A stretch of DNA of 64,000 bases from Silvimonas terrae (GTDB taxonomy: Bacteria; Pseudomonadota; Gammaproteobacteria; Burkholderiales; Chitinibacteraceae), in NCBI RefSeq assembly GCF_014202765.1, contig NZ_JACHHN010000005.1, positions 176,603 through 240,602 on the forward strand. The letters run 5' to 3'. Shown here piece after piece: positions 1 to 64,000 of the stretch. The notes below the pieces were generated by a model, which had not been told where the DNA came from, searched no databases, and was given only the letters and a program-made list of their open reading frames with translations. Position 1 is the first letter of the stretch, and every line of letters begins with the position of its first letter. A program made the translations under genes and the position numbers.

Positions 1-165
1 AAATAAATCCCGCGCGTTCTGTTTTTTTTTGTGGTTGGGGGTTTTTTTTTTGGTGTTTTTCCGCCCACAAACCCACCTGGGGGGGGGGGTTTGGCGCCGC
101 CAATCCACCCTACAGCTACCTGAATCAACTGCAGTCACCGCAACACCGAACACGGGGATACCCCA
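1..165. other. low-complexity edge and urtB leader
   Basis: The first ~100 bases contain runs of T and G (T tracts near 21-30 and 43-52, an 11-base G run near 79-89) unlike the rest of the window, which suggests a poor-quality contig end. A partial REP-like palindrome end (CAATCCACCCTAC) lies at 101-113. A GGGGA ribosome-binding site lies at 154-158, upstream of the urtB start. No gene is seen. Confidence 0.6.
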
Positions 166-1758
166 ATGAATACATGGATGCGTCATGTGCTGGCGCTGCT
201 CTTGGGTTGTTTGATCATGCTACCCGCCCAGGCCGCGCTCGATGCCAAAGTCATCCGTCAGTTGGTGGATGACGACTCCGACCAGAAACTGGCCGCCATT
301 GCCACGCTGGTGCAGGTCGGCACGCCAGAAGCCGCGCGCGTCTTGCAGGCGCTGGGCAGTGACGCCCTGTACGCCACGGATGCCCGCGTCTGGCTCAAGG
401 CCGACGACAAAGTCTATGACGCCACCACCGGGGCCGAGATCACGCCTGCGCCGGAAGATGTGGACACCGTATCGATCAATAACCGTGTGCGCGGCGCGCT
501 GGATTCCGCCCTCAGCGGCTTCAAGCTAACCGACCCCGATCCGGCGGCCCGCCTGGCCGCGGCGCAATCGCTGCAAGGGGATGTCAGTGCGGTCATGATC
601 CCGGCGCTGACTGCCGCGCTCAAGAAAGAGACCGACAGCAAGGTCAAGCCGGTGCTGGAACAACTGCTGGCACAAGCCAACCTGAAAAACCCGGACGTGA
701 AAGCCCGGCTGGCGGCGGTGGAAGACCTGAGCCACAGCAACTCGCCCAACGCGCGCGGCTTGCTGCTGACCCGGCTTGATCCAGCCAATGAACCGGACGC
801 CAAAGTACGCGCCGCCGCGCAGTCTTCCATTGCCGCCATTGATTCACGCCTCGCGTGGATCAGCGCGCTGGCGAACGTGTTCTCTGGCCTCTCGCTGGGC
901 AGCATCTTGCTGCTGGCCGCGCTGGGCCTGGCCATCACGTATGGCGTGATGGGCGTGATCAATATGGCGCATGGCGAACTCTTGATGGTCGGCGCGTACT
1001 CGGCCTATGTGGTGCAAGGCATCTTCCGCGCACATTTTCCCGGCGCGCAAGACTGGTATCTGGTGGCCGCCGTGCCGGTGGCATTCTGCGCCGCCGCAGC
1101 GGTCGGCATGCTCATGGAACGCACCGTGATCCGCTGGCTGTACGGCCGCCCGCTGGAAACCCTGCTGGCCACCTGGGGGATCTCACTCGTCCTGATCCAG
1201 GCCGCCCGCGCCTTGTTTGGTGCGCAGAACGTGGAAGTCTCCAACCCGTCGTGGATGTCAGGCGGCATTGAATTGTTGCCCAGCCTGATCTTGCCGTGGA
1301 ACCGCGTGGTGATCCTTGGCTTTGCGTTATCCGTGCTGGCGCTGATGTGGGCCATCATGCAAAAAACCCGGTTGGGATTGTTTGTGCGCGCCGTCACGCA
1401 AAACCGCGCCATGGCCGGTTGCGTGGGCGTCCCGACGCGGCGGGTCGATACCCTGGCGTTTGGTCTGGGTGCCGGCATTGCCGGGCTGGGCGGGCTGGCG
1501 TTGTCGCAGATCGCCAACGTCGGGCCGGATATGGGGCAGGGCTATATCGTCGACTCTTTCCTGGTGGTGGTGCTGGGTGGCGTCGGGCAACTGGCCGGGG
1601 CGGTCTGGGCTGCACTGGGGCTGGGGATTGTGACCAAGTTGCTGGAAGGCTGGGCGGGGGCGGTCATCGCCAAGATTATTGTGCTGGCGATCATCATTGT
1701 GTTTATCCAGCGGCGGCCGCAGGGGTTGTTTGCTTTGAAGGGGCGAGTGGTGGATTGA
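166..1758 (+). CDS. urtB: urea ABC transporter permease UrtB
   Basis: Inner-membrane permease of the high-affinity urea ABC importer, of the branched-chain amino-acid (LivH) type. The 530-residue protein starts with a signal peptide (about residues 1-24, ending AQA). A helical, repeat-like periplasmic region of about 200 residues follows, and then the LivH-like permease domain from about residue 235 with many hydrophobic segments (ITYGVMGVINMAHGEL is characteristic). The long N-terminal extension is typical of UrtB and separates it from plain LivH. ATG 166 follows a GGGGA ribosome-binding site. urtC, urtD and urtE follow on the same strand. The substrate-binding gene urtA is not in the window and would be expected just to the left. 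Confidence 0.93.
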   Translation: MNTWMRHVLALLLGCLIMLPAQAALDAKVIRQLVDDDSDQKLAAIATLVQVGTPEAARVLQALGSDALYATDARVWLKADDKVYDATTGAEITPAPEDVDTVSINNRVRGALDSALSGFKLTDPDPAARLAAAQSLQGDVSAVMIPALTAALKKETDSKVKPVLEQLLAQANLKNPDVKARLAAVEDLSHSNSPNARGLLLTRLDPANEPDAKVRAAAQSSIAAIDSRLAWISALANVFSGLSLGSILLLAALGLAITYGVMGVINMAHGELLMVGAYSAYVVQGIFRAHFPGAQDWYLVAAVPVAFCAAAAVGMLMERTVIRWLYGRPLETLLATWGISLVLIQAARALFGAQNVEVSNPSWMSGGIELLPSLILPWNRVVILGFALSVLALMWAIMQKTRLGLFVRAVTQNRAMAGCVGVPTRRVDTLAFGLGAGIAGLGGLALSQIANVGPDMGQGYIVDSFLVVVLGGVGQLAGAVWAALGLGIVTKLLEGWAGAVIAKIIVLAIIIVFIQRRPQGLFALKGRVVD

Positions 1759-1782
1759 TTTTCTTGCAGGCGTTGAGTCGCC

Positions 1783-1817
1783 GTAGGGTGGATTCGGAGC
1801 GATAGCGACAATCCACC
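1783..1817. repeat. REP-like palindrome, copy 1
   Basis: Imperfect palindrome beginning GTAGGGTGGATTCGGAGCG and closing CAATCCACC, so GGTGGATT pairs with AATCCACC. The same sequence occurs at 5851-5884, 14006-14039 and 20603-20637, in altered form at 8703-8815, and as a fragment at 101-113. It lies just after urtB, between the gene and the long composite repeat. Confidence 0.8.
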
Positions 1818-1844
1818 TTTGTTGGCCTAAAACCTTGAACCGCT

Positions 1845-2375
1845 GTTAGCGCCTTCGGCGCGCTTGTTTACACACCGGCGGTGGCCGGAGCACGTCACTT
1901 TCTTTGCTTCGCCAAAGAAAGTAACCAAAGAAAGGCGACCCTGGCTTGGCGGCCCTCCGGGCTTCCCTCAGTCGGTCGGGAGCCTAAGGTCTCCCTCCAC
2001 TCCTTCGGCGCTGAGCCTTGACGGGGGAAGGTCCAAAACCAGGACAACAGCAAGATCAAAGACAGCGGCAACAGCAACAGCGGGGAAGGTTGGGAAACTC
2101 GCAGACAGACGGCTTGCGGGGTTGGGGTTGCAGTTGGGCCCCTTAAGGAGCGCTGAGCATCGCAGGGAAGTCCGGGGTTTCGGCGTAAGGGTGTTTGAGG
2201 GCGCAGCCCGAGTTCCCTGGAGCCAGCCGGACTTCACGAGAAGCGCAGGGGACCCGCGAAGCGGGCGCTCCGCCGGGGTCGCCTTTCTTTTGGTTACTTT
2301 TCTTTGGCGAAGCAAAGAAAAGTGACGTGGGCCCGGCACCCCGGGTTTGTAAACACCGCGCCGCCAGGCGCTAAC
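1845..2375. repeat. composite long inverted-repeat element, copy 1
   Basis: Intergenic element of 531 bp, bounded by GTTAGCGCC at the left and GGCGCTAAC at the right. The arms are long inverted repeats containing CTTTGCTTCGCCAAAGAAAG and its complement. The left half carries module Y (CCCTCCGGGCTTCCCTCAGT, then CGGGAGCCTAAGGTCTCCCT). The right half carries module X inverted (GAGCATCGCAGGGAAGTCC, then CGGGGTTTCGGCGTAAGGGT). The outer right arm has the variant GGGCCCGGCACCCCGGG, whereas the left has CCGGCGGTGGCCGGAGCA. Open frames crossing it are by-products of the repeat. It separates urtB from urtC inside an otherwise tight transporter operon. Confidence 0.85.
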
Positions 2376-2433
2376 AAATAACGCCACCACCAGGCAAAAC
2401 CGAAAACGCATTTTGAAACAGGAACCAACCTCT

Positions 2434-3645
2434 ATGCGTACTTCCTACACCGAACGCACCGCCCGCCTCCTTGGCCCCAAAGGCTGGACCGCGCTGGCCG
2501 TGTTCCTGGTCATCATGCTGATCGCCATGCCGGTGCTGCACCTCTTGGTGCCACCGGGTAACCCGCTGCATGTCTCCAACTACGCCATCACGCTCACCGG
2601 CAAGATTCTCTGTTACGCGCTGGTGGCCGTCGCCATGGATCTGATCTGGGGTTACGCCGGTATCCTCTCGCTGGGCCACGGCCTGTTTTTTGCCCTGGGC
2701 GGTTACGCGTTTGGTATGTATCTGATGCGGCAGATCGGGCTGGATGGCAACTACCACAGCCCATTGCCGGATTTCATGGTTTTCCTGGACTGGAAAACCC
2801 TGCCCTGGTACTGGCAAGGCACGGATCATTTTGTCTGGGCGGCGTTCCTCACGCTGGCCGTGCCCACCGTGATTGCCTTCATTTTTGGCTTCTTCGCCTT
2901 CCAGTCGCGCATCAAGGGGGTGTATTTCTCCATCATCACCCAGGCGCTGACCTACGCGGCCATGCTGCTGTTTTTCCGGAACGAAACCGGGTTTGGCGGC
3001 AATAACGGGTTTACTGATTTCAAACGCATCATGGGCTACTCGGTGACTGCGCCGGAAACCCGCGTGGTACTGCTGGGCCTGACTGCGCTGGCACTGGCCG
3101 GCACGCTGGTACTGGGCCGCTGGCTGGTGACCTCCCGTTTTGGCCGTGTGCTGGCCGCTACGCGCGATGCAGAGTCCCGCGTCATGTTCATCGGCTACAA
3201 CCCGCTCTGGTACAAGCTGTTCATCTGGACACTCTCGGCCGCGCTGTGCGGCGTGGCGGGGGCCTTGTACGTGCCGCAGGTGGGCATCATCAACCCGTCG
3301 GAGATGTCACCCGCCGCGTCGATTGAAATTGCCATCTGGGTGGCGGTGGGCGGGCGCGGCACGTTGATTGGTGCGGTGATCGGGGCGGTAGCAGTCAGCC
3401 TGGCCAAGAGCTGGTTTACGGTGTCGTTCCCGCAATACTGGCTGTTCTTCCTGGGTTTTCTGTTCATCCTCGTCACGCTGTTCCTGCCCGAAGGCCTGGT
3501 GGGCTTGTATCACAAGCTGCGCGGCAAACAACACGCGGCAGATGCAGAACCCGCGTTTACGCCTGATCCCGAAACCGTCAGCAGCCCGGCGCCCAAAGCC
3601 GCGTTGCCTGCGTCCCAACCCCACCTGACCGGAGAAAGCGCATGA
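2434..3645 (+). CDS. urtC: urea ABC transporter permease UrtC
   Basis: Second membrane permease of the urea importer, LivM type, 403 residues from ATG 2434. That start follows AGGA with good spacing; an in-frame TTG 21 bases upstream is possible but less likely. The protein has a hydrophobic core of 8-10 membrane segments, the LivM-like stretch AVAMDLIWGYAGILSLGHG near residue 67, and a soluble Pro/Ala-rich tail of about 40 residues. It forms the channel with UrtB. The stop overlaps the urtD start by four bases (ATGA), indicating translational coupling. It is separated from urtB by about 675 bases filled mostly by repeats, so transcription from urtB may be weakened or a second promoter may exist. 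Confidence 0.94.
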   Translation: MRTSYTERTARLLGPKGWTALAVFLVIMLIAMPVLHLLVPPGNPLHVSNYAITLTGKILCYALVAVAMDLIWGYAGILSLGHGLFFALGGYAFGMYLMRQIGLDGNYHSPLPDFMVFLDWKTLPWYWQGTDHFVWAAFLTLAVPTVIAFIFGFFAFQSRIKGVYFSIITQALTYAAMLLFFRNETGFGGNNGFTDFKRIMGYSVTAPETRVVLLGLTALALAGTLVLGRWLVTSRFGRVLAATRDAESRVMFIGYNPLWYKLFIWTLSAALCGVAGALYVPQVGIINPSEMSPAASIEIAIWVAVGGRGTLIGAVIGAVAVSLAKSWFTVSFPQYWLFFLGFLFILVTLFLPEGLVGLYHKLRGKQHAADAEPAFTPDPETVSSPAPKAALPASQPHLTGESA

Positions 3646-4484
3646 TCACCGTCGCGAGTGGCGAAGAATTGCAAACCCGCCCGCAATGGGCCGACCCTTC
3701 TGCGGGTCAGGCGCGTGCGGTACAGCCGGGCCAGGTGGATACCGCGCATGGCGTGATCCTGTATCTGGAAGACATCGCGGTCAGTTTTGACGGCTTCAAG
3801 GCGCTCAATAATCTGAGCCTGAATATCGACGTGGGCGAGTTGCGCTGCATTATCGGCCCCAACGGCGCGGGCAAGACCACCATGATGGATGTCATCACCG
3901 GCAAAACCCGGCCCGATAGCGGCAAGGCGTTTTTTGGCCAGACGCTGGACCTCACGTGGCTGAAAGAGCCGGAAATTGCCCACGCCGGTATTGGCCGCAA
4001 GTTCCAGAAACCCACGGTGTTCGAGAACCACACGGTGTTTGAAAACCTGGAACTGGCCATGAAGACCGACAAGCGCGTCTTCAAGAGTCTGTTCTTCAAA
4101 CTCGACAGCGAGGCCCACGGCCGCATTGACGCCGTGATGAAGCAAATCCGTCTCGATACCCATGCCAACCGCCTTGCCGGGCTGCTATCGCACGGGCAGA
4201 AACAGTGGCTGGAAATCGGCATGTTGCTGATGCAAGAACCCAAGCTCTTGCTGCTGGATGAGCCCGTTGCCGGTATGACTGATGACGAAACCATGCGTAC
4301 GGCAGAGTTGTTCCTCTCACTGGCCGGGCAGCATTCGCTGGTGGTGGTCGAGCACGATATGGCGTTTGTGGAAAAACTGGGCGGCAAGGTTACCGTGCTG
4401 CATGAAGGCAGCGTGCTGGCGGAAGGTGATCTGGCTTCAGTCCAGGCCGACCCGCGCGTGATCGAAGTCTATCTGGGCAGGTAG
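3642..4484 (+). CDS. urtD: urea ABC transporter ATP-binding protein UrtD
   Basis: Cytoplasmic ATPase subunit of the urea importer, LivG type, 280 residues. Walker A is GPNGAGKTT at about residues 72-80. The signature region is LSHGQKQWLEIGML, and Walker B is LLLLDEPVAGM, followed by a switch His in VVVEHDM. The first 40 residues form an extension ahead of the ABC domain (QTRPQWADPSAGQARAVQ), seen in many UrtD proteins. The start overlaps urtC by four bases and follows GGAGAAAG. The signature has LSHGQ in place of LSGGQ, which is usual for LivG/UrtD relatives. Confidence 0.94.
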   Translation: MITVASGEELQTRPQWADPSAGQARAVQPGQVDTAHGVILYLEDIAVSFDGFKALNNLSLNIDVGELRCIIGPNGAGKTTMMDVITGKTRPDSGKAFFGQTLDLTWLKEPEIAHAGIGRKFQKPTVFENHTVFENLELAMKTDKRVFKSLFFKLDSEAHGRIDAVMKQIRLDTHANRLAGLLSHGQKQWLEIGMLLMQEPKLLLLDEPVAGMTDDETMRTAELFLSLAGQHSLVVVEHDMAFVEKLGGKVTVLHEGSVLAEGDLASVQADPRVIEVYLGR

Positions 4485-4569
4485 GTCTGAGGTAGACCGG
4501 GCGTTCTCTTCCAGCATAGCGCCCCGGATTGCCACCCCGCGATGCGGGGCTACAAAAGAGGCATCAACC

Positions 4570-5262
4570 ATGTTGCAAGTTGAAAACCTGAACCAGTACT
4601 ACGGCGGCAGCCACATCCTGCGCGGACTGTCTTTTACCGCACAACCGGGGCAAGTGACTACGCTGCTGGGGCGCAACGGCGTGGGCAAGACTACCTTGCT
4701 GAAAACCTTGATGGGTCTTGTGCCGGCTAAAACCGGGTCGATCCAGTTTGGCGGGGCCGACATTACCCGCATGGCATCGTATGACCGGGTTAAAGCCGGC
4801 ATTGGCTACGTGCCGCAAGGGCGGGAAATTTTCAGCCGTCTTTCAGTGGAAGAGAATCTGCGCATGGGTCTCGCCACCCGCCCGGCCAGCGCCGCCATCC
4901 CGCCGCGTATTTTTGAAATGTTTCCGGTACTGCAACAGATGATGCGGCGACGTGGTGGGGATTTATCTGGCGGTCAGCAACAACAACTGGCGATTGGCCG
5001 GGCGTTGGCCATGGGGCCGAAGTTGCTGATTCTGGATGAACCGACGGAGGGGATTCAGCCGTCCATCATCAAGGATATTGAACGGGCGATCCGGGCGCTG
5101 GCGGAAACCGGGGAGATGGCGATTCTGGTCGTGGAACAATACTACGACTTTGCCCGCTCGCTGGCGGATCAATACCTGGTAATGGAGCGGGGGGAGATTA
5201 TCCGGGCGGGGAAAGGGAGTGAGATGGATGCGGATGGGGTGAGGGAGTTGTTATCTGTTTGA
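4570..5262 (+). CDS. urtE: urea ABC transporter ATP-binding protein UrtE
   Basis: Second ATPase subunit of the urea importer, LivF type, 230 residues. Walker A is GRNGVGKTT at residues 34-42, the signature is LSGGQQQQLAIGRAL, and Walker B is LLILDEPTEGIQPS; the TEGIQPS string is characteristic of UrtE. It probably pairs with UrtD as a heterodimer under UrtB/UrtC. The 85-base gap after urtD contains a small GC-rich palindrome (CCCCGC-GAT-GCGGGG) and then an AGAGG ribosome-binding site. It is the last gene of the operon; urease genes are not in the window. Confidence 0.94.
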   Translation: MLQVENLNQYYGGSHILRGLSFTAQPGQVTTLLGRNGVGKTTLLKTLMGLVPAKTGSIQFGGADITRMASYDRVKAGIGYVPQGREIFSRLSVEENLRMGLATRPASAAIPPRIFEMFPVLQQMMRRRGGDLSGGQQQQLAIGRALAMGPKLLILDEPTEGIQPSIIKDIERAIRALAETGEMAILVVEQYYDFARSLADQYLVMERGEIIRAGKGSEMDADGVRELLSV

Positions 5263-5696
5263 CCGTTCTGGTCTGGTGGGCATCTCCAGCTTTGTAGCCC
5301 GGATGGAGCCGCGCCCGCCCCCACAAAGCGAGTTGATGCACCGAATTACGGTTGCAGCGGGGAAGGCGGGAATCCGGGGTGGCGGGCTTGGTTAATATTG
5401 TTGTGGGTTGTTAGCGCCTTGCGGCGCAGGTCTTGTAAAAGCATTTGATACCGGCGGTGGCCGGAGCACGTCACTTTCTTTGGGGCCGCCGAGGTGCTTC
5501 GCCAGCCTCGGCGGCCCCAAGAAAAGTAACCAAAAGAAAGGCGACCCTGCGACAGCGCCCCTTCGGGGTTCCCTGCGCTTCTCGCAAGGCGCGGCAGGCT
5601 ACGGGAACTCGCCCTGCGGGCTCAGACCCCCCTCCGCCGAAACCCCGGGCCTTGCTGCGATGCTCGGCACTGCCGGAGGGGAGTTACGTCAAAAGC

Positions 5697-5738
5697 AACC
5701 CCAACCCCAACCCCAACCCCAACCCCAACCCCAACCCC
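5697..5738. repeat. AACCCC hexamer array (7 units)
   Basis: Seven uninterrupted copies of AACCCC within the centre of composite element 2. The complementary strand reads GGGGTT repeated, with enough G4 runs for a G-quadruplex. A single related unit occurs at the same place in the other copies of the element (for example GGGGTTGGGGTTG in copy 1), so the array looks like expansion of an element-internal motif. Confidence 0.9.
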
Positions 5739-5850
5739 GCAAACCGCCTGTACGCAAGATTGGCTAATTTGCGTCTCCACTACCTCGTCATTCCGGTCCT
5801 CGGCGGCCCCCTTGCGCCGGAATCCAGCCGCAGCCCAACGGGCTGCCTAC

Positions 5851-5884
5851 GGTGGATTGTCGCTTTGCTCCGAATCCACCCTAC
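5851..5884. repeat. REP-like palindrome, copy 2
   Basis: GGTGGATTGTCGC...CGAATCCACCCTAC, in inverted orientation relative to copy 1. It sits inside the centre of composite element 2. Confidence 0.8.
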
Positions 5885-6175
5885 AAAACCAACGAACAGA
5901 CGATTTGGTCGTTGCCGTTGGTTTTGCTTTGGACTTTCTTCCCCCCGTTAAAGCCAAGCGCCGATGGAGTGGAGGGAGACCCAAGGCTCCCGACCGACTG
6001 AGGGTAGCCCGGAGGGCCGCCAGGCTGGGGGCGCCTTTCTTTGGTTACTTTCTTTGGCGAAGCAAAGAAAGTAACGTGCTCCGGCCACCGCCGGTATCAA
6101 ATGCTTTTCACAACCGCGCCGTAAGGCGCTAACAACCTGGTTCTCGCCAGAGAACGGGGCCGTTCCGGCCCCAAC

Positions 6176-6205
6176 TGGATTCCGGCTCAAGGCCGGAATG
6201 ACGAG
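6176..6205. repeat. dRS3-like short inverted repeat
   Basis: CTGGATTCCGGCTCAAGGCC followed by GGAATGACGAG. ATTCCGG pairs with CCGGAAT around an 8-base-class spacer, resembling the ATTCCC-N8-GGGAAT repeats of Neisseria. Related copies lie at 13871-13898, 13946-13965 and 20729-20757; an interrupted copy lies at about 5788-5827. Confidence 0.7.
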
Positions 6206-6272
6206 TCATTGAAAGAGCGAGCAGCCTCGGCTGCAAATCCCGCCACCCCGCATGTCCAATGCGCCCCCTCCC

Positions 6273-6995
6273 TCACCCATCACCAAACAACGCCTGCAAC
6301 ACAGCCAGCACCGCCGGTCCGGCAGTCTCTGTTCGCAAAATGCGTGGTCCCAGCACGACAGCCTCAAACCCCACCGCCCGCGCTGCATTTTCTTCGCCGT
6401 CCGACAAACCACCCTCCGGCCCGACCAGTAACACCACCTGCGTCTGCGGTGCCGGCAACGCCGCCAGCCGTGTCGCCGCGCCCGGTGCCAGCAACAACCG
6501 AGTGGCGTCTTTCGGTGCTGCGGCCAAAGCGTCCGCCAGCGTGGTCACCGGCAAGATCTGCGGAATCCGCGTCCGCCCGCTTTGCTCGCAAGCGGATTGC
6601 GCGACGCCTTGCCAGTGCGCCAGACGCTTTTGCGCGCGCTCGCCAGACAGGCGCTGCTGGCTGTAGGCCCCGTGCACCGGCCAGATTTTGGTCACGCCCA
6701 GTTCGGTGGCTTTCTGGATGGTGTAATCCATGCGCTCGGCCGCAGATACCGCCTGGATCAGAATGGTGCGCAACGGGGATTCGCGATCTTCTGGCGTATA
6801 GCCAATGACGATCACGGCCACATCGCGCTTGCCCATCAGGGTGATGCGCGCTTCGTATTCACCGCCTTCGCCGTTAAACAGCGTGATGGTCTCGCCGGGT
6901 TGCATGCGCAAAACCTGCACGTGGCGGGCCGGGCCTTCGGGCAGGTTGAAGGCGTTGTCTACAGATAAGGCGTGGTCGACAAAAAAGCGCGGCAT
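6273..6995 (-). CDS. rsmE: 16S rRNA (uracil-1498-N3)-methyltransferase RsmE
   Basis: SPOUT-class methyltransferase that makes m3U1498 in 16S rRNA using S-adenosylmethionine. The 240-residue length fits the family. The N-terminal part (MPRFFVDHAL, then LPEGPARHVQVLRMQPGE) is the PUA-like RNA-binding domain. The C-terminal trefoil-knot motif is LLVGPEGGLSDGEENAA, followed by LGPRILRTETAGPAVLAVLQ. It is transcribed leftward and divergently from ilvA across a gap of about 180 bases, and stands alone between repeats and ilvA. Confidence 0.95.
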   Translation of the reverse strand: MPRFFVDHALSVDNAFNLPEGPARHVQVLRMQPGETITLFNGEGGEYEARITLMGKRDVAVIVIGYTPEDRESPLRTILIQAVSAAERMDYTIQKATELGVTKIWPVHGAYSQQRLSGERAQKRLAHWQGVAQSACEQSGRTRIPQILPVTTLADALAAAPKDATRLLLAPGAATRLAALPAPQTQVVLLVGPEGGLSDGEENAARAVGFEAVVLGPRILRTETAGPAVLAVLQALFGDG

Positions 6996-7176
6996 TGCGG
7001 CAAATCCAGCGGGCAGTAAAACATCTATTCTGGCAGATCGTGCGGCTTCATCGCCAGATAGCGACTGTATTGCTGACTTTGTAGTCAGATTGCTTCATGA
7101 CTCAAACATAAGCTTGTGGCTACAATGCAAGACCCGGTCTTTTGCCGGGCCTCATCACTCACTGCCGGATAACACC

Positions 7177-8697
7177 ATGTCTGAAGCCACGAACGACTAT
7201 CTGGAACGAATCCTCACCGCCCGCGTTTACGACGCTGCCATTGAAACACCGCTGGAAGCCGCGCCGAATATTTCGCGCCGTATTGGCAACCATGTGTTCA
7301 TCAAGCGCGAAGATATGCAACCGGTGTTCTCGTTCAAGATTCGTGGCGCATACAACCGCATGGCGCAACTGACCCCGGCGCAACTGGAACGCGGTGTGGT
7401 CACGGCTTCGGCCGGCAATCACGCGCAGGGCGTGGCGTATTCGGCGCAATTGTTGAAATGCCGCGCGACCATTTTCATGCCGACCACTACACCCAACATC
7501 AAGGTGGATTCGGTTACGCGCCGTGGCGCGGAAGCCGTGCTGGTGGGCGAATCGTTCAGCGACTGTTACCAAAGCGCAGTGAACCTGGCCGAGGAAACCG
7601 GCGCGGCGTTTATCCATCCGTATGATCATCCGGATGTGATTGCCGGGCAGGGCACGATTGCCATGGAAATCCTGCGTCAGCATTCAGGCAAGCTCGATGC
7701 CATTTTCATTCCGGTCGGCGGCGGCGGTTTGATCGCTGGCGTGGCGGCGTATATCAAGCGCCTGCGGCCAGAGGTCAAGATCATTGGCGTAGAGCCGACC
7801 GACGCCAATGCCATGTACCTCTCGCTCAAGCTGGGCGAGCGCGTGGTGTTGCCGCAAGTGGGTATCTTTGCCGATGGCGTGGCCGTCAAACAGGTGGGCG
7901 AAGAAACCTTCCGCCTGTGCCAGGAACTGGTCGATGAAGTGATCCTGGTCGATACCGATGCCATGTGCGCGGCCATCAAGGACATGTTTGAAGAAACGCG
8001 TTCCATCCTGGAGCCGTCCGGTGCGCTGGCCATTGCCGGCCTGAAAGCCTGGGTAGCGCGGGAGAAAGTGCAAGACCAGACGCTGGTGGCGATCACCTCT
8101 GGCGCCAACATGAATTTTGACCGCCTGCGTTACGTGGCCGAACAAGCCGAACTGGGTGAAGAGCGTGAAGCCATCATCGCCGTCACGCTGCCAGAGCGTC
8201 CGGGTGCTTTCCGGGCGCTGTGCAGCGCCATTGGCGCGCGCAATATCACCGAGTTCAACTACCGTTATGGCGACAAGGATCAGGCCCACGTGTTTGTGGG
8301 CCTGCAGATTCAGAACCGCGCCGAGGTGACCGATCTGATCGAAAAACTGGCCGCCGAAAAACTGGCGGGGGTGGACCTGACCGATAACGAACTGGCCAAG
8401 CTGCATATTCGCCATCTGGTTGGTGGTCATGCACCGCAAGTGGATAACGAACGCGTACTGCGCTTTGAGTTTCCGGAACGCCCGGGCGCGCTGCTGAACT
8501 TTTTGAACAGCATGGTTGGCACCTGGAATATCTCTTTGTTCCACTACCGCAATCACGGTGCCGATTATGGGCGCACGCTGGTCGGTATTCAGGTGCCGCC
8601 ACAGGATGACGCCGCATTTGCCGATTTCCTGGAAAAACTGGGCTACCCGCACTGGCTGGAAACCGACAACAAGGCGTATCAGCTGTTTCTGGGGTGA
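7177..8697 (+). CDS. ilvA: threonine ammonia-lyase, biosynthetic (IlvA)
   Basis: PLP enzyme converting threonine to 2-oxobutanoate, the first step of isoleucine synthesis. ATG 7177 gives 506 residues, matching the long biosynthetic form; longer in-frame starts upstream run through the rsmE-ilvA spacer and are unlikely. The PLP lysine is in FSFKIRGAYN (about K54), and the phosphate-binding glycine loop is VGGGGLIAG. The C-terminal ~180 residues hold two ACT-like regulatory modules, each opening with a FPERPGA or LPERPGA motif, which points to feedback control by isoleucine. A strong hairpin terminator follows at 8822-8850. Confidence 0.96.
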   Translation: MSEATNDYLERILTARVYDAAIETPLEAAPNISRRIGNHVFIKREDMQPVFSFKIRGAYNRMAQLTPAQLERGVVTASAGNHAQGVAYSAQLLKCRATIFMPTTTPNIKVDSVTRRGAEAVLVGESFSDCYQSAVNLAEETGAAFIHPYDHPDVIAGQGTIAMEILRQHSGKLDAIFIPVGGGGLIAGVAAYIKRLRPEVKIIGVEPTDANAMYLSLKLGERVVLPQVGIFADGVAVKQVGEETFRLCQELVDEVILVDTDAMCAAIKDMFEETRSILEPSGALAIAGLKAWVAREKVQDQTLVAITSGANMNFDRLRYVAEQAELGEEREAIIAVTLPERPGAFRALCSAIGARNITEFNYRYGDKDQAHVFVGLQIQNRAEVTDLIEKLAAEKLAGVDLTDNELAKLHIRHLVGGHAPQVDNERVLRFEFPERPGALLNFLNSMVGTWNISLFHYRNHGADYGRTLVGIQVPPQDDAAFADFLEKLGYPHWLETDNKAYQLFLG

Positions 8698-8702
8698 GAC
8701 GG

Positions 8703-8815
8703 GTAGGGTGGATTCGGAACGTGCCGGTACCCCGCAAAGAGGCTGAGCGTTACGGATAGCGGCCGGCAGTGACAATCCACCGGTGGATTGCTACGCGAAT
8801 CCACCCTGCGGGCCA
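8703..8815. repeat. degenerate REP-like palindromes, tandem
   Basis: GTAGGGTGGATTCGGAACG begins a copy whose closing CAATCCACC lies about 75 bases away. A second, inverted piece follows at once (GGTGGATTGCTACGCGAATC, then CACCCTG). The insertion between the arms makes this the most diverged member of the REP-like family here. Confidence 0.65.
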
Positions 8816-8821
8816 GACCAC

Positions 8822-8850
8822 AAAAGCGGGGACTGCAATCCCCGCTTTTT
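8822..8850 (+). terminator. rho-independent terminator after ilvA
   Basis: AAAAGCGGGG and CCCCGCTTTT flank an 8-base loop, followed by T. It lies after ilvA and before cca and is symmetrical enough to act in both directions. Confidence 0.85.
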
Positions 8851-8908
8851 CATTTGGGCCCGGTTACAATCAAACCAATCACCGTATTCAACGCAAACAG
8901 GTTTTGAC

Positions 8909-10156
8909 ATGAAGATTTACCGCGTAGGCGGCGCAGTGCGCGATGAAATGCTGGGCCTGCCCGTCAAGGACGTGGATTGGGTTGTCGTCGGCGCGACGCC
9001 AGACGATATGATCGCCCAAGGCTACAAACCCGTCGGCAAGGATTTCCCGGTGTTCCTGCACCCCAAAACGCATGAGGAATACGCGCTGGCACGCACCGAG
9101 CGCAAATCCGGCCACGGCTACAAAGGTTTCCAGGTTTACGCCGCGCCGGATGTCTCGCTGGAAGAAGACCTGCTACGCCGTGATTTGACCATCAACGCCA
9201 TGGCGCAAGATGAAGACGGCAACATTGTTGATCCGTTCAACGGCGCGGCCGACGTCAAGGCACGCGTATTACGCCATGTCTCGGATGCGTTTGTGGAAGA
9301 CCCGGTGCGGGTGCTGCGCCTGGCACGCTTTGCGGCGCGCTTCAATTTTGAAGTTGCACCAGAAACCATGGCGCTGATGCGGCAGATGGTCAGCACCGGC
9401 GAGGTCGATCACCTGGTACCAGAGCGCGTCTGGCAGGAAGTCGCCAAAGGGTTGATGGAAGACACGCCTTCGCGCATGTTCAATATCCTGCGGGAATGCG
9501 GCGCGCTGGCCCGGGTCATGCCGGAAATCGACGCGCTGTTTGGGGTGCCGCAACCCGAAAAACACCACCCGGAAATCGATACCGGCGTGCATGTGATGAT
9601 GGTGGTGGATTACGCGGCCAGCCAGCAACTGCCATTGCCCACGCGCTTTGCCGCGCTCTGTCATGATCTGGGCAAGGCGCGCACGCCACAAGAACTGCTG
9701 CCGGCGCACCATGGGCATGAAGGCAAGGGCGTACCGCTGGTCGAGAAATTCTGCGAACGCATCCGCGCCCCGGCGGAATGCCGTGATCTGGCGATCATGG
9801 TTTGCCGTGATCACACCAACGTGCACCGCGCGCTGGAACTGCGCGCCGCCACCGTGCTGGAACTGTTTGGCCGTTGCGATGGCCTGCGCAAACCGGACCG
9901 CTTTGCCGCTATGCTGGATGCATGTACGGCGGATGCGCGTGGTCGTCTGGGACTGGAAGGCACGCCCTACCCGCAAGCTGAATATCTGCGCGCCTTGCTG
10001 GGTGCCGCACGTGCAGTGGATGCAGGTGCCATTGCCGGTGCCACAGAAGACAAAGCGCAGATTCCGCAACGGGTGGCGACAGCGCGCACCGAGGCGATCA
10101 CTGAGGCCATGCGCGTTTTGCGTGAGCAGGAACAGTTTCGTCGCGAGAACCATTGA
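8909..10156 (+). CDS. cca: CCA-adding enzyme / multifunctional tRNA nucleotidyltransferase
   Basis: Adds or repairs the 3' CCA of tRNAs. ATG 8909 gives 415 residues, close to the E. coli enzyme (412). The N-terminus is [13 protein letters not shown], followed by the metal-binding pair in KDVDWVV. The [10 protein letters not shown] motif and the ARF-containing neck follow. The C-terminal half has an HD phosphohydrolase domain ([18 protein letters not shown]), as in gammaproteobacterial and betaproteobacterial CCA enzymes that also have phosphatase and 2',3'-cyclic phosphodiesterase activity. It is followed 64 bases later by mnmE. Confidence 0.96.
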
Positions 10157-10220
10157 AATACACGGCTGGTATCATTACGCACAGCCTGTGCCGATTGTCC
10201 CAAACCCACCGAGCCCGCCC

Positions 10221-11561
10221 GTGACTTTGCTTTATCACCCAGACACCATTGCCGCCATTGCCACCGCCCCCGGACGCGGCGGCGTGGGCGTGATTCGCGT
10301 ATCGGGCCAGGACCTCTCTGCCATTGTGGCCGGGCTGATCGGCCGTGAACTCACACCGCGCCATGCGCACTTTGCCAAGTTCAAAGACACCGACGGCACG
10401 GTGATCGATGAAGGGCTGGCGCTGTATTTCCCCGGCCCCAATTCGTTTACCGGCGAACACGTACTGGAACTGCAAGGCCACGGCGGTCCGGTGGTGATGC
10501 GCATGCTGCTGGCGCGTTGTGTGGCGCTGGGCGCGCGCCATGCCGAGCCAGGCGAGTTTACCAAGCGCGCGTTTCTCAATAGCAAACTGGATCTGGCGCA
10601 GGCCGAAGCTGTGGCCGATCTGATCGACGCCCAATCTGAAGCCGCCGCGCGTTCCGCGCTCAAATCGCTGGATGGCGCTTTCAGCCGCGAGATCAACACG
10701 CTGGTCGAAGAACTGATCAACTTGCGCATGCTGGTGGAAGCCACCATCGATTTCCCGGAGGAAGACATCGACTTCCTGGAAGCCGCCAATGCCCGTGGCC
10801 GGTTGAATGACCTGCAAGCCCAACTGGCGCGGGTGCTGGCCACGGCCAGCCAGGGCCGCTTGCTGCGCGAAGGCATGCACGTGGTATTGATTGGCCAGCC
10901 CAATGTCGGGAAATCCAGTTTGATGAATGCGCTGGCGGGCGAAGAGATTGCCATCGTCACCGATATTGCCGGCACCACACGCGACACCGTGCGTGAACTG
11001 ATTCAGCTGGATGGCGTACCGCTGCACATCATCGACACCGCCGGCCTGCGTGACACCCTGGATACGGTGGAGCAGATTGGCATTGAGCGCACCTGGCGTG
11101 CGGTCGACAAGGCCGATCTGGCATTGTTGCTGATCGATTCCCGCGAGGGCATCACGCCGCACGATGAAGCCATTCTGGAACGCCTGCCACCGGCCTTGCC
11201 CGTGCTGCGCGTGTTCAACAAGATCGACCTGACCGGAGAAACCGCCGGCGCGGTGGGCGAGACCGAGGTGCATGTATCCGCCCAGGCCGGCCTTGGGCTG
11301 GACGAACTGCGCGGAAGGTTGTTGCATATGGCGGGTTGGCATGGCGCCAACGAAGGCGTGTTTATTGCGCGTGAACGCCATCTGGATGCGATCCGTCGTG
11401 GAGCAGAACATCTGGTCAACGCCGGCCACGCCTTTCATGCGCTGGAACTGTTTGCCGAGGAGTTGCGACTGGCGCAGTTGACGCTCAACGAGATTACCGG
11501 CGAGTTCTCATCTGATGATCTGCTGGGCGTGATCTTCAGCCGCTTTTGCATCGGAAAATAA
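10221..11561 (+). CDS. mnmE: tRNA modification GTPase MnmE
   Basis: GTPase that, with MnmG, installs 5-carboxymethylaminomethyl on wobble uridines of certain tRNAs. GTG 10221 gives 446 residues beginning with the family-typical [20 protein letters not shown]; earlier in-frame codons overlap cca and are not credible. The N-terminal folate-binding domain is followed by the inserted G domain: [12 protein letters not shown] (about 224), [16 protein letters not shown] and NKID. The C-terminus is the invariant FCIGK, whose cysteine is functionally important. It lies close behind cca, also a tRNA-maturation gene. Confidence 0.96.
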
Positions 11562-11866
11562 CCGGGCCGGCTGCACCCCTGCGCTGGGTGTTCCGCCACC
11601 GTGCTGCGGTGCCTGTTTGCAGATTGCAACAAAGCAGCCGACGGACTGCCACGAAATTGCCAAATGATTCAGGCAAAATAGCGCGTTTTCTGGCGCATGC
11701 CCGTGATGGCGTGCGCAGGTTTAACCCTGGTTGCCGGACCACCCATGCCATGAGTATTCGCAAAACGCCGCAAGGCTGGCATGATGAGGCGTCCCAGGCT
11801 CACCGCCGTTGAGGTGGTCGTGGTGTAGACACCCAGCCGCAACCTTGTATCAAGTCAGGACACGCT
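11562..11866. other. intergenic gap between mnmE and the Hsp70-like gene
   Basis: About 305 bases without a convincing gene. A small rightward open frame exists but has no recognisable protein character. No repeat, tRNA or strong terminator is seen. An AGGA ribosome-binding site for the next gene ends it (11857-11860). Confidence 0.5.
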
Positions 11867-13171
11867 TTGAATCATCCCGCTGTTTCGCAGTTAGTTCATC
11901 CCGCCGCCACTGAGGCCGCCCGCGCTTGCGGTATCGACTTTGGTACTTCCAACTCCACCGTTGGCTGGGCTCGCCCAGGCGCACCGCTTTTGCTGGCGCT
12001 GGAAGACGGCAAAACCACCCTGCCTTCCATGTTGTTTTTCAATGTGGAAGAAGAAACGGTCAGCTATGGCCGTGCCGCGCTGGGCGAGTATCTGGAAGGC
12101 TACGAAGGCCGTCTGATGCGCTCGCTCAAAAGCATTCTGGGCACCGGCTTGATGGATTTGCAAACCGAAGTCCAGGGCCGTTCGCTCTCGTTCCGGCATA
12201 TCCTCGGACACTTCATTGGTGAACTCAAACGCCGTGCCGAGGCCTCTGCCGGGCGCGGGTTTGATAGTGCCGTGCTGGGCCGGCCAGTACATTTTGTCGA
12301 TGACAACGCCGCCGCCGACCAACTGGCGCAAGACATCCTGGCGGACATTGCCCGCGCCAGTGGTCTGAAGCATGTTGAATTCCAGTACGAACCCATTGCC
12401 GCCGCGTTTGACTTTGAAAGCACGCTGGCGCGCGAAGAACTGACGCTGATTGTCGATATTGGCGGTGGTACCTCTGACTTCTCTTTGCTGCGCCTGTCAC
12501 CAGAGCGTGCGCGCAAAATGGAGCGGCTGGACGACATCCTTGCCAATGGCGGCGTGCATATTGGCGGTACCGACTTTGACAAGGCACTGAGCCTCTCCAG
12601 CATCATGCCGCTGCTGGGTTATCGCAGCCGCCTCAAGAACAACTCGGAAGTGCCGTCCAGTTATTACTTCAACCTGGCCACCTGGCACACCATCAACTTT
12701 GTCTATACGCGCAAGATCTGGACCGAACTGCAAGACGTGTTCCGTGATTCCGGTGCAGAGACACGCACCGTGCTCGATCGCCTGTTGAACCTGATCCAGC
12801 GTCGCACCGGCCACTGGTTGGCCATGCGTGCAGAAGAAACCAAGATTGCCCTGTCTGACAGCACCAGCCATCGCCTGGCGCTGGAGCGCATTGAAGACGG
12901 GCTGTACCACGATATCTCCCGCCAGGATTTTGAAGGCGCCATCGACACCCAGATCACCCGCATTGAAGAAACCGTGCAGGAAATCCTGACCAATGCCGGC
13001 TTGCGTCCCGATCAGGTGGATACCGTGTTCTTTACCGGCGGCTCCAGCGGCGTGCCTTTGCTGCGCCAGCGCGTGGCGGCGCTGTTGCCCGCTGCACGGC
13101 ATGTGGAAGGCGATCTTTTTGGCAGCATTGGCGCGGGTCTGGCGATCGACGCCCGCAGAAAGTTCGGCTGA
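11867..13171 (+). CDS. Hsp70-family protein (YegD-like)
   Basis: DnaK-related ATPase-fold protein of 434 residues. The phosphate-1 motif is CGIDFGTSNSTVGW at about residue 21, and phosphate-2 is LIVDIGGGTSDFSLL. Near the C-terminus is the adenosine motif VFFTGGSSGVPLLRQRV. It has the actin-like ATPase domain but no substrate-binding domain, matching YegD of E. coli (450 residues), whose chaperone role is poorly defined. The start is TTG, supported by AGGA six bases upstream; no ATG exists before the phosphate-1 motif. It stands alone, with a GST gene about 80 bases downstream. Confidence 0.88.
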   Translation: MNHPAVSQLVHPAATEAARACGIDFGTSNSTVGWARPGAPLLLALEDGKTTLPSMLFFNVEEETVSYGRAALGEYLEGYEGRLMRSLKSILGTGLMDLQTEVQGRSLSFRHILGHFIGELKRRAEASAGRGFDSAVLGRPVHFVDDNAAADQLAQDILADIARASGLKHVEFQYEPIAAAFDFESTLAREELTLIVDIGGGTSDFSLLRLSPERARKMERLDDILANGGVHIGGTDFDKALSLSSIMPLLGYRSRLKNNSEVPSSYYFNLATWHTINFVYTRKIWTELQDVFRDSGAETRTVLDRLLNLIQRRTGHWLAMRAEETKIALSDSTSHRLALERIEDGLYHDISRQDFEGAIDTQITRIEETVQEILTNAGLRPDQVDTVFFTGGSSGVPLLRQRVAALLPAARHVEGDLFGSIGAGLAIDARRKFG

Positions 13172-13251
13172 CCCTGCCGTACACGACCGGGCTTGCGCAA
13201 GGCGGGCCCGGTCTGGTTGGATAGCACTTTTATGCCATTCAGGAGTGCTGC

Positions 13252-13851
13252 ATGTACACGGTTCACGGCGTCGCCCAGTCCGGTAATTGCTACAAGGTCA
13301 AACTGGCCCTGAGCCAACTGGAAAAGCCCTTTACCTGGCATGAAGTGGACATGATGAACGGCGCCACGCACGCGCCGGAATTCCTCGCCATGAACCCCGC
13401 CGGCCAGGTACCGGTACTGCAGATTTCCGCCAGTTCTTTTCTGCCGGAATCCAACGCCATCCTGTATTACCTCGCACAAGGCTCCAGCCTGTTTCCCGAA
13501 GACCGGCTGGAACAGGCGCAGGTCATGCAGTGGTTGTTCTTCGAGCAATATAAACATGAGCCGAACCTGGCGGTGGCGCGGTTCATCGTCCTGTTTGCCG
13601 GCCGCCCGGCCGAGCGCGAAGCGCAGTTGCAACAGAAGATCAAAGCCAGTGCAGATGTGCTGGCCGTGATGGAACAGCATCTGTCGACGCGACGGTTCTT
13701 TGTGGGCGAGCGTTATTCCATTGCGGATATCGCCCTGTACGCCTATACGCACAGGGCACATGAAGGGCTGATTGATCTGGCGCCGTTTGGGGCGGTGCGG
13801 GCGTGGCTGGAACGCGTGGCGGGGCAGCCGGGGTATGTGGCAATGGGGTGA
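13252..13851 (+). CDS. glutathione S-transferase family protein
   Basis: Cytosolic GST of 199 residues. The N-terminal thioredoxin-like domain (MYTVHGVAQSGNCYKVKLAL) carries a Ser/Asn-Cys near the usual catalytic position. The motif PAGQVPVLQ includes the conserved cis-proline, and PESNAILYYLA is the glutathione gamma-Glu-binding ESNAI stretch. The C-terminal helical domain includes FVGERYSIADIALYAY, the N-capping box of the hydrophobic staple. Specific substrate unknown; detoxification or stress response is the usual role. The ribosome-binding site is AGGAG, and a GC-rich inverted repeat lies upstream at 13185-13213. Confidence 0.88.
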   Translation: MYTVHGVAQSGNCYKVKLALSQLEKPFTWHEVDMMNGATHAPEFLAMNPAGQVPVLQISASSFLPESNAILYYLAQGSSLFPEDRLEQAQVMQWLFFEQYKHEPNLAVARFIVLFAGRPAEREAQLQQKIKASADVLAVMEQHLSTRRFFVGERYSIADIALYAYTHRAHEGLIDLAPFGAVRAWLERVAGQPGYVAMG

Positions 13852-13945
13852 AGGAGTTTCCTCCTCTAACCCGTCATTCCGCCGCACGCTGGAATCCAGA
13901 GTCAGGATGCTTGCTGGAATGAGCGGCTTGCTCCTCCTCATCGTC

Positions 13946-13965
13946 ATTCCCGCGAAGGCGGGAAT
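13946..13965. repeat. dRS3-like repeat, exact ATTCCC-N8-GGGAAT
   Basis: ATTCCC, 8 bases, GGGAAT, exactly fitting the Neisseria dRS3 consensus. A diverged copy lies just upstream at 13871-13898 (GTCATTCCGCC...GGAATCCAG). It sits between the GST gene and composite element 3. Confidence 0.8.
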
Positions 13966-14005
13966 CCAGTCCGGCCACTGCAAGTGGCCTTTGCCAATGC
14001 TGGCA

Positions 14006-14039
14006 GTAGGGTGGATTCGGAGCGAAGCGACAATCCACC
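14006..14039. repeat. REP-like palindrome, copy 3
   Basis: GTAGGGTGGATTCGGAGCGA, then AGCGACAATCCACC: the cleanest palindromic copy. It lies 11 bases ahead of the left end of composite element 3. Confidence 0.85.
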
Positions 14040-14049
14040 ATTGCAATGC

Positions 14050-14581
14050 GTTAGCGCCTTCGGCGCGGCGTGAAAAGCATTTGATACCGGCGGTGGCCGG
14101 AGCACCCTACTTTCTTTGCTTCGCCACCTCGGCGGCCCCAAAGAAAGTAACCAAAGAAAGGCGACCCCAGCCTTGCGGCCCTCCGGGCTTTCCTCGGTTG
14201 GTCGGGAGCCTAAGGTCTCCCTCCACGCCCTCGGCGCTGGGCTTTTATGGGGGAGGAAGTTAAAAGCAACAACAACCCCATGAAGCGTCCATTCGCGGGA
14301 TTAAGGCATACGAGAAATTGTCACTAACGAATCAAAATCACACAACAGATTCGCGACCAGTTGGTTTGGATGTTGCTGTTGTTTTTGACGTTCTCCCCGT
14401 TCAAGGACTTTTCCGATTGAGGGAGGGAGACCCAGGCTCCCGACTGATTGAGGGTATCGCGGAGCGAAAAAGTCCGGGGTCGCCTTTCTTTGCTTACTTT
14501 CTTTGGCGAAGCAAAGAAAGTAAGGTGCTCCCGCCACCGCGGGTATCAAATGTCTTTCACTCCCGCGCCGTCAGGCGCTAA
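14050..14581. repeat. composite long inverted-repeat element, copy 3
   Basis: About 532 bp from GTTAGCGCC to GGCGCTAA (the last base of the consensus end is changed). Both halves carry module Y (CCCTCCGGGC...CGGGAGCCTAAGGTCTCCCT, and its complement at the right), so this is the most symmetrical copy. The centre has GTTAAAAGCAACAACAACC facing GTTGCTGTTGTTTTTGACG. It fills most of the 833-base gap between the GST and TSUP genes. No gene is seen in it. Confidence 0.85.
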
Positions 14582-14684
14582 TACGCAGTTTCATTCCTTC
14601 AAGTCCACGTTCGGGTTGCGCACAATATTCACGCAACACAGCTAATGGCAAGCTGTCAGCCTGATCCTCACCCCAGTACCCGTC

Positions 14685-15455
14685 ATGATTGACCCCAGCA
14701 CCATCGCCCTGTTGATTCCGTTGTCTTTTGTCGCCGGCATGATTGATGCCGCTGTCGGCGGGGGCGGTTTGATTCAGGTGCCGGGCCTGTTTGCCATTCT
14801 GCCCAATGTCGCCCCGGCCACGCTGATGGGCACAAACAAGTTTGCCAGCATCATGGGCACGGCATCGGCGACGTGGCGGTACGCGCGCCAGGTCAAGCTG
14901 GACTGGCACATTCTGCTGCCTTGCGCCGTGGCGGCGTTTCTGGGGTCTTACGGTGGCGCCAGCATGATCCAGTTGCTGGATAAACACTGGGTGCGGCCGC
15001 TGGTCATCATTTTGCTGGCCGTCATGCTGGTCTATACGTGGATCAAACCCACCTTCGGTACGGAAGATGCCGGTCGGCCGCTGACCCGGCGTGATTTGTA
15101 TGTGGGCCTGGTCATCGGCGCGTGCATCGGGTTCTATGACGGGTTTTTCGGGCCGGGCACGGGCTCATTTCTGATCTTTTTGTTTGTGCGCTTCTTTCAT
15201 TTTGATTTTCTGCGGGCATCCGCCTCGGCCAAGGTGGTGAATCTGGCGACCAACCTCGCCGCGCTGGTGTCCTTTATTCCGGTGGGCGCGGTGATCTATG
15301 GTTATGCCATACCCATGGCAGCCGCCAACGTGGCTGGCGCGCAACTGGGTAGCCGTATGGCGCTCAAGGGCGGCAACACCTGGATTCGTCGCCTGTTCCT
15401 GACGCTGGCCATTGTGCTGTTGGCAAAATTGATTTGGGATACCTTGCACGCATGA
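14685..15455 (+). CDS. TSUP/TauE-SafE family membrane permease
   Basis: Polytopic inner-membrane protein of 256 residues of the sulfite exporter/TauE/SafE family. It has about 7-8 hydrophobic segments and the family repeat pattern: VAGMIDAAVGGGGLIQVP near residue 16 and its counterpart IGACIGFYDGFFGPGTGSF near residue 146. The substrate is not predictable; relatives move sulfite, sulfoacetate or similar anions. The stop overlaps the start of the EVE-domain gene (ATGA), suggesting one transcript. Confidence 0.88.
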   Translation: MIDPSTIALLIPLSFVAGMIDAAVGGGGLIQVPGLFAILPNVAPATLMGTNKFASIMGTASATWRYARQVKLDWHILLPCAVAAFLGSYGGASMIQLLDKHWVRPLVIILLAVMLVYTWIKPTFGTEDAGRPLTRRDLYVGLVIGACIGFYDGFFGPGTGSFLIFLFVRFFHFDFLRASASAKVVNLATNLAALVSFIPVGAVIYGYAIPMAAANVAGAQLGSRMALKGGNTWIRRLFLTLAIVLLAKLIWDTLHA

Positions 15456-15916
15456 GTACTCGCCCCGTTCACTACTGGCTGATGAAGTCAGAACCCGATG
15501 AAGCCGGCATTGATCACCTGGCGCGTGACGGCAAGCTGGGCTGGTTTGGCGTGCGCAATTACCAGGCGCGCAATTTCATGCGGGATCAAATGCAGGTGGG
15601 GGATGTGGTGCTGTTCTATCACTCCAGCTGCCCGGAGCCTGGTATCGCCGGGATTGCCGAAGTATGTACCGGCGCGTATCCAGACCCCACCCAGTTTGAG
15701 CCGGACTCCAAATACTTTGATCCGAAATCCAGCAGTGAAAATCCGCGCTGGATGCAGGTGGATGTGAAGTTTGTGAAGAAGACCCGGTTGATGGGCTTGC
15801 CGGAAATGCGCGCCATGCCAGAGCTGGCAGAGATGCAAGTGCTGCAGCGGGGTAACCGGCTGTCGATCACGCCGGTGAGCCGCGCCGAGTGGGACGCGAT
15901 CAGCAAGAAGTTGTGA
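15452..15916 (+). CDS. EVE-domain protein (thymocyte nuclear protein 1 type)
   Basis: 154-residue protein that is a single EVE (PUA-like) domain: HYWLMKSEPDEAGIDHLARD at the start, then WFGVRNYQARNFMRDQMQVGD and VLFYHSS. EVE domains are thought to bind modified nucleobases in DNA or RNA; the role of stand-alone bacterial members is not settled. ATG 15452 overlaps the preceding stop by four bases. The C-terminal LQRGNRLSITPVSRAEW is typical of the family. Confidence 0.9.
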   Translation: MSTRPVHYWLMKSEPDEAGIDHLARDGKLGWFGVRNYQARNFMRDQMQVGDVVLFYHSSCPEPGIAGIAEVCTGAYPDPTQFEPDSKYFDPKSSSENPRWMQVDVKFVKKTRLMGLPEMRAMPELAEMQVLQRGNRLSITPVSRAEWDAISKKL

Positions 15917-15959
15917 GACCCAGGCATGTTTGCCATGGCAAACATGCGTCGCACAAAAG

Positions 15960-15989
15960 AAAAAAGGCACCTGCATCAAGCAGGTGCCC
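15960..15989 (-). terminator. strong hairpin with leftward T tract
   Basis: GGCACCTGC and GCAGGTGCC (15966-15974 and 15980-15988) around a 5-base loop. The A run at 15959-15965 becomes a T tract on the minus strand, so the structure terminates leftward transcription. It also lies behind the EVE-domain gene, where it lacks a T run. See the small minus-strand ORF at 16005-16151. Confidence 0.75.
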
Positions 15990-16004
15990 TAAAGCTCGTG
16001 CCAG

Positions 16005-16151
16005 TTAAGGCGACAGAGCGTTGTCAACCGCACACGAGCAGCTCTCGCCGCCCGCACGGTAATAACGGGGTGTTTTTCCGCCTGGTTGACACATTTCGCA
16101 AAATTTTTTCAAAAATGTACCCAAATCGGGAAAAGCCCCAAAAAGGTGCAT
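16005..16151 (-). CDS. candidate small Cys-containing ORF or sRNA
   Basis: Minus-strand frame of 48 codons from ATG 16151 to TAA 16005, ending 16 bases before the strong leftward terminator at 15960-15989. The predicted peptide contains CEMC and CSC and has the part GGKTPRYYRAGGESCSCA. No clear ribosome-binding site precedes the ATG, so it could instead be a small RNA, or chance. It is divergent from nudC. I do not recognise a family; the case rests on the otherwise unexplained leftward terminator. Confidence 0.3.
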   Translation of the reverse strand: MHLFGAFPDLGTFLKKFCEMCQPGGKTPRYYRAGGESCSCAVDNALSP

Positions 16152-16214
16152 TTGTTTGCCGTGCTCAAGCACTGTGTCATCAACTTTTATGATGACAGCG
16201 CGTATGATGAATCC

Positions 16215-17048
16215 ATGCCGCTCTCCAGCTTTGTTCCCGCTTTTGCCTCCCGTTGCGCCGATGACGAAGCGCGTTGCTATGCCTTCGTGGGCGACGAGTT
16301 GTTGCTTGATGACAACCGTGGTTTGCCACGGGCGTCTGTGCTGATTGAACAGCTTGGGCCGCCAGAACTGGACTATCTGGTGGGGCATCGGGCCGGCCAG
16401 CCTTGTCGGTTGCTGTTCTGGCCGCAAACCACCCAGGCGCCCGCCGGCTGGGTAAACCACAACCTGCGTGCCATTTATGGCCATATGGATGAAGCGGATT
16501 TCTGGATCGCCACGCGCGCCAAGCAAATGGCGACGTGGGATCGGGAACATCGCTTCTGCGGCGTTTGCGGCACCAGAACCGAAGTGGCCGAGCGTGAACC
16601 TGCGCGTGCTTGTCCGGCCTGCGGACACCGCCATTATCCGCGTGTCTCGCCAGCCATCATGGTGTTGATCCGGGACGGTGACCGGTTGCTGCTGGCGCGC
16701 TCGCCACATTTCAAACCAGGTATGTACAGCGCCCTGGCCGGGTTTGTTGAGGCCGGAGAGTCCTGCGAGGACACCATCCACCGCGAGGTGATGGAAGAAG
16801 TGGGTTTGCGCGTCAAAAACCTGCAATGGTTCGATAGCCAGAGCTGGCCATTTCCGCATTCGTTGATGCTGGCCTTCAATGCCGATTACGATGGCGGCCA
16901 GATCGTCTGCCAGCCCGAAGAGATTGAAGACGCACAGTGGTTCACCCTCGATAAGCTACCCGACTTGCCCATGGGGGCCAGTATTGCGCGGCACCTGATT
17001 GAAGCCACCATCAAGCGCATGCGCGCAGACGCCGCCATCGATCAGTGA
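16215..17048 (+). CDS. nudC: NAD(+) diphosphatase NudC
   Basis: Nudix hydrolase that cleaves NADH/NAD and removes NAD caps from RNA 5' ends. ATG 16215 gives 277 residues; an upstream in-frame ATG (16086) would add an unlikely N-terminus. A zinc ribbon (CGVCGTRTEV...CPACGHRHYPR) precedes the Nudix box GFVEAGESCEDTIHREVMEE. The NADH-specific array SQSWPFPHSLML follows, which separates NudC from other Nudix enzymes. A monocistronic arrangement is likely. Confidence 0.94.
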   Translation: MPLSSFVPAFASRCADDEARCYAFVGDELLLDDNRGLPRASVLIEQLGPPELDYLVGHRAGQPCRLLFWPQTTQAPAGWVNHNLRAIYGHMDEADFWIATRAKQMATWDREHRFCGVCGTRTEVAEREPARACPACGHRHYPRVSPAIMVLIRDGDRLLLARSPHFKPGMYSALAGFVEAGESCEDTIHREVMEEVGLRVKNLQWFDSQSWPFPHSLMLAFNADYDGGQIVCQPEEIEDAQWFTLDKLPDLPMGASIARHLIEATIKRMRADAAIDQ

Positions 17049-17249
17049 CAAGCCGGCGAACCGCATGCTAAGGTCTTTGGCATGAACCGTGTGTTTGCCT
17101 CCCCTTTTTCTCTGTGGCACGCCTCCTGGCCTTTGATCGCCCAGGGGTGAGTGCTTTTTGCCATCCTGGCGAGGTTTACCGGGACGGGATGGCAGCGCAG
17201 TAATCCACACTCAACTCACGGTCCTCGCCCCACGGCCAAGGAACCGTGA

Positions 17250-18164
17250 ATGACTGAAACCACACTTTCCGCCCCCGTTGAACATGCAGACGCCCGCTTT
17301 CGCTTTGGCGTTGTTCTGGCATTGTTTGCGGCTACCGGTTTTGCCTCCAAAGCCATCTTTGTGAAGCTGGCCTATCGTTATCACGTTGATGCGGTGACCT
17401 TGCTGACGCTGCGGCTGGCGCTGGCCTTGCCCATGTTCTGGCTGGTGAAACTCGCCCGGCGGGAAGATGGCCCACCCATGACACGGGCAGATCGCTGGCA
17501 ACTGATTGGCCTGGGTCTGGCCGGGTATTACCTCTCTAGCCTGTTCGATTTTCTGGGGCTGGTAACGGTCAGCGCCAGTCTGGAACGGCTGATCCTGTTT
17601 CTGTACCCCACCTTCACCGTGCTGTTATCGGCCGTGTTTGCCCATCACCCCATTACCCGTCGCGTGGCCGGTGCGCTGGTGATTTCCTATACCGGCATGC
17701 TGCTGGTGCTGTGGCCAGAACTCTCCGCCGCGCAAGGCACCTGGCTGGGCATCGGGCAGGTGTTTCTCAGCACCTTGTGTTACGCCGTATTCCTGACCTT
17801 TAGCCCGCGCGTGATCGCCCGCGTGGGCGCCATGCGCTTTACCGAAAATGCCCTGACCGTCTCTGCCGCCGCCATGTTGACTCACTTTGCCCTGACCCGC
17901 TCGTGGTCGGCGCTGGTATTGCCATGGCCAGTGTGGGCATATGCTGCGGTGATTGCGTTGGTGGCGACCGTATTTCCCATCTACGCGCTGGCTGCGGCCA
18001 TGGCCCGCATTGGTGCACCCCGCACGGCCATTATTGGCAGCATGGGCCCGATTCTGACCATCTTTCTGGGGGTGCTGATCCTGCATGAGCACCTCACCTC
18101 ATTACAATGGCTGGGCACGGTGGTCGTCATGGCCGGGGTCTGGCGGATCAGTCACAAGAAATAA
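17250..18164 (+). CDS. DMT-superfamily (EamA) transporter
   Basis: 304-residue inner-membrane protein with about ten hydrophobic helices in two EamA halves. The first opens FGVVLALFAATGFASKAIFVKL and includes SLERLILFLYPTFTVLL, the family hallmark. The second closes with GSMGPILTIFLGVLILHEHL. Members export amino acids or metabolites; the substrate here is unknown. The ribosome-binding site is AAGGAA. The PatB/MalY-type lyase gene follows 12 bases downstream, so the two may be co-transcribed, compatible with export of a sulfur-amino-acid-related compound, though that is inference. Confidence 0.85.
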   Translation: MTETTLSAPVEHADARFRFGVVLALFAATGFASKAIFVKLAYRYHVDAVTLLTLRLALALPMFWLVKLARREDGPPMTRADRWQLIGLGLAGYYLSSLFDFLGLVTVSASLERLILFLYPTFTVLLSAVFAHHPITRRVAGALVISYTGMLLVLWPELSAAQGTWLGIGQVFLSTLCYAVFLTFSPRVIARVGAMRFTENALTVSAAAMLTHFALTRSWSALVLPWPVWAYAAVIALVATVFPIYALAAAMARIGAPRTAIIGSMGPILTIFLGVLILHEHLTSLQWLGTVVVMAGVWRISHKK

Positions 18165-18176
18165 CAAGGATTGCGG

Positions 18177-19331
18177 ATGTTTGATTTTGATACGGTCATC
18201 AACCGTCGCGACAGCGACAGTACCAAGTGGCGCAAGTACGGCGAAGACGTTCTGCCGCTGTGGGTGGCGGATATGGACTTTGCCTCGCCACCCGCCATTA
18301 CCGAGGCCTTGCAGGCGCGCGTGGCCCATGGCGTGTTCGGCTATCCGGACCCGCAAGCCTCGCTGGTGCAGACGCTGGTCATGGCCATGCAGCGCGACTA
18401 CCACTGGCAGATTCAGCCAGACTGGCTGGTGCCGCTGCCAGGCTTGGTGGTGGGCCTGAATGTGGCCTGCCGGGCCACCGGCAGCCACGACGATCCGGTG
18501 CTGACCGCCACGCCGGTTTACCCGCCATTCATGAGTGCACCCGTGCTCTCGCAACGCCGCCTTGTGCGCGTTCCGATGCTGGAAGCCGATACGGCCGATG
18601 GCGCGCATTGGGCATGGGATATCGATCAACTGGTCAGCAGCCTGGGGCCGGGCAACAACACGCTGATGCTGTGCCACCCGCACAACCCGGTCGGCCGCGT
18701 CTGGCGCACTGAAGAGCTGCTGCAACTGGCCGCTGTGGCGCAGCGCCACGACATGATCGTGGTCAGCGATGAAATCCACTGCGATCTGATCCTGGACGCG
18801 GAACACAAACACGTGCCGTTTGCTGCGCTCTCTGAAGACGCTGCCCAGCGCAGCATTACGCTGATGGCACCCTCCAAGACCTACAACGTGCCGGGCCTGG
18901 GTTGTTCCTTTGCCATCATTCCCAACCCGGCGCTACGCAAGCGCTTTGCCGATGTCATGCGCGGCATCGTGCCGCATGTGAACATTTTCGGCTATGTAGC
19001 GTGCGAAGCCGCCTACCGTGATGGCGTGGCCTGGCGTGCCCAATTGCTGGACATTCTGCGGCGCAACCGTGATCTGGTGATGCAACAACTGGATGGCTAT
19101 CAAGGGCTGCGCGTGACCCGGCCAGAAGCCACGTACCTGGCCTGGGTAGATTGCCGGGCGACCGGCATCGAGGACCCAGCCGCGTTTTTTGAAGCAGCGG
19201 GTGTGGGTTTGTCCAGCGGGGCGGATTTTGGCCTCAAAGGCTTTGTCCGGCTGAACTTTGGTTGCGCGCTGGGCACCCTGCAAGAAGCCCTGCACCGCAT
19301 GCGCGAAGCCCTGGCCAATCGCGCCAGTTAG
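18177..19331 (+). CDS. PatB/MalY-type PLP C-S lyase or aminotransferase
   Basis: Fold-type I PLP enzyme of 384 residues from ATG 18177. The family start FDFDTVINRRDSDSTKWRKY and LPLWVADMDFASPPAI identify the MalY/PatB (cystathionine beta-lyase) group. The PLP lysine is in APSKTYNVPGLGCSFAI, and the cofactor motif is VVSDEIHCDL. The likely reaction is beta-elimination on cystathionine or cysteine conjugates. It lies 12 bases behind the DMT transporter. True aminotransferase activity is a less likely alternative. Confidence 0.87.
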   Translation: MFDFDTVINRRDSDSTKWRKYGEDVLPLWVADMDFASPPAITEALQARVAHGVFGYPDPQASLVQTLVMAMQRDYHWQIQPDWLVPLPGLVVGLNVACRATGSHDDPVLTATPVYPPFMSAPVLSQRRLVRVPMLEADTADGAHWAWDIDQLVSSLGPGNNTLMLCHPHNPVGRVWRTEELLQLAAVAQRHDMIVVSDEIHCDLILDAEHKHVPFAALSEDAAQRSITLMAPSKTYNVPGLGCSFAIIPNPALRKRFADVMRGIVPHVNIFGYVACEAAYRDGVAWRAQLLDILRRNRDLVMQQLDGYQGLRVTRPEATYLAWVDCRATGIEDPAAFFEAAGVGLSSGADFGLKGFVRLNFGCALGTLQEALHRMREALANRAS

Positions 19332-19406
19332 CCGGGATTGCCGCGTTTGCAGCCATGGGCCTGTGCACGCGGTAAGCTGCGGCGATCTGTGAAGAGGGGC
19401 GGGATC

Positions 19407-19985
19407 ATGGCCAAAACATCGGTGCAATATCAGTTTGCAGACATCGGGCAGAACCGGGAAAACTGGCAAGCCGCGCGCGAACGCCTGCAACGTTTCAACG
19501 ATCCTGCCACCTCTGATGCTGACCGTGCCGCGTTATTGCCGTTGCTGTTTGGCCAGGCCGAAGGCGCCAGCGTCACCCCACCGTTATTTGTTGCCGCCGG
19601 CCACAACGTACACCTGGGCAAGAAAGTGTTCGTCAACCTGGGCCTGACCATTTCTGGCAGCGCCCCGGTGATCATTGGCGACTACACCCTGATCGCGCCC
19701 TGGGTGCAAATCCACAGCACCACGCACCCCGTAGACCCGTGGGAACGCCAACAAGTGGCGTTCACAGCCAAACCGGTGACCATTGGCGAAAATGTCTGGA
19801 TCGGCGCGGGCGCCATTATTTGTCCTGGTGTGACGATAGGCGATCACGCCGTGATTGGCGCGGGGTCTGTGGTCACGCAAGACGTGCCCCGCTGCACGCT
19901 GGTGGCGGGTAACCCGGCCAGTGTGGTGAGGGCGCTGGATGAGCCGGATATGGCGACGATTTATCTGAAGCGGCAGGAAGGGTAA
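19407..19985 (+). CDS. hexapeptide-repeat O-acetyltransferase (Maa/NodL type)
   Basis: 192-residue acyltransferase with a left-handed beta-helix. Hexapeptide repeats run from VHLGKKVFVNLGLTI through VTIGENVWIGAGAIICPGV and IGDHAVIGAGSVVTQDVP, and the C-terminus is VAGNPASVVRAL. This is the maltose/galactoside O-acetyltransferase class. The catalytic histidine is probably that in IHSTTHPVDP. ATG 19407 follows GAGGGGCGGG; an upstream in-frame start at 19338 is unlikely. The acceptor sugar is unknown. Confidence 0.87.
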   Translation: MAKTSVQYQFADIGQNRENWQAARERLQRFNDPATSDADRAALLPLLFGQAEGASVTPPLFVAAGHNVHLGKKVFVNLGLTISGSAPVIIGDYTLIAPWVQIHSTTHPVDPWERQQVAFTAKPVTIGENVWIGAGAIICPGVTIGDHAVIGAGSVVTQDVPRCTLVAGNPASVVRALDEPDMATIYLKRQEG

Positions 19986-20011
19986 GGGGCGCAGCAAAAC
20001 AGGAAAGCGTT

Positions 20012-20586
20012 GTTAGCGCCTGCGGCGCGGGTTTTTTACATGTCGGGGGTAGCCCGATAGCCAGGCACTTTCTTTTGGGTCGCCAAAAGAAAGTGCCCAA
20101 AGAAAAGGCGACCCCTGCGACTGCGCCCGCTGCGCGGGTTCCCTGTGCTTCTCGCGAAGTCCGGCTGGCTCCAGCCCCGCTTCTACTGTCATCCGATGGG
20201 ATGATCAACTTTGTGGGGGTACCCCCAAGGGGCAGGAACTCGCTTCGCTCAAACACCCTTACGCCGAAACCCCGGACTTCGCTGCGATGCTCGGCGCAGT
20301 CAAGGGGACAACGGCCAAACCCGCTGGGCGCTAGCAGCCATGGTTTTCGTTGTTGCAGTTGGGGTTGTTTTTGACTTTCCTCCCCCATTAAAGCCCAGCG
20401 CCGAAGAAGGGAGGGAGACCTTAGGCTCCCGACTGACTGAGGGCAGCCCGGAGGGCCGCCAGGCTGGGGTCGCCTTTCTTTGGTTACTTTCTTTGGGGCC
20501 GCCGAGGTGGCGAAGCAAAGAAAGTGACGTGGGCCCGGCACCCCGGGTATCAAACGCTTTTCACACCTGTGCCGTCAGGCGCTAAC
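20012..20586. repeat. composite long inverted-repeat element, copy 4
   Basis: 575 bp from GTTAGCGCC to GGCGCTAAC. The left half carries module X (CTGTGCTTCTCGCGAAGTCC, AAACCCCGGACTTCGCTGCG) and the right half module Y inverted (CTTAGGCTCCCGACTGACTG). The left outer arm has its own variant (TCGGGGGTAGCCCGATAG); the right has the GGGCCCGGCACCCCGGG variant also seen in copy 1. The centre ends GTTGCAGTTGGGGTTGTTTT. With flanking repeats it fills the 895-base gap before msbA, where I find no gene. Confidence 0.85.
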
Positions 20587-20602
20587 ACTCAAACGCCACC
20601 AT

Positions 20603-20637
20603 GGTGGATTGTCGCTCTCGCTCCGAATCCACCCTAC
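20603..20637. repeat. REP-like palindrome, copy 4
   Basis: GGTGGATTGTCGCTCTCG, then CTCCGAATCCACCCTAC. It lies 16 bases beyond the right end of composite element 4, so again the two repeat types are neighbours. A dRS3-like remnant (CTGGATTCCGGCTCAAGGCC...GTGACGAC) follows at 20729-20757. Confidence 0.8.
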
Positions 20638-20880
20638 GAACTGCAACAACATTATCCAGGCCAGTCTCCCCGGATTCTCGCTGCCGCTTCATCCGGGCTA
20701 CATCGTGGCATCTGCCAATGCCGCTACTGGATTCCGGCTCAAGGCCGCAGTGACGACCTGGTTTGCAAATCGCCACGGTAAGTCGCGCCTAACGCGAATA
20801 CCGCGCCAACGGCGCGTTTTACCCCCCGCTAATCCCCACCCCGTTTATAATCAGCGTTTTGCGCCAGACAAGCCACCTGC

Positions 20881-22656
20881 ATGAGCAATCGCACCACCAG
20901 CCGTACCCTCTATTTCCGCATCCTGCAGCAGATCAAGCCCTACTGGGGCATGGTCGTGATGTCCATGGTGGGCCTTGCCGTTTCTGCTGGCGTCGACGCC
21001 GCCCTGACGCGCCTGTTGCAGCCGCTGGTGGACCATAACCTGCGCGCCGACTCGCTGGCTCGCCGGGATGCCTGGATTCTGCCGGCCATCATTCTGGGCA
21101 TGGCCGTGCTGCGGCTGGTATCCAATTTCTCCAGCGACTACGCCAGCGCGTGGTTGTCCTCCCGGGTGATGCATGACCTGCGCGAAAGCATGTTCGCCCG
21201 CTTTATGCAGTTGCCGGTCAAGTTCTTCGACAAGTCTTCCGTCGGCGTACTGGTCTCCCGCGTGACGTATGACGTCAACCAGATCATGGAGGCCGGTGTA
21301 CAGGTGCTGACCGTGCTGGTGCGAGACTCCATGCTGGCTGTGTTTCTGCTGGGCGTCATGCTGTATACCGACTGGAAGCTCACCCTGTTGTGCGTGATAT
21401 TGCTGCCGGGCGTTGCGTTGTCGATCCGTATTGTGGGCAAGCGCCAGCGCAAGTTGTCGCGTGCAACCCAGTCTTCCATGGGGGAGATGACCAGCATTCT
21501 GGATGAGTCGATCTCCGGCCAGCGCATCGTCAAGGTGTTTGGCGGTGGCAAATACGAGATCGGCCGCTTTTTCACGGTGAACAACCGGGTGCGCTCGCTG
21601 GCGGTAAAGCGTGCGGCCACATCCAGTACCAACTCGGGCCTGATCATGTTTTTGATCGGGATCACGCTGGCGGCCATCATTTACTACGCCAGCCTGCGCG
21701 CGCAGGCCGGGGTGCTGACGGCGGGCTCGTTCGTGTCCTTCATGGTCGCCATGATGGCGTTGCAAACCCCGATCAAGAACATCACCAAGATCAACGAAAG
21801 CCTGCACCGTGGCCTTGCTGCCGCCGAGTCTGTGTTTGCCGTGCTGGATGAAGAACCCGAAACCGATGCCGGCGCGCAAGCGCTGGATCGGGCGCGGGGC
21901 GAACTTGATATTGAAGATCTGGTGTTCCAGTACAACGATGAAAATCGCCCGGCGCTCGATCACGTCTCGCTGACGGTGGCGCCGGGGGAATCCGTGGCGC
22001 TGGTGGGTAGTTCCGGCAGTGGCAAGACCACGCTGGCGAACCTGTTGCCGCGTTTTTACGACCCTACCAGTGGCAGTATCAAGCTCGATGGCGTAAAGCT
22101 GTCTGACTACAAGCTGCTGGATTTGCGCCGGCAATTTGCCATGGTCAGCCAGGACGTCGTGCTGTTTAACGACACCGTGGCCGCCAACATTGCCTACGGT
22201 GATGCCAATCCCTCGCGCGAGCGGGTGCTGGCTGCCGCCGAAGCCGCGTTTGCGCGGGATTTCGTGGAAGCCATGCCGGAAGGCTTTGACAGCATTCTGG
22301 GCGAAAACGGCGTGCGCCTGTCCGGCGGTCAGCGCCAGCGGCTGGCCATTGCCCGCGCCATTTACAAAGATGCCCCCATCCTGATCCTGGATGAAGCGAC
22401 CAGCGCGCTGGATACCGAGTCCGAGCGCAAAGTGCAGGCCGCGCTGGAAAACCTGATGAAGAACCGCACCACCATCGTCATCGCACACCGGCTTTCCACC
22501 ATCGAAAACGTCGACCGCATTGTGGTCATGCAGCACGGCAAGATCATTGAATCTGGCCACCATAGTGAGCTGATCACCAAGGGCGGCCAATACACGCACA
22601 TGCACGCGGCGCAGTTTGCCGGCGATGAGTCTTCGCACTCGCCAGCGCAACCCTGA
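20881..22656 (+). CDS. msbA: lipid A export ATP-binding/permease MsbA
   Basis: Homodimeric ABC exporter flipping lipid A-core across the inner membrane. The 591-residue protein has six membrane segments in the first ~320 residues. The C-terminal ABC domain has Walker A GSSGSGKTT (about 377-385), signature LSGGQRQRLAIARAI, Walker B ILILDEATSALD and the His switch in IVIAHRLSTI. Length and order fit MsbA, and the presence of waaA and waaC in the window shows that lipopolysaccharide is made. A generic multidrug exporter is the alternative, but the fit to MsbA is better. metX follows 33 bases later. Confidence 0.93.
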   Translation: MSNRTTSRTLYFRILQQIKPYWGMVVMSMVGLAVSAGVDAALTRLLQPLVDHNLRADSLARRDAWILPAIILGMAVLRLVSNFSSDYASAWLSSRVMHDLRESMFARFMQLPVKFFDKSSVGVLVSRVTYDVNQIMEAGVQVLTVLVRDSMLAVFLLGVMLYTDWKLTLLCVILLPGVALSIRIVGKRQRKLSRATQSSMGEMTSILDESISGQRIVKVFGGGKYEIGRFFTVNNRVRSLAVKRAATSSTNSGLIMFLIGITLAAIIYYASLRAQAGVLTAGSFVSFMVAMMALQTPIKNITKINESLHRGLAAAESVFAVLDEEPETDAGAQALDRARGELDIEDLVFQYNDENRPALDHVSLTVAPGESVALVGSSGSGKTTLANLLPRFYDPTSGSIKLDGVKLSDYKLLDLRRQFAMVSQDVVLFNDTVAANIAYGDANPSRERVLAAAEAAFARDFVEAMPEGFDSILGENGVRLSGGQRQRLAIARAIYKDAPILILDEATSALDTESERKVQAALENLMKNRTTIVIAHRLSTIENVDRIVVMQHGKIIESGHHSELITKGGQYTHMHAAQFAGDESSHSPAQP

Positions 22657-22689
22657 ACGCCTTGCACAACACCAGCAACAGGACCGACC

Positions 22690-23829
22690 ATGACCAACCC
22701 GTCAAGCGTAGGGATCGTCACCGCCCAGAAGGCCGTGTTCGATCAGCCCATCGCCTTGTCGAGCGGTGTGACCTTGCCGCGCTACGAGCTGATGTATGAA
22801 ACCTACGGCACGCTCAACGAGAACCGCTCCAACGCCATCCTGATCTGCCACGCGCTGTCGGGCCACCACCATGTGGCCGGGCGTTACGAGGAAACGGACA
22901 AGAACCCAGGCTGGTGGGACAACATGATCGGGCCGGGCAAGCCCATCGATACCAACCGCTTCTTTGTCATTGGCCTGAACAACCTGGGTGGTTGTCATGG
23001 TTCGACCGGGCCGTCATCTATCGATCCGGAAACCGGCACGCCGTATGGTTCGCGGTTTCCGCTGGTGCTGGTGCGCGACTGGGTAGAAACCCAGGCACGC
23101 CTGGCCGACATGCTGGGCATTCACCAGTTTGCGGCGGTCATTGGCGGTAGCCTGGGCGGCATGCAGGCGCTGCGTTGGACCATCACCTACCCGCAGCGGG
23201 TGCGTCACGCGCTGGTGATTGCCTCTGCGCCCAAGCTCACGGCGCAGAATATTGCGTTTAATGACGTGGCCCGTCAGGCCATTCTGACCGATCCGGATTT
23301 TCATGGCGGCGACTTCTACGCCCACAACACCGTACCGCGCCGTGGCCTGCGCCTGGCGCGCATGCTGGGTCATATCACCTACCTGTCCGACGACGGCATG
23401 GGCGAGAAATTCGGCCGTCTGCTGCGCAGCGGCGAGTACCGCTACAGCTACGAGGTCGAGTTTGAGATCGAATCCTACCTGCGCTACCAGGGCGACAAGT
23501 TCTCGGACATGTTCGACGCCAACACCTATCTGTTGATGACCAAGGCGCTGGATTATTTTGATCCGGCCCGCCATTACGGTGGCAATCTGGCCGTGGCGCT
23601 GAAAGACGCGCTGGCCAAATTCCTGGTGATCTCCTTTACCAGCGACTGGCGCTTTGCGCCGGAACGCTCGCGCGAAATCGTCAAAGCCCTGCTGGATGCC
23701 AGAAAGCACGTCAGCTACGCCGAAATTGAATCGGCCCACGGCCACGATGCCTTCCTGATGGAAGACGCGCCGTATCACAACATCATGCGGGCCTATATGA
23801 ACCGTGTGGCTGCGGAGGTGAGCGCATGA
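22690..23829 (+). CDS. metX: homoserine O-acyltransferase MetX
   Basis: Alpha/beta-hydrolase-fold enzyme of 379 residues that acylates homoserine, the first committed step of methionine synthesis. The motif [10 protein letters not shown] holds the nucleophilic serine, [14 protein letters not shown] lines the pocket, and [10 protein letters not shown] near the end holds the catalytic histidine. Whether acetyl- or succinyl-CoA is used cannot be read safely; betaproteobacterial MetX proteins next to MetW are often succinyl-transferring. The stop overlaps the metW start by four bases. Confidence 0.94.
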
Positions 23830-24419
23830 ACAACCTGACTTTGCGCCCCGACCTGCGCAATGTGGCGGACTGGATTGACCCGAATGCCAGCGTACTCGAT
23901 CTGGGTTGCGGCGATGGCTCTTTGCTCTCCTGGCTGTCCAGCCACAAGCGCGTGCAGGGCTATGGCGTGGAAATCGACGTTGATAGCGTCACCGCCTGCG
24001 TCGAGAAAAACGTCGACGTGATCCAGACCGATCTGGAAAGCGGCCTGGGCACGTTCGAGGACAACACGTTTGACTACGTGGTGCTGTCGCTGACCATTCA
24101 GGCCATGCACAACATCGAGAACATCCTTGTTGAGATGTTGCGTGTGGGCCGCACTGGCATCGTCACCTTCCCCAACTTTGGCTACTGGGAAAACCGCTGG
24201 CAACTGGCGCTGGGCCGCATGCCGGTGTCGGAAACCATCCCCTACCAGTGGTACAACACGCCCAATATTCACCTGTGCACCATCTATGACTTTGGCGTGC
24301 TGCTGAACAAGCTGGGCATGAAGGCCACCGGCCAGGTGGTGATGCATCAAGACCAGAAAGTCTTGTTCCTGCCCAATCTGCGCGGCAGCCTGGCGCTGAT
24401 GCGCTTTGACAAAGCCTGA
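23826..24419 (+). CDS. metW: methionine biosynthesis protein MetW
   Basis: 197-residue SAM-methyltransferase-fold protein that accompanies MetX and is needed for or assists homoserine acylation in several proteobacteria. Motif I is [15 protein letters not shown] near residue 20. The MetW-typical stretch is [20 protein letters not shown], followed by [23 protein letters not shown] overlap with metX indicates tight coupling. A good terminator follows at 24446-24472. Confidence 0.94.
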
Positions 24420-24445
24420 TTGCCGGAATGGCGATGCGGACGGGC

Positions 24446-24472
24446 AAAAGGGTCGCTGAGGCGGCCCTTTTT
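24446..24472 (+). terminator. rho-independent terminator after metXW
   Basis: AAAAGGGTCGC and GCGGCCCTTTT pair (one T-G wobble) around TGAG, followed by further T. It lies 27 bases after metW. Confidence 0.85.
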
Positions 24473-24598
24473 CAGGTCTGGCCGCAACGTTATCCCGGCC
24501 AGATGTGATGTTTGTCGTCTGTCCAGTGTTTACCCGGTTCGCCCGTCACATCTCACGGGGTATCATGGCCCAATAAAATCCAGTCAACGGAATGTGCC

Positions 24599-25591
24599 AT
24601 GTCCTCCCAAACCATACGCTTTGGCGTGATCGGAACCGGCGGGATTGCCCGTCGTTTTGCCGACGGCCTGCAATACGTACCTGATGCCAAACTGGTGCAG
24701 GTCTGGAATCACACCGCCGACAAGGCGGCTGCCTTTGCCAAAGACTTTGGCGCTACGGCGGCATCTTCACTCGAATCCCTGCTGGCCAGCGATATCGACG
24801 CCGTCTACATTGCCACCCCGCACAATAGCCATGCCCAGTATTGTCTGGCCGCACTCGCCGCTGGCAAGGCCGTGCTCTGTGAAAAACCTGCGGCGATCAG
24901 CCTGGGCGAACTGGAAGCGGTGCTGGCGCAAGCCGCCGTGAGCGACAAGCTCTTCATGGAGGCCATGAAGCCGCCGTTCTACCCGCTGTACCGCAAACTG
25001 CGGGAGACACTGCAGCAAGACCCGATCGGCCAGATCCGCTTTACCCGCGCCGGCTTTGCCATTCCCGATGCCCAATCCGGTGGCCGCCTGTATGACCCGG
25101 CGCTGGCCGGCGGCGGTTTGCTGGATATCGGCGTGTACGGCGTGTTTCTGGCCGTGGACTGGCTGGGCGCAGCGCAGAACGTACAAGTGCAGGGCACGGT
25201 GGAAGGCGGCGTGGATACCTTTGCCAGCATCAACAGCCGTCACCGCAACGGGTTCTCGCACGTGTATTGCGGTTTGGGCGTGGGTGGCGCGGGCGATGCC
25301 ATGATCAGCGGCACCGGCGGCCACGTCGTCATTCACGAAAAATGGTGGCACCCGGAACGGGCCACCATTGTGTATGCCGATGGCCGCAAAGTGGAACTGC
25401 ATGAACCCGCGGAAGGTGGCGGTCTGAACTATGAGGCTGCGCACTTTTGCGAACTACTGCGCGACGGCAAGCGCCAGAGCCCGATCATGTCGCACGAAAC
25501 TTCACGCGGCATGATTCGCCTGCTGGATCATGCACGCGCTGACCTTGGCGTGGTTTACCCGTGCGAACGGGGCATTATCGGTTCGATCTGA
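24599..25591 (+). CDS. Gfo/Idh/MocA-family oxidoreductase
   Basis: NAD(P)-dependent dehydrogenase of 330 residues from ATG 24599. The N-terminal Rossmann motif is GVIGTGGIARRFADGL. The conserved CEKPAAISLGELEAVL carries the catalytic lysine of the EKP motif. The C-terminal part is the typical alpha/beta domain (GGGLLDIGVYGVFLA). Relatives act on dihydrodiols, sugars or inositols; the substrate cannot be assigned. An upstream in-frame start at 24512 is unlikely. Its last 17 bases overlap the 3' end of the convergent phosphatase gene. Confidence 0.87.
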   Translation: MSSQTIRFGVIGTGGIARRFADGLQYVPDAKLVQVWNHTADKAAAFAKDFGATAASSLESLLASDIDAVYIATPHNSHAQYCLAALAAGKAVLCEKPAAISLGELEAVLAQAAVSDKLFMEAMKPPFYPLYRKLRETLQQDPIGQIRFTRAGFAIPDAQSGGRLYDPALAGGGLLDIGVYGVFLAVDWLGAAQNVQVQGTVEGGVDTFASINSRHRNGFSHVYCGLGVGGAGDAMISGTGGHVVIHEKWWHPERATIVYADGRKVELHEPAEGGGLNYEAAHFCELLRDGKRQSPIMSHETSRGMIRLLDHARADLGVVYPCERGIIGSI

Positions 25592-26372
25592 CCCAGTCGC
25601 GCCACGGGCCGAACAGGGCTGCGGTGCGTGCGGCAATGGCCGAGCGTGCCATCACCCGGTCGGCCCAGTAATCATCCAGATTGAGTGTGGCCAACTGGCA
25701 GCCGGCTTCTTCGGCAATCAGTGCGCCGGCGGCGTAATCCCACAGCTTTTGCGAGCCGTGCAACATGATGTCGACCCGGCCCGCCGCCAGGAAACACCAG
25801 TCTATGGTGGACGCGCCAAAGTTGCGCAGGCTGGCAAACGGCGCCACGGACACCACCCGGTTGGGCAGGCGACCGGTGAGGTGTTTGGTCTCGACAATGG
25901 CCACGCCATCGCCCGTCTGGATATCCGGCGCAATCAACGGCAAGGGCTCGCCATTGCACCAGGCGCCCTGGCCGGCCGCTGCGTAATAGCATTCATCCAG
26001 CACGGGCAGGTAAACCACCCCCAGTGCAGAACGGCCGTGGCGCATCAGCGCAATGGAAATGGCAAAGTACGGCAAGCCGTGAATAAAGTTTGTCGTGCCA
26101 TCAATGGGGTCGACAATCCATAGGCCTTCCGGGTTGTCTTCCAGCAGCTTGAGCTGCTCTGCCGTGGTCATTTCTTCACCCAGCACCGGGCAATCCACGA
26201 TCTGCGGCAGGGCCTGGACCAGCGCCGCCTGACTGGCCAGATCGGCCTCGGTAAACGTGCTGCCGTCCTGTTTGCGCCCGCTGGCTACTTTCAGAAAACG
26301 CGGCATGACCTCGCGCGCGGCAACGTCGCGGGCAAGGTCACAGATTCGGGTCAGCAGTTCCAGGTCAGACAC
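25575..26372 (-). CDS. inositol monophosphatase-family phosphatase
   Basis: Mg-dependent, lithium-sensitive-type phosphatase of 265 residues. The metal-binding motif is WIVDPIDGTTNFIHGLP (about residues 84-100), with the earlier GEEM glutamate pair and the C-terminal motif WDYAAGALIAEEAGC. This could be an inositol-1-phosphatase (SuhB-like) or a 3'(2'),5'-bisphosphate nucleotidase (CysQ-like); the sequence does not decide. The start is GTG with GGAG seven bases upstream. It is convergent with the oxidoreductase, sharing 17 bases at the ends. Confidence 0.87.
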   Translation of the reverse strand: MSDLELLTRICDLARDVAAREVMPRFLKVASGRKQDGSTFTEADLASQAALVQALPQIVDCPVLGEEMTTAEQLKLLEDNPEGLWIVDPIDGTTNFIHGLPYFAISIALMRHGRSALGVVYLPVLDECYYAAAGQGAWCNGEPLPLIAPDIQTGDGVAIVETKHLTGRLPNRVVSVAPFASLRNFGASTIDWCFLAAGRVDIMLHGSQKLWDYAAGALIAEEAGCQLATLNLDDYWADRVMARSAIAARTAALFGPWRDWVRSNR

Positions 26373-26512
26373 AGGGCACTCCGGCTTGGGTGTGGCTCAG
26401 GGTTCGATTGTATGCGAGCTCTTGAGAATGTACTGTCGGAATTTGCCGCACCGCAATACTGGTTTTCCACGCAGGCTGCGTTTTGTCATGCTCATCACTG
26501 ACAACGCCCAAT

Positions 26513-26541
26513 AAAAAACGACCCGCCGGAGCGGGTCGTTT
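26513..26541 (-). terminator. rho-independent terminator after phosphoketolase
   Basis: AACGACCCGC and GCGGGTCGTT around CGGA. The adjoining A run gives a T tract for leftward transcripts leaving the phosphoketolase gene 25 bases upstream. Confidence 0.88.
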
Positions 26542-26565
26542 ATGTGGCGAATCAAGCCTTGCGGC

Positions 26566-28953
26566 TTAGTATGGCCACTTCCAGTCGCGTACTTCCGGCA
26601 TGTCATCGCCATGCTCATTGATGTAGTGCTTGTGTTCAATGAGCTTGTCTTCAAACTTCTGCCGCACATGCGCACCCTTCACTGCCAGCGCCGGTACGCG
26701 GTCGATCACATCAATCGCCAGCGAGTAACGGTCAACCTGATTCATGACCACCATGTCGAACGGGGTGGAGGTCGTGCCGTTTTCCACATAGCCGCGCACG
26801 TGCAGATTGTCGTGACCGTTGCGGCGATAGGTAATGCGGTGGATCAGCCACGGGTAACCGTGGAAGGCGAACACGATCGGCTTGTCGGTGGTGAAGACCG
26901 AATCGAACTCGTGATCATCCAGACCGTGCGGGTGCTCGATCTTGGGTTGCAGCGTCATCAAGTCGACCACGTTCACAAAGCGGATTTTCAGATCCGGGAA
27001 GTGTTGACGCAGCAAGTCGGTGGCAGCCAGCGCTTCCATGGTTGGCACATCACCCGAGCACGCCACCACGACATCCGGCTCAGCGCCTTGATCGTTGGAT
27101 GCCCAGTCCCAGATGCCCACGCCCTTGGTGCAATGCTTGATCGCCTGATCCATGGTCAGGTATTGCAGTGCCGGTTGCTTGCCTGCTACCACCACGTTCA
27201 CATAATGACGTGAACGCAGGCAGTGATCGGTCACCGACAGCAAGGTGTTGGCATCTGGCGGCAGGTACACGCGGATCACTTCAGACTTCTTGTTGACCAC
27301 GTGATCCAGGAAGCCCGGATCCTGGTGCGAGAAACCATTGTGATCCTGGCGCCACACGTGGCTGGTCAACAGGTAGTTCAGCGACGGCACCTGTTTGCGC
27401 CAGTGGATGTCACGCGTGGTCTTCAACCACTTGGCGTGCTGGTTGAACATGGAGTCAATGACGTGGATGAACGCTTCGTAGCAGCTGAAGAAGCCGTGAC
27501 GGCCCGTCAGCAGATACCCTTCCAGCCAGCCCTGACAAGTATGCTCAGAGAGGATTTCCATCACACGACCGTTCTGGGCCAGGAAGTCGTTGTTGGCGTC
27601 TTCCGGCTTGTAATCGGCCTGCCATTGCTTGCCAGTGACATCAAATACGTCTTGCCAGCGGTTGGATGCGGTTTCGTCCGGGCCAAAAATGCGGAAGTTC
27701 TGGGAATCCAGGTTTTCCTTCATCACATCGCGCAGGAACTTGCCCATCACGCGGGTGGCTTCTGCATTGGTCGTCGCCGGCTTTTTGACCTCGACCGCAT
27801 ATTTGCGGAAGTCCGGCATTTTCAGATCACGGGTGACCTGGCCGTGCACGTGCGGGTTGGCACCCATGCGCAGTTCACCCTTGGGGGCGAGTTCCTGCAG
27901 TTCCGGCTTGAGCGCGCCATCGTCAGTGAAGAGTTCCTTGGGCTTGTAGCTCTTGAGCCAGTCTTCCAGGTTCTTCACGTGTTCCGGCGTCATGTCGGAG
28001 AACGGGACCTGGTGGCTGCGCCAGTAATCCTCGACTTTCTTGCCATCAATGGTTTCCGGACCAGTCCAGCCCTTGGGGCTGCGCAGAATGATCATCGGCC
28101 ATTTCGGGCGGGTCAGTGGTTTGCCGGCTTTTTGTTCCTTGAGCGCGTTTTTGCGGATCGCGGCCAGCTCATCGAGCACGGTATCGAGCGTGGCGGCAAA
28201 GCGCTGATGCATGTCGGCGTAGTCATGGACATCTTTGCCCACTTCGACAAAGTGCGGTGTGTAACCGTAGCCTTCAAACAGCTTTTGCAGTTCCTCGTGC
28301 GAAATGCGCGAGAGCAGCGTCGGGTTGGCGATCTTGTAGCCATTCAGATGCAAAATGGGTAATACAAAACCGTCATTGATCGGGTGCAGATACTTGTTGG
28401 AGTGCCAGCTGGTGGCCAGCGGGCCGGTTTCTGCTTCGCCGTCACCCACCACGCAAGCGATCATGAGGTCCGGATTATCAAACGCGGCGCCAAACGCATG
28501 CGACACCGAATAACCCAGTTCGCCGCCTTCGTGCATGGAGCCCGGGGTTTCCGGGGCGACGTGAGATGGAATACCACCCGGGAAAGAGAACTGTTTGAAC
28601 AGGCGCTGGATGCCGTCAGTGGTCTGGCCGATGCTCGGATAGATTTCGCCGTAGGTGCCTTCCAGCCAGGTATTGGCCACCAGGCCTGGGCCACCGTGCC
28701 CCGGGCCGGCAATATACGCGACCGACAGATTGCGTTCCTTGATCACCCGGTTCAAATGCACATATACAAAATTCAGACCCGGTGTTGTACCCCAGTGCCC
28801 CAGCAGGCGCGGTTTGACGTGTTCGCGCTTGAGTGGTTTTTTCAACAGGGGGTTATCGAGCAAGTAGATCTGGCCAACTGACAGGTAGTTAGCGGCACGC
28901 CAGTATGCGTGCATCTTGTCGATGAGGTCCTTGGGAAGAGCTTTTTGAGCCAC
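26566..28953 (-). CDS. xfp: phosphoketolase (xylulose-5-P / fructose-6-P)
   Basis: Thiamine-diphosphate enzyme cleaving xylulose-5-phosphate (and often fructose-6-phosphate) with phosphate to acetyl-phosphate and an aldose phosphate. The 795-residue length is typical. Landmarks include [51 protein letters not shown], the TPP site [18 protein letters not shown] and PEEDANN-like [17 protein letters not shown]. The start is GTG behind GAGGT. No acetate kinase or phosphotransacetylase gene is adjacent. It probably has its own promoter in the ~350-base gap to its right. Confidence 0.96.
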
Positions 28954-29299
28954 GGTTCACCTCGTTCTGGTTGTGATTGCAAAACTGGTCTGGCTAGCTG
29001 TCTTTGCGCTGCAAAGCTTTTGCCGGGTTGTATTCAGTTTATGCCGTTTACATGAACGGCCTCTGACATGGATCAATGCGCCAGACAAGCCGACGCCTGC
29101 TGTGACAAAGTTACTGGGTAACCTTAGGACAAACTTTGAGAAATAGAGAGAAAGTTGCCGGATAGGTTCCACCGACATTTCTCACAATGAAAAGAAAGTG
29201 CCGTGAAAATTATCATGGCATATTTTGAGAAATATGCTGGGCTGGTGCGCAAGGGATAAATGCGCGCTGCAGACCAGCCAGCCCGCAGCGCGCTGGCGC
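28954..29299. other. intergenic gap, probable xfp promoter region
   Basis: 346 bases without a convincing gene. The part near 29100-29230 is the most AT-rich stretch of the neighbourhood and contains TTTGAGAAATA twice (about 29136 and 29223). It is the likely upstream control region of phosphoketolase on the minus strand. No tRNA, hairpin terminator or known riboswitch was recognised. Confidence 0.5.
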
Positions 29300-30703
29300 T
29301 CAGAAGTGGAAGAAAATCAGGGTGACCAGCAAGTACAACGGCAACAAAATGGCGCCGGACCACAGCATGTAACCAAAGAAACCCGGCATGGCCACACGGT
29401 TTTGTTCGGCAATGGCCTTGACCATGAAATTGGGCGCATTGCCAATATAAGTATTGGCGCCCATGAACACCGCGCCCATCGAGATCGCCAGCAGGGTCGA
29501 TGCCATGGGGCCCATCATGTGCGCCGCATCGCCATGCGCCAGATTGAAGAACACCAGATAGGTCGGTGCGTTATCCAGAAAGCTCGACAGCAAGCCCGTC
29601 ATCCAGAAATACATGCCATCGACAGGTTGGCCCAGTTCGTTGCTGACCAGGTTGACGAGGCTGGCCAGGTGGCCGTCTGGGCCGGCGCGCAAAATGGCAA
29701 TGGCAGGGGCAATGGTGATGAAGATGGCGGCAAACAGCTTGGCGACTTCCAGAATCGGAAACCAGTTGAACTCATTGCCCGCGCGTATTTGTCTGGGCGT
29801 GAGCCACAGTGACACCAGACCCAGGCCCAGCAACAAGCCATCCCGCACCAGGCTTTGCAGCGCAACCGGCGTGCCGTAGATATCCAGCGTGACGCCGCTA
29901 TCCCACAGGCCGGACATCAGCACCGCGCCGACCACACCCGCAATCAACACCATGTTCCAGGTGCCATACAATCTGACGGGTTTGGGTTTTTCTGTGATGA
30001 CGGGCACCGGGTCGCGCCGCCAGAAATGCCGATCCAGAAAATAGAACACGGTCAGCAGCACTGCGCTGCAAAACGCGACAGAGGGCAGCATATGCGTCAC
30101 CGTCCACATGAACGAGACGCCCTGCAAGAAACCGAGGAACAACGGCGGATCACCCAGCGGCGTTAGCCCGCCGCCAATATTGGCGACCAGAAAAATAAAG
30201 AACACCACCACATGCACGTTGTGCTGCCGGTGCGCATTGGCCTTGAGCAAGGGGCGGATCAACAACATGGCCGCACCCGTGGTCCCCATGACAGAAGCCA
30301 GCAGGGTACCCAGGGCCAGAATGCCGGTATTGAGTGCAGGCGAACCACGCAACGTACCCCAAACCAGAATCCCGCCCGAGATGGTGTACAGCGCAAACAG
30401 CAACAAGATAAACGGAATGTACTCGCCCACCAGCGCGTGCACCACGTTATGCAGCGCGGCGTCCGGGCCAAAGGCCAGGGCAAACGGGATCAGGAACAAC
30501 GCCACCCAGAACGCCGCAATCTTGCCAAAATGGTCATGCCACAAGTGCGGCGCCAGCAGCGGAAACAGCGCGATCGACAGCAACATGCCGGCAAACGGGA
30601 TGGTCCAGCCCAGCGACAAGCTGGCGCCATCAGGCTCTGCGCCCAGCGCAACGGCAGGTAACAACAGTAGCAATGGCAGTAGGCGTTTGCAAAGAAGGGG
30701 CAT
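29300..30703 (-). CDS. sodium/proton antiporter, ion-transporter superfamily
   Basis: Polytopic membrane protein of 467 residues with a probable signal peptide or first helix (LLPLLLLLPAVALGAEPDG) and about 12 hydrophobic segments. Motifs ANIGGGLTPLGDPPLFLGFL and SVMGTTGAAMLLIRPLL are characteristic of the NhaD/CitM-type (ArsB-like) sodium:proton antiporter family. It probably exports Na+ in exchange for protons, though related permeases move anions. It lies downstream of gloA on the same strand, separated by a terminator-like hairpin, so it is likely its own unit. Confidence 0.85.
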   Translation of the reverse strand: MPLLCKRLLPLLLLLPAVALGAEPDGASLSLGWTIPFAGMLLSIALFPLLAPHLWHDHFGKIAAFWVALFLIPFALAFGPDAALHNVVHALVGEYIPFILLLFALYTISGGILVWGTLRGSPALNTGILALGTLLASVMGTTGAAMLLIRPLLKANAHRQHNVHVVVFFIFLVANIGGGLTPLGDPPLFLGFLQGVSFMWTVTHMLPSVAFCSAVLLTVFYFLDRHFWRRDPVPVITEKPKPVRLYGTWNMVLIAGVVGAVLMSGLWDSGVTLDIYGTPVALQSLVRDGLLLGLGLVSLWLTPRQIRAGNEFNWFPILEVAKLFAAIFITIAPAIAILRAGPDGHLASLVNLVSNELGQPVDGMYFWMTGLLSSFLDNAPTYLVFFNLAHGDAAHMMGPMASTLLAISMGAVFMGANTYIGNAPNFMVKAIAEQNRVAMPGFFGYMLWSGAILLPLYLLVTLIFFHF

Positions 30704-30739
30704 GGGCGCAGCGCTGGCTCAACAAGGGTTCGACAGTCA

Positions 30740-30770
30740 AAACAAACAAGGCCGGACAAATGCCCGGCCG
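30740..30770 (-). terminator. probable terminator after gloA
   Basis: GGCCGG (30750-30755) and CCGGCC (30764-30769) flank an 8-base loop. For leftward transcripts the stem is followed by a T-rich run with interruptions (TTGTTTGTTTT), so it is a moderate terminator between gloA and the antiporter gene. Confidence 0.6.
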
Positions 30771-30784
30771 GCAAGCGGGATCGG

Positions 30785-31171
30785 TCAGCTCTTTTGCTGG
30801 ATAAACTCGATCTTGTAGCCATCCGGATCGGCGACAAACGCAATCACGGTGGTACCGTGCTTCATCGGGCCTGGTTCACGCGTGACCGTACCGCCCTTTT
30901 GACGAACTGCCTCACAGGTCGCAAAAATATCGTCGGTTTCGATCGCGATATGACCGTAACCGTTGCCCAGATCGTAGTGCTCGGTATCCCAGTTATGGGT
31001 CAGTTCAATCACGGCGGTATCGTGTTCATCACCGTAGCCCACAAACGCCAGGGTGAATTTGCCGTCCGGATAGTCGTGCTTGCGCAAAAGGCGCATGCCC
31101 AGCACTTCGGTATAAAAGGCAATGGATCGATCAAGGTTGCCGACGCGCAGCATGGTATGCAGCAAACGCAT
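30785..31171 (-). CDS. gloA: lactoylglutathione lyase (glyoxalase I)
   Basis: Metal-dependent glyoxalase I converting the methylglyoxal-glutathione hemithioacetal to S-lactoylglutathione. The start [20 protein letters not shown] at 31171 gives 128 residues, a family-typical length; a longer frame upstream is not needed. Metal ligands fit His5 (LLHTML), the Glu in [10 protein letters not shown], His in [11 protein letters not shown], and the Glu in DGYKIEFIQ near the end. It is divergent from the PfkB kinase gene. Confidence 0.95.
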
Positions 31172-31317
31172 GGATAATGACTCCGTGTGTATCAGTGTAA
31201 AAACGCCCCCAGACAGGGCTTGCCCGGACGATATCAGGCCAGCGCTGACCGGGCCACGTAAATTGATAACCATTCACAATCTGGTCTGTGCCACTTCAAT
31301 AAACAAGGAAGATGTCC

Positions 31318-32259
31318 ATGAGTTCCCCGCAACGTGTCGCGCTAATTGGCGAATGCATGATTGAACTGCAAGAAGACGGCGCCGGATTGCTGCGCCGTAC
31401 CTTTGGCGGCGATACCCTGAACACGGCGGTTTACCTCTCACGCCTGTTGCACGACAAGGCCGTGGACATCAACTACGTCACCGCCCTGGGCGATGACCCG
31501 CACAGTGAGGCCATGCTGGCCGCCTGGCAGGCGGAAGGGATCAAGACTGGCCTGGTACAGCAACTGCAGGGCCGCGTGCCCGGTTTGTATATGATCCAGG
31601 TCGATCCCTCCGGGGAGCGGCATTTCAGCTACTGGCGCGACACCAGTGCGGCCAAAGCGTATTTCGACGCCCAGGTCACCCCACTTGAAGCCGCCCTGAG
31701 TGATATTGATGTGCTTTATTTCAGTGGCATCAGTCTGGCGATCCTGCCCGAGGCCGGCAGAGAACGCCTGCTGCAAGCGGCCAGCACCTTGCGCGCAGCC
31801 GGTGGCAAGGTCATCTTCGACAATAACTACCGCCCCCGCCTGTGGCGCGACGCCGCAGAGGCCCGCCAGTGGTATGCCCGAGCATACGCCAGTTGCGACA
31901 TCGCCCTGATCACGCTGGATGACGACATCGCCATGGCCGCCGGCGTCGTCACCACAGAACAAGCCCTTGCCACTGCGCTGGCGCTGCCTGTGCCAGAAGT
32001 CGTGGTTAAACAAGGCGGCAATGACACTGTCGTGCGCCTTGCCGGCCAACCACCGCAATCCATCCAACCCACCCGCGTAGAAAAAGTAGTCGATACCACT
32101 GCCGCTGGCGACTCATTCGGCGCGGGATACGTTGCCGCCCGCCTCACCGGCCATACCCCGGCCGAAGCCGCCGCAACCGGTAATACCCTGGCCGGCACCG
32201 TAATTCAGCACCGGGGTGCGATTATTGCTACACAGGCCATGCCCAACATCAAACTGTAA
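31318..32259 (+). CDS. PfkB-family sugar kinase, probably 2-dehydro-3-deoxygluconokinase
   Basis: Ribokinase-fold kinase of 313 residues. It shows the N-terminal GECMIELQ, FGGDTLNTAVYLSRL and the C-terminal PfkB signature DTTAAGDSFGAGYVAARL, whose Asp is the catalytic base. GECMIEL plus DTLNTAVYL resemble KdgK. The preferred start is ATG 31318, eight bases behind AAGGA; ATG 31312 sits almost on that site. A lone kinase without other pectin or Entner-Doudoroff genes nearby leaves the exact sugar open. It ends about 60 bases before the tRNA-Lys. Confidence 0.82.
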   Translation: MSSPQRVALIGECMIELQEDGAGLLRRTFGGDTLNTAVYLSRLLHDKAVDINYVTALGDDPHSEAMLAAWQAEGIKTGLVQQLQGRVPGLYMIQVDPSGERHFSYWRDTSAAKAYFDAQVTPLEAALSDIDVLYFSGISLAILPEAGRERLLQAASTLRAAGGKVIFDNNYRPRLWRDAAEARQWYARAYASCDIALITLDDDIAMAAGVVTTEQALATALALPVPEVVVKQGGNDTVVRLAGQPPQSIQPTRVEKVVDTTAAGDSFGAGYVAARLTGHTPAEAAATGNTLAGTVIQHRGAIIATQAMPNIKL

Positions 32260-32277
32260 AAAACTGCGTCAAGGCGC

Positions 32278-32304
32278 TTGACAGGGTAGGGGTCCCTATA
32301 TAAT
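32278..32304 (+). promoter_or_regulatory. sigma-70-like promoter of tRNA-Lys
   Basis: TTGACA at 32278-32283 and TATAAT at 32299-32304, spacing 15 bases, both consensus boxes. The tRNA begins 15 bases after the -10 box, as usual for stable RNA promoters. A GC-rich discriminator (GCGGCC) follows. Confidence 0.75.
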
Positions 32305-32318
32305 ATTGCGGCCTCGTT

Positions 32319-32394
32319 GGGCTGTTAGCTCAGTTGGTAGAGCAGCGGACTCTTAATCCGTAGGTCGAGTGTTCGAGCCACTCACAGCCCACCA
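32319..32394 (+). tRNA. tRNA-Lys (anticodon CUU)
   Basis: 76-base tRNA with acceptor arms GGGCTGT and ACAGCCC, discriminator A and encoded CCA. The D arm is intact, the anticodon loop reads C-U-CUU-A-A with a 5-bp stem, and the T arm contains GTTCGAG. Anticodon CTT (32352-32354) assigns lysine. An integrase gene begins its 3' end 15 bases beyond, so this tRNA is the probable prophage attachment site. Confidence 0.96.
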
Positions 32395-32402
32395 GCGAAT
32401 TC

Positions 32403-32438
32403 AAGGACTTATGCGATTTTTCGTGTAAGTCCTTTTTC
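32403..32438 (+). terminator. terminator overlapping the integrase 3' end
   Basis: AAGGACTTA (32403-32411) and TAAGTCCTT (32426-32434) form a stem followed by T. It can terminate the tRNA-Lys transcript. The stem includes the integrase stop codon and its last codons, so the structure is contributed by the prophage. Confidence 0.7.
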
Positions 32439-33464
32439 ATTTTGTGCCGTAAACGTGCCGTTGTTTGTGCCGAGCAGATCGTCGAGTTTGCTTGCGTGGC
32501 TGTGCATGTGATCCGGCGCCAGGTGCGCATAGCGCCGTACCATCTCAGCCGATTCCCACCCTCCCATCTCTTGCAGTTCAGCCAATCCGGTGCCGTTCTG
32601 GATATGCCAGGACGCCCACGTATGGCGCAGATCGTGAAAACGAAAGTCCTTGATGCCCGCACGTAGCAGGGCAGACCGCCAAGCCGAATTGCTATCGATA
32701 CGCATCGGCTTTCCCTCGAAAGTGAACACGAACTCGTCGTGCGCGCCCATGCATGCCTGAATCGCGTTAACTGCAGTCTGGTTGAGCGGTACACCGATTC
32801 CGCGCCCGGCCTTCGCTTCATCCGGGTGTACCCATGCTACGCGGCGGGCCATGTCGATCTGGCTCCAGCGCAGTTGCAGGATATTGTTTTTCCGCAGGCC
32901 GGTTGCCAGCGCAAACTGCACGATCACTTTCCAATGCGCGGGCAGTTCCTTGATCAACTGCTTGGCTTCCGCCGGGGTAAGCCAACGGATCCGGCGCGTT
33001 GTTTCCCGGTAAAGGCGGAACGCCGGCGCCGCATCCAGCCATTCCCATTCGCGGTGCGCCTTGCGAATGATCGAACGAACCAGCGCGATATAGCGATTGC
33101 GGGTGGCACCAGACATCGGCTTCCCGCGAGGCTGCATTTTCTCGAGGATATCCCGCACGACCGTATTATTAATTTGGTCGAGGGTGTAGCCCTTGAGGTG
33201 AGGGCGGATCCACTTGATGCGGCTGCGGTCATCGTCGAGGCTGCGCTTGTGCTCCATCTCCTGGATCCAGCGTAGAGCGGCTTCGTCAAAGCTACGCTTG
33301 GGTTTTTGCCCCAGGCGGGCTTCGCGCCACATTTCAGATCTCAACCGGTCGTGGAGTTCCTGCGCCTCGAGCTTGTCCGAGGTTTTAAGGCTCCTTCTAA
33401 GTCGCGTTCCATCTGGCCGCGCGATATCGCACCACCAAATCTCACCACGTTGTTTGATTGACAT
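32409..33464 (-). CDS. int: tyrosine recombinase (prophage integrase)
   Basis: 351-residue site-specific recombinase. It has an N-terminal arm-binding region (WWCDIARPDGTRLRRSL), a core-binding SAM-like domain (about 58-150) and a catalytic domain with R191 (ATGLRKNN), H277-x-x-R280 (FHDLRHTW), W303 (EMGGWES) in the usual His/Trp position, and nucleophile Y312 (MVRRYAHLAP). All catalytic residues are present, so it may be functional. It is adjacent to the tRNA-Lys 3' end. Its start overlaps the upstream excisionase-like gene by 124 bases. Confidence 0.95.
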   Translation of the reverse strand: MSIKQRGEIWWCDIARPDGTRLRRSLKTSDKLEAQELHDRLRSEMWREARLGQKPKRSFDEAALRWIQEMEHKRSLDDDRSRIKWIRPHLKGYTLDQINNTVVRDILEKMQPRGKPMSGATRNRYIALVRSIIRKAHREWEWLDAAPAFRLYRETTRRIRWLTPAEAKQLIKELPAHWKVIVQFALATGLRKNNILQLRWSQIDMARRVAWVHPDEAKAGRGIGVPLNQTAVNAIQACMGAHDEFVFTFEGKPMRIDSNSAWRSALLRAGIKDFRFHDLRHTWASWHIQNGTGLAELQEMGGWESAEMVRRYAHLAPDHMHSHASKLDDLLGTNNGTFTAQNEKGLTRKIA

Positions 33465-33673
33465 GAGGGTTTCTCCTTGGCCCCTCCTGCTGTCGCAGGG
33501 GCATTTTGCATTTTCTGAATCATCGCGACCAGATCACCGTCGAGGTAGATCACTCTTTTGCCAATCTTGGCGCGGGGTACGTCTTGTTCTTTTGCTATCC
33601 GCCTGAACGTGCTCACAGGCAGGCGGACGAAGGCGGCGGCTTCTTCTACGCTGAGTGGCTGCATATACCTCAC
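33341..33673 (-). CDS. Xis/AlpA-like helix-turn-helix protein
   Basis: 110-residue protein whose first ~55 residues are an excisionase-type winged helix-turn-helix (LSVEEAAAFVRLPVSTFRRI, then GKRVIYLDGDLVAMIQ). It may act as a recombination directionality factor or as a regulator. The last ~40 residues run through the integrase start in another frame and look low-complexity (PRTSSRRRNS), so the functional gene may once have ended earlier. It is co-directional with and upstream of int, as expected in a leftward prophage module. Confidence 0.75.
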   Translation of the reverse strand: MRYMQPLSVEEAAAFVRLPVSTFRRIAKEQDVPRAKIGKRVIYLDGDLVAMIQKMQNAPATAGGAKEKPSCQSNNVVRFGGAISRGQMERDLEGALKPRTSSRRRNSTTG

Positions 33674-33846
33674 CCAAACAAGTCAATTTGTTCCGGCTGG
33701 CGCGGTGGGTTGGCCAGCCCTTCGTATTTCATTGCCCATTGGCGCAATTGGTTGCGCCAGAGCACATGTGGGCTTGCATCGGCCGCCGTGTGGTAAACGG
33801 CGGCCATGTGCAGGTGCTCGTCACGTTCAGTGGCGAATGGTTTCAT
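33670..33846 (-). CDS. small prophage protein, unknown
   Basis: 58 residues from ATG 33846 (MKPFATERDEHLHMAAVYHT) to an ending EQIDLFG. Upstream in-frame codons are Arg/Pro-rich shadow of the neighbouring gene. The start overlaps the preceding gene's stop by four bases, and the end overlaps the Xis-like gene, showing coupling. The C-terminal QIDLF resembles a beta-clamp-binding peptide, but that is only a motif resemblance. No family recognised. Confidence 0.6.
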   Translation of the reverse strand: MKPFATERDEHLHMAAVYHTAADASPHVLWRNQLRQWAMKYEGLANPPRQPEQIDLFG

Positions 33847-34076
33847 GCGTTGCCCTGGATCCGGGCGGCGGTCTGGTGGCGGCGGTTGTGCTCTTGCCAG
33901 TCCTGGGCGCATTCGGTTCCGCAGAACGTGGCGCCGGCGGGTGCCTGTTCTTCGCACCAGGGGCAGATACCGGAGGGCATCGGGGTTTCGCGTTTGGCGC
34001 CGGCGCGAATATTGGCCAGCGCGTGGTCGCGGAGGCGGGTTTCTAGTTCACTGGCTTGATCAATTTCACGGCTCAT
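33843..34076 (-). CDS. small prophage zinc-finger protein
   Basis: 77 residues from ATG 34076 (MSREIDQASELETRLRDHAL). It has a four-cysteine cluster, CPWCEEQAPAGATFCGTEC, followed by QDWQEHNRR, suggesting a small zinc-binding protein. Similar short zinc-finger proteins (TraR/DksA-like or zinc-ribbon types) are common beside gpA in P2-like phages. Four-base overlap with the next gene; 26 bases downstream of gpA. Confidence 0.68.
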   Translation of the reverse strand: MSREIDQASELETRLRDHALANIRAGAKRETPMPSGICPWCEEQAPAGATFCGTECAQDWQEHNRRHQTAARIQGNA

Positions 34077-34102
34077 GGGTTTTTTCCTCTTTTGTGCGGT
34101 TT

Positions 34103-36154
34103 TCAGGCGTGCGTCGGCCGTGCCGGGGCCACGTCGGGCGCGTCGGCGTACATAAAGTCGATATCTGCCTGGGGTTTTGGCGGCCGCGGGTGCCAGCGGC
34201 CTGACTTGTCCCACTCGCCGGCATGCAAGGCGGTGGGTAAATGGGTGTTCCAGTCGGCTGTTTCTTCACCGATCTTGCGTTCCAGCTCTACAATTTCTGG
34301 CGACTGGTTACAGTTATTCACACGAGTCCAAGTGCTCGCGGCTGCGCCGCTGCGCTCAAATTCAAAACCTGGAACTTCAAAAACAACGGTGCTGGCCAGC
34401 TCTTGCAGACGCTTGGCTTCGCCATCACGGCGCCATTCCACTGACCACTCGTGCATGCGGGTCTGGATGCGCTCGATCACCTCGTTGGCTGGGCTGAACA
34501 GCGCCACGGCGTTGCGGACGAAAGTGGTTTCGCCGTATTTGTTGATTGGCTCGATCAGCTCACCGGTGCTCTTGTCTGCTTCACGCAGTGGCTCGAAGCC
34601 CACGCGATAACCACCCAGCAGGCCGTCGTAGAAGCGGGTGTATGCCGCCCAATCAGCGCGGTCAGCAGCGGCGTGCAGGTTGTGCAGCACCAGCTCGTCG
34701 CGGTTGTCTTCGGCCAGCAAGTCAGCCTTGCGCAGCTCACGCCAGACAGTGACCGGCGGAACACCGAACATCTGGAACTGGCGGATACGGTGGCAGCTCG
34801 CCCACTTCACGGCGCGCTGCGCGGCTGTGGCGCCAGACAGGCCGGTGTCGTGATCCACGTCGACAAAAGCGCCGTCGATGTTCTTGGCCAGATACTTGGC
34901 CACATAGCCCACGGCACTGCCCTTGCGCGGGTCGATCTTTTCGACGGTAAAGCGGTGCTTTGCAGCGCCTTTCTCTTCGCCATCCACCTCGAACGCCTTG
35001 CCCTGCAGGATGGCCAGCATGCGGTCGGCCTGGTGTGGGGCGACCCAGATCAGCATGTGCCAGTGCGGCGTGCCGTCGTGATGCGGCTCGGCCACGCGCA
35101 CACCGGTGATCTGGATGCTGTTGGCTTTCTTCTTGAACAGGGCGCGCGCCTGCTTCCAGAGCGTGCACAGGTAGGTCTGGGTATCGCGTGGGCTGTACTG
35201 CTTGCGCACGAAACGCGGCTCGGCATTTGGCCCGAGGTCGACAGCGTCGTCGTCTCCCAGTGCATCTGCGGCGCAGGTATACGGCTTGCCGTACTTTGGT
35301 GAACTGGCGTGGTATTTACTAGGGGCGGTGATGGTGACGAAATAGCCAACCATGCCCAGCTCCTGCATGACTTCTTCCGTGCCACGGATCCGGACCATCA
35401 GCTCGGTACGCCGGATCTCCGGGTTGGCCACGGTACGGCGGCTCAGCTCGGCCAGCGTGTAGGTCTGGCCTTTCTCGTTCGTGGCCTCGGCCAGTTCGAG
35501 CGCGATGGCGGTTTTCTGGTCGCGGTGGGCGAGGCGTTTCAACGTGCCGTTGCTGACGTAGGGCGCACCACGGTCATTGACGCAGCCGAGGCGCACCAGA
35601 TGTTGTTCTACGGCGCGGGTAATCAGCCGCTTGAGACGGCCGCGCCACCACTTCACATCGGCAAGGCGCTTTTGTGTCGTCTCAAACCATGCCGGCAGGT
35701 TCTTGGCCCTGATGCCTGCCAGCTCGGGGAGTACGCCGTGGCTCGCCGCTTTAGCCAGTGCTTCCAGGGCAAAGCGGGGGCGTTTGATCCATTGGGTGCC
35801 AACCAGTACCGGCACAGCCGCGCCGGATCCGGCCAGCGACAGGATCTGCGCGCACTCGTCCGCTGCCTTGCGTGCAAAGACGCCGATGTCATCGTCGTTC
35901 AGTTCAAGCGGCAGGGCCCCGGTCAGCTCCGGGACACGCGCCATGAAACCGCGCACAAACAGGTTTGCATCGCGCAAGGCAGTCGTTGCCGCCGACTTCC
36001 GGATCCGGCTCCATTTCTGGTGCAGCGGATTCCGCAGGTATGCCGGCAAGCCGCGCGTCATTGCATTCAGGTCAGCGTATTCACCGGCAGTTATAGCTTG
36101 TGCCAACGGACGGCACAACATGCGGCGCAACAAAGAGTTTGTTTTCTTGGGCAA
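34103..36154 (-). CDS. P2-like replication endonuclease gpA
   Basis: HUH-class rolling-circle initiator of 683 residues. The metal-binding motif is EPHHDGTPHWHMLIW (HWH at 364-366), and the two catalytic tyrosines are Y417 and Y421 in VGYVAKYLAKNIDG, as in P2 gpA. NPEIRRTELM and ITAPSKYHASSP are further gpA landmarks. The N-terminus is odd: the annotated start is TTG, with ATG 36121 as an alternative, and neither has a well-spaced ribosome-binding site. P2 gpA has a longer N-terminal lead, so the 5' end may have been lost at the junction with the inverted gpV. Confidence 0.87.
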   Translation of the reverse strand: MPKKTNSLLRRMLCRPLAQAITAGEYADLNAMTRGLPAYLRNPLHQKWSRIRKSAATTALRDANLFVRGFMARVPELTGALPLELNDDDIGVFARKAADECAQILSLAGSGAAVPVLVGTQWIKRPRFALEALAKAASHGVLPELAGIRAKNLPAWFETTQKRLADVKWWRGRLKRLITRAVEQHLVRLGCVNDRGAPYVSNGTLKRLAHRDQKTAIALELAEATNEKGQTYTLAELSRRTVANPEIRRTELMVRIRGTEEVMQELGMVGYFVTITAPSKYHASSPKYGKPYTCAADALGDDDAVDLGPNAEPRFVRKQYSPRDTQTYLCTLWKQARALFKKKANSIQITGVRVAEPHHDGTPHWHMLIWVAPHQADRMLAILQGKAFEVDGEEKGAAKHRFTVEKIDPRKGSAVGYVAKYLAKNIDGAFVDVDHDTGLSGATAAQRAVKWASCHRIRQFQMFGVPPVTVWRELRKADLLAEDNRDELVLHNLHAAADRADWAAYTRFYDGLLGGYRVGFEPLREADKSTGELIEPINKYGETTFVRNAVALFSPANEVIERIQTRMHEWSVEWRRDGEAKRLQELASTVVFEVPGFEFERSGAAASTWTRVNNCNQSPEIVELERKIGEETADWNTHLPTALHAGEWDKSGRWHPRPPKPQADIDFMYADAPDVAPARPTHA

Positions 36155-36163
36155 CCTCTCTGG

Positions 36164-36700
36164 ATGCCCAACTCACCAGAAACCAATCGTCGCCTCGAGA
36201 GCCTGTTCCGCACCGGTCTGATCGCCGACGTGGATCTCAAAGCCAAGCCGCCAGTTTGCCGCGTACAAACCGGCGGCCTCGTCACCGACTGGTTGCAGTG
36301 GTTCACGCTCCGCGCCGGCAAAACACGTAAATGGTCACCCCCGACGGTTGGCGAGCAATGCGCAGTACTGTCTGCCAGTGGCGAAACCGGAGCCGGGCTG
36401 GTGCTGCTGGGCTTGTTTTCCGATGACATCCCCGCGCCGTCTAACGATGCCAACGTTGAACTGACCGTGTACCCCGACGGTGCCGTGATCAGTTACGACT
36501 ATGCCGCCAGCGCTTTGTCCGCGACCGGCATCAAAACTGGACTGGTTCAGGCCAGCGACAAGGTAATCATGCCGAACTTCTGGCGGTTCACTATCAGGAC
36601 TTTGGCGATGATGAGCCGCCAGAGGAAGAGCCTATCGAGCAGCCAGAAAATCCAGAATGACCCCTTCAATCCACTGCTGTTCCTCTCGGGAAAAACCTAA
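36164..36700 (+). pseudogene. truncated, inverted phage baseplate protein gpV
   Basis: From ATG 36164 the frame encodes the N-terminal ~130 residues of a P2 gpV-like baseplate spike protein: RTGLIADVDL, CRVQTGGLVTDWLQWFTLRA, VGEQCAVLSASGETG and YPDGAVISYDYAASALS. After about 36570 it departs from gpV and reads unrelated residues to a stop at 36698-36700; P2 gpV is about 211 residues. It opposes every other prophage gene, lacks a ribosome-binding site, and starts only nine bases from the gpA end. It is a rearranged remnant. Confidence 0.8.
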
Positions 36701-37060
36701 AACATGCCGGCTCGGTAATCTGTATTTCGGCATGCCTTCTTGGTGCTGGCTGGCGATCATGGCATCACGCCCGGTAAAGCCGACGCGTGCCTCGTTGGCG
36801 TCACTGTCCGCTTTCAGGTGGCGGGCGTTGCGCAGCTTCTGAAACATGCTTCTGCGAATCCTCCCCTTTTTCTTGCGGAGGGTGGCATTGCGTGGGGTGT
36901 AGGGTGAGCCGTCCGGGTTCTGTTGCTCCGCAATGCGTTGCACCTGGCTTTTGCGCAGTTGCATGGCGATCTGCCGCGTGAGCTGGCGACGCGCTACGGG
37001 CTGCATCTTCGCCAGTAGGTCTGCAGCCCACGGCACGAGCTGGTCGAGTTCGTCAGCCAC
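36632..37060 (-). CDS. phage tail completion protein gpS
   Basis: P2 gpS-like virion morphogenesis protein of 142 residues from GTG 37060 (VADELDQLVPWAADLLAKMQ). The typical region RRQLTRQIAMQLRKSQVQRI, QQNPDGSPYTPR and the C-terminal ATLRKKKGRIRRSMFQKL are present. It overlaps the gpR stop by eight bases. Length fits the family (about 150), so the gene looks intact. Its 3' end runs into the inverted gpV fragment. Confidence 0.85.
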   Translation of the reverse strand: MADELDQLVPWAADLLAKMQPVARRQLTRQIAMQLRKSQVQRIAEQQNPDGSPYTPRNATLRKKKGRIRRSMFQKLRNARHLKADSDANEARVGFTGRDAMIASQHQEGMPKYRLPSRHVLGFSREEQQWIEGVILDFLAAR

Positions 37061-37499
37061 TGCGCGGCTTCCCGAGCACAAGTTCCCAGCCGGTTTCTAC
37101 GGGCGGTGGTTCTGGGAGATCTGCTGTCGTCCAATTTCCGTCAACCTGGCGGGCCAGAACGCTTTCAGTCACCGGCAACTTGATCGACACGTCGACCGTG
37201 TCGTTGCTGATGATGTCGGCCTCGAACTGGATCGCATCCTTGCGCTGATCGGGATTGGCCAGCAGCTCGGGTTGGTTGGTGGCCACCCAATCCACCACGG
37301 CCAGCATTGCGGCGTTCGGGTCGTCGGTGAAGTCGGTCAGGATCAGGTTGAGCGTGTAGCGCAGCTCAAACGAGCGGGCGGGTGTGCCGGTGGCGACCAC
37401 GCGGCCGGCATCGGCAAACACCAGCAGTTTGTCGGGGTTGCGGTCGTAATCGGGAAACGCCTCAATCAGGCGTTTGCGCAGGCTATTGGGCTTCTGCAT
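37053..37499 (-). CDS. phage tail completion protein gpR
   Basis: P2 gpR-like tail completion protein of 148 residues (P2: 155). It starts MQKPNSLRKRLIEAFPDYDR, and has DKLLVFADAGRVVATGT and SFELRYTLNLILTDF. It appears full length, with gpS following and the lysis gene preceding and overlapping it, in the same order as P2 (lysis, R, S). Confidence 0.87.
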   Translation of the reverse strand: MQKPNSLRKRLIEAFPDYDRNPDKLLVFADAGRVVATGTPARSFELRYTLNLILTDFTDDPNAAMLAVVDWVATNQPELLANPDQRKDAIQFEADIISNDTVDVSIKLPVTESVLARQVDGNWTTADLPEPPPVETGWELVLGKPRSG

Positions 37500-37733
37500 G
37501 GACGGCCTGCTGTTTGCGGATCCAGTCTTGCAGGCCGGTCAGTTGCTGCTCGGTTTCCCGGCACTGGCTGGCCTCGACGCTGTGCTGTGTTGCAATGTCT
37601 GAGAGGACAATTGCACTGGCGGCCGCATCAGCAGGTCCGGCGGATCCGGAAAGCTCACCACGGTTTGCACGGTTCCACACCCGGACAAAGCCAACATTAA
37701 CGATGCAGGCAGCATCAGCGTTTTGATCCACAT
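37483..37733 (-). pseudogene. Rz1/LysC-type lysis lipoprotein, probably frameshifted
   Basis: One frame (start 37733) encodes a lipoprotein signal, MWIKTLMLPASLMLALSGCG with an LSGC lipobox, then PPDLLMRPPVQLSS. The expected LysC tail (DIATQHSVEASQCRETEQQL, then QDWIRKQQAVHAEAQ) continues in a different frame that runs into the gpR start. A single-base frameshift near 37600 would join them. The partner Rz/LysB gene is missing upstream, where the prophage ends. Confidence 0.65.
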
Positions 37734-37747
37734 AGACAGGCACTTCC

Positions 37748-38119
37748 TTGATGATGGTCTGCCCGGCGTCGCGGATCGTGCGTACCCAATTGCAGCAAAC
37801 GCAGGCGGAGATATGGGTTGCGCAATGGGCAGACGCGGGGGTGATTGGGGTATGTCACATTGCGGGCGTACGCAATCTGTCTACCGCTGGTTATGCAGAA
37901 ATCATGGAGCTGGCCGTGCGGGCAGACTGGCAGGGCCGTGGCGCGGGCACGGCGTTGATCCATGCCGCCAAAGACTGGGCGCAGTGCAACGGTTTTCCCC
38001 GCTTGCGCCTGCGCTCTGGTGTGCACCGGCCAGAAGCGCATGGCTATTACGAGCGGCTGGGTTTCACCCGATCCCGTGCCAGCTACGCCTTTGAACAACA
38101 TCTGCCTGGCGACCAATAA
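37748..38119 (+). pseudogene. N-terminally truncated GNAT acetyltransferase
   Basis: About 123 codons ending in a good GNAT domain: EIMELAVRADWQGRGAGTAL (acetyl-CoA-binding R/Q-G-x-G) and HRPEAHGYYERLGFTRS. The first strand and helices of the fold, about 35-45 residues, are missing. The 5' end abuts the lysis gene of the prophage remnant and has only a TTG/ATG cluster (37748-37753). It is probably a host gene cut by the prophage deletion endpoint; it may be non-functional. Confidence 0.7.
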
Positions 38120-38261
38120 CTAACAACCAACAACCAATACGCCACAAAAAATCCCGGGCCACCCTGGAGGTTTGACCCCGGTCGCGGCTTCATCCGGGCT
38201 ACGGCGCTGGGTTTGCACCAAAGTACTGGTTGAGTGCGTTGGTCTGTTTGCGCAGCAGGCA

Positions 38262-38292
38262 TAAAAAAATGGTCATGTTCTGGCATGACCAT
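38262..38292 (-). terminator. rho-independent terminator of the small unknown gene
   Basis: ATGGTCATG (38269-38277) and CATGACCAT (38284-38292) around six bases; the adjoining A run gives a T tract for leftward transcripts. It lies 41 bases past the stop of the gene at 38334-38657. Confidence 0.85.
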
Positions 38293-38333
38293 CCGGGAAA
38301 TCCCCGCAGGCTGGAATGGCTTGATGAACTTGA

Positions 38334-38657
38334 TTAACTTGGCAGGCCCAATCCGGCTTCAAACTCATCCATGTGCTGGAAAAAGGGCGCTAGCAGGCGC
38401 TTGATGGCCTCACAAGACAAGTGTTGGTCTGGCGCGCTGTCCAGGTGCTCAAGCAGCAGATCCACCGCCTGCGCGACATGCAGCAAATGCCGGTAGTACT
38501 GCAACACCATGAAATCTGTGGCGACGAAAAAACTGTGCAGTTCCAGCAAGTGGCTGACCATACCGGTCTGACCCTGTGCGCTGGCCTGTGCCAACAGCAA
38601 ATTGAGCAGCACTTTGGCGCGGGTAAACCCTTCAAGCTCGTCAGATTGGGTCAGCAT
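38334..38657 (-). CDS. small helical protein, unknown
   Basis: 107 residues, mostly predicted helix, rich in Leu and His (VSHLLELHSFFVATDFMVLQ). No family recognised. The start ATG overlaps the stop of the upstream Ash-like frame (ATGCTGA), so the two are translationally coupled, and a clear terminator follows. Small helical proteins of this kind occur beside Ash-like genes in mobile regions; the function is unknown. Confidence 0.65.
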   Translation of the reverse strand: MLTQSDELEGFTRAKVLLNLLLAQASAQGQTGMVSHLLELHSFFVATDFMVLQYYRHLLHVAQAVDLLLEHLDSAPDQHLSCEAIKRLLAPFFQHMDEFEAGLGLPS

Positions 38658-38938
38658 CCGTGGCCTCCACTCAAAGAGAAGGCAAGGCGGGGTGCACTGA
38701 AACGATTAGCGTAGACCTGCCGGAGATAGAAAAACGAGGGGCTGCAAAAGAACCTGCGCCTGGGTGGCGCGGGTGTGCCTTGAGGAGCATGCATGGGGAC
38801 AGTTCCTGTAGTAGCGGTACTAACTTCCGCTCCCCCGTTTCCAAGCGAGGTGGCGGAACCGAACGGGGTTGGAAAACCGGCTACAGGACCCGGCAGACCT
38901 TGCGGTCTCCCCGCCCGGCCCGCCATAGATACAGGCAT
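38651..38938 (-). CDS. Ash-family-like protein (phage-associated)
   Basis: 95 codons from ATG 38938. The segment MAGRAGRPQGLPGPV, the APQGTPAPPRRRFFCSPSFF stretch and SAPRLAFSL resemble Ash-family proteins described beside prophages and P4-like elements (GRAGQPQGWPGSV and PAPMRRFFCSPSF types). Ash proteins often lack defined starts, so the true start may lie further upstream. It overlaps the next gene by ATGCTGA. The assignment rests on motif resemblance only. Confidence 0.42.
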   Translation of the reverse strand: MPVSMAGRAGRPQGLPGPVAGFPTPFGSATSLGNGGAEVSTATTGTVPMHAPQGTPAPPRRRFFCSPSFFYLRQVYANRFSAPRLAFSLSGGHGC

Positions 38939-39145
38939 GCCAAGCGAACCAATGGACGCAAAAAAACCACAACATGTGTGATTGCGGCGATTGGCCTGTA
39001 TACCGGGTTTCCATGCCCGGTCGCGCTATTGAACGCGACGCCGCCATACTGCCCGGCGAACCCGCCATGCCCCATCGGATCATTCCGATTTGAAGTTTGA
39101 CCTGGCGCAAACACAGCCCGCATTTGACCATGCCATCCGCGCCTT

Positions 39146-39700
39146 ACCCAAAGTAAATATGCCATCCGCCTTGAGCGCAGCCACCCGTAGCCCGGATGAA
39201 GCGAAGCGAGAATCCGGGGTCGCCGGCCTGACCAGGATCACCCTCTCTTTGCCAGGATCGCCACCCCGGATTCTCGCCTGCGGCTTCATCCGGGCTACGG
39301 GGTGTGGGGGTCGGAAGCACATGGTCGGAGCCGCTGCGTGGCCCGAATGAAGGCCCATCGGGGTCGGGAATCCGGTGTTGCTACCCAAAGTAAATATGCC
39401 ATCCGCCTTGAGCGCAGCCACCCGTAGCCCGGATGAAGCGAAGCGAGAATCCGGGGTTGCCAGCCTGACCAGGATCACCCTCTCTTTGCCAGGATCGCTA
39501 CCCCGGATTCCCGCCTGCGGCTTCATCCGGGCTACGGTGTGGTGTGGGGGGCGGAAGCACATGGTCGAAGCCGCTGCGTGGCCCGAATGAAGGCCCATCG
39601 GGGTCGGGAATCCGGGGTTGCCGGTCTGACCAGGATCACCCTCTCTTTGCCAGGATCGTCACCCCGGATTCTCGCCTGCGGCTTCATCCGGGCTACGAGG
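39146..39700. repeat. tandem repeat, about 237-base unit, 2.4 copies
   Basis: ACCCAAAGTAAATATGCCAT begins copy 1 at 39146 and copy 2 at 39383. Each unit contains GTAGCCCGGATGAAGCGAAG and its partner CGGCTTCATCCGGGCTAC as facing arms, around ACCAGGATCACCCTCTCTTT. A third copy from about 39600 lacks the leading part and ends at about 39697, beside the mobA-moaC stop. Short rightward frames in it are repetitive translations, not genes. Between the Ash-like frame and these repeats (38939-39145) I see nothing. Confidence 0.88.
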
Positions 39701-39710
39701 TCGGGTCGGC

Positions 39711-40799
39711 TTACTCCGCCATCCAATGCCCGGACTTGCCGCCTTTTTTCTCCAGCAATTTCACGTCCCCAATCACCATTCCTCTATCGACCGCTTTGCA
39801 CATGTCGTAAATGGTGAGCAGGGCAATCTGCACAGCGGTGAGGGCTTCGATTTCCACGCCGGTGCGGCCGACAGTTTCGGCACTGGCTTCGCAGTGCACG
39901 CGGCTGGTGGCGTGGTCGATGCTGAAATCCACCGTCACGCGGGTGAGGGCGATGGCGTGGCACAGCGGTATCAGATCGGGCGTTTTCTTGGCGGCCATGA
40001 TGCCGGCAATACGGGCAATGCCCAGCACGTCCCCTTTTTTGTGGGTGCCACCGGCAATCAGCGCCAGGGTCGCTGGTTGCATGCTGATGTGGCCACTGGC
40101 ACGGGCAATGCGGTGAGTTTCATCTTTGGCACCGACACCAACCATGTGCGCCTGGCCGCTGGCATCAAAATGCGTCAGGCCGCCGTTGGCGCTGGGCTGA
40201 GGCGGGTTGCCATCACCCAGGCGGGCCGCAGCGGCGGCCAGTTCTTCCGGCGAGTTAAGGTTGGCAAACGGCGCATCAAAACTGACCCACACCGGCGAGA
40301 GCGTGTTGAGCCAGTCGCCCAGTTTGAATTGCTTGTGTTCAATGTGATCGACCAGCGAGGTCAGCACACTGCGGCGCAGCAGGCAGATTGCCGGGTGCGT
40401 CTGGCCGTCGGTGGTTTTGACGGCAGCGACCTGGGCATGGGGATGGTCATCCAGCGCGGTGGCCAGATCACGCAGCAGGTTGGGCGGCAATTCCGGTACG
40501 TCGCAGGGGACCACCAACAACGTGTTGGCGGGCGAGGCGAGCATGGCGGCATGGATGCCGGCCAGCGGCCCGGAAAACCCGGTGTAGACGTCATGCAGTA
40601 CCGGGAAACCAAAGCGTGCGTAGTCGGCCAGGTTGCGGTTGGCAGAGACCATGATCTGCCCGATGGGGCGGGTTTGGCGGCTTAATGCTTCGGCCACCCA
40701 GGAGACCAGCGCGTTGCCGTTCAGCACCACCAGGCCTTTGTCTTGTCCGCCCATTCGCCGGCCTTCTCCACCGGCAAGGATCACCGCATCAATCGTCAC
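39711..40799 (-). CDS. MobA-MoaC fusion, molybdenum cofactor synthesis
   Basis: One 362-residue frame with two complete domains. Residues 1-195 are MobA (Mo-molybdopterin guanylyltransferase): [33 protein letters not shown] and [10 protein letters not shown]. Residues 207-362 are MoaC (cyclic pyranopterin monophosphate synthase): [46 protein letters not shown] and [11 protein letters not shown], with the catalytic lysines present. The linker is Pro/Ser-rich. GTG 40799 has GGGAG seven bases upstream. The start lies inside the moaE end (11-base overlap). No stop or start separates the domains. Confidence 0.92.
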
Positions 40800-41256
40800 C
40801 TGTTTGCTCCCAACGTTGGCGGGCCGCGTCGTCGCTGGCGCGCGCGTCAACCCAGTGGGCCCCTTGTTCACTGACTTCCTGTTTCCAGAAAGGGGCCTCG
40901 GTTTTCAGATAGTCCATGATAAATGCATTTGCATCGTACGCTGCAAGCCGGTGTGCGCTGGCGGTGATCACCAGCACAATTTGCTCGCCCGGTTGCAGTG
41001 TGCCCACACGGTGGATGATGCGTACCGCGTTCAATGACCAGCGCTGGCAGGCCTGGTCCGCAATGCGCGCCAGGGCTTTTTCGGTCATGCCGGGGTAGTG
41101 TTCCAGCCGCATGGCTTTGCCGCCGTGCCAGTCCCGCACCAGACCGGCAAAGGCAACAAGGGCGCCAGAACCCGGTACCGCCTGCGCGGCCAGGTATTCG
41201 GTGGCAAGGTCAAAGTCGGCTTCGCCCACGCGGATATGGATTTGTGGCTGGCTCAT
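40789..41256 (-). CDS. moaE: molybdopterin synthase catalytic subunit MoaE
   Basis: 155 residues from ATG 41256. With MoaD it inserts two sulfurs into cyclic pyranopterin monophosphate. Conserved stretches are [45 protein letters not shown] and [13 protein letters not shown], which includes the active-site lysine KTEAPFWK. Its end overlaps the mobA-moaC start; moaD lies 16 bases upstream. Confidence 0.95.
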
Positions 41257-41272
41257 GGGGTGCCTCTTGGTC

Positions 41273-41533
41273 TTAGCCACCAGTGACAGGGGGGAACAAC
41301 GCCACTTCGGCGTCATCCGGAATGGGCTCATCCAGCGGCACCAGGTCCTGGTTGATGGCCGCACGGAACGGGCGGGCGCCGCTGAACTGGGCATCCCACT
41401 CGCCGCCGCGCTGGCGTAACCAGGCGATCAGATCTCGCACGGTGTGGACTTCCGCCGGCACGTTGACGTGTTCACCTTCCAGCCCCAGCGCGTCCCGCAG
41501 GCGGGCAAAATATCTCAGTTCAAGTTGTTTCAT
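41273..41533 (-). CDS. moaD: molybdopterin synthase sulfur-carrier subunit MoaD
   Basis: 86-residue ubiquitin-like sulfur carrier ending in the required Gly-Gly (VALFPPVTGG). It is adenylated and thiocarboxylated before handing sulfur to MoaE. The start LELRYFARLRDALGLEGE is typical. It sits between moeA (5-base gap) and moaE in one operon. The activating enzyme MoeB is not in the window. Confidence 0.95.
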   Translation of the reverse strand: MKQLELRYFARLRDALGLEGEHVNVPAEVHTVRDLIAWLRQRGGEWDAQFSGARPFRAAINQDLVPLDEPIPDDAEVALFPPVTGG

Positions 41534-41538
41534 GCAGT

Positions 41539-42741
41539 TTATCCCCGTAGTTCGTAGGGCAAGAACACCAGCTTGTCGCCCACATCGACGGCCTGGTTTT
41601 CCGGCACGATGGCCAGGCCGTCGGAGGCGGCAACGGAGGTCAGCACGCCAGAGCCCTGGTTGCCAAAGGGCTGCAACTGCCCATCCACAATGCGCACGCG
41701 CAGGAACTCGCGGCGCGTGCCGGCGCTGCGTTTGAATCCGGCCGGAATCAGAATTTGCGGTGGTAATTGGGCGTCGGTTTTGCCCTGACGGCGCGCCAGG
41801 AATGGCCGCACCAGTACAAAGAAGGTGACAAAGCTGGAGACCGGGTTGCCCGGCAGGCCAATGAAGTCGGCCTCTGTGCCATCCGCCCGCAGGAGGCGGC
41901 CCTGGGCAAAAGGTTTGCCGGGTTTGATGGCCATTTTCCACAGGTTTAGCGTGCCGAGTGCTGCCACGGCGGCTTTGACATGATCTTCTTCGCCAACCGA
42001 TACACCGCCCGTGGTGATCACAATGTCGTTGTGGTTGGCGGCGGTTTGCAGGGCGGCCTGGGTGGCATCCAGGTGGTCTGCCACAATGCCGGCATCGGTC
42101 ACCTCGCAACCGGCTTCGCGCAGCATGGCGGCCAGCAGGTAGCGGTTGCTGTTATAGATTTGCCCGGCGCCCAGTGGCTGGCCGGGCTCGACCAGCTCGC
42201 TGCCAGTACTCAGCAGCGCCACCCGCAACGGGCGCGTTACCGTGGCCGTAGCAATCCCGATCGAGGCCAGCAAGCCCAGTTGCGCGGCACCCAGCCGGGT
42301 ACCCTGCGCCACCGCCACGCTGTGCTGGCGGATATCGTCACCACTGCGGCGGATGTTCTGGCCGTCAGCGAGCTTGCCGCTCACGCTGACCTTGTCCTCG
42401 TTCACGATGCAATCTTCCTGCATGGCTACGGCGTTGGTGCCCGGCGGGATGGGGGCGCCCGTGAAGATGCGTGCAGCTTCCCCCACATTCAGCGCCGCAC
42501 CGGTTTCACCGGCCGCAATGCGCTGGGTCAGCGTAAAGGCGGCGGGCGGAGCGGCAAAGTCGGCCACGTTCAGTGCGTAGCCATCCATGGCGCTGTTATC
42601 GAACCCCGGCACGGCAATGGGCGAGACCACATCTGCAGCCAGGTAGTGCCCATGTGCGGCGGCAAGGGGCAAGGTGTGGGTGTCGGTCAGCGGGCGGGCC
42701 AGCGATAACAGCTGAGTCAGTGCCTGGTCTACAGAGAGCAT
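41539..42741 (-). CDS. moeA: molybdopterin molybdenumtransferase MoeA
   Basis: 400-residue enzyme inserting molybdate into adenylylated molybdopterin. Motifs: VPGFDNSAMDGYAL (about 43-56), GEAARIFTGAPIPPGTNAVAMQED, LLSTGSELVEPGQPL, ITTGGVSVGEEDHVKAAV and GLPGNPVSSFVTF. First gene of the moeA-moaD-moaE-mobA/moaC operon; the spacing is tight throughout. moaA and moaB are not present here, so the pathway continues elsewhere in the genome. Confidence 0.95.
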   Translation of the reverse strand: MLSVDQALTQLLSLARPLTDTHTLPLAAAHGHYLAADVVSPIAVPGFDNSAMDGYALNVADFAAPPAAFTLTQRIAAGETGAALNVGEAARIFTGAPIPPGTNAVAMQEDCIVNEDKVSVSGKLADGQNIRRSGDDIRQHSVAVAQGTRLGAAQLGLLASIGIATATVTRPLRVALLSTGSELVEPGQPLGAGQIYNSNRYLLAAMLREAGCEVTDAGIVADHLDATQAALQTAANHNDIVITTGGVSVGEEDHVKAAVAALGTLNLWKMAIKPGKPFAQGRLLRADGTEADFIGLPGNPVSSFVTFFVLVRPFLARRQGKTDAQLPPQILIPAGFKRSAGTRREFLRVRIVDGQLQPFGNQGSGVLTSVAASDGLAIVPENQAVDVGDKLVFLPYELRG

Positions 42742-42867
42742 GCGCGGGTCGGGTCATGTCGTTTGAATAGACCCATGATACGCGCGCGGCCACAGCGGAA
42801 AAAGGCAACCGTTGTGGGTATTGCAGGCCGCCCCGCACTGTGGCTGGCGGGCAGGCTGTGAAAAAAG

Positions 42868-42900
42868 AAAAACGCCGCAACCCGAAGGCGCGGCGTTTTT
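42868..42900 (-). terminator. rho-independent terminator after the parvulin gene
   Basis: AAACGCCGC and GCGGCGTTT stem with an 11-base loop; the A-rich flank gives a T tract for leftward transcription. It lies 22 bases beyond the parvulin stop and ahead of the moeA operon. Confidence 0.85.
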
Positions 42901-42921
42901 GGGCGCGAGATCAGCGGGTGA

Positions 42922-43653
42922 TCAGGCAGCAGGCTTGAGTTCGTAGCCCTGAATGTCAGCGGCTTGCACCAGCGATTGCAGGTACTCGTGCATGGCACGG
43001 CGAGACTTGGTCTCGGTCAGGAACTCGCCCAGACGGTCTTTCACTTCGTCATAAGACACAGTGTCGCCGCTGGTTTTCTTGCCGGTACGGATGATGTGCA
43101 GACCAAACTGGGTTTCCACCAGTTGCGGCAGCAATTCGTTTTCGCCCATGCTGAATACGGCCTGGTCGAATTCCGGCACCATCTGGCCACGGCCAAACTG
43201 ACCCAGCGCGCCGCCTTGCTTGCCGGACGGGCAGGCCGAGTGTTCACGGGCCAGTGCTTCAAACTTGAACGGCTGCGCTTTGAGTTCGTTCAGGATACCT
43301 TCGGCCTTGGCGCGCACCAGGGCGGCTTCGGTCGGGTTTTCAGCGGTGAACAGAATGTGGCTGGCTTCGGCTTGTTCGCCGCGCACAAACGCTTGCGGGT
43401 TTTCAGCGTAGAAGGCTTTGCATTCTTCTTCGGTGGCGTCGTCCGATTTGACTTCGTTTTGCAGCAGCGTGCCGATGGCTTCTTCCGGGTTGGAAGCATC
43501 CAGGCCCTTGGCCTTGGCCGCTTGCAGCAAGAGTTCGCGCAGAATCAGTTCCTGCACAGCGCCATCAACCGCGTGCGGTGCGTCGTCGTGGTGCGGCAGT
43601 TCTGCCTGGATCATGGCGTCGGTAATTTCTACGCCGTTGACGGTGATGGCCAT
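42922..43653 (-). CDS. parvulin-type peptidylprolyl isomerase
   Basis: 243 residues from ATG 43653, behind AGGAG. The C-terminal half is a PpiC rotamase domain: EASHILFTAENPTEA, FEALAREHSACPSGKQGG, LGQFGRGQMVPEFDQAVFSM and TQFGLHIIRTG. An N-terminal helical region (AITVNGVEITDAMIQAELPH) resembles the NifM/SurA-like chaperone part. No signal peptide is obvious, so a cytoplasmic folding role is likely. Monocistronic with its own terminator. Confidence 0.88.
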   Translation of the reverse strand: MAITVNGVEITDAMIQAELPHHDDAPHAVDGAVQELILRELLLQAAKAKGLDASNPEEAIGTLLQNEVKSDDATEEECKAFYAENPQAFVRGEQAEASHILFTAENPTEAALVRAKAEGILNELKAQPFKFEALAREHSACPSGKQGGALGQFGRGQMVPEFDQAVFSMGENELLPQLVETQFGLHIIRTGKKTSGDTVSYDEVKDRLGEFLTETKSRRAMHEYLQSLVQAADIQGYELKPAA

Positions 43654-43910
43654 TTCAAAATACTCCTGGGTCCAGAAAAGTTTGAGCCACCTCAAGGGGT
43701 GGCTGCCCGATCATTGTAGCCGCTGTGTGCGGCTTTCGCTTTGCAATTGGTGTCAATGGCACATGGCTGCAAGAGTGGCGCACAGGTATTTTTTGGCAAA
43801 GCTTGCCAAACATGACGTTTTCCCACGCCATCGGGCCGGCGCAGGCACGCAGAACCGCCGCGGCTCCACTACAATCCGGGCATCCATCTCAGGCGCAGTA
43901 CGCATACGTC

Positions 43911-44630
43911 ATGCAAGAGTTCCTTTCCCTGTTTCTTAGCAAGATCATCGTGGTGATTGCGGGTTTGATCCCCATTCTGAACCCCTTGGGCGCGACCCCG
44001 ATCTTCTTGTCCCTGACCAACAATTACAGTTCGGAAGAACGGGCCATCCTGGCGCGGCGGGTGGCGTTCTTCAGTTTTGCACTGTTGTTGTTCAGTATGT
44101 TTATCGGCACCTATGTGCTCGACTTTTTTGGGGTGTCGATCCCCATTGTGCGGGTCTGTGGCGGTTTGCTGGTGGCCTCTGCCGGCTGGAAACTCTTGAA
44201 CAGCCCGGAAAATACCGGCGGCGCCAGTGAACCCATCGGCAGCGCGGCAGATCACGCGCGGCGCGCTGCAGAACTGCAGCAACGGGCGTTTTACCCGCTG
44301 GCGTTCCCGTTTACCGTGGGACCAGGCTCGATCACGGTGGCCATCACGCTGGGCGTGGGTATTCATGGGCAGGATGCGCATCGGGTGGCGGTGCCGCTGG
44401 GCAGCACGCTGGGGGTGGCCGCGCTGTCTGCCATCATTTATGTGTGTTACCGCTATGGCGATCGCATGCTCAAACTGATCGGCTCCACCGGTACAGTGGT
44501 GTTCCTGCGCTTGTCTGCGTTCATTTTGCTGTGTCTGGGCGCGCAGATTTTCTGGGATGGGGCATCCGGTCTTGCCGCTGAATTCCTGACGTTGCATCCC
44601 TGGCAATTTGCGCCGACCGGGCAGGGCTGA
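43911..44630 (+). CDS. MarC-family membrane protein
   Basis: 239 residues from ATG 43911 with six hydrophobic segments and the MarC landmarks IPILNPLGATPIFLSLT and FYPLAFPFTVGPGSITVAI. The family was once linked to multiple antibiotic resistance but its function is not established. A longer in-frame start at 43725 would add a non-membrane lead and is unlikely. It is convergent with the hemerythrin gene, with six bases between the ends. Confidence 0.88.
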   Translation: MQEFLSLFLSKIIVVIAGLIPILNPLGATPIFLSLTNNYSSEERAILARRVAFFSFALLLFSMFIGTYVLDFFGVSIPIVRVCGGLLVASAGWKLLNSPENTGGASEPIGSAADHARRAAELQQRAFYPLAFPFTVGPGSITVAITLGVGIHGQDAHRVAVPLGSTLGVAALSAIIYVCYRYGDRMLKLIGSTGTVVFLRLSAFILLCLGAQIFWDGASGLAAEFLTLHPWQFAPTGQG

Positions 44631-44636
44631 TGTTCA

Positions 44637-45176
44637 TCAGGGCGTGCCGGCGCTGACCCCGCGCCGGGCGGCCATCTGCCGGCCCATGTCTTCCAGTTCT
44701 GCCGCACTGAGTAACGTTGCGGCGTGCGGATACACCGCATTTTCTTCCCGCGCGGCATGGTGCAGGTAGAGCGCCACAAAACCCTCCACCTCTGCCGCGT
44801 TCAGCTCGGCTACGCCACCTGCAGCAATGGTCTGCAATGGCAGGCGCATGGCTGCCCACTGCGCGTGCAATAGCGGGTGTTCGCCAGCCAGGGCGTCAAT
44901 CCCGGTTTTCAGACTCAGGTCCCCGCGTTGGTGCAGCAGCGGGAACAGGTTGTCGTCTTCATCCTGGTGATGCAGTGGTGCGGCAATATCAAAATACCGC
45001 AGGACTGCGCGTGCGGCATCTTGCGCGGCGGCATCGCTGCCGTGGCTGGCATGATGGGAGGCTAGTTTTTGCAACAAGGCCAGGTAGTGACGGACGCGTT
45101 CATGGCACGCCAGTAGCATGGACACCGGGTCGTCAAAGCTGGCGTGCCGGTCAGAAAAGCGGTTGAGCATGCGCAT
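44637..45176 (-). CDS. hemerythrin-like cation-binding protein
   Basis: 179 residues, all-helical, with the hemerythrin HHE ligand pattern: CHERVRHYL, HHQDEDDNLFPLL, GEHPLLHAQWAAM and YLHHAAREENAVYPHA. It probably binds a non-haem di-iron centre and may serve in oxygen or nitric oxide sensing or iron handling; the sequence does not decide. Met3 is an alternative start. The waaA stop lies 41 bases downstream on the same strand side. Confidence 0.85.
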   Translation of the reverse strand: MRMLNRFSDRHASFDDPVSMLLACHERVRHYLALLQKLASHHASHGSDAAAQDAARAVLRYFDIAAPLHHQDEDDNLFPLLHQRGDLSLKTGIDALAGEHPLLHAQWAAMRLPLQTIAAGGVAELNAAEVEGFVALYLHHAAREENAVYPHAATLLSAAELEDMGRQMAARRGVSAGTP

Positions 45177-45217
45177 TCACCATAAGTTGTATATTGAATA
45201 CGACTATTGTACGCCGC

Positions 45218-46510
45218 TCAGGCGGTGGGTGGCACGCTACCCGTCGGCGCGGCATGCGCCAGCTTGGTGGCCAGTGCACTCAGTACGCGCTGGGTGGCGC
45301 CCCGGTGAAGGCTGGCAAAGTGCAGACCGGCCTCTGCAGCGGCTTGCCGGTCGTTTGTGTCCAGCAACAGGCGGGTTGCCAGCGCCAGAACGGTGGGCAT
45401 GTCCTGGCCTTGCAGCGCCGCGCCGGCTTCGACCGCCATGCGCGCGGTTTCGGCAAAATTGAAAGTGGACGGCCCGATGACGACGGGTGTTCCCACCGCG
45501 CAGGCTTCAATCATGTTCTGGCTGCCAAAAGGCAACAAAGAGCCGCCGATGATGGCGACGTCGGCCAGCGCGTACCAGGCGGTCAATTCACCCATGCTGT
45601 CGCCCAGCAAGACGTCGGCCTCACCGATATCCTGGCCGTTCCATTCACTGCGGCGCAGACAACGTAAACCCCGGCTGCCGATCAGCGCCGCGACCTCATC
45701 AAAGCGTTGAGGGTGGCGCGGCACGATCACCAGCAGGGTATGGGCGGGTAGAGGGGTCTGCGCCAGCGCATCCAGCAGCAGGGTTTCTTCGCCTTCCCGG
45801 CTGGATGCAAACAGCAGCACCGGGCGCGGGCCCAGTGCGTTACGCCAGTCCTGGCCTTGCACCACTTTGGCCGGGGCCGGATCAAAGTCGAATTTGACGT
45901 TGCCTGTGACTTGTACGTGCTGACCGCCCAACGCCACGATGCGTTCGGCATCCGCCGCGCTCTGGGCAAAGGTACCGGTCAGCCCGGCAAAGGCGGGGCT
46001 GGCCAGCCAGCGCCAGCGCTGATAACCCGCGGCGGATTTGGCAGAGAGGCGGGCGTTGACCAGAAACAGCGGCACGCCGCGGGCGCGGCAAACGGCCACC
46101 AGATTTGGCCAGATTTCGGTTTCCATCAGCAGGCCAAATACGGGCTTGAATTGACGGATAAAGCGGCGGGTTGCGCCGGCATAGTCATAGGGTAGATAGG
46201 CAATGGTGACCGAGTCCCCCAGCAACTCTTCTGCCGTTGCGCGCCCGGTAGGGGTCATGCAGGTCAGGACAATACGGTGCGCCGGCCAGGCATCCTTGAG
46301 TGCCTTGATCAGCGGGGCCGCCGCACGCACTTCACCAACTGAGACCGCATGCAACCAGATCGTGCGGCTGCGGGCACGCTGGCCATAAAACCCCCAGCGT
46401 TCATTCCAGTGTTTGCGGTAATCCGGCTGCTTGAGCGAACGGCGCCACAAATAGAGCATGACCAGTGGCGTGAGCAGCCACAGCAAGACCGAGTAAAGCG
46501 CGCGGATCAT
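45218..46510 (-). CDS. waaA: 3-deoxy-D-manno-octulosonic acid transferase WaaA
   Basis: 430-residue inner-membrane-associated glycosyltransferase adding Kdo to lipid IVA. It has an N-terminal membrane anchor (LYSVLLWLLTPLVMLYLW), then the acceptor half with WLHAVSVGEVRAAAPLIKAL and LMETEIWPNL, and the CMP-Kdo half with DSMGELTAWYALADVAIIGGS and GGQNMIE-like FGSQNMIEACAVGTP. Its start overlaps the waaC stop by four bases, giving a waaC-waaA operon for lipopolysaccharide inner-core synthesis. Confidence 0.95.
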   Translation of the reverse strand: MIRALYSVLLWLLTPLVMLYLWRRSLKQPDYRKHWNERWGFYGQRARSRTIWLHAVSVGEVRAAAPLIKALKDAWPAHRIVLTCMTPTGRATAEELLGDSVTIAYLPYDYAGATRRFIRQFKPVFGLLMETEIWPNLVAVCRARGVPLFLVNARLSAKSAAGYQRWRWLASPAFAGLTGTFAQSAADAERIVALGGQHVQVTGNVKFDFDPAPAKVVQGQDWRNALGPRPVLLFASSREGEETLLLDALAQTPLPAHTLLVIVPRHPQRFDEVAALIGSRGLRCLRRSEWNGQDIGEADVLLGDSMGELTAWYALADVAIIGGSLLPFGSQNMIEACAVGTPVVIGPSTFNFAETARMAVEAGAALQGQDMPTVLALATRLLLDTNDRQAAAEAGLHFASLHRGATQRVLSALATKLAHAAPTGSVPPTA

Positions 46511-47466
46511 GCCCGACGGCCCGCCATGGCCGCCTGCCAGACTTCATCCACCTCGGGTGAAGCGCCATTGTGGCCAACATTCACCGCATAAGTGGAAGCC
46601 AGCACACCGTTCTCTAGCGGGTCGGAGGCCAGGAAGATGGCGACCACCGGCGTCGCCATGGCGGCCGCCAGATGGGCGAGGCCGGTATCGACACCAATCA
46701 CCACCCGGGCATCTGCCAGCAGGGTGGCGGCGGCATCCAGCGGCATTTTCGGGGCAACCAGGGCGTCCGGTATCGCCTTGGCAATCCGCTCCGCCCGGGC
46801 TTGTTCCTGCGCGTTGCCCCAAGGCAGTACACACGCGAGGCCCAGATCGGCAAAACGCTGACCCAGACGCACCCAGCGTTCCTCCGGCCATTCTTTTTCC
46901 GGACGACTGGTGGCCGTCAGCAGGACCACATAGGGCCGTACTGGCAGCCATGACAGGGTGATGTCCGGCCGCGCCAGACCATAATCAATATTGACCGGCA
47001 ATGGGTAGTCAAAGGCTTGTGCTGCCAGTTTGCGCACGCGGTTGATGGCGTGCTGGTGCCAGACGATGGGGTAACTTTTCTGGTAGGCCAATGCCGCCAG
47101 CCCTTCACGCGCGCTGTGGCGGTCTGGCCCGGCAATGGGGCCGTGGGCCATACGGGCAAAGAACACGCTCTTGACGAGGCCCTGGACGTCCAGGATCAAG
47201 TCATACGGGGTTTCACCCAGCGCCTGGCGTGCTGCACTGAACTCTCGCCAGCTCCGGCCAGAGAGGGGGGACTTGCGCCAGCGGCGCAGTGCCACCGGAA
47301 TAATGCGGTCTACCGCAGGATGCAAACGCGGCAGGGTCTGGAAGCTTTCTTCCACTACCCAGTCCAGTTTCAGGCCAGGCATGGCCTGTGCCATGTCGGT
47401 CACTGCCGGCATGGCGTTGATGATGTCGCCCATGGAAGACAGGCGTACAAGCAGAATTTTCGACAT
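46507..47466 (-). CDS. waaC: lipopolysaccharide heptosyltransferase I WaaC
   Basis: 319 residues from ATG 47466. GT-B fold enzyme (family 9) transferring the first heptose to Kdo2-lipid A. It starts SKILLVRLSSMGDIINAMPA, and has the PIAGPDR-type stretch and the C-terminal donor motif VIGVDTGLAHLAAAMATPVVAIF. A longer upstream frame (to 47658) is unrelated leader. Divergent from the degenerate GGDEF gene across about 95 bases. Confidence 0.94.
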   Translation of the reverse strand: MSKILLVRLSSMGDIINAMPAVTDMAQAMPGLKLDWVVEESFQTLPRLHPAVDRIIPVALRRWRKSPLSGRSWREFSAARQALGETPYDLILDVQGLVKSVFFARMAHGPIAGPDRHSAREGLAALAYQKSYPIVWHQHAINRVRKLAAQAFDYPLPVNIDYGLARPDITLSWLPVRPYVVLLTATSRPEKEWPEERWVRLGQRFADLGLACVLPWGNAQEQARAERIAKAIPDALVAPKMPLDAAATLLADARVVIGVDTGLAHLAAAMATPVVAIFLASDPLENGVLASTYAVNVGHNGASPEVDEVWQAAMAGRRA

Positions 47467-47561
47467 GGGCGGCATTCTAGCAGGCTGGCGGCACTGGCGT
47501 ATGGCCGCGCGAAGGCTACACTGGGTAGAGTTATTCATATTGGATATTGGGAAAGCAACCC

Positions 47562-48224
47562 ATGCCAAACGTACCGGTTTCATTCGTCTGGTTTCTCGCC
47601 GCATCGGGCTGGGTGGTCGCAGTGCTGGCGCTGATTGCCTGGTATTTCGAGCGCACACGCCACAAGACCTTCATCGTCAAGCAGGCGCGCCGTGCGGGGC
47701 TGGATGTTCAAACCGGCCTGAGTTCGCGTGATCGGTTTCTGGCAGACGCCGGAGCCTCGATCAACCGCGCCCAGCGCACGCACTCCTCGATCTGCGTGTT
47801 GTTGGTCTGTGTAGAGAAACTGGAGCAGCTCGAACAGGGGTACGGCCCGCTGGCGCGTGACATGGTGTTGCGGCAACTGGCGACGCTGTGCCGCACCAAT
47901 GTGCGCGACTTTGATATCGTCGGGCGCTTTTCGCCCAGCGAAGTGGCGCTGGTGCTGATGGATATCGACCTGCCTGGCGCGCATGTGGTGGCCAACCGGC
48001 TGGTGAATCGCAAACCGGCACAGATGGTGACCTTGCCAGATGCCCGCGTGATCAATTTTTCGCTGGAATGGGGGCTGGCCCAATTGCGCAGCGAAGCCGA
48101 TACAATTGAAGACCTGATGCTGGCCGCCGATGCGGATCTGGTGGCCTGCCGTAATCGCAAGAACCGGCCGGAACTACAAGTCATTGCAGGCGGCAAGGCG
48201 GTTGGTGTGGTGGGCGGGATTTGA
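47562..48224 (+). CDS. membrane-anchored degenerate GGDEF-domain protein
   Basis: 220 residues. An N-terminal membrane helix (FVWFLAASGWVVAVLALIAW) is followed by a short linker and a GGDEF-type fold: DVQTGLSSRDRFLADAG is the usual D-x-L-T-G-L entry. The active-site loop reads GRFSPSEVALVLMD where GG(D/E)EF is expected, so diguanylate cyclase activity is unlikely. It may bind a nucleotide or act as a sensor or scaffold. A small unknown gene follows 53 bases later. Confidence 0.75.
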   Translation: MPNVPVSFVWFLAASGWVVAVLALIAWYFERTRHKTFIVKQARRAGLDVQTGLSSRDRFLADAGASINRAQRTHSSICVLLVCVEKLEQLEQGYGPLARDMVLRQLATLCRTNVRDFDIVGRFSPSEVALVLMDIDLPGAHVVANRLVNRKPAQMVTLPDARVINFSLEWGLAQLRSEADTIEDLMLAADADLVACRNRKNRPELQVIAGGKAVGVVGGI

Positions 48225-48277
48225 TGAACTGGCGAGCCGGAATCCGTCATCCGGTTCAGACTTGATGTGAACGTCTT

Positions 48278-48544
48278 ATGAAGATCATTCGTTTGCTGGA
48301 AGTCTGGGAAAAGGGCATGGATGGCAGCTTTGTCGGCCACGTGCCGGTGGCGACTACGGTCACCACGCCCTTTCTGCTGGGCTTGTTCGCCCATGAACAA
48401 GATCGGCCTGACCCGGAAATGAAATTATCCTACATGCTGGACGCGGCCCGCGTCGCCCGCTTGCAACCCTATGTAGCCGAACAGCTCTTGCCAGAGCGCT
48501 ATGACTACATCCTCACCGCGCATGGTATCCCGGACGAGGGCTAA
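48278..48544 (+). CDS. small conserved-looking protein, unknown
   Basis: 88 residues (MKIIRLLEVWEKGMDGSFVG, ending in LTAHGIPDEG), balanced composition, no membrane segment and no recognised domain. The good codon pattern and fit between genes suggest a real gene. It follows the degenerate GGDEF gene and ends four bases before the 3' end of the convergent macro-domain gene. Confidence 0.6.
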   Translation: MKIIRLLEVWEKGMDGSFVGHVPVATTVTTPFLLGLFAHEQDRPDPEMKLSYMLDAARVARLQPYVAEQLLPERYDYILTAHGIPDEG

Positions 48545-48548
48545 CGGC

Positions 48549-49058
48549 TTAGCTGGCCAGAGCGGCCTCGTAGACCGCCAGGTCATGGTCGGAGAAGCAA
48601 CAAAAGAGGATGTCCTGGGGGGCCTGCGGGAAGGCCTCGGCCTCTTGGCGCACGGTGTCTACCGCAATGCGCGTGGCCTCGACCAGCGGATAGCCATACA
48701 CCCCCGTGCTGATGGCCGGGAAAGCCATGGTACGCACATGGTGTTTTGCCGCTAACCGCATGGACTCCCGGTAGCAGGCGGTCAGCAACGCAGCTTCATT
48801 CTCTTTGCCACCGTGCCAGACGGGTCCTGGTGTGTGGATGACAAAGCGCGCCGGTAACCGGTAGCCCTGAGTGATGCGGGCCTCGCCCGTGTGGCAGCCG
48901 CCCAGCGTGCGGCACTCGGCCAGCAAGTCCGGTCCGGCCGCCCGGTGAATGGCACCGTCTACCCCGCCGCCGCCCAGCAAAGAGGTGTTAGCCGCGTTGA
49001 CGATGCAATCTACATTCAGGGTGGTGATATCCGCGCGCAGCGCACGAAGGACAGCCAT
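48549..49058 (-). CDS. macro-domain protein (O-acetyl-ADP-ribose deacetylase type)
   Basis: 169 residues from ATG 49058, a complete macro domain. The ribose-binding stretch DCIVNAANTSLLGGGGVDGA, then IHRAAGPDLLAECR, GEARITQGYRLPARFVIHT and FPAISTGVYGYPL match the MacroD/YmdB type, which removes ADP-ribose or deacetylates O-acetyl-ADP-ribose. An upstream in-frame extension to 49151 lies across the engB terminator and is unlikely. Confidence 0.92.
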   Translation of the reverse strand: MAVLRALRADITTLNVDCIVNAANTSLLGGGGVDGAIHRAAGPDLLAECRTLGGCHTGEARITQGYRLPARFVIHTPGPVWHGGKENEAALLTACYRESMRLAAKHHVRTMAFPAISTGVYGYPLVEATRIAVDTVRQEAEAFPQAPQDILFCCFSDHDLAVYEAALAS

Positions 49059-49082
49059 GCAGGGAGTTTCTCCGGATCCTGG

Positions 49083-49124
49083 AAAAAAGAAACCCCGGCC
49101 CAAGGGGAGAATGACCGGGGTGTA
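49083..49124 (-). terminator. terminator after engB
   Basis: ACCCCGG (49091-49097) and CCGGGGT (49116-49122) form a stem; leftward transcripts then meet a T-rich run. A second hairpin, GCCTTGGC and GCCAAGGC (about 49129-49149), stands just upstream in the same direction. Confidence 0.65.
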
Positions 49125-49232
49125 ATACGCCTTGGCATTTGGCCAAGGCACCCGCTCAGGGAGGAAAAGCGGGAGGTGCAGGGGCGCACCCAGATTTCAG
49201 GGTAGAAAGGTTCGCGCAAAGTTCAAGGAATA

Positions 49233-49862
49233 CTATTCGCCGTTCGTCAATTCGGCGCTGTCAGCCGCAGGCTCGGCAAACCAGGCACCCACCACTTTCT
49301 CGGTTTCTTCAACCCCTTGTTTCTTAAGGCTGGAGAACAGCTGAACGGTGACTTGCGGGTTATTGGCAAACTCTTTTTGCACACTGCGCAATGCGTTAGT
49401 GCGTTCCTGGTTGGAGAGCTTGTCGGACTTGGTCAACAAGCAATGCACGGGTTTGCCGGTCGGCAAGAACCAGTCCAGCATGCGCCGGTCCAGTTCGGTG
49501 AGCGGCCGGCGCGAATCCATGATCAGCACAAGACCGATAAGATGGTCGCGCTCTTTCAGGTAACGGCCCAGCAGCCCTTCCCAGTGCGCACGCACGGCGG
49601 CAGGCACTTCGGCGTAACCATAGCCAGGCAAGTCGACCAAGCGTTTAAGCTCGTCACTGCCGAACGTGAAATAGTTGATATGTTGGGTACGACCAGGCGT
49701 CTTGGAGACGTATGCCAGTCGTGTGTGGTTGGCCAGCGTGTTAATTGCGCTGGATTTACCGGCATTGGAACGACCAGCAAATGCAACTTCTCGCCCGTCA
49801 AGGGGTAAAGTTCGCAAATCATTGACCGTGGTTAAAAATTTGAGTCCGCGAAACAGCGACAT
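49233..49862 (-). CDS. engB: ribosome biogenesis GTPase EngB (YihA/YsxC)
   Basis: 209-residue small GTPase needed for 50S assembly. G1 is [14 protein letters not shown] (about residue 30), G2 includes [13 protein letters not shown]3 is [12 protein letters not shown]4 is LTKSDKLS, and G5 lies further on. Length is typical. Divergent from the cytochrome c4 gene, as in many betaproteobacteria where engB, cytochrome c4 and resB stand together. Confidence 0.95.
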
Positions 49863-49991
49863 GGTGTCCGTGCTATGTATGGTCTAGATTAGTCTTGATA
49901 TAGAATATCAGGATTTAGTCCGTCGGCTGCTCCTGATGCCTGATGGGTACATCTAAAAATTGAAAGATCAATTAGGGAAGGGAGCCAAGTT

Positions 49992-50606
49992 ATGCGCAGA
50001 GCGCCTGTCGCAGCCTTGCTTGCTGCACTGACGTTGATGAGCACCGGTATTTTTGCAGCCACCACCAAAGGCGATCCCGCCAAGGGCAAAGAAATCGTTG
50101 ATAAAGTCTGCGCTGCCTGTCATGGCGCCGACGGCAATAGCGTGATTCCCGCCAACCCCAGCCTGGCGGGCCAGCATTCCGAATACCTCTACAAGCAATT
50201 GACCGAGTTCAAAACGCAAAAGCGCAAGAACCCGGTCATGCTCGGTATGGCCGCCACGTTGTCGGATGACGACATGCATAACGTTGCCGCTTATTTCTCG
50301 ACGCAGAAAGCCAAAGAAGGTGGCGCTTCAGACAAAACGCTGATTGCCGCTGGCGAGAAAATCTACCGCGGTGGTATTGCCGCCAAGAATGTGCCAGCCT
50401 GTATGGCCTGTCACGGCCCCAGCGGCGCCGGTATTCCGGTGCAATACCCGCGTGTGGCCGGACAGCATTCGGCTTACGTGATTGGTGAACTCAATCTGTT
50501 CCGCACTGGCGAGCGTGCCAACGGCCCGATGATGAACGATATCTCGGCCCGCCTCTCGGACCAGGAAATCAAATCGGTGGCCGAGTACATCCAGTCCCTG
50601 CATTGA
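49992..50606 (+). CDS. dihaem cytochrome c4
   Basis: 204-residue periplasmic protein. A signal peptide (about 1-23) precedes two cytochrome c domains with haem-binding motifs CAACH (40-44) and CMACH (137-141). Each is followed by a distal Met candidate (VMLGMAATLSDDDM; GPMMNDISARLSD). Cytochrome c4 donates electrons to terminal oxidases. It lies upstream of the resB-ccsB genes that attach its haem. A strong terminator follows at 50676. Confidence 0.92.
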   Translation: MRRAPVAALLAALTLMSTGIFAATTKGDPAKGKEIVDKVCAACHGADGNSVIPANPSLAGQHSEYLYKQLTEFKTQKRKNPVMLGMAATLSDDDMHNVAAYFSTQKAKEGGASDKTLIAAGEKIYRGGIAAKNVPACMACHGPSGAGIPVQYPRVAGQHSAYVIGELNLFRTGERANGPMMNDISARLSDQEIKSVAEYIQSLH

Positions 50607-50675
50607 TGAATGGTCGCGGACTGGTTGATCGCACTGGCCGGTGCCATGCAATTTTAACCTTGGTAGCTTATTCTG

Positions 50676-50704
50676 GAGGGGCGGTAGAAAACCGCCCCTC
50701 TTTT
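50676..50704 (+). terminator. strong terminator immediately before resB
   Basis: GAGGGGCGGT and ACCGCCCCTC around five bases, followed by TTTTG: ideal for ending the cytochrome c4 transcript. It ends only a few bases ahead of the resB ATG (50710), and its stem contains the only GGAGGGG-like purine run near that start. Confidence 0.85.
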
Positions 50705-50709
50705 GCGTT

Positions 50710-52767
50710 ATGAACCAGAACATACCCCTACGCCCGCCTCGCACCGTCCCGTTCAGTCGGGCCTTGTACGATCTCTTTTCCTCCATGCGGTTTGCCGTCA
50801 GCCTGCTGACGGTGCTGGCGATTGCATCGGTCATTGGCACGGTGCTCAAGCAAGGTGAGCAATACGTCGATTACCGCATCGAGTTTGGCGAATTCTGGTT
50901 TGCCATCTTCAAGCCCGTTGGCTTGTTTGATGTCTATCACACCAGCTGGTTTTTGCTGATCCTCGGGTTTCTGGTGCTCTCGACCACGCTGTGCATCTGG
51001 CGTCATGCGCCGGGCATGTTGCTGGATATTCGCAGCTACCGCGAAAACGCCAGCCGCAACTCTTTGCGCCTGATGCCGCATCACGCAGAAATCGACGGCG
51101 AGCCCGAACGCGGCGCCGTACAAGACTATCTGCGTCAGGCCGGTTACCGTTGGCGTGTGCAGGACAAAGAGGGCGTACGCATGCTGGCCGCCAAAAAGGG
51201 CGTGGGCCAGCGTCTGGGGTATTTCTTTGCCCATGCCGCCATTGTGGTGATCTGTATTGGCGGCTTGATGGATGGCAACCTGCCGCTCAAGCTGCGTGAA
51301 CTGGTTGGCAACAAGGTTGAAGAAACCCGCGACGTGCCGCAGAGCAAAGTACCGCCGCAAAGCCGGTTATCGCCAGATAACCTCTCTTTTCGGGGCAATG
51401 TGACCCTGCCGGAAGGTGCGGTAGCAGACGTGGTGTTTCTGAACTCGGGCGACGGTTTTTTTGTACAAGACTTGCCGTTTGCGCTGCGACTCAAGCAATT
51501 TCAGGTGGATTTTTACAGTACCGGCATGCCCAAACGCTTTGCCTCCAGCATTGACGTGCTGGACCCCAAGTCGGGCAAAGTGGTGAAAAGTGGTGTGGTC
51601 GAGGTGAACAAGCCGCTGATCTATGATGGCATCGCTATTTATCAGGCCAGCTTTGGCGACGGTGGGTCGCCGCTGCAACTGACCGGCTGGCATCTGGATC
51701 GGCCTGCCACGCAAAAGTTTGAAGCGCGTTCGCGCAGCACCCAGACGATTGAACTGGATAACAAGCCCTATACGCTGGAGTTCGGTGACCTGCGCGTGAA
51801 CAATGTCGAGAATATGGGTAAGAACGCGCCGGCGGACACCTCTGCCGTGGCGGTGAACAAGCTGGAACAGGCGCTGGCGTCCTCGCAGTCCGTCAAATCC
51901 AGCAACGCCATGCGTAACCTCGGGCCGATGATCCAGTTCAAGTTGCGGGATTCATCCGGGCAGGCGGTAGAGTTCCAGAACTACATGGCCCCCTTTCTGG
52001 ACGATGGCGCGCTTTACCTGATGACGGGCGTGCGCAAGGAAGTGAATGCGCCATTCCAGTACGTGCGCATTCCGCTGGATGATGATGCCAAAGTCGATCG
52101 CTACATGCGTTTGCGCAATGTCTTGCTGGACCCGACGGCATGGCCAGAAATTGCCCGCCGTACGACCGACAAGGCATTCCAGGGCGGCGGTTTTACCGAG
52201 ACCAAGCGCACCGAGTTTGAGTCGGTCACGCAGACCATCCTGAATCAGTTTGCACATGGTGGCTTCACCCGCATTGACCAGTTCATCCGGGAGAAAGTCC
52301 CGGAAGACAAACGCCAGGCGGTGGCGCAGACCTATCTGAAGATTCTGCAGGGGGCGACGGTAGACGCCATGGACCTTGCGCAGGAGCGCGCTGGCCTCTC
52401 GCCCGTGGCCATGAGCGAAACACAATATCGTTTTCTGATGGATAGCCTGGTCGCCACCAGCGGTTTCTTTGAATATGGCGCGCCGATCTATCTGCAGTTG
52501 AGCGGGTTTACCGAGGTGAAGTCCTCTGGCTTTCAGCTCACCCGTTCGCCGGGCAAGAAGGTGGTGTACCTGGGTTCCATCCTGCTGGTCATCGGCATAT
52601 TCTGCATGTTCTATCTGCGTGAAGAACGGGTCTGGTTACGGACTGAACAAGGTAAAACGGTGCTGGCTGTGACGGGCAATCGCCGTTCCGCCGATCTGGC
52701 GGGCACATTTGAACGGCATCGCGCGGCGTTGTTGCCGGCATCCTCCAAAGACGAGATCGCGACATGA
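50710..52767 (+). CDS. resB: cytochrome c biogenesis protein ResB
   Basis: 685-residue membrane protein of system II cytochrome c maturation. With CcsB/CcsA it forms the haem transporter and synthetase. Four membrane segments are expected: residues about 30-50, 80-100 and 180-200, and one near the C-terminus (VVYLGSILLVIGIFCMFYL). A large periplasmic domain lies before the last. FSSMRFAVSLLTVLAIASVIG is a ResB signature. The end overlaps ccsB by four bases. ATG 50710 has no clear ribosome-binding site. Confidence 0.93.
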   Translation: MNQNIPLRPPRTVPFSRALYDLFSSMRFAVSLLTVLAIASVIGTVLKQGEQYVDYRIEFGEFWFAIFKPVGLFDVYHTSWFLLILGFLVLSTTLCIWRHAPGMLLDIRSYRENASRNSLRLMPHHAEIDGEPERGAVQDYLRQAGYRWRVQDKEGVRMLAAKKGVGQRLGYFFAHAAIVVICIGGLMDGNLPLKLRELVGNKVEETRDVPQSKVPPQSRLSPDNLSFRGNVTLPEGAVADVVFLNSGDGFFVQDLPFALRLKQFQVDFYSTGMPKRFASSIDVLDPKSGKVVKSGVVEVNKPLIYDGIAIYQASFGDGGSPLQLTGWHLDRPATQKFEARSRSTQTIELDNKPYTLEFGDLRVNNVENMGKNAPADTSAVAVNKLEQALASSQSVKSSNAMRNLGPMIQFKLRDSSGQAVEFQNYMAPFLDDGALYLMTGVRKEVNAPFQYVRIPLDDDAKVDRYMRLRNVLLDPTAWPEIARRTTDKAFQGGGFTETKRTEFESVTQTILNQFAHGGFTRIDQFIREKVPEDKRQAVAQTYLKILQGATVDAMDLAQERAGLSPVAMSETQYRFLMDSLVATSGFFEYGAPIYLQLSGFTEVKSSGFQLTRSPGKKVVYLGSILLVIGIFCMFYLREERVWLRTEQGKTVLAVTGNRRSADLAGTFERHRAALLPASSKDEIAT

Positions 52768-54068
52768 TGATGACGCTTCCCCTGACCCGGCGTACGCCGT
52801 TTGATTTTGCCTTTGCCGTGTTGATGCTGGCGGCGGGTGGCTTTGCCTTTGCCCGCTACGGCCAGTATATGGACTACTACGAGCACGGCATTTTGCTGGG
52901 TGCCACACTGGCCCTCGTCTGGTTTGGCTGGTTCTGGCCAGCCATGCGCTATTTTCTGCCGGGCGTGGCGGTATTGGCCCTGATTGGCACCAGTAGCTAT
53001 CACGGTGATCTGGCCACCGCGCAGCATTCGTTCCTGCTCAAGTATTTTCTGGCCAGCCAGTCCGCCGTGATGTGGATGTGCGTGCTGTATTTCATTGCGA
53101 CAGCCGTGTATTGGGCAGGGCTGATCACGCGCTCGGAAACGGCATTGTCGATTGCCTCCGGCCTGACCTGGACCGCCGCCATGGCCGCGCTGACGGCACT
53201 GCTGGTGCGCTGGTACGAGAGCTATCTGATCGGGGCGGATGTCGGCCACATTCCGGTTTCCAACCTGTATGAAGTGTTCATTCTGTTCTGTCTGATCACC
53301 ACCTTGATGTACCTGTATTACGAGGCCCGGTTCAAGGCACGTGCCATGGGCGCGTTTGTGTTGCTGGTGATCAGTGCAGCGGTCGGGTTCATTCTGTGGT
53401 ACTCGCTGGATCGGCAGGCGCATGAAATCCAGCCGCTCATCCCCGCGCTGCAATCGTGGTGGATGAAAATCCACGTGCCGGCCAACTTTATTGGTTATGG
53501 CGCGTTTTCGCTGTCGGCCATGCTGGGCGTGGCGTGGATTCTGGCCTCGAAGATCGAACGGCGGCCAGCAACCCGTCAGGCGCTGCATGCGCTGGCGCTG
53601 GGCGCGGTGGTGCTGGCGGTGGCGACCGGTATTTACGGCGCGGGCTGGTTTGAGATCTCTGCCGCCGCGGCCCAACTGACCATGGGTGGTTTGCTGTGTG
53701 TGGCCATTATTCTGGTCATTGCCGCCTGGCCGGGCGTGATGGCGCAGCGACTGCCCTCCCCGCAGGTGCTGGAAGAAGTCTCTTACCGCGCGGTCTCGGT
53801 GGGCTTTTTGTTCTTCACCATTGCCACCATTCTGGGCGCGGCGTGGGCAGCAGATGCCTGGGGCGGCTACTGGAGTTGGGACCCGAAAGAAACCTGGGCG
53901 CTGATCGTCTGGCTCAATTACGCCGCCTGGCTGCATGTGCGCCTTGTGAAGGGCTGGCGAGGCGAGGTACTGGCCTGGTGGTCGGTGATCGGCCTTGCCG
54001 TGACTACCTTTGCGTTCCTTGGCGTCAACATGTTCCTGTCCGGGTTGCATTCCTACGGCGGCCTGTAA
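52764..54068 (+). CDS. ccsB: c-type cytochrome biogenesis protein CcsB (CcsA-type)
   Basis: 434-residue polytopic protein, haem-handling partner of ResB in system II. The haem-binding WWD motif GGYWSWDPKETWALIVWL lies near residue 370 with flanking histidines (WWMKIHVPANFIGYGAF and WLHVRLVKGWRG). Three consecutive ATG codons start the gene (52764, 52767, 52770); the first overlaps the resB stop. A strong terminator follows. Confidence 0.93.
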   Translation: MMMTLPLTRRTPFDFAFAVLMLAAGGFAFARYGQYMDYYEHGILLGATLALVWFGWFWPAMRYFLPGVAVLALIGTSSYHGDLATAQHSFLLKYFLASQSAVMWMCVLYFIATAVYWAGLITRSETALSIASGLTWTAAMAALTALLVRWYESYLIGADVGHIPVSNLYEVFILFCLITTLMYLYYEARFKARAMGAFVLLVISAAVGFILWYSLDRQAHEIQPLIPALQSWWMKIHVPANFIGYGAFSLSAMLGVAWILASKIERRPATRQALHALALGAVVLAVATGIYGAGWFEISAAAAQLTMGGLLCVAIILVIAAWPGVMAQRLPSPQVLEEVSYRAVSVGFLFFTIATILGAAWAADAWGGYWSWDPKETWALIVWLNYAAWLHVRLVKGWRGEVLAWWSVIGLAVTTFAFLGVNMFLSGLHSYGGL

Positions 54069-54095
54069 CAGGGCAAGCACGGCAAAGCATGCCAG

Positions 54096-54125
54096 AAGGG
54101 CGGGTCAGGTGACCCGCCCTTTTTT
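54096..54125 (+). terminator. rho-independent terminator after ccsB
   Basis: AAGGGCGGGTC and GACCCGCCCTT around AGGT, followed by TTTTT; 28 bases past the ccsB stop. Confidence 0.9.
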
Positions 54126-54433
54126 GCGTCGCCAGCTTGCGTACAGCTAACGCTGTCTGCCTGCAACAGAAAGATCACCGCGCAGCGGCTTCTTGTCTCA
54201 TTCAAATCAAAATTGTGGGTAGCAGCTTTCCGTGACTGCTTGATTGCAGTAAAAACCGTGTTTGCCATTGTTGTTACATCAGCTTTTCATGAATTACGGC
54301 CTCGCCCAAGAAGTGCCGGATTCCCTTTGCGTGGACATATAAAAGCGGCGTGAATACAACCCCGTACACCGCTGACAAGGCGAAGTAGAACGGGGTTGTG
54401 TTGACCGCAGGTAATCAGGGGGAGGTGCACCAC
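54126..54433 (+). promoter_or_regulatory. leader region with a perfect inverted repeat
   Basis: About 310 bases without a gene, upstream of the unknown gene at 54434. It contains a perfect 10-base inverted repeat, ACAACCCCGT (54356-54365) and ACGGGGTTGT (54390-54399), separated by 24 bases. A GGGGGAGGT ribosome-binding site follows. It could be an operator or a leader hairpin; nothing else is seen. Confidence 0.45.
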
Positions 54434-54976
54434 ATGCTGGATGTGATTTACCGCAAAACCCAGGCCGGTCTGACCGAGATTCAGACGCGTGCCAGCGGGC
54501 TTTCGCTCAAACAACGTCAATTGCTAATCATGATTGACGGCAAGACCCCGGCGCATGCCCTGCCCATGGCCATGCCGGAGAAAGACCTTGTTCACAAATT
54601 GTTAGAGCTGGAGTGGGACGGCCTGATTGAGCGCGCGGGTTCGCTGCCGCCCAAAACTGCCGCCACCGTTGCCGCACCTGCCGCAGCGCCGGCGCCGGCG
54701 GCTGCTCCCGCTGTAGCAGCGGGTAGCTTCTCCCTGGGGCTCAACGCCGTACGCATCAGCGCAGGCCAGGTGGCCCGTATTCGTTCCATCCTGCACATGA
54801 CCAACCAGAACCACCTTTCTGGTGAGCTGGACGAAATGATTGGCGAGATGGAAAACCTGGTGTCAGTCGCTGAGATCGAACGCTGCATTGCCCGCTACCT
54901 GGCGGTCATGAAGGGGCGGGGTATGGAAAGCGCGGCGCAGACGTATCTGGCGCAAATCCGGACGGTAGTACGTTAA
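54434..54976 (+). CDS. conserved-type protein, unknown, two-part
   Basis: 180 residues. The N-terminal half (TRASGLSLKQRQLLIMIDGK, then MPEKDLVHKLLELEWDGLI) looks like a winged-helix-type module. A low-complexity Ala/Pro linker (about 80-105) leads to a helical C-terminal half (QVARIRSILHMTNQNHLSGE). ATG 54434 sits eight bases behind GGGAGGT. I recognise no family; regulatory binding is a guess from the fold pattern. The end faces the convergent cobW-like gene. Confidence 0.65.
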   Translation: MLDVIYRKTQAGLTEIQTRASGLSLKQRQLLIMIDGKTPAHALPMAMPEKDLVHKLLELEWDGLIERAGSLPPKTAATVAAPAAAPAPAAAPAVAAGSFSLGLNAVRISAGQVARIRSILHMTNQNHLSGELDEMIGEMENLVSVAEIERCIARYLAVMKGRGMESAAQTYLAQIRTVVR

Positions 54977-55036
54977 AGCCGACTGGCAACACCGGGGCGA
55001 ACAGGTGGGCACCTGCGGCCCCGGTTTGGGTTTTGT

Positions 55037-56122
55037 TTATGCTTGCGGTTGGCTTGCCGGCACAATGCGGGCGGCTAGCAGGCGTGTTTCCAGCGCGGTC
55101 CAGTCTGGCGCATTCGCCCCTTCCACAATAATTTCAAAGCGGCTATCTCTGCGGTAGGCCGAGATATTGGCGCTGGGGTAGGCATCTACCCAGTCAAAGC
55201 GGTACCAGTCGCGCTCGGTATGAAACACACCTTTGGCGCGGGAAATCCCCGCCACGCCCAGGCTGTCCGGGGTCTGGAAGGCCTGGAACAGATCGGCGAT
55301 TGCACCGCTGTCAAACAGGGTTTGCGGGCTGAATATCCAGCCACAGGCGTGTGAACCCAAGCTAGACTGCGCCTTGCGTAGCGGCTCGTTGCCTTGCGGG
55401 GTGGCGACAGGTGCAGCGGCTTCTGCCTTGCGCCGCGGCGCCAACGGGTTGTGCGTGCCGACAGCGTGTGGCGCATCCTGCCAGCGCTCGGGGTTGAGTG
55501 GCGCGTCCAGCAACGCGGCGTCAAACAAACCGTTCTGCACCTGCACAACAGCCAGCTTGGGCGGGAATGCTGCACGTGCCATGGCTACGGCGGCATCCAG
55601 TTGGCCGGCGTCAGCCAGATCGGTCTTGTTGATAACCAGCACGTCGGCCAGTTCAATCTGGTCGCGCCAGGTTTCATTGCGGGTATAACGGGCGTCTTCC
55701 AGGTGACGGGCATCCATCAAGGTGACTACGCCACGGACTTCAAACGTGTTGCCCATGAACGGATCACGCAGCAGATCGATAATGCCGGCGGGATGACCCA
55801 GGCCGGATGGCTCGATCAAGATGCGATCCGGCCGCTTGCCCTGTACCAGCTTGTTCAGGTTGACGCGCAGCATGGGGCTGGTGGTGCAGCAAATGCAGCC
55901 ACCGGGCACTTCCGCCACTTGCAGGCCGTCTCCGGCCGCGGAGAGTGTCGCACCATCAATACCCACTTCGCCGAACTCGTTGACCACCACGGCCCAGAAT
56001 TCGTCAGCCGGTTTGCTGGCCAGCAAATGAGCGATAGAGGTGGTTTTGCCGACCCCCAGAAAGCCGGTGATCAGATTGACGGGGATGAGGGGTTGCGAAG
56101 CCACTTGAGGATTGCCTGCCAT
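55037..56122 (-). CDS. CobW/COG0523-family GTPase (metal chaperone)
   Basis: 361 residues. G1 is GFLGVGKTTSIAHL (about 20), the metal-binding motif is VPGGCICCTTSPM (CxCC type), then IEPSGLGHPAGI and the base motif VINKTDLADA. The C-terminal CobW_C domain follows (ICSRP-like end, FHTERDWYRFDWVD). COG0523 proteins deliver zinc or cobalt; the substrate here is not determined. Its start lies 52 bases inside the end of the ParA-like gene; GTG at residue 7 is an alternative start. Confidence 0.88.
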   Translation of the reverse strand: MAGNPQVASQPLIPVNLITGFLGVGKTTSIAHLLASKPADEFWAVVVNEFGEVGIDGATLSAAGDGLQVAEVPGGCICCTTSPMLRVNLNKLVQGKRPDRILIEPSGLGHPAGIIDLLRDPFMGNTFEVRGVVTLMDARHLEDARYTRNETWRDQIELADVLVINKTDLADAGQLDAAVAMARAAFPPKLAVVQVQNGLFDAALLDAPLNPERWQDAPHAVGTHNPLAPRRKAEAAAPVATPQGNEPLRKAQSSLGSHACGWIFSPQTLFDSGAIADLFQAFQTPDSLGVAGISRAKGVFHTERDWYRFDWVDAYPSANISAYRRDSRFEIIVEGANAPDWTALETRLLAARIVPASQPQA

Positions 56123-56721
56123 TGTTCCAGGTCACGTTCGAACCGCCGGCCCGGCAGATCAAACAAGGTGAGCCCTTTGGGTTGAAGTTGCACATAAAGC
56201 TGGGTATTGCGCAGCCAGGACAGTACCGGAAAGCCATAGCCCGCCAGAAAATGTTCCAGTTGCTGCGCAGCGTGGGTGCGCGGGTCGACCCGCATGCCGA
56301 CAATACCGATTTCCACCTGTTTTTTGCGCACCGTTTTTTCTTCGGCCAGTTGCGCAAAAAAGCCTTCCAGCGCCCACATATCAAACGAAGACGGTGCCAC
56401 CGGCACCAGCACACGGCAGACCGCCTTGAGTGCGGTTTCCAGCTTTTTGCCATGCAGACCCGCCGGACTATCGAGCAACGCCACGGTGGTGCCTTTGGGC
56501 GCGTGGGGCGTGGTGTCGCTGTCGATATCCCATTCGGCAATATGCGGATACTGTTCCGGACGCCGGGTCAGCCAGTAACGCGCGCTTTGTTGTCGATCCA
56601 GATCGCCCAGCGCTACTTTCTCTCCTTGCCAGGCAAAATGGCCGGCAAGATTGGTAGCGAGAGTGGATTTACCACTGCCCCCTTTGGGGTTGGCGATGAG
56701 GATGGACAGCGGTGTGGTCAT
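56071..56721 (-). CDS. ParA/MinD-family ATPase
   Basis: 216 residues with a deviant Walker [21 protein letters not shown] near residue 10, then [20 protein letters not shown] and [14 protein letters not shown] as the switch region. Short, single-domain ParA-like proteins of this type position cargo or plasmids, or assist other proteins; no ParB is nearby, so chromosome partition is unlikely. The start overlaps the pth stop by four bases, and its end overlaps the CobW-like gene by 52 bases. Confidence 0.85.
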
Positions 56722-57326
56722 GGGGCGGGTTTGTGTGGTCTTTGTTTTGATTCGTCGGTATGCAGTTGTTGCATGGCGATATTCATTTCGCCCTTGAGCA
56801 TGCGCGGTAACAGGTTCTGTGCCCGCAGCATGGCAGCATCAATCAGCTCTTGTTCTTCCCGGCGCGGTGGCTTGAGCACATAGCTCACCACTTCGCCGCG
56901 ATCACCCGGGTGGCCTACGCCCAGGCGCAAGCGCCAGAAAGCGGGCGTAGACAAATGAGACTGGATGTCCTTGAGGCCATTGTGCCCCCCATTGCCGCCA
57001 CCTTGCTTGAGTTTGACCTGGCCGGCCGGGATATCCATTTCGTCGTGCACCACCAGGATCTGGTCCGGCAGGATTTTGTAGAACTGAGCCAGGGCCACCA
57101 CAGACAGACCGCTACGATTCATGAAAGTTTGCGGTTGCAGCAACCAGATGTCTTCCCCGTGCAAGCGGGCTTTGCCGGCAAGGCCGTGAAACTTGCTGTC
57201 GTGGCGCAGCGTGGCACCGCCTTCACGCGCCAGTTCATCGACAAACCAGAAACCGGCGTTGTGACGGGTGGCGGCATATTCGGCGCCCGGGTTACCGAGG
57301 CCGACGATCAATTTGATAGCAGACAT
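56718..57326 (-). CDS. pth: peptidyl-tRNA hydrolase
   Basis: 202 residues from the family start [20 protein letters not shown]; longer frames to 57410 are leader. The catalytic His is in RHNAGFWF, with the later NRSG-type stretch ([16 protein letters not shown]) and [20 protein letters not shown], which includes the conserved Asp and Gly loop. It recycles tRNA from stalled peptidyl-tRNA. In the leftward run rplY, unknown, pth, ParA-like. Confidence 0.95.
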
Positions 57327-57409
57327 AAATACATGGCCGGATGCATCGGTGACACATCCGGCTAAGAAAGACAAAAACCGATGATAAAGGCTGGCGCGAA
57401 CGCCCGCCA

Positions 57410-58003
57410 CTAGCGAGGTGGCATGAATGGAATATGACGGATGACCCGGGGCTCACCGCCAAGGGTTAGATAGAGGGCGCTGTCACTGTAGATCTGCGGG
57501 GAGTTCACCGTAACGCGCCAGCCACCACACCAGGCCCAGCCACTGTCCTGCTGCGAAAAGCGCCAGTCGCCTGCATAGGGATTGCGGTCAAAACGTTGCT
57601 CCCACAGCTTGTTACCTTGCGCATCCTTGAGGGAGACATCGTAATACGCGACACCACCATCATGCTGTTCGACGCGCCAGCCCGGCCAGCTGCCGATCAA
57701 ATTGAGCGTCGCGCTGGATAACAGCTTTTCATGCGGAAGGGCGTTGGTGACCGTGCCACCGACATCCGTGAAATAAGGGCGATAGTCCAGTTGATCCTGG
57801 CGGGTATGAAACGGCGACACCCCCCAGCGCGGCCCTAGCCAGTACGCCAGCAGCAAGACCGCACAAAGTGCGAAGAAGCCCCGAAACCACGGGCGAAAGC
57901 GCCGGGGGGTGACGGGCATGCTGGCCAGCAAGTCGAGCGGGCTGGCGCGGTAGCGGCGGTAGTAGTCAACGGTGGAATCGGATTCCTGCTCGCTGTGGTA
58001 CAT
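57410..58003 (-). CDS. single-span membrane protein, unknown
   Basis: 197 residues. A soluble N-terminus ([20 protein letters not shown]) precedes one membrane helix at about 44-60 ([17 protein letters not shown]). A soluble domain rich in Trp and Gly follows ([20 protein letters not shown]). No family recognised. It is unusual between rplY and pth, which are neighbours in related genomes. No lipobox; the C-terminal domain is probably periplasmic. Confidence 0.65.
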
Positions 58004-58105
58004 CGAACCCCTCCATATACATTGTTTGCCTTATAAGTAAGTCCAACAATAGCAGCAGAAAAGCTCGCAGACAGCTAAAAGAACCCGAACTGACGTGATA
58101 GATAC

Positions 58106-58138
58106 AAAAAAGCCGGCTGGAGAACCAGCCGGCTTTTT
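58106..58138 (-). terminator. terminator after rplY
   Basis: AAAAAGCCGGCTGG and CCAGCCGGCTTTTT around AGAA, with T tracts on both sides; 26 bases past the rplY stop. Confidence 0.92.
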
Positions 58139-58163
58139 GGCAACGCAGATGAAGCGGGGCGAA

Positions 58164-58745
58164 TCAGTCGCCGCCCTTCTTTGCGTTGAAGGTTGCAACG
58201 GCCAGATCTTCGCCGCGAACCAGGGAACGGAGCTCAACACCAGCCGGCAGCTTGAGGTCGGAGAGGTGAACCGATGCATTGCCTGCACCGACTTCGCTCA
58301 GATCAACTTCAATGAATTCCGGCAGTTTGGTGGCGGCGCAACGCACAACCACTTCGTTCAGGATGTAGCCGATGGTACCGCCATCCAGCTTCACGCCCGG
58401 AGCCACATCAGCGTTCTTGAAGTGCAGCGGCACTTTCAGTTCAACGCTGGTGTTGTCGTCAACGCGCTGGAAATCGATGTGCAAGATCAGTTGCTTGAAC
58501 GGGTGGTATTGCACCGAACGCAGCAGAACCTGTTCAGCGGAACCATCCACGATCACTTTTACGAGTGCGGTGTGGAAAGCTTCGTCTTTCAGGGTGTACC
58601 ACATGCTGTTGTGATCGAACTCGACCGCAACCGGGGTTTTGCTGCCACCGTAAATGATGCCGGGCACCTTGCCGCTGTTACGCAGGCGGCGGCTCGCACC
58701 AGTACCTTGCGCAGCACGTGCTTGTGCTTGAATTTCGAAAGTCAT
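58164..58745 (-). CDS. rplY: 50S ribosomal protein bL25 (long CTC form)
   Basis: 193 residues, the long CTC form of ribosomal protein L25 with the N-terminal 5S rRNA-binding L25 domain (AQGTGASRRLRNSGKVPGII, then NSMWYTLKDEAFH) and a C-terminal TL5-like beta domain. Follows prs with a hairpin between them. Confidence 0.95.
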   Translation of the reverse strand: MTFEIQAQARAAQGTGASRRLRNSGKVPGIIYGGSKTPVAVEFDHNSMWYTLKDEAFHTALVKVIVDGSAEQVLLRSVQYHPFKQLILHIDFQRVDDNTSVELKVPLHFKNADVAPGVKLDGGTIGYILNEVVVRCAATKLPEFIEVDLSEVGAGNASVHLSDLKLPAGVELRSLVRGEDLAVATFNAKKGGD

Positions 58746-58831
58746 GGTTGTTACTCCATCTCAGTTAAACACTTCGCCACCCGCGACCAGGACTGGCAAA
58801 GGACCCGGGGGACTATTCCCCCAAATAACGC

Positions 58832-58866
58832 AAACGGTGAAACAGGTTTGCCCGTTTCACCGTTTT
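58832..58866 (-). terminator. terminator between prs and rplY
   Basis: AAACGGTGAAAC and GTTTCACCGTTT around ten bases. Leftward transcripts end in a weak T tract, so prs read-through to rplY is possible. Confidence 0.65.
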
Positions 58867-58893
58867 GTAAATCTTGTGCTGCCAGTTATGCAA

Positions 58894-59844
58894 TCAGTCC
58901 ACAAACAAGGAAGAGACAGACTCTTCGTTGTTGATGCGGCGCATGGTCTCAGCCAGCAAACCGGCAATCGAAACAATGCGGATACGATCGCACTGGCGGG
59001 CGGCTTCCGACAATGGAATCGTGTCGGTTACCACCACTTCATCCAGTTCAGACTGGACAATGCGTTCTACGGCGGCGCCGGAGAACACGGCGTGGGTTGC
59101 ATAAGCAATCACACGGGCTGCGCCGTGGGCTTTCAGGGCCTGGGCGGCTTTGACCAGCGTGTTGGCAGTATCGATCATGTCATCGATGATCACGCAGGTA
59201 CGGCCGGATACATCACCGATGATGTGCATGACTTCTGCCACGTTCGCCTTGGGGCGACGCTTGTCGATAATGGCCATGTCCACGGTCAACTGCTTGGCCA
59301 TGGCACGGGCGCGCAGTACACCGCCAACGTCCGGGCTGACCACCATCAACTGGTCGTGGTTCTTGGCGCGGATATCAGCCAGCAGAACCGGCGTGGAGTA
59401 GATGTTGTCGACCGGGATATCAAAGAAACCCTGAATCTGGTCAGCGTGAACATCTACCGTCAGGACGCGGTCAACACCCGCAACCTGCAACATGTTGGCG
59501 ATCACCTTGGCCGAAATCGGCACACGGGCAGAACGCGGACGACGATCCTGGCGGGCGTAACCGAAATACGGAATCGCCGCAGTAATGCGCCCGGCCGAAG
59601 CGCGCTTGAGCGCGTCGACCATCAGCATGACTTCCATGATATTGTCGTTGGTCGGCACACACGTCGATTGCAGGACAAACACGTCGCGACCGCGCACGTT
59701 TTCCAGCAATTCAACCGTGACCTCACCATCCGAGAAGCGGCCAACTGTGGCGCGACCCAGAGAAATGTCGAGGTGATTGACGACACTTTCGGCAAGCTTG
59801 GGATTAGCGTTGCCGGTAAATACCATGAGGCTGTCGTAAGCCAT
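58894..59844 (-). CDS. prs: ribose-phosphate pyrophosphokinase
   Basis: 316-residue PRPP synthase, full length. The family start [77 protein letters not shown] and the PRPP-binding loop [17 protein letters not shown] are all present. It lies downstream of the tRNA-Gln gene in the usual betaproteobacterial order. Confidence 0.97.
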
Positions 59845-59909
59845 TTTATGCGCCCTGAAAAAACGAAAAGCGTGTAACCGTAGGAGTACACGCTTTTCTA
59901 TCTTCTAAC

Positions 59910-59986
59910 TGGCAGGGGAAGAAGGATTCGAACCTTCGCATGTCGGAATCAAAATCCGATGCCTTAACCAACTTGGCGACTCCCCT
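59910..59986 (-). tRNA. tRNA-Gln (anticodon UUG)
   Basis: 77 bases on the minus strand with acceptor arms AGGGGAG and TTCCCCT (one G-U), discriminator G and encoded CCA. Anticodon loop TTTTGAT gives UUG; T arm GGTTCGAATCC. It sits between ispE and prs, a conserved position in betaproteobacteria, and is probably cut out of their transcript. Confidence 0.96.
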
Positions 59987-60005
59987 ATAAGAACCTGCCA
60001 ATCAA

Positions 60006-60914
60006 CTACTCACTGGCAAATTCACGAAGCTTATGCTGAGCGATGGACCTGATTGCAAACCCGGTCATCTCTTCAGGAGTCGAGGATATTACATTATCCG
60101 CGTCGCTTTGTGAAGCACATATTGTGAACACGCAGCTTCCTGATCCAGTCATCCGCGCGGGCCCGAACTGGCTTAGCCATTTCAGACATTCAGCAATACG
60201 CGGCTGCTGACTCATTGCTACTGCCTGCAAATCATTTCGCGTTGCAGCAACGTTGAGGCCGCGCATTGTGATTGAGGGCGTATTTCTTGTCAAGCGTTCA
60301 TCTTTAAAAATTGCCGGGGTCGAAACATGGACTTGCGGGTGCAGCACCGCAAACCAGGCATCTGGCGTGTCATAGGCAGACATGATTTCGCCTACGCCTT
60401 CAACAAACGCATTACGGCCAAAGATGAAGAAAGGCACATCTGCACCCAGTTTCAGACCCAGTGTCATCAAGGCCTGGCGCGACAGTTTCACACCCCACAA
60501 CTGGTTCAGCGCCAGCAACACGGTGGCGGCATCTGAGCTACCGCCGCCCATGCCGCCGCCCATGGGAATGCGCTTTTCCACCCGGATATCGACACCCGCA
60601 CTGATATTGGCGTGTTGTTGCAAGAGGCGCGCCGCGCGCACGGTCAGATCATCTTGCGGGTCGACGCCCGGCAGCGGGTTGTGATGGACCACATCCTGGT
60701 CGGTACGTACACGCAGTTCGATGGTGTCGTTCAGATCAACCAATTGAAAGACCGACTGCAGCAGATGATAACCATCCGCCCGCCGGCCAATGATGTGCAA
60801 AAACAGATTGAGCTTGGCCGGTGCCGGAAAACTGCGCCAACCCTCGGGCGAGGGCGGAAAGTGGGCCAGCAGGGCAGATTCGGGAAGAGATGCGGGATGA
60901 ATTACGGTAGCCAT
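60006..60914 (-). CDS. ispE: 4-diphosphocytidyl-2-C-methyl-D-erythritol kinase IspE
   Basis: 302-residue GHMP kinase of the MEP isoprenoid pathway. Motifs: FPAPAKLNLFLHIIGRRADG, the ATP loop RIPMGGGMGGGSSDAATVLL and ARMTGSGSCVFTICAS near the C-terminus. It overlaps lolB by 13 bases, so the two are coupled. Confidence 0.96.
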   Translation of the reverse strand: MATVIHPASLPESALLAHFPPSPEGWRSFPAPAKLNLFLHIIGRRADGYHLLQSVFQLVDLNDTIELRVRTDQDVVHHNPLPGVDPQDDLTVRAARLLQQHANISAGVDIRVEKRIPMGGGMGGGSSDAATVLLALNQLWGVKLSRQALMTLGLKLGADVPFFIFGRNAFVEGVGEIMSAYDTPDAWFAVLHPQVHVSTPAIFKDERLTRNTPSITMRGLNVAATRNDLQAVAMSQQPRIAECLKWLSQFGPARMTGSGSCVFTICASQSDADNVISSTPEEMTGFAIRSIAQHKLREFASE

Positions 60915-61456
60915 TGCCAGTCAGAAACCACGATTTTCAAATCCAGCCCGTTCTGGCTGGCGTGAATGCGCCACGGCAGTTTGCCTTCCCGACCTGCGTC
61001 GCGCAGATCGGTGGCGTCGATTTCCCAACCGTTTTGCGAAATATGTACACCGTCGCTGGTCGGCGTGACCTGCGCGGGCGTGGCCGGATCTGCCTTGCCG
61101 CGCAGCCACCAGCGCATGCCTTGCACCGGCAATTGCCAACCGGTGCGCGCTTGCAGCAGTTCTTCCGGGCTACCCGCGCTGGTTTCCTTACCACTGGAGT
61201 CCATCAGATGCGCGCTATTGGCGTCAAAAGTCAGCCTGGCGACGGTTTGGCCCAGCGGTGTACCCAAGTCCAGTGCCGCTTGCTGGCCATCATCACGCCA
61301 GGTGAAATTGGCGATCTGCGAGTCATTGGGTACGCGCAGGGCGACACGGCCGGTGGCGACCAGTTCACCGGCCCGCGTCGGGGCAGCCGGCGGCGTAGCA
61401 CAAGCGGCCAGCCAGAGTACGGCCAGCAAACACCATAAACCCTTGAACCCACGCAT
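60902..61456 (-). CDS. lolB: outer-membrane lipoprotein LolB
   Basis: 184 residues from ATG 61456, with GTG 61459 as an alternative. Lipoprotein signal peptide with lipobox LWLAAC (about residues 13-18). The mature part has the LolB fold (TGRVALRV, then FTWRDDGQQAALDLGTPLGQ). It receives lipoproteins from LolA and inserts them in the outer membrane. The start sits on the stop of the upstream TPR gene (TGATG). Confidence 0.92.
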   Translation of the reverse strand: MRGFKGLWCLLAVLWLAACATPPAAPTRAGELVATGRVALRVPNDSQIANFTWRDDGQQAALDLGTPLGQTVARLTFDANSAHLMDSSGKETSAGSPEELLQARTGWQLPVQGMRWWLRGKADPATPAQVTPTSDGVHISQNGWEIDATDLRDAGREGKLPWRIHASQNGLDLKIVVSDWQWLP

Positions 61457-63228
61457 CACGGCTTGCCGATTTCCTGACCAATGGCGATCACCGATTCGTT
61501 ATCCGGGTCCAGTTTTTGGGCTTCGGCCATGACTTTGTGCGCGTCGCTTTTCTCGCCCATCTTGTACAGCGTGGCCGCCAGGTGAGCGCCCACTTCCGGA
61601 TCGGGCATGGCCTTGTAGGCACGGGTCAGCAGGTCACGCGCCTCGGCAAGGCGGTTTTGTTTGTAGCGCAGCCAGCCCAGGCTATCCATGATCACGGGGT
61701 TGTTCGGGTCCAGCGTATTGGCTTTTTCCAGATAACCATTGGCTTCGTCAAAGCGGTCCGTGCGGTTGGCCAGCGTATAACCCAGCGCGTTCAGGCCCTG
61801 GGCGTTATCCGGTTGCAGTTCCAGATACTTGTGCAGATCCGCTTCTGCGGCCGGTACGTTGTGCTGCAGATCCGCAATCAAGGAGCGCTCGTAGAGCAGG
61901 TCGGCGTTTTTCGGGTCTTTGTTGATGGCATCCGTCAGCACTTGCCAGGCTTTGTCGTAGTTCTTCACCTCCCGCCATACCTGCGATTCCAGCAGGGTCT
62001 GGCGGGTTTGTTGTTCCGTGGTCAGGGCCACGTTTTCGTGGATCAGGTCGATGGCTTTTTCCGGCTGGCCGGAGTGGGCATACAGGCGGATCAGGCGCTC
62101 GGTGGCGGCGTCATGCATATCGCCTTCCACACTTTGATACCACGCAATGGCATCCTGGTTCTGCCCGCGGATTTCAGCAATCTGGCCCAGGTAGATACGC
62201 AGGTTGTTAGTGGTGCGCGGGCTCTTTTGTACTGCGGCATTCAGGTGCAACTGGGCGGTTTCAAAGTCGCGCAGCTCCAGCGATACAAGGCCGGAGCCGA
62301 CCAGCGCTTCCAGATTATCTGGCTGGATTTTCAGAATGCCGTTGTATTCGTCCAGCGCATCCTTGACCTGTTTGTTGATCACCAGCTCACGTGCCAATGC
62401 GTTGCGGATGGCCAATGAATCCGGGTTCTTGCGCAGGGCCGAGCGCAAAAAGTCCACCCGCTCTTGTGATGGGCGATCAGACATTAATTGCACGCGGTAC
62501 AGCACTGCCGGCTCCCAGCCTGGGCGCAGTGCGTCGGCGGCATCGACTTCCTTGACCGCGTCAGGGACACGGTTGGTATTGGCGTAGGCCACGGCACGGG
62601 CAAAGTGGGCTTCGGGCAAGTTCAGATACGGCGCAGTGACGTCTTCCGTGAGCTTGGCGGCGGCGTTGCGGTCGGTGTTTTTGTCCCACAGCGTATGCAT
62701 GCGCAGGAAGAACGAAGGTGCATCCTGCGGTTTGGATTTAAGCAGCGCTTCCAGATGCGGCTTGGCTTCATCCAGACGGTTGGCGCGCAACAGCAAGCTG
62801 AGCATGACCTGCTGCGGGGCGATGGCATTGGGTGAGGCATTGATCCATTGGTTGGCCGAGTCCATGGCCAGGTTGAGCTGGCCTGCACCAATAGCGACTT
62901 CCGTGGCGCGCTTGGCTACCCGTGGGTCATGTGTGCGGCGGGCCAGATCGTTCCAGGTTTGCGCACTGAGTGTCGGCTGCCCGCGTTGCAGGGCGATATC
63001 CCCCACCAGGAAGCGCAGCACCAGTTCGTCGGTGAGTTCTTCATTGGGTAGCGGACCGTCTGCATTGGCAGCATCTTGTGCGGCGCTGGCGTCATCCGCG
63101 GCCGGCGCGCTGGCGGTCGGCGCTTTGCCACCCGCAGCCGGCTGGCCTACCGTCGCACAACCGGCAAGCACCGAGAGGCTCAGGCATACAAGAGTCAGGA
63201 GGGGTTTCCGGGAAAACGGAAAAGGCAT
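61456..63228 (-). CDS. TPR-repeat outer-membrane-type lipoprotein
   Basis: 590 residues from ATG 63228. Lipoprotein signal with lipobox LSVLAGC at about residue 22, an acidic Ala-rich linker, then many tetratricopeptide repeats (such as LNALGYTLANRTDRFDEANG and VIMDSLGWLRYKQNRLAEAR). It forms a curved scaffold of unknown partner; the family is regularly found upstream of lolB in betaproteobacteria. Longer start at 63303 is unlikely. Divergent from mutM. Confidence 0.9.
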   Translation of the reverse strand: MPFPFSRKPLLTLVCLSLSVLAGCATVGQPAAGGKAPTASAPAADDASAAQDAANADGPLPNEELTDELVLRFLVGDIALQRGQPTLSAQTWNDLARRTHDPRVAKRATEVAIGAGQLNLAMDSANQWINASPNAIAPQQVMLSLLLRANRLDEAKPHLEALLKSKPQDAPSFFLRMHTLWDKNTDRNAAAKLTEDVTAPYLNLPEAHFARAVAYANTNRVPDAVKEVDAADALRPGWEPAVLYRVQLMSDRPSQERVDFLRSALRKNPDSLAIRNALARELVINKQVKDALDEYNGILKIQPDNLEALVGSGLVSLELRDFETAQLHLNAAVQKSPRTTNNLRIYLGQIAEIRGQNQDAIAWYQSVEGDMHDAATERLIRLYAHSGQPEKAIDLIHENVALTTEQQTRQTLLESQVWREVKNYDKAWQVLTDAINKDPKNADLLYERSLIADLQHNVPAAEADLHKYLELQPDNAQGLNALGYTLANRTDRFDEANGYLEKANTLDPNNPVIMDSLGWLRYKQNRLAEARDLLTRAYKAMPDPEVGAHLAATLYKMGEKSDAHKVMAEAQKLDPDNESVIAIGQEIGKP

Positions 63229-63455
63229 GGCAAAGTCCGGCGGGTGGTGGAGTATGTGTCGCAGGCAATGACAGCGGCTGCGGCATGGTGCGGGCCGTAT
63301 CATGATCCGGCCCGTGCTGCTTCATATTAAGGTAAATTCCGTCGCGAAGTCCAAGGCGTGAGGTGATAGTCCTTGCGCAACTTTTTAACCCCGTTGTGTT
63401 ATGACGTGCGAAGGACAATCTATGTTCCATCTGTCTTTCACCGCCAGGTTGGATC

Positions 63456-64000
63456 ATGCCTGAATTACCCGAAGTGGAAACGACGCGTCGCGGCATCAGC
63501 GACGCCTTGACCGGCAATACCGTTGCAGCCGTGACCATCCGTGATCCGCGCTTGCGCTGGCCGGTGCCCGATACGCTGCACAGCCTGCTGCAAGGGCAGC
63601 GGATTGTGTCGGTGGACCGGCGTGCCAAATATCTGCTGATCGGCTTTGCGCACGGTACGTTGATTGTCCATCTGGGCATGAGCGGCACCTTGCGGCTGGT
63701 CACGGCCGCGCGCCCGGTTGAAAAACATGACCATATTGACCTTATGCTGGAAGACGGCCGCATTTTGCGTTATCGCGATCCGCGCCGTTTTGGCTGCATG
63801 CTCTGGCACGAAGCCGCTGCGGCCACGCACCCCTTGCTGGCCAGACTGGGACCAGAGCCGTTATCTGATACTTTTGACGCCAGCTATCTGCAAGACGAGA
63901 TCGCCCGTCGGCAGGCCGCGATCAAGCTGGTCATCATGGATCAACATGTCGTCGTTGGCGTCGGCAATATTTATGCGTCCGAGGCCTTGTTCCGTGCGCG
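63456..64000 (+). CDS. mutM: formamidopyrimidine-DNA glycosylase MutM, partial
   Basis: First 181 codons; the gene runs off the right edge. It starts with the invariant [13 protein letters not shown], whose Pro is the catalytic nucleophile, followed by [17 protein letters not shown] and [13 protein letters not shown], and reaches [14 protein letters not shown]. It removes 8-oxoguanine and ring-opened purines from DNA. The C-terminal zinc finger lies outside the window. Divergent from the TPR gene. Confidence 0.95.

Follow-up and report, generated by a model that had tools for sequence, protein, structure and literature searches.

What are the long composite inverted repeats that recur within a 64,000-nucleotide stretch of the Silvimonas terrae genome (the window)? 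A preliminary description had placed four of them there, each made of two half-units of type X or Y, and had left the choice between mobile elements and large-hairpin regulatory units. The coordinates, the facing half-units and the ends of all four are confirmed in the sequence (Table 1), and our arm assignments agree with the combinations Y/X, X/Y, Y/Y and X/Y given for elements 1 to 4, the right arm of element 3 being Y-like by eye. The elements are bounded by GTTAGCGCC...GGCGCTAAC, element 3 excepted. We derived a covariance model (model R1) from 28 X units of the window's genome; it matches all eight arms, with E values between 1.3e-43 and 6.2e-5. One further, weak match, at 20017-20098 on the plus strand (E 0.0047), overlaps element 4. 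We consider it somewhat probable that these elements belong to a family of non-autonomous mobile repeats in which each arm gives an outward-reading structured RNA, used in copying by a helper that acts in trans.

Table 1. Composite elements of the window and their parts (positions in the window; E values for model R1).
Feature	Positions	Strand	Remarks
Composite element 1 (Y/X)	1845-2375		ends and arms; lies between urtB and urtC
Y-type arm, element 1	1893-2025	-	structured strand reads outward; E 7.9e-11
X-type arm, element 1	2139-2327	+	structured strand reads outward; E 1.3e-43
Predicted H-type pseudoknot with triple helix, X arm of element 1	2279-2326	+	predicted from sequence
Pseudoknot segment TCGCC	2279-2283
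Pseudoknot third strand TTTCTTTT	2284-2291
Pseudoknot stem	2293-2306 / 2313-2326
Pseudoknot loop GCGAAG	2307-2312
Composite element 2 (X/Y)	5410-6133		full-length form; centre bears REP
X-type arm, element 2	5469-5681	-	E 4.1e-38; additional GGGGCCGCCGAGG palindrome at stem tip
Centre, element 2	5682-5939		read by eye; in order: (AACCCC)n tail, GCAAACCGCCTG motif, CGTC-tagged REP-like palindrome, GGTGGATTGTCGC palindrome, CAGACGATTTGG motif, GTTG-rich tail
Y-type arm, element 2	5940-6076	+	E 2.4e-10
Composite element 3 (Y/Y)	14050-14581		right arm judged by eye to be a Y variant; element ends in GGCGCTAAT on the right
Left Y-type arm, element 3	14105-14242	-	E 6.2e-5
Right Y-like arm, element 3	14395-14525	+	E 8.5e-10; type left open by script
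Composite element 4 (X/Y)	20012-20586		sequence; sister-genome comparison
X-type arm, element 4	20063-20308	-	E 6.4e-36; insert of ~60 nt next to apical hairpin
Y-type arm, element 4	20383-20529	+	E 7.9e-7

The family described as four copies is far larger than that. A core pattern matches the genome 146 times and its reversed control 6 times; the Y signature matches 98 times and the X signature 35 times, each with 0 for the control. The repeats are thus not a product of chance. The repeat is the half-unit, about 215-285 bp long: of 132 extracted loci of the window's genome, 122 contained a total of 145 halves, and most copies are lone halves. Adjacent halves face each other in 22 of 23 neighbour pairs there and in 34 of 37 pairs at loci of other organisms. 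X is paired with Y in 19 of the 20 typed pairs (X/Y 11, Y/X 8, Y/Y 1, X/X 0; two further pairs contain an untyped arm and lie outside the 20), and thus 'Y/X' and 'X/Y' are mainly the same element seen from opposite strands. The varied combinations, first taken as a sign that halves had been exchanged or recombined, mostly reflect the orientation of one heterodimer. Many similarity tracts between copies, however, start at borders of inner modules (about 30, 60 and 90), a sign of mosaic exchange or gene conversion. A centre laid out like that of element 2 was seen by eye in other copies, and REP-like palindromes with both GTAG and CGTC tags lie beside and inside elements. Additionally, 88 of 136 outer flanks belong to recurrent repeat classes, and thus either insertion was into non-random DNA or the real unit is sometimes larger.

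Each arm folds alone into a specific branched structure, and the strand that does so is the one directed away from the centre. For the X units of this genome (28 in number), pairing holds in 98.7% of cells and 16 of 50 pairs have changed on both sides, against 39-52% pairing in slid controls (this count omits three stem columns misaligned by tract length variants). Copies from other organisms and genera, comprising 101 matches in 71 of 94 loci in an alignment fitted to the model, are 94.3% paired with changes on both sides in 44 of 46 pairs, against 40-52% in slid controls. Covariation among Y units is weak, with at least two Watson-Crick types at 5 of 40 pairs. The strand is indicated by the helix mismatches, which on the inward strand of 46 units comprise 24 A·C and 1 G·T, with A·C in excess in all eight organism groups having either; thus they are G·U pairs on the outward strand. 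Consensus folds are likewise lower on the outward strand, at -50.2 against -39.6 for 44 own X units and -54.8 against -45.1 for 50 Y units. Single-sequence folding of 5410-5690 did not separate the strands (z -3.48 versus -3.13), and RNAalifold, run on 46 units of other organisms in a plain alignment, recovered the loop helix alone. We used the covariance model because such a plain many-genus alignment is too poor to fold. Each arm appears to encode an elaborately folded RNA, and we infer that RNA, rather than single-stranded DNA, is the folded strand. A point against this is that sigma-70-type matches in 1800-6200 numbered 0, compared with 0.9 in shuffles.

The structured part of an arm occupies ~190 nt of the strand running from the centre out to the element end, beginning with a long branched hairpin whose conserved apical motif is UGUUUGAG-hairpin-CGAGUU, followed by a predicted H-type pseudoknot and then by one or two GC-rich end hairpins. 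The CTTTCTTT tract occurs a third time, there as a mirror image of the purine strand in the pseudoknot stem. Of 87 asymmetric stems, 71 show the mirror relation only, 1 shows both the mirror and the direct relation, 15 show neither and none the direct relation only; on this count we reject, as the reason for the third tract, both a simple direct repeat and an alternative pairing of Watson-Crick type. This mirror relation fits the prediction of a U·A-U triple helix, in which the pyrimidine loop would serve as third strand and line the purine side of the stem, forming U·A-U and C+·G-C triples. By eye, the stem loop and downstream bases keep their complementarity across about ten sequence variants. 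A triple helix is probably part of the RNA that each arm appears to encode. In telomerase RNA, the U-rich loop of an H-type pseudoknot likewise acts as a third strand, placed against a stem strand rich in A; the architecture is alike but we claim no relation, the repeat here being bacterial and involving no telomerase.

Comparison with sister species suggests that these repeats move. Of 14 chosen sites, 9 have no unit in one or more sister genomes in which both flanks align, and thus the family is probably mobile; gain, beyond loss alone, may account for such empty sites. Also in favour of movement, 217 of 1084 similarity tracts between copies start at the GTTAGCGCC end and 55 outside it; that most start within the unit speaks against it. 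In the urtB-urtC gap, one sister genome (G398) has the same Y/X pair, a second (G399) a single Y unit elsewhere in the gap and a third (G400) none. At the site of element 4, G398 has no unit and G399 a remnant of the right arm. Target-site duplications, a mark of movement also raised at the outset, were not visible at the sites read, where the flanks have diverged. The preliminary description had also held that no recognisable protein is encoded, and seven open reading frames in or across the elements indeed had no hit in Pfam at E values up to 1; we therefore reject a protein-coding reading and regard the proteins predicted in these stretches as likely spurious. Between the two possibilities first considered, the fixed outer end, the dispersed halves, the variable presence and the missing coding capacity favour a mobile element, and a single large hairpin is disfavoured by arms that fold separately, with branches and on one strand.

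A full element has a short centre towards which its two inverted arms are turned. On the reading that we prefer, the folded strand would be an RNA that serves, or formerly served, to copy the element. The helper enzyme would be encoded elsewhere or have since been lost, lone halves would be partial or end-derived copies, and segments would be exchanged among copies. A search for an encoded mover found neither Y1_Tnp nor RVT_1 in the window's genome; RVT_1 matches also numbered 0 in G398 and G400 and 1 in G399. We therefore reject an RVT_1 enzyme encoded in the window's genome as a source of reverse transcription.

The repeat is widespread. The covariance model has a match in 68 of 200 sampled genomes of the order, representing 42 of 109 genera. 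The repeat was also found in 25 of 43 genomes of the family and in 13 of 398 of the phylum (the window's genome counted), the latter with 0 control matches; matches extend to Pasteurellaceae and one fusobacterium. None was found among 50,697 phage records, nor in IMG/VR for one exact pattern, and on these searches we reject a phage origin. Rfam 15 gave four matches in the window at the gathering score, all outside the units, and four at E <= 1 in seven unit-bearing loci, none on a unit, so that a known RNA family is rejected for the stretches scanned. Consistent with the initial view that no named family applies, we found none in the searched literature, of which few subscription papers formed part. 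Like the MITEs RUP, NEMIS and ERIC, the element is non-coding, has inverted terminal repeats and shows occupied and empty sites (PMC3733652, in part), but no target-site duplication is visible at the sites read, no parent transposon was found and a one-strand structure is conserved across genera. MRSC-65-2 is also a structured motif with dozens of copies per genome across phyla; compared by description, it is a single long stem with UYCCGG, whereas the present repeat is branched with a pseudoknot (PMC11109978, in part).

Among the alternatives, the strongest, which we nevertheless hold to be unlikely, is that the folded strand is single-stranded DNA, a structured end for an HUH (Y1-type) transposase, which would make the element a TIR-type repeat that such an enzyme moves in trans. 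Strand-specific folding would be expected there as well. REPs and the TIRs of TIRtrons are thought to be such ends, REPs occurring as facing dimers and heterodimers, while for RAYT-like genes dimers of repeated TIR families are described (PMC3733652, in part). TIRtron TIRs, in the same source, share with our repeat long inverted terminal repeats that are dispersed, often in dimers, and gene-free. They differ from its arms of ~215-285 bp, its branched fold with a predicted triple-helix pseudoknot and its occurrence in many genera. A GGGGWSAS motif also marks such TIRs; the unit has a GGGGAGG-type stretch at its inner end, and by eye no match to the motif was noted. REPs are hairpins of 20-40 bp with a GTAG or CGTC tag (PMC3733652, in part). 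With REPs and BIMEs the repeat shares intergenic location, high copy number, palindromic form and facing dimers (PMC3733652, in part), but its arms are far longer, end in GTTAGCGCC and are not tagged palindromes of that size, and the genome gave no match for a RAYT (Y1_Tnp) gene. Genomes of the order with Y1_Tnp are somewhat oftener element-positive (49 with both, 19 with the element only, 73 with Y1 only, 59 with neither; p 0.02, uncorrected for relatedness). Against this, no Y1_Tnp match was found in the window's genome despite its 146 core matches, nor in 18 others of the 68 element-bearing genomes, and the 30 Y1 loci listed for the order contain no unit (0 model matches at E <= 0.1). Given the missing Y1_Tnp match here, the weak association in the order and the 30 Y1 loci with no unit, we reject a RAYT as the mover.

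A bolder version of the preferred reading, which we regard as doubtful, would make the repeat the first of a new class of mobile elements, moved by means of, or guided by, a triple-helix-pseudoknot RNA, one per end, and able to capture genes between their arms. Six loci of other organisms have small uncharacterised open reading frames between outward-reading arms ~0.8-1.1 kb apart; four such frames between wide arms (loci L328, L329 and L330) gave no family above the cut-off.

We also hold it improbable that the arms are host-useful RNAs of gene 3' regions, kept as stabilisers, decoys or terminators for their neighbours. In other contexts the ends of RNAs are stabilised by triple helices, and by gene calls from a simple codon-score script lone units are commoner in convergent than in divergent gaps (32 versus 13 of 98). 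However, the structured strand reads outward and opposes the upstream gene in many copies, presence varies among sister species, and the orientation of lone units to the upstream gene is mixed on the same gene calls (56 of 98 same, 42 opposite), which leads us to reject a strict 3' UTR element. A double-stranded DNA feature, with mirror purine tracts as H-DNA or a nucleoid-protein site and no RNA, is very improbable: such tracts suit intramolecular DNA triplexes too and the copies are dispersed and largely intergenic, but H-DNA requires no inverted arm, matching loop helix or branched hairpin, and protein sites on duplex DNA would leave no one-sided G·U pattern.

These findings describe a strongly covarying structure, present in 68 of 200 genomes of one order, with no Rfam match where scanned. 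Should the folded strand be RNA, bacteria would have a repeat RNA containing a long U·A-U triple helix; the one-strand fold together with the fixed outer end would then make the spread of gene-free repeats directly testable. If it is single-stranded DNA, structured-end transposition would have a wider reach.

We conclude that the four long inverted-repeat elements in this window belong to a family that is real, widespread and apparently unnamed. Its most plausible reading is that of a mobile, non-autonomous repeat in which the arms carry a structure formed on one strand, with a predicted triple-helix pseudoknot. Direct reading bore out the preliminary description, which had placed the four elements at the positions tabulated here and had described each as two half-units facing each other; the halves lie inverted around a centre. 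Across the whole Silvimonas terrae genome (4.83 Mb, 15 contigs), the core pattern AAAGAAARGCGACC was found at 146 places with at most one mismatch, versus 6 for the reversed control, and the signatures of the two half-unit types, Y and X, at 98 and 35 places, respectively, versus 0 for each reversed control. A hairpin-based scan of 132 regions, fetched from the core, X and Y signature matches listed, identified at least 145 halves in 122 of them (87 Y, 53 X and 5 untyped), a catalogue that represents a lower bound.

Read inwards, a half-unit begins with (T)GTTAGCGCC bearing a small GC hairpin, followed by a GC-rich hairpin (CCGGCGGTGGCCGG and variants), then ACTTTCTTTG-loop-CAAAGAAAGT and a third purine tract, CCAAAGAAAGGCGACCCC. 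After this tract comes module X or module Y, and the inner end, GGGGGAGGAAAGTCAAAAGCAAC, leads into an imperfect (NNCAAC)n tail. As both ends are common to both types, X and Y are alternative middles. Element 2, read by eye, exemplifies the full composite: X, tail, a GCAAACCGTCTG-like motif, a CGTC-tagged palindrome, GCAGCCC, a GGTGGATTGTCGC palindrome, CAGACGATTTGG, tail and Y. In some copies, at elements 2, 3 and 4, the CTTTCTTTG stem bears at its tip an additional GGGGCCGCCGAGG palindrome or a single arm of one. Additionally, the inner tail of single units is a hexamer microsatellite varying by copy (GGCAAC, TGCAAC, CCCAAC and GCCAAA in S. terrae; AGCAAC in sister-species genome G399), variation that suggests slippage after insertion.

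Coordinates of the elements and of individual features in the window and in other loci
Sequence	Position	Strand	Feature
Window	1845-2375		Element 1, in the urtB-urtC gap
Window	5410-6133		Element 2
Window	14050-14581		Element 3
Window	20012-20586		Element 4
Window	38846-38930	-	C4 antisense RNA (Rfam match, 73 bits)
Window	49085-49176	-	anti-hemB, Burkholderia RNA 7 (Rfam match, 70 bits)
S. terrae, L138	C8:148 kb		Y unit
S. terrae, L139	C8:159 kb		Y unit
L328	1094-1621		ORF (175 aa, uncharacterised) flanked by two arms; no family matched
L331	2138-3343		TIR-domain protein, CAP12/Pycsar kind (PF10137, E 1.3e-18), between repeat units
L331	3452-3719		Weaker third unit beside one arm

Halves no more than 1.2 kb apart form 23 neighbouring pairs in S. 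terrae, 22 of them facing and one tandem. Nearly all typed pairs (19 of 20) join X to Y (X/Y 11, Y/X 8, Y/Y 1, X/X 0), with one arm left untyped by the script in two further pairs, including element 3. Thus, where the elements had been listed as Y/X, X/Y, Y/Y and X/Y combinations, Y/X and X/Y mostly represent one heterodimer in two orientations. A covariance model built from 28 S. terrae X units matched 101 units (E ≤0.01) in 71 loci of other organisms and 28 units in another 23, these loci having come from the core pattern or from similarity to element 1. Neighbours within 1.5 kb were facing in 29 of 30 pairs of the first set (one tandem, in L016) and, from a reading of the table, in 5 of 7 of the second (L163, L164, L182, L212 and L218), where the two others, in L162 and L182, are arranged the opposite way. 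Over both sets, 34 of 37 pairs face. Inner ends of the 29 facing pairs in the first set lie 28-383 bp apart in 25 cases, overlap in one and are separated by 782-1079 bp in three.

Several comparisons address which strand folds. For 46 X-like units of other organisms, Watson-Crick helices formed between the two flanks of the conserved AACTC...CTCAAACA motif scored a mean of 12.35 with their own partners versus 5.89 with partners from other loci (sd 1.60, n=2054). Mismatches within helices scoring at least 6 were A·C in 24 cases and G·T in 1, and each of the 8 organism groups (our own grouping) that showed either kind had more A·C. As A·C mismatches correspond to G·U on the complementary strand, the folding strand is the outward-reading one, from element centre to end. 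The same bias appears at a variable pair near the hairpin stem base, counted over related and non-independent copies: A·C occurred in 35 of 102 units at S. terrae loci, where some copies entered the count twice, in 5 of 28 at loci from the sister-genome searches (a few from S. terrae) and in 51 of 114 elsewhere, with G·T at 0 in each. The consensus fold of 44 own X units reached -50.2 kcal/mol outward versus -39.6 on the other strand, with two-sided changes at 20 of 51 predicted pairs. In the 28 own units, the named structure was 98.7% paired, with two-sided changes at 16 of 50 pairs, a result that none of 500 shuffles equalled; slid controls paired 39-52%. The 101 matches, which include Pasteurella, Aggregatibacter, Variovorax, Thiobacillus and a weak one in Ilyobacter (Fusobacteriota, E 1.3e-4), were 94.3% paired with two-sided changes at 44 of 46 pairs when aligned to the model, towards which the alignment leans (slid controls, 40-52%). 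Counting against one-strand folding, single-sequence folds gave no strand separation, a plain alignment of units from all genera did not fold, and covariation in Y units was weak (5 of 40 pairs), although these folded to -54.8 outward versus -45.1 inward.

A third copy of the hairpin's purine tract (inward strand) adjoins the hairpin. Among 195 units, 108 have symmetric, and hence uninformative, tracts; the 87 asymmetric units comprise 71 mirror-only (for example, AAAGAAAAG/AAAAGAAAGG, AAAAGAAAG/AAAGAAAAGG and AAGAAAAG/AAAAGAAGG), 0 direct-only, 1 both and 15 neither. On the outward strand, this third copy would form a loop of pyrimidines able to run parallel to the purine strand of the stem (U·A-U, C+·G-C). 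By eye, the stem loop is also complementary to bases after the third copy, a relation kept across about ten variants (CTTCGC/GGCGA, CTTGTG/CACA, CTTGCC/GGCA, CTGCTG/CAGC, CTCGGC/GGCCG and others) and broken in three or more single-unit rows (for example, CTTCCC and TCTCAC, each with GGCGA). Hairpin, third tract and loop helix are together predicted to form a triple-helical H-type pseudoknot, a geometry known from telomerase RNA.

The preliminary description had proposed looking for sites without the element in relatives, and such sites exist. Among 14 sites picked for unique outer flanks, nine (L024, L046, L049, L050, L058, L078, L107, L111 and L148) lack the hairpin with both flanks aligned in at least one of the sister-species genomes G398, G399 and G400, a difference that may reflect either gain or loss. 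L058 and L050 are counted as empty by G400, an X-module remnant remaining at the former in G399 and about 180 bp of other DNA occupying the latter in G398; L111, with a right-arm remnant in G399, is counted by G398. Units were present in the relatives compared at L055, L066 and L072, L117 was undecidable and L071 had no comparison locus. L107 holds a pair in S. terrae and G398, a single X unit in G399 and none in G400; at element 1, G398 has the same pair, G399 a single Y unit elsewhere in the gap and G400 none. No target-site duplication was visible at the sites read. G400 has 0 cores by pattern, yet two fetched loci contain divergent hairpins, and it is therefore unit-poor rather than unit-free. 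Comparison of copies gave 1084 similarity tracts (≥90% over 120 bp): 217 start at the GTTAGCGCC end, 55 start beyond that end, and the majority of the rest start near 30, 60 or 90, a pattern suggestive of mosaic exchange. The Y units of L138 and L139, ~10 kb apart, have partly common flanking repeats: from position -116 they match at 90% across 346 bp. The copied or converted segment was thus larger than the units.

The core motif occurs in 13 of 398 genomes sampled from the phylum (≤2 mismatches) and 25 of 43 of the family (≤3 mismatches), S. terrae included and control matches 0 in both. Of 200 genomes sampled from the order, 68 contain units by the model, as do 42 of 109 genera, copy numbers there being lower bounds as at most 13 candidates were scored per genome. 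Named genomes among the matches listed include Variovorax, Xenophilus, Polaromonas, Acidovorax, Thiobacillus, Silvimonas, Jeongeupia, Aggregatibacter, Mannheimia, Actinobacillus, Cardiobacteriaceae and others, and Silvimonas loci share these ends and carry both modules. Eighteen plasmid records of 29 kb to 4.9 Mb, mostly >200 kb, match by similarity to element 1; phage records, and IMG/VR searched with one exact pattern, gave no match.

Neither Y1_Tnp nor RVT_1 has a match in S. terrae. Y1_Tnp occurs in 122 of the 200 order genomes; across all 200, 49 have both element and Y1_Tnp, 19 the element only, 73 Y1 only and 59 neither (p 0.02, uncorrected for relatedness). Given these counts, an HUH enzyme is a possible helper, with none seen in S. 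terrae now; 30 Y1 loci examined contained 0 units.

T precedes GTTAGCGCC at 129 of the 143 ends located (the script misplaced a few). Four recurrent classes account for 88 of 136 outer flanks: two carry GTAG-type palindromes, one a CTCTGGCGAGAACC palindrome and one an AAAACCTTGAACC motif. Single units (98) occupy convergent gaps in 32 cases and divergent gaps in 13. Separately, Rfam matches in the window include C4 antisense RNA and anti-hemB; C4 antisense RNA is known from P1/P7-type phages, and thus a prophage or remnant may be nearby.

At six loci (L328, L329, L330, L332, L159 and L177), small ORFs lie between arms that are separated by 0.78-1.13 kb, cargo being a lead without a rate, as L328-L330 and L332 were selected for arm spacing. 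Four such ORFs (L328, two of L329, L330) gave nothing above cut-off in Pfam and nothing in PADLOC; by eye, that of L328 resembles a PD-(D/E)XK nuclease. In L331, two arms lie 3 kb apart, and because of the third unit its genes more likely lie between two separate elements. The TIR-domain gene there is preceded, by eye, by a ribonucleotide-reductase-like ORF.

Gene-free inverted-repeat elements are an already known kind, to which this family adds structured arms that are new to the sources searched.
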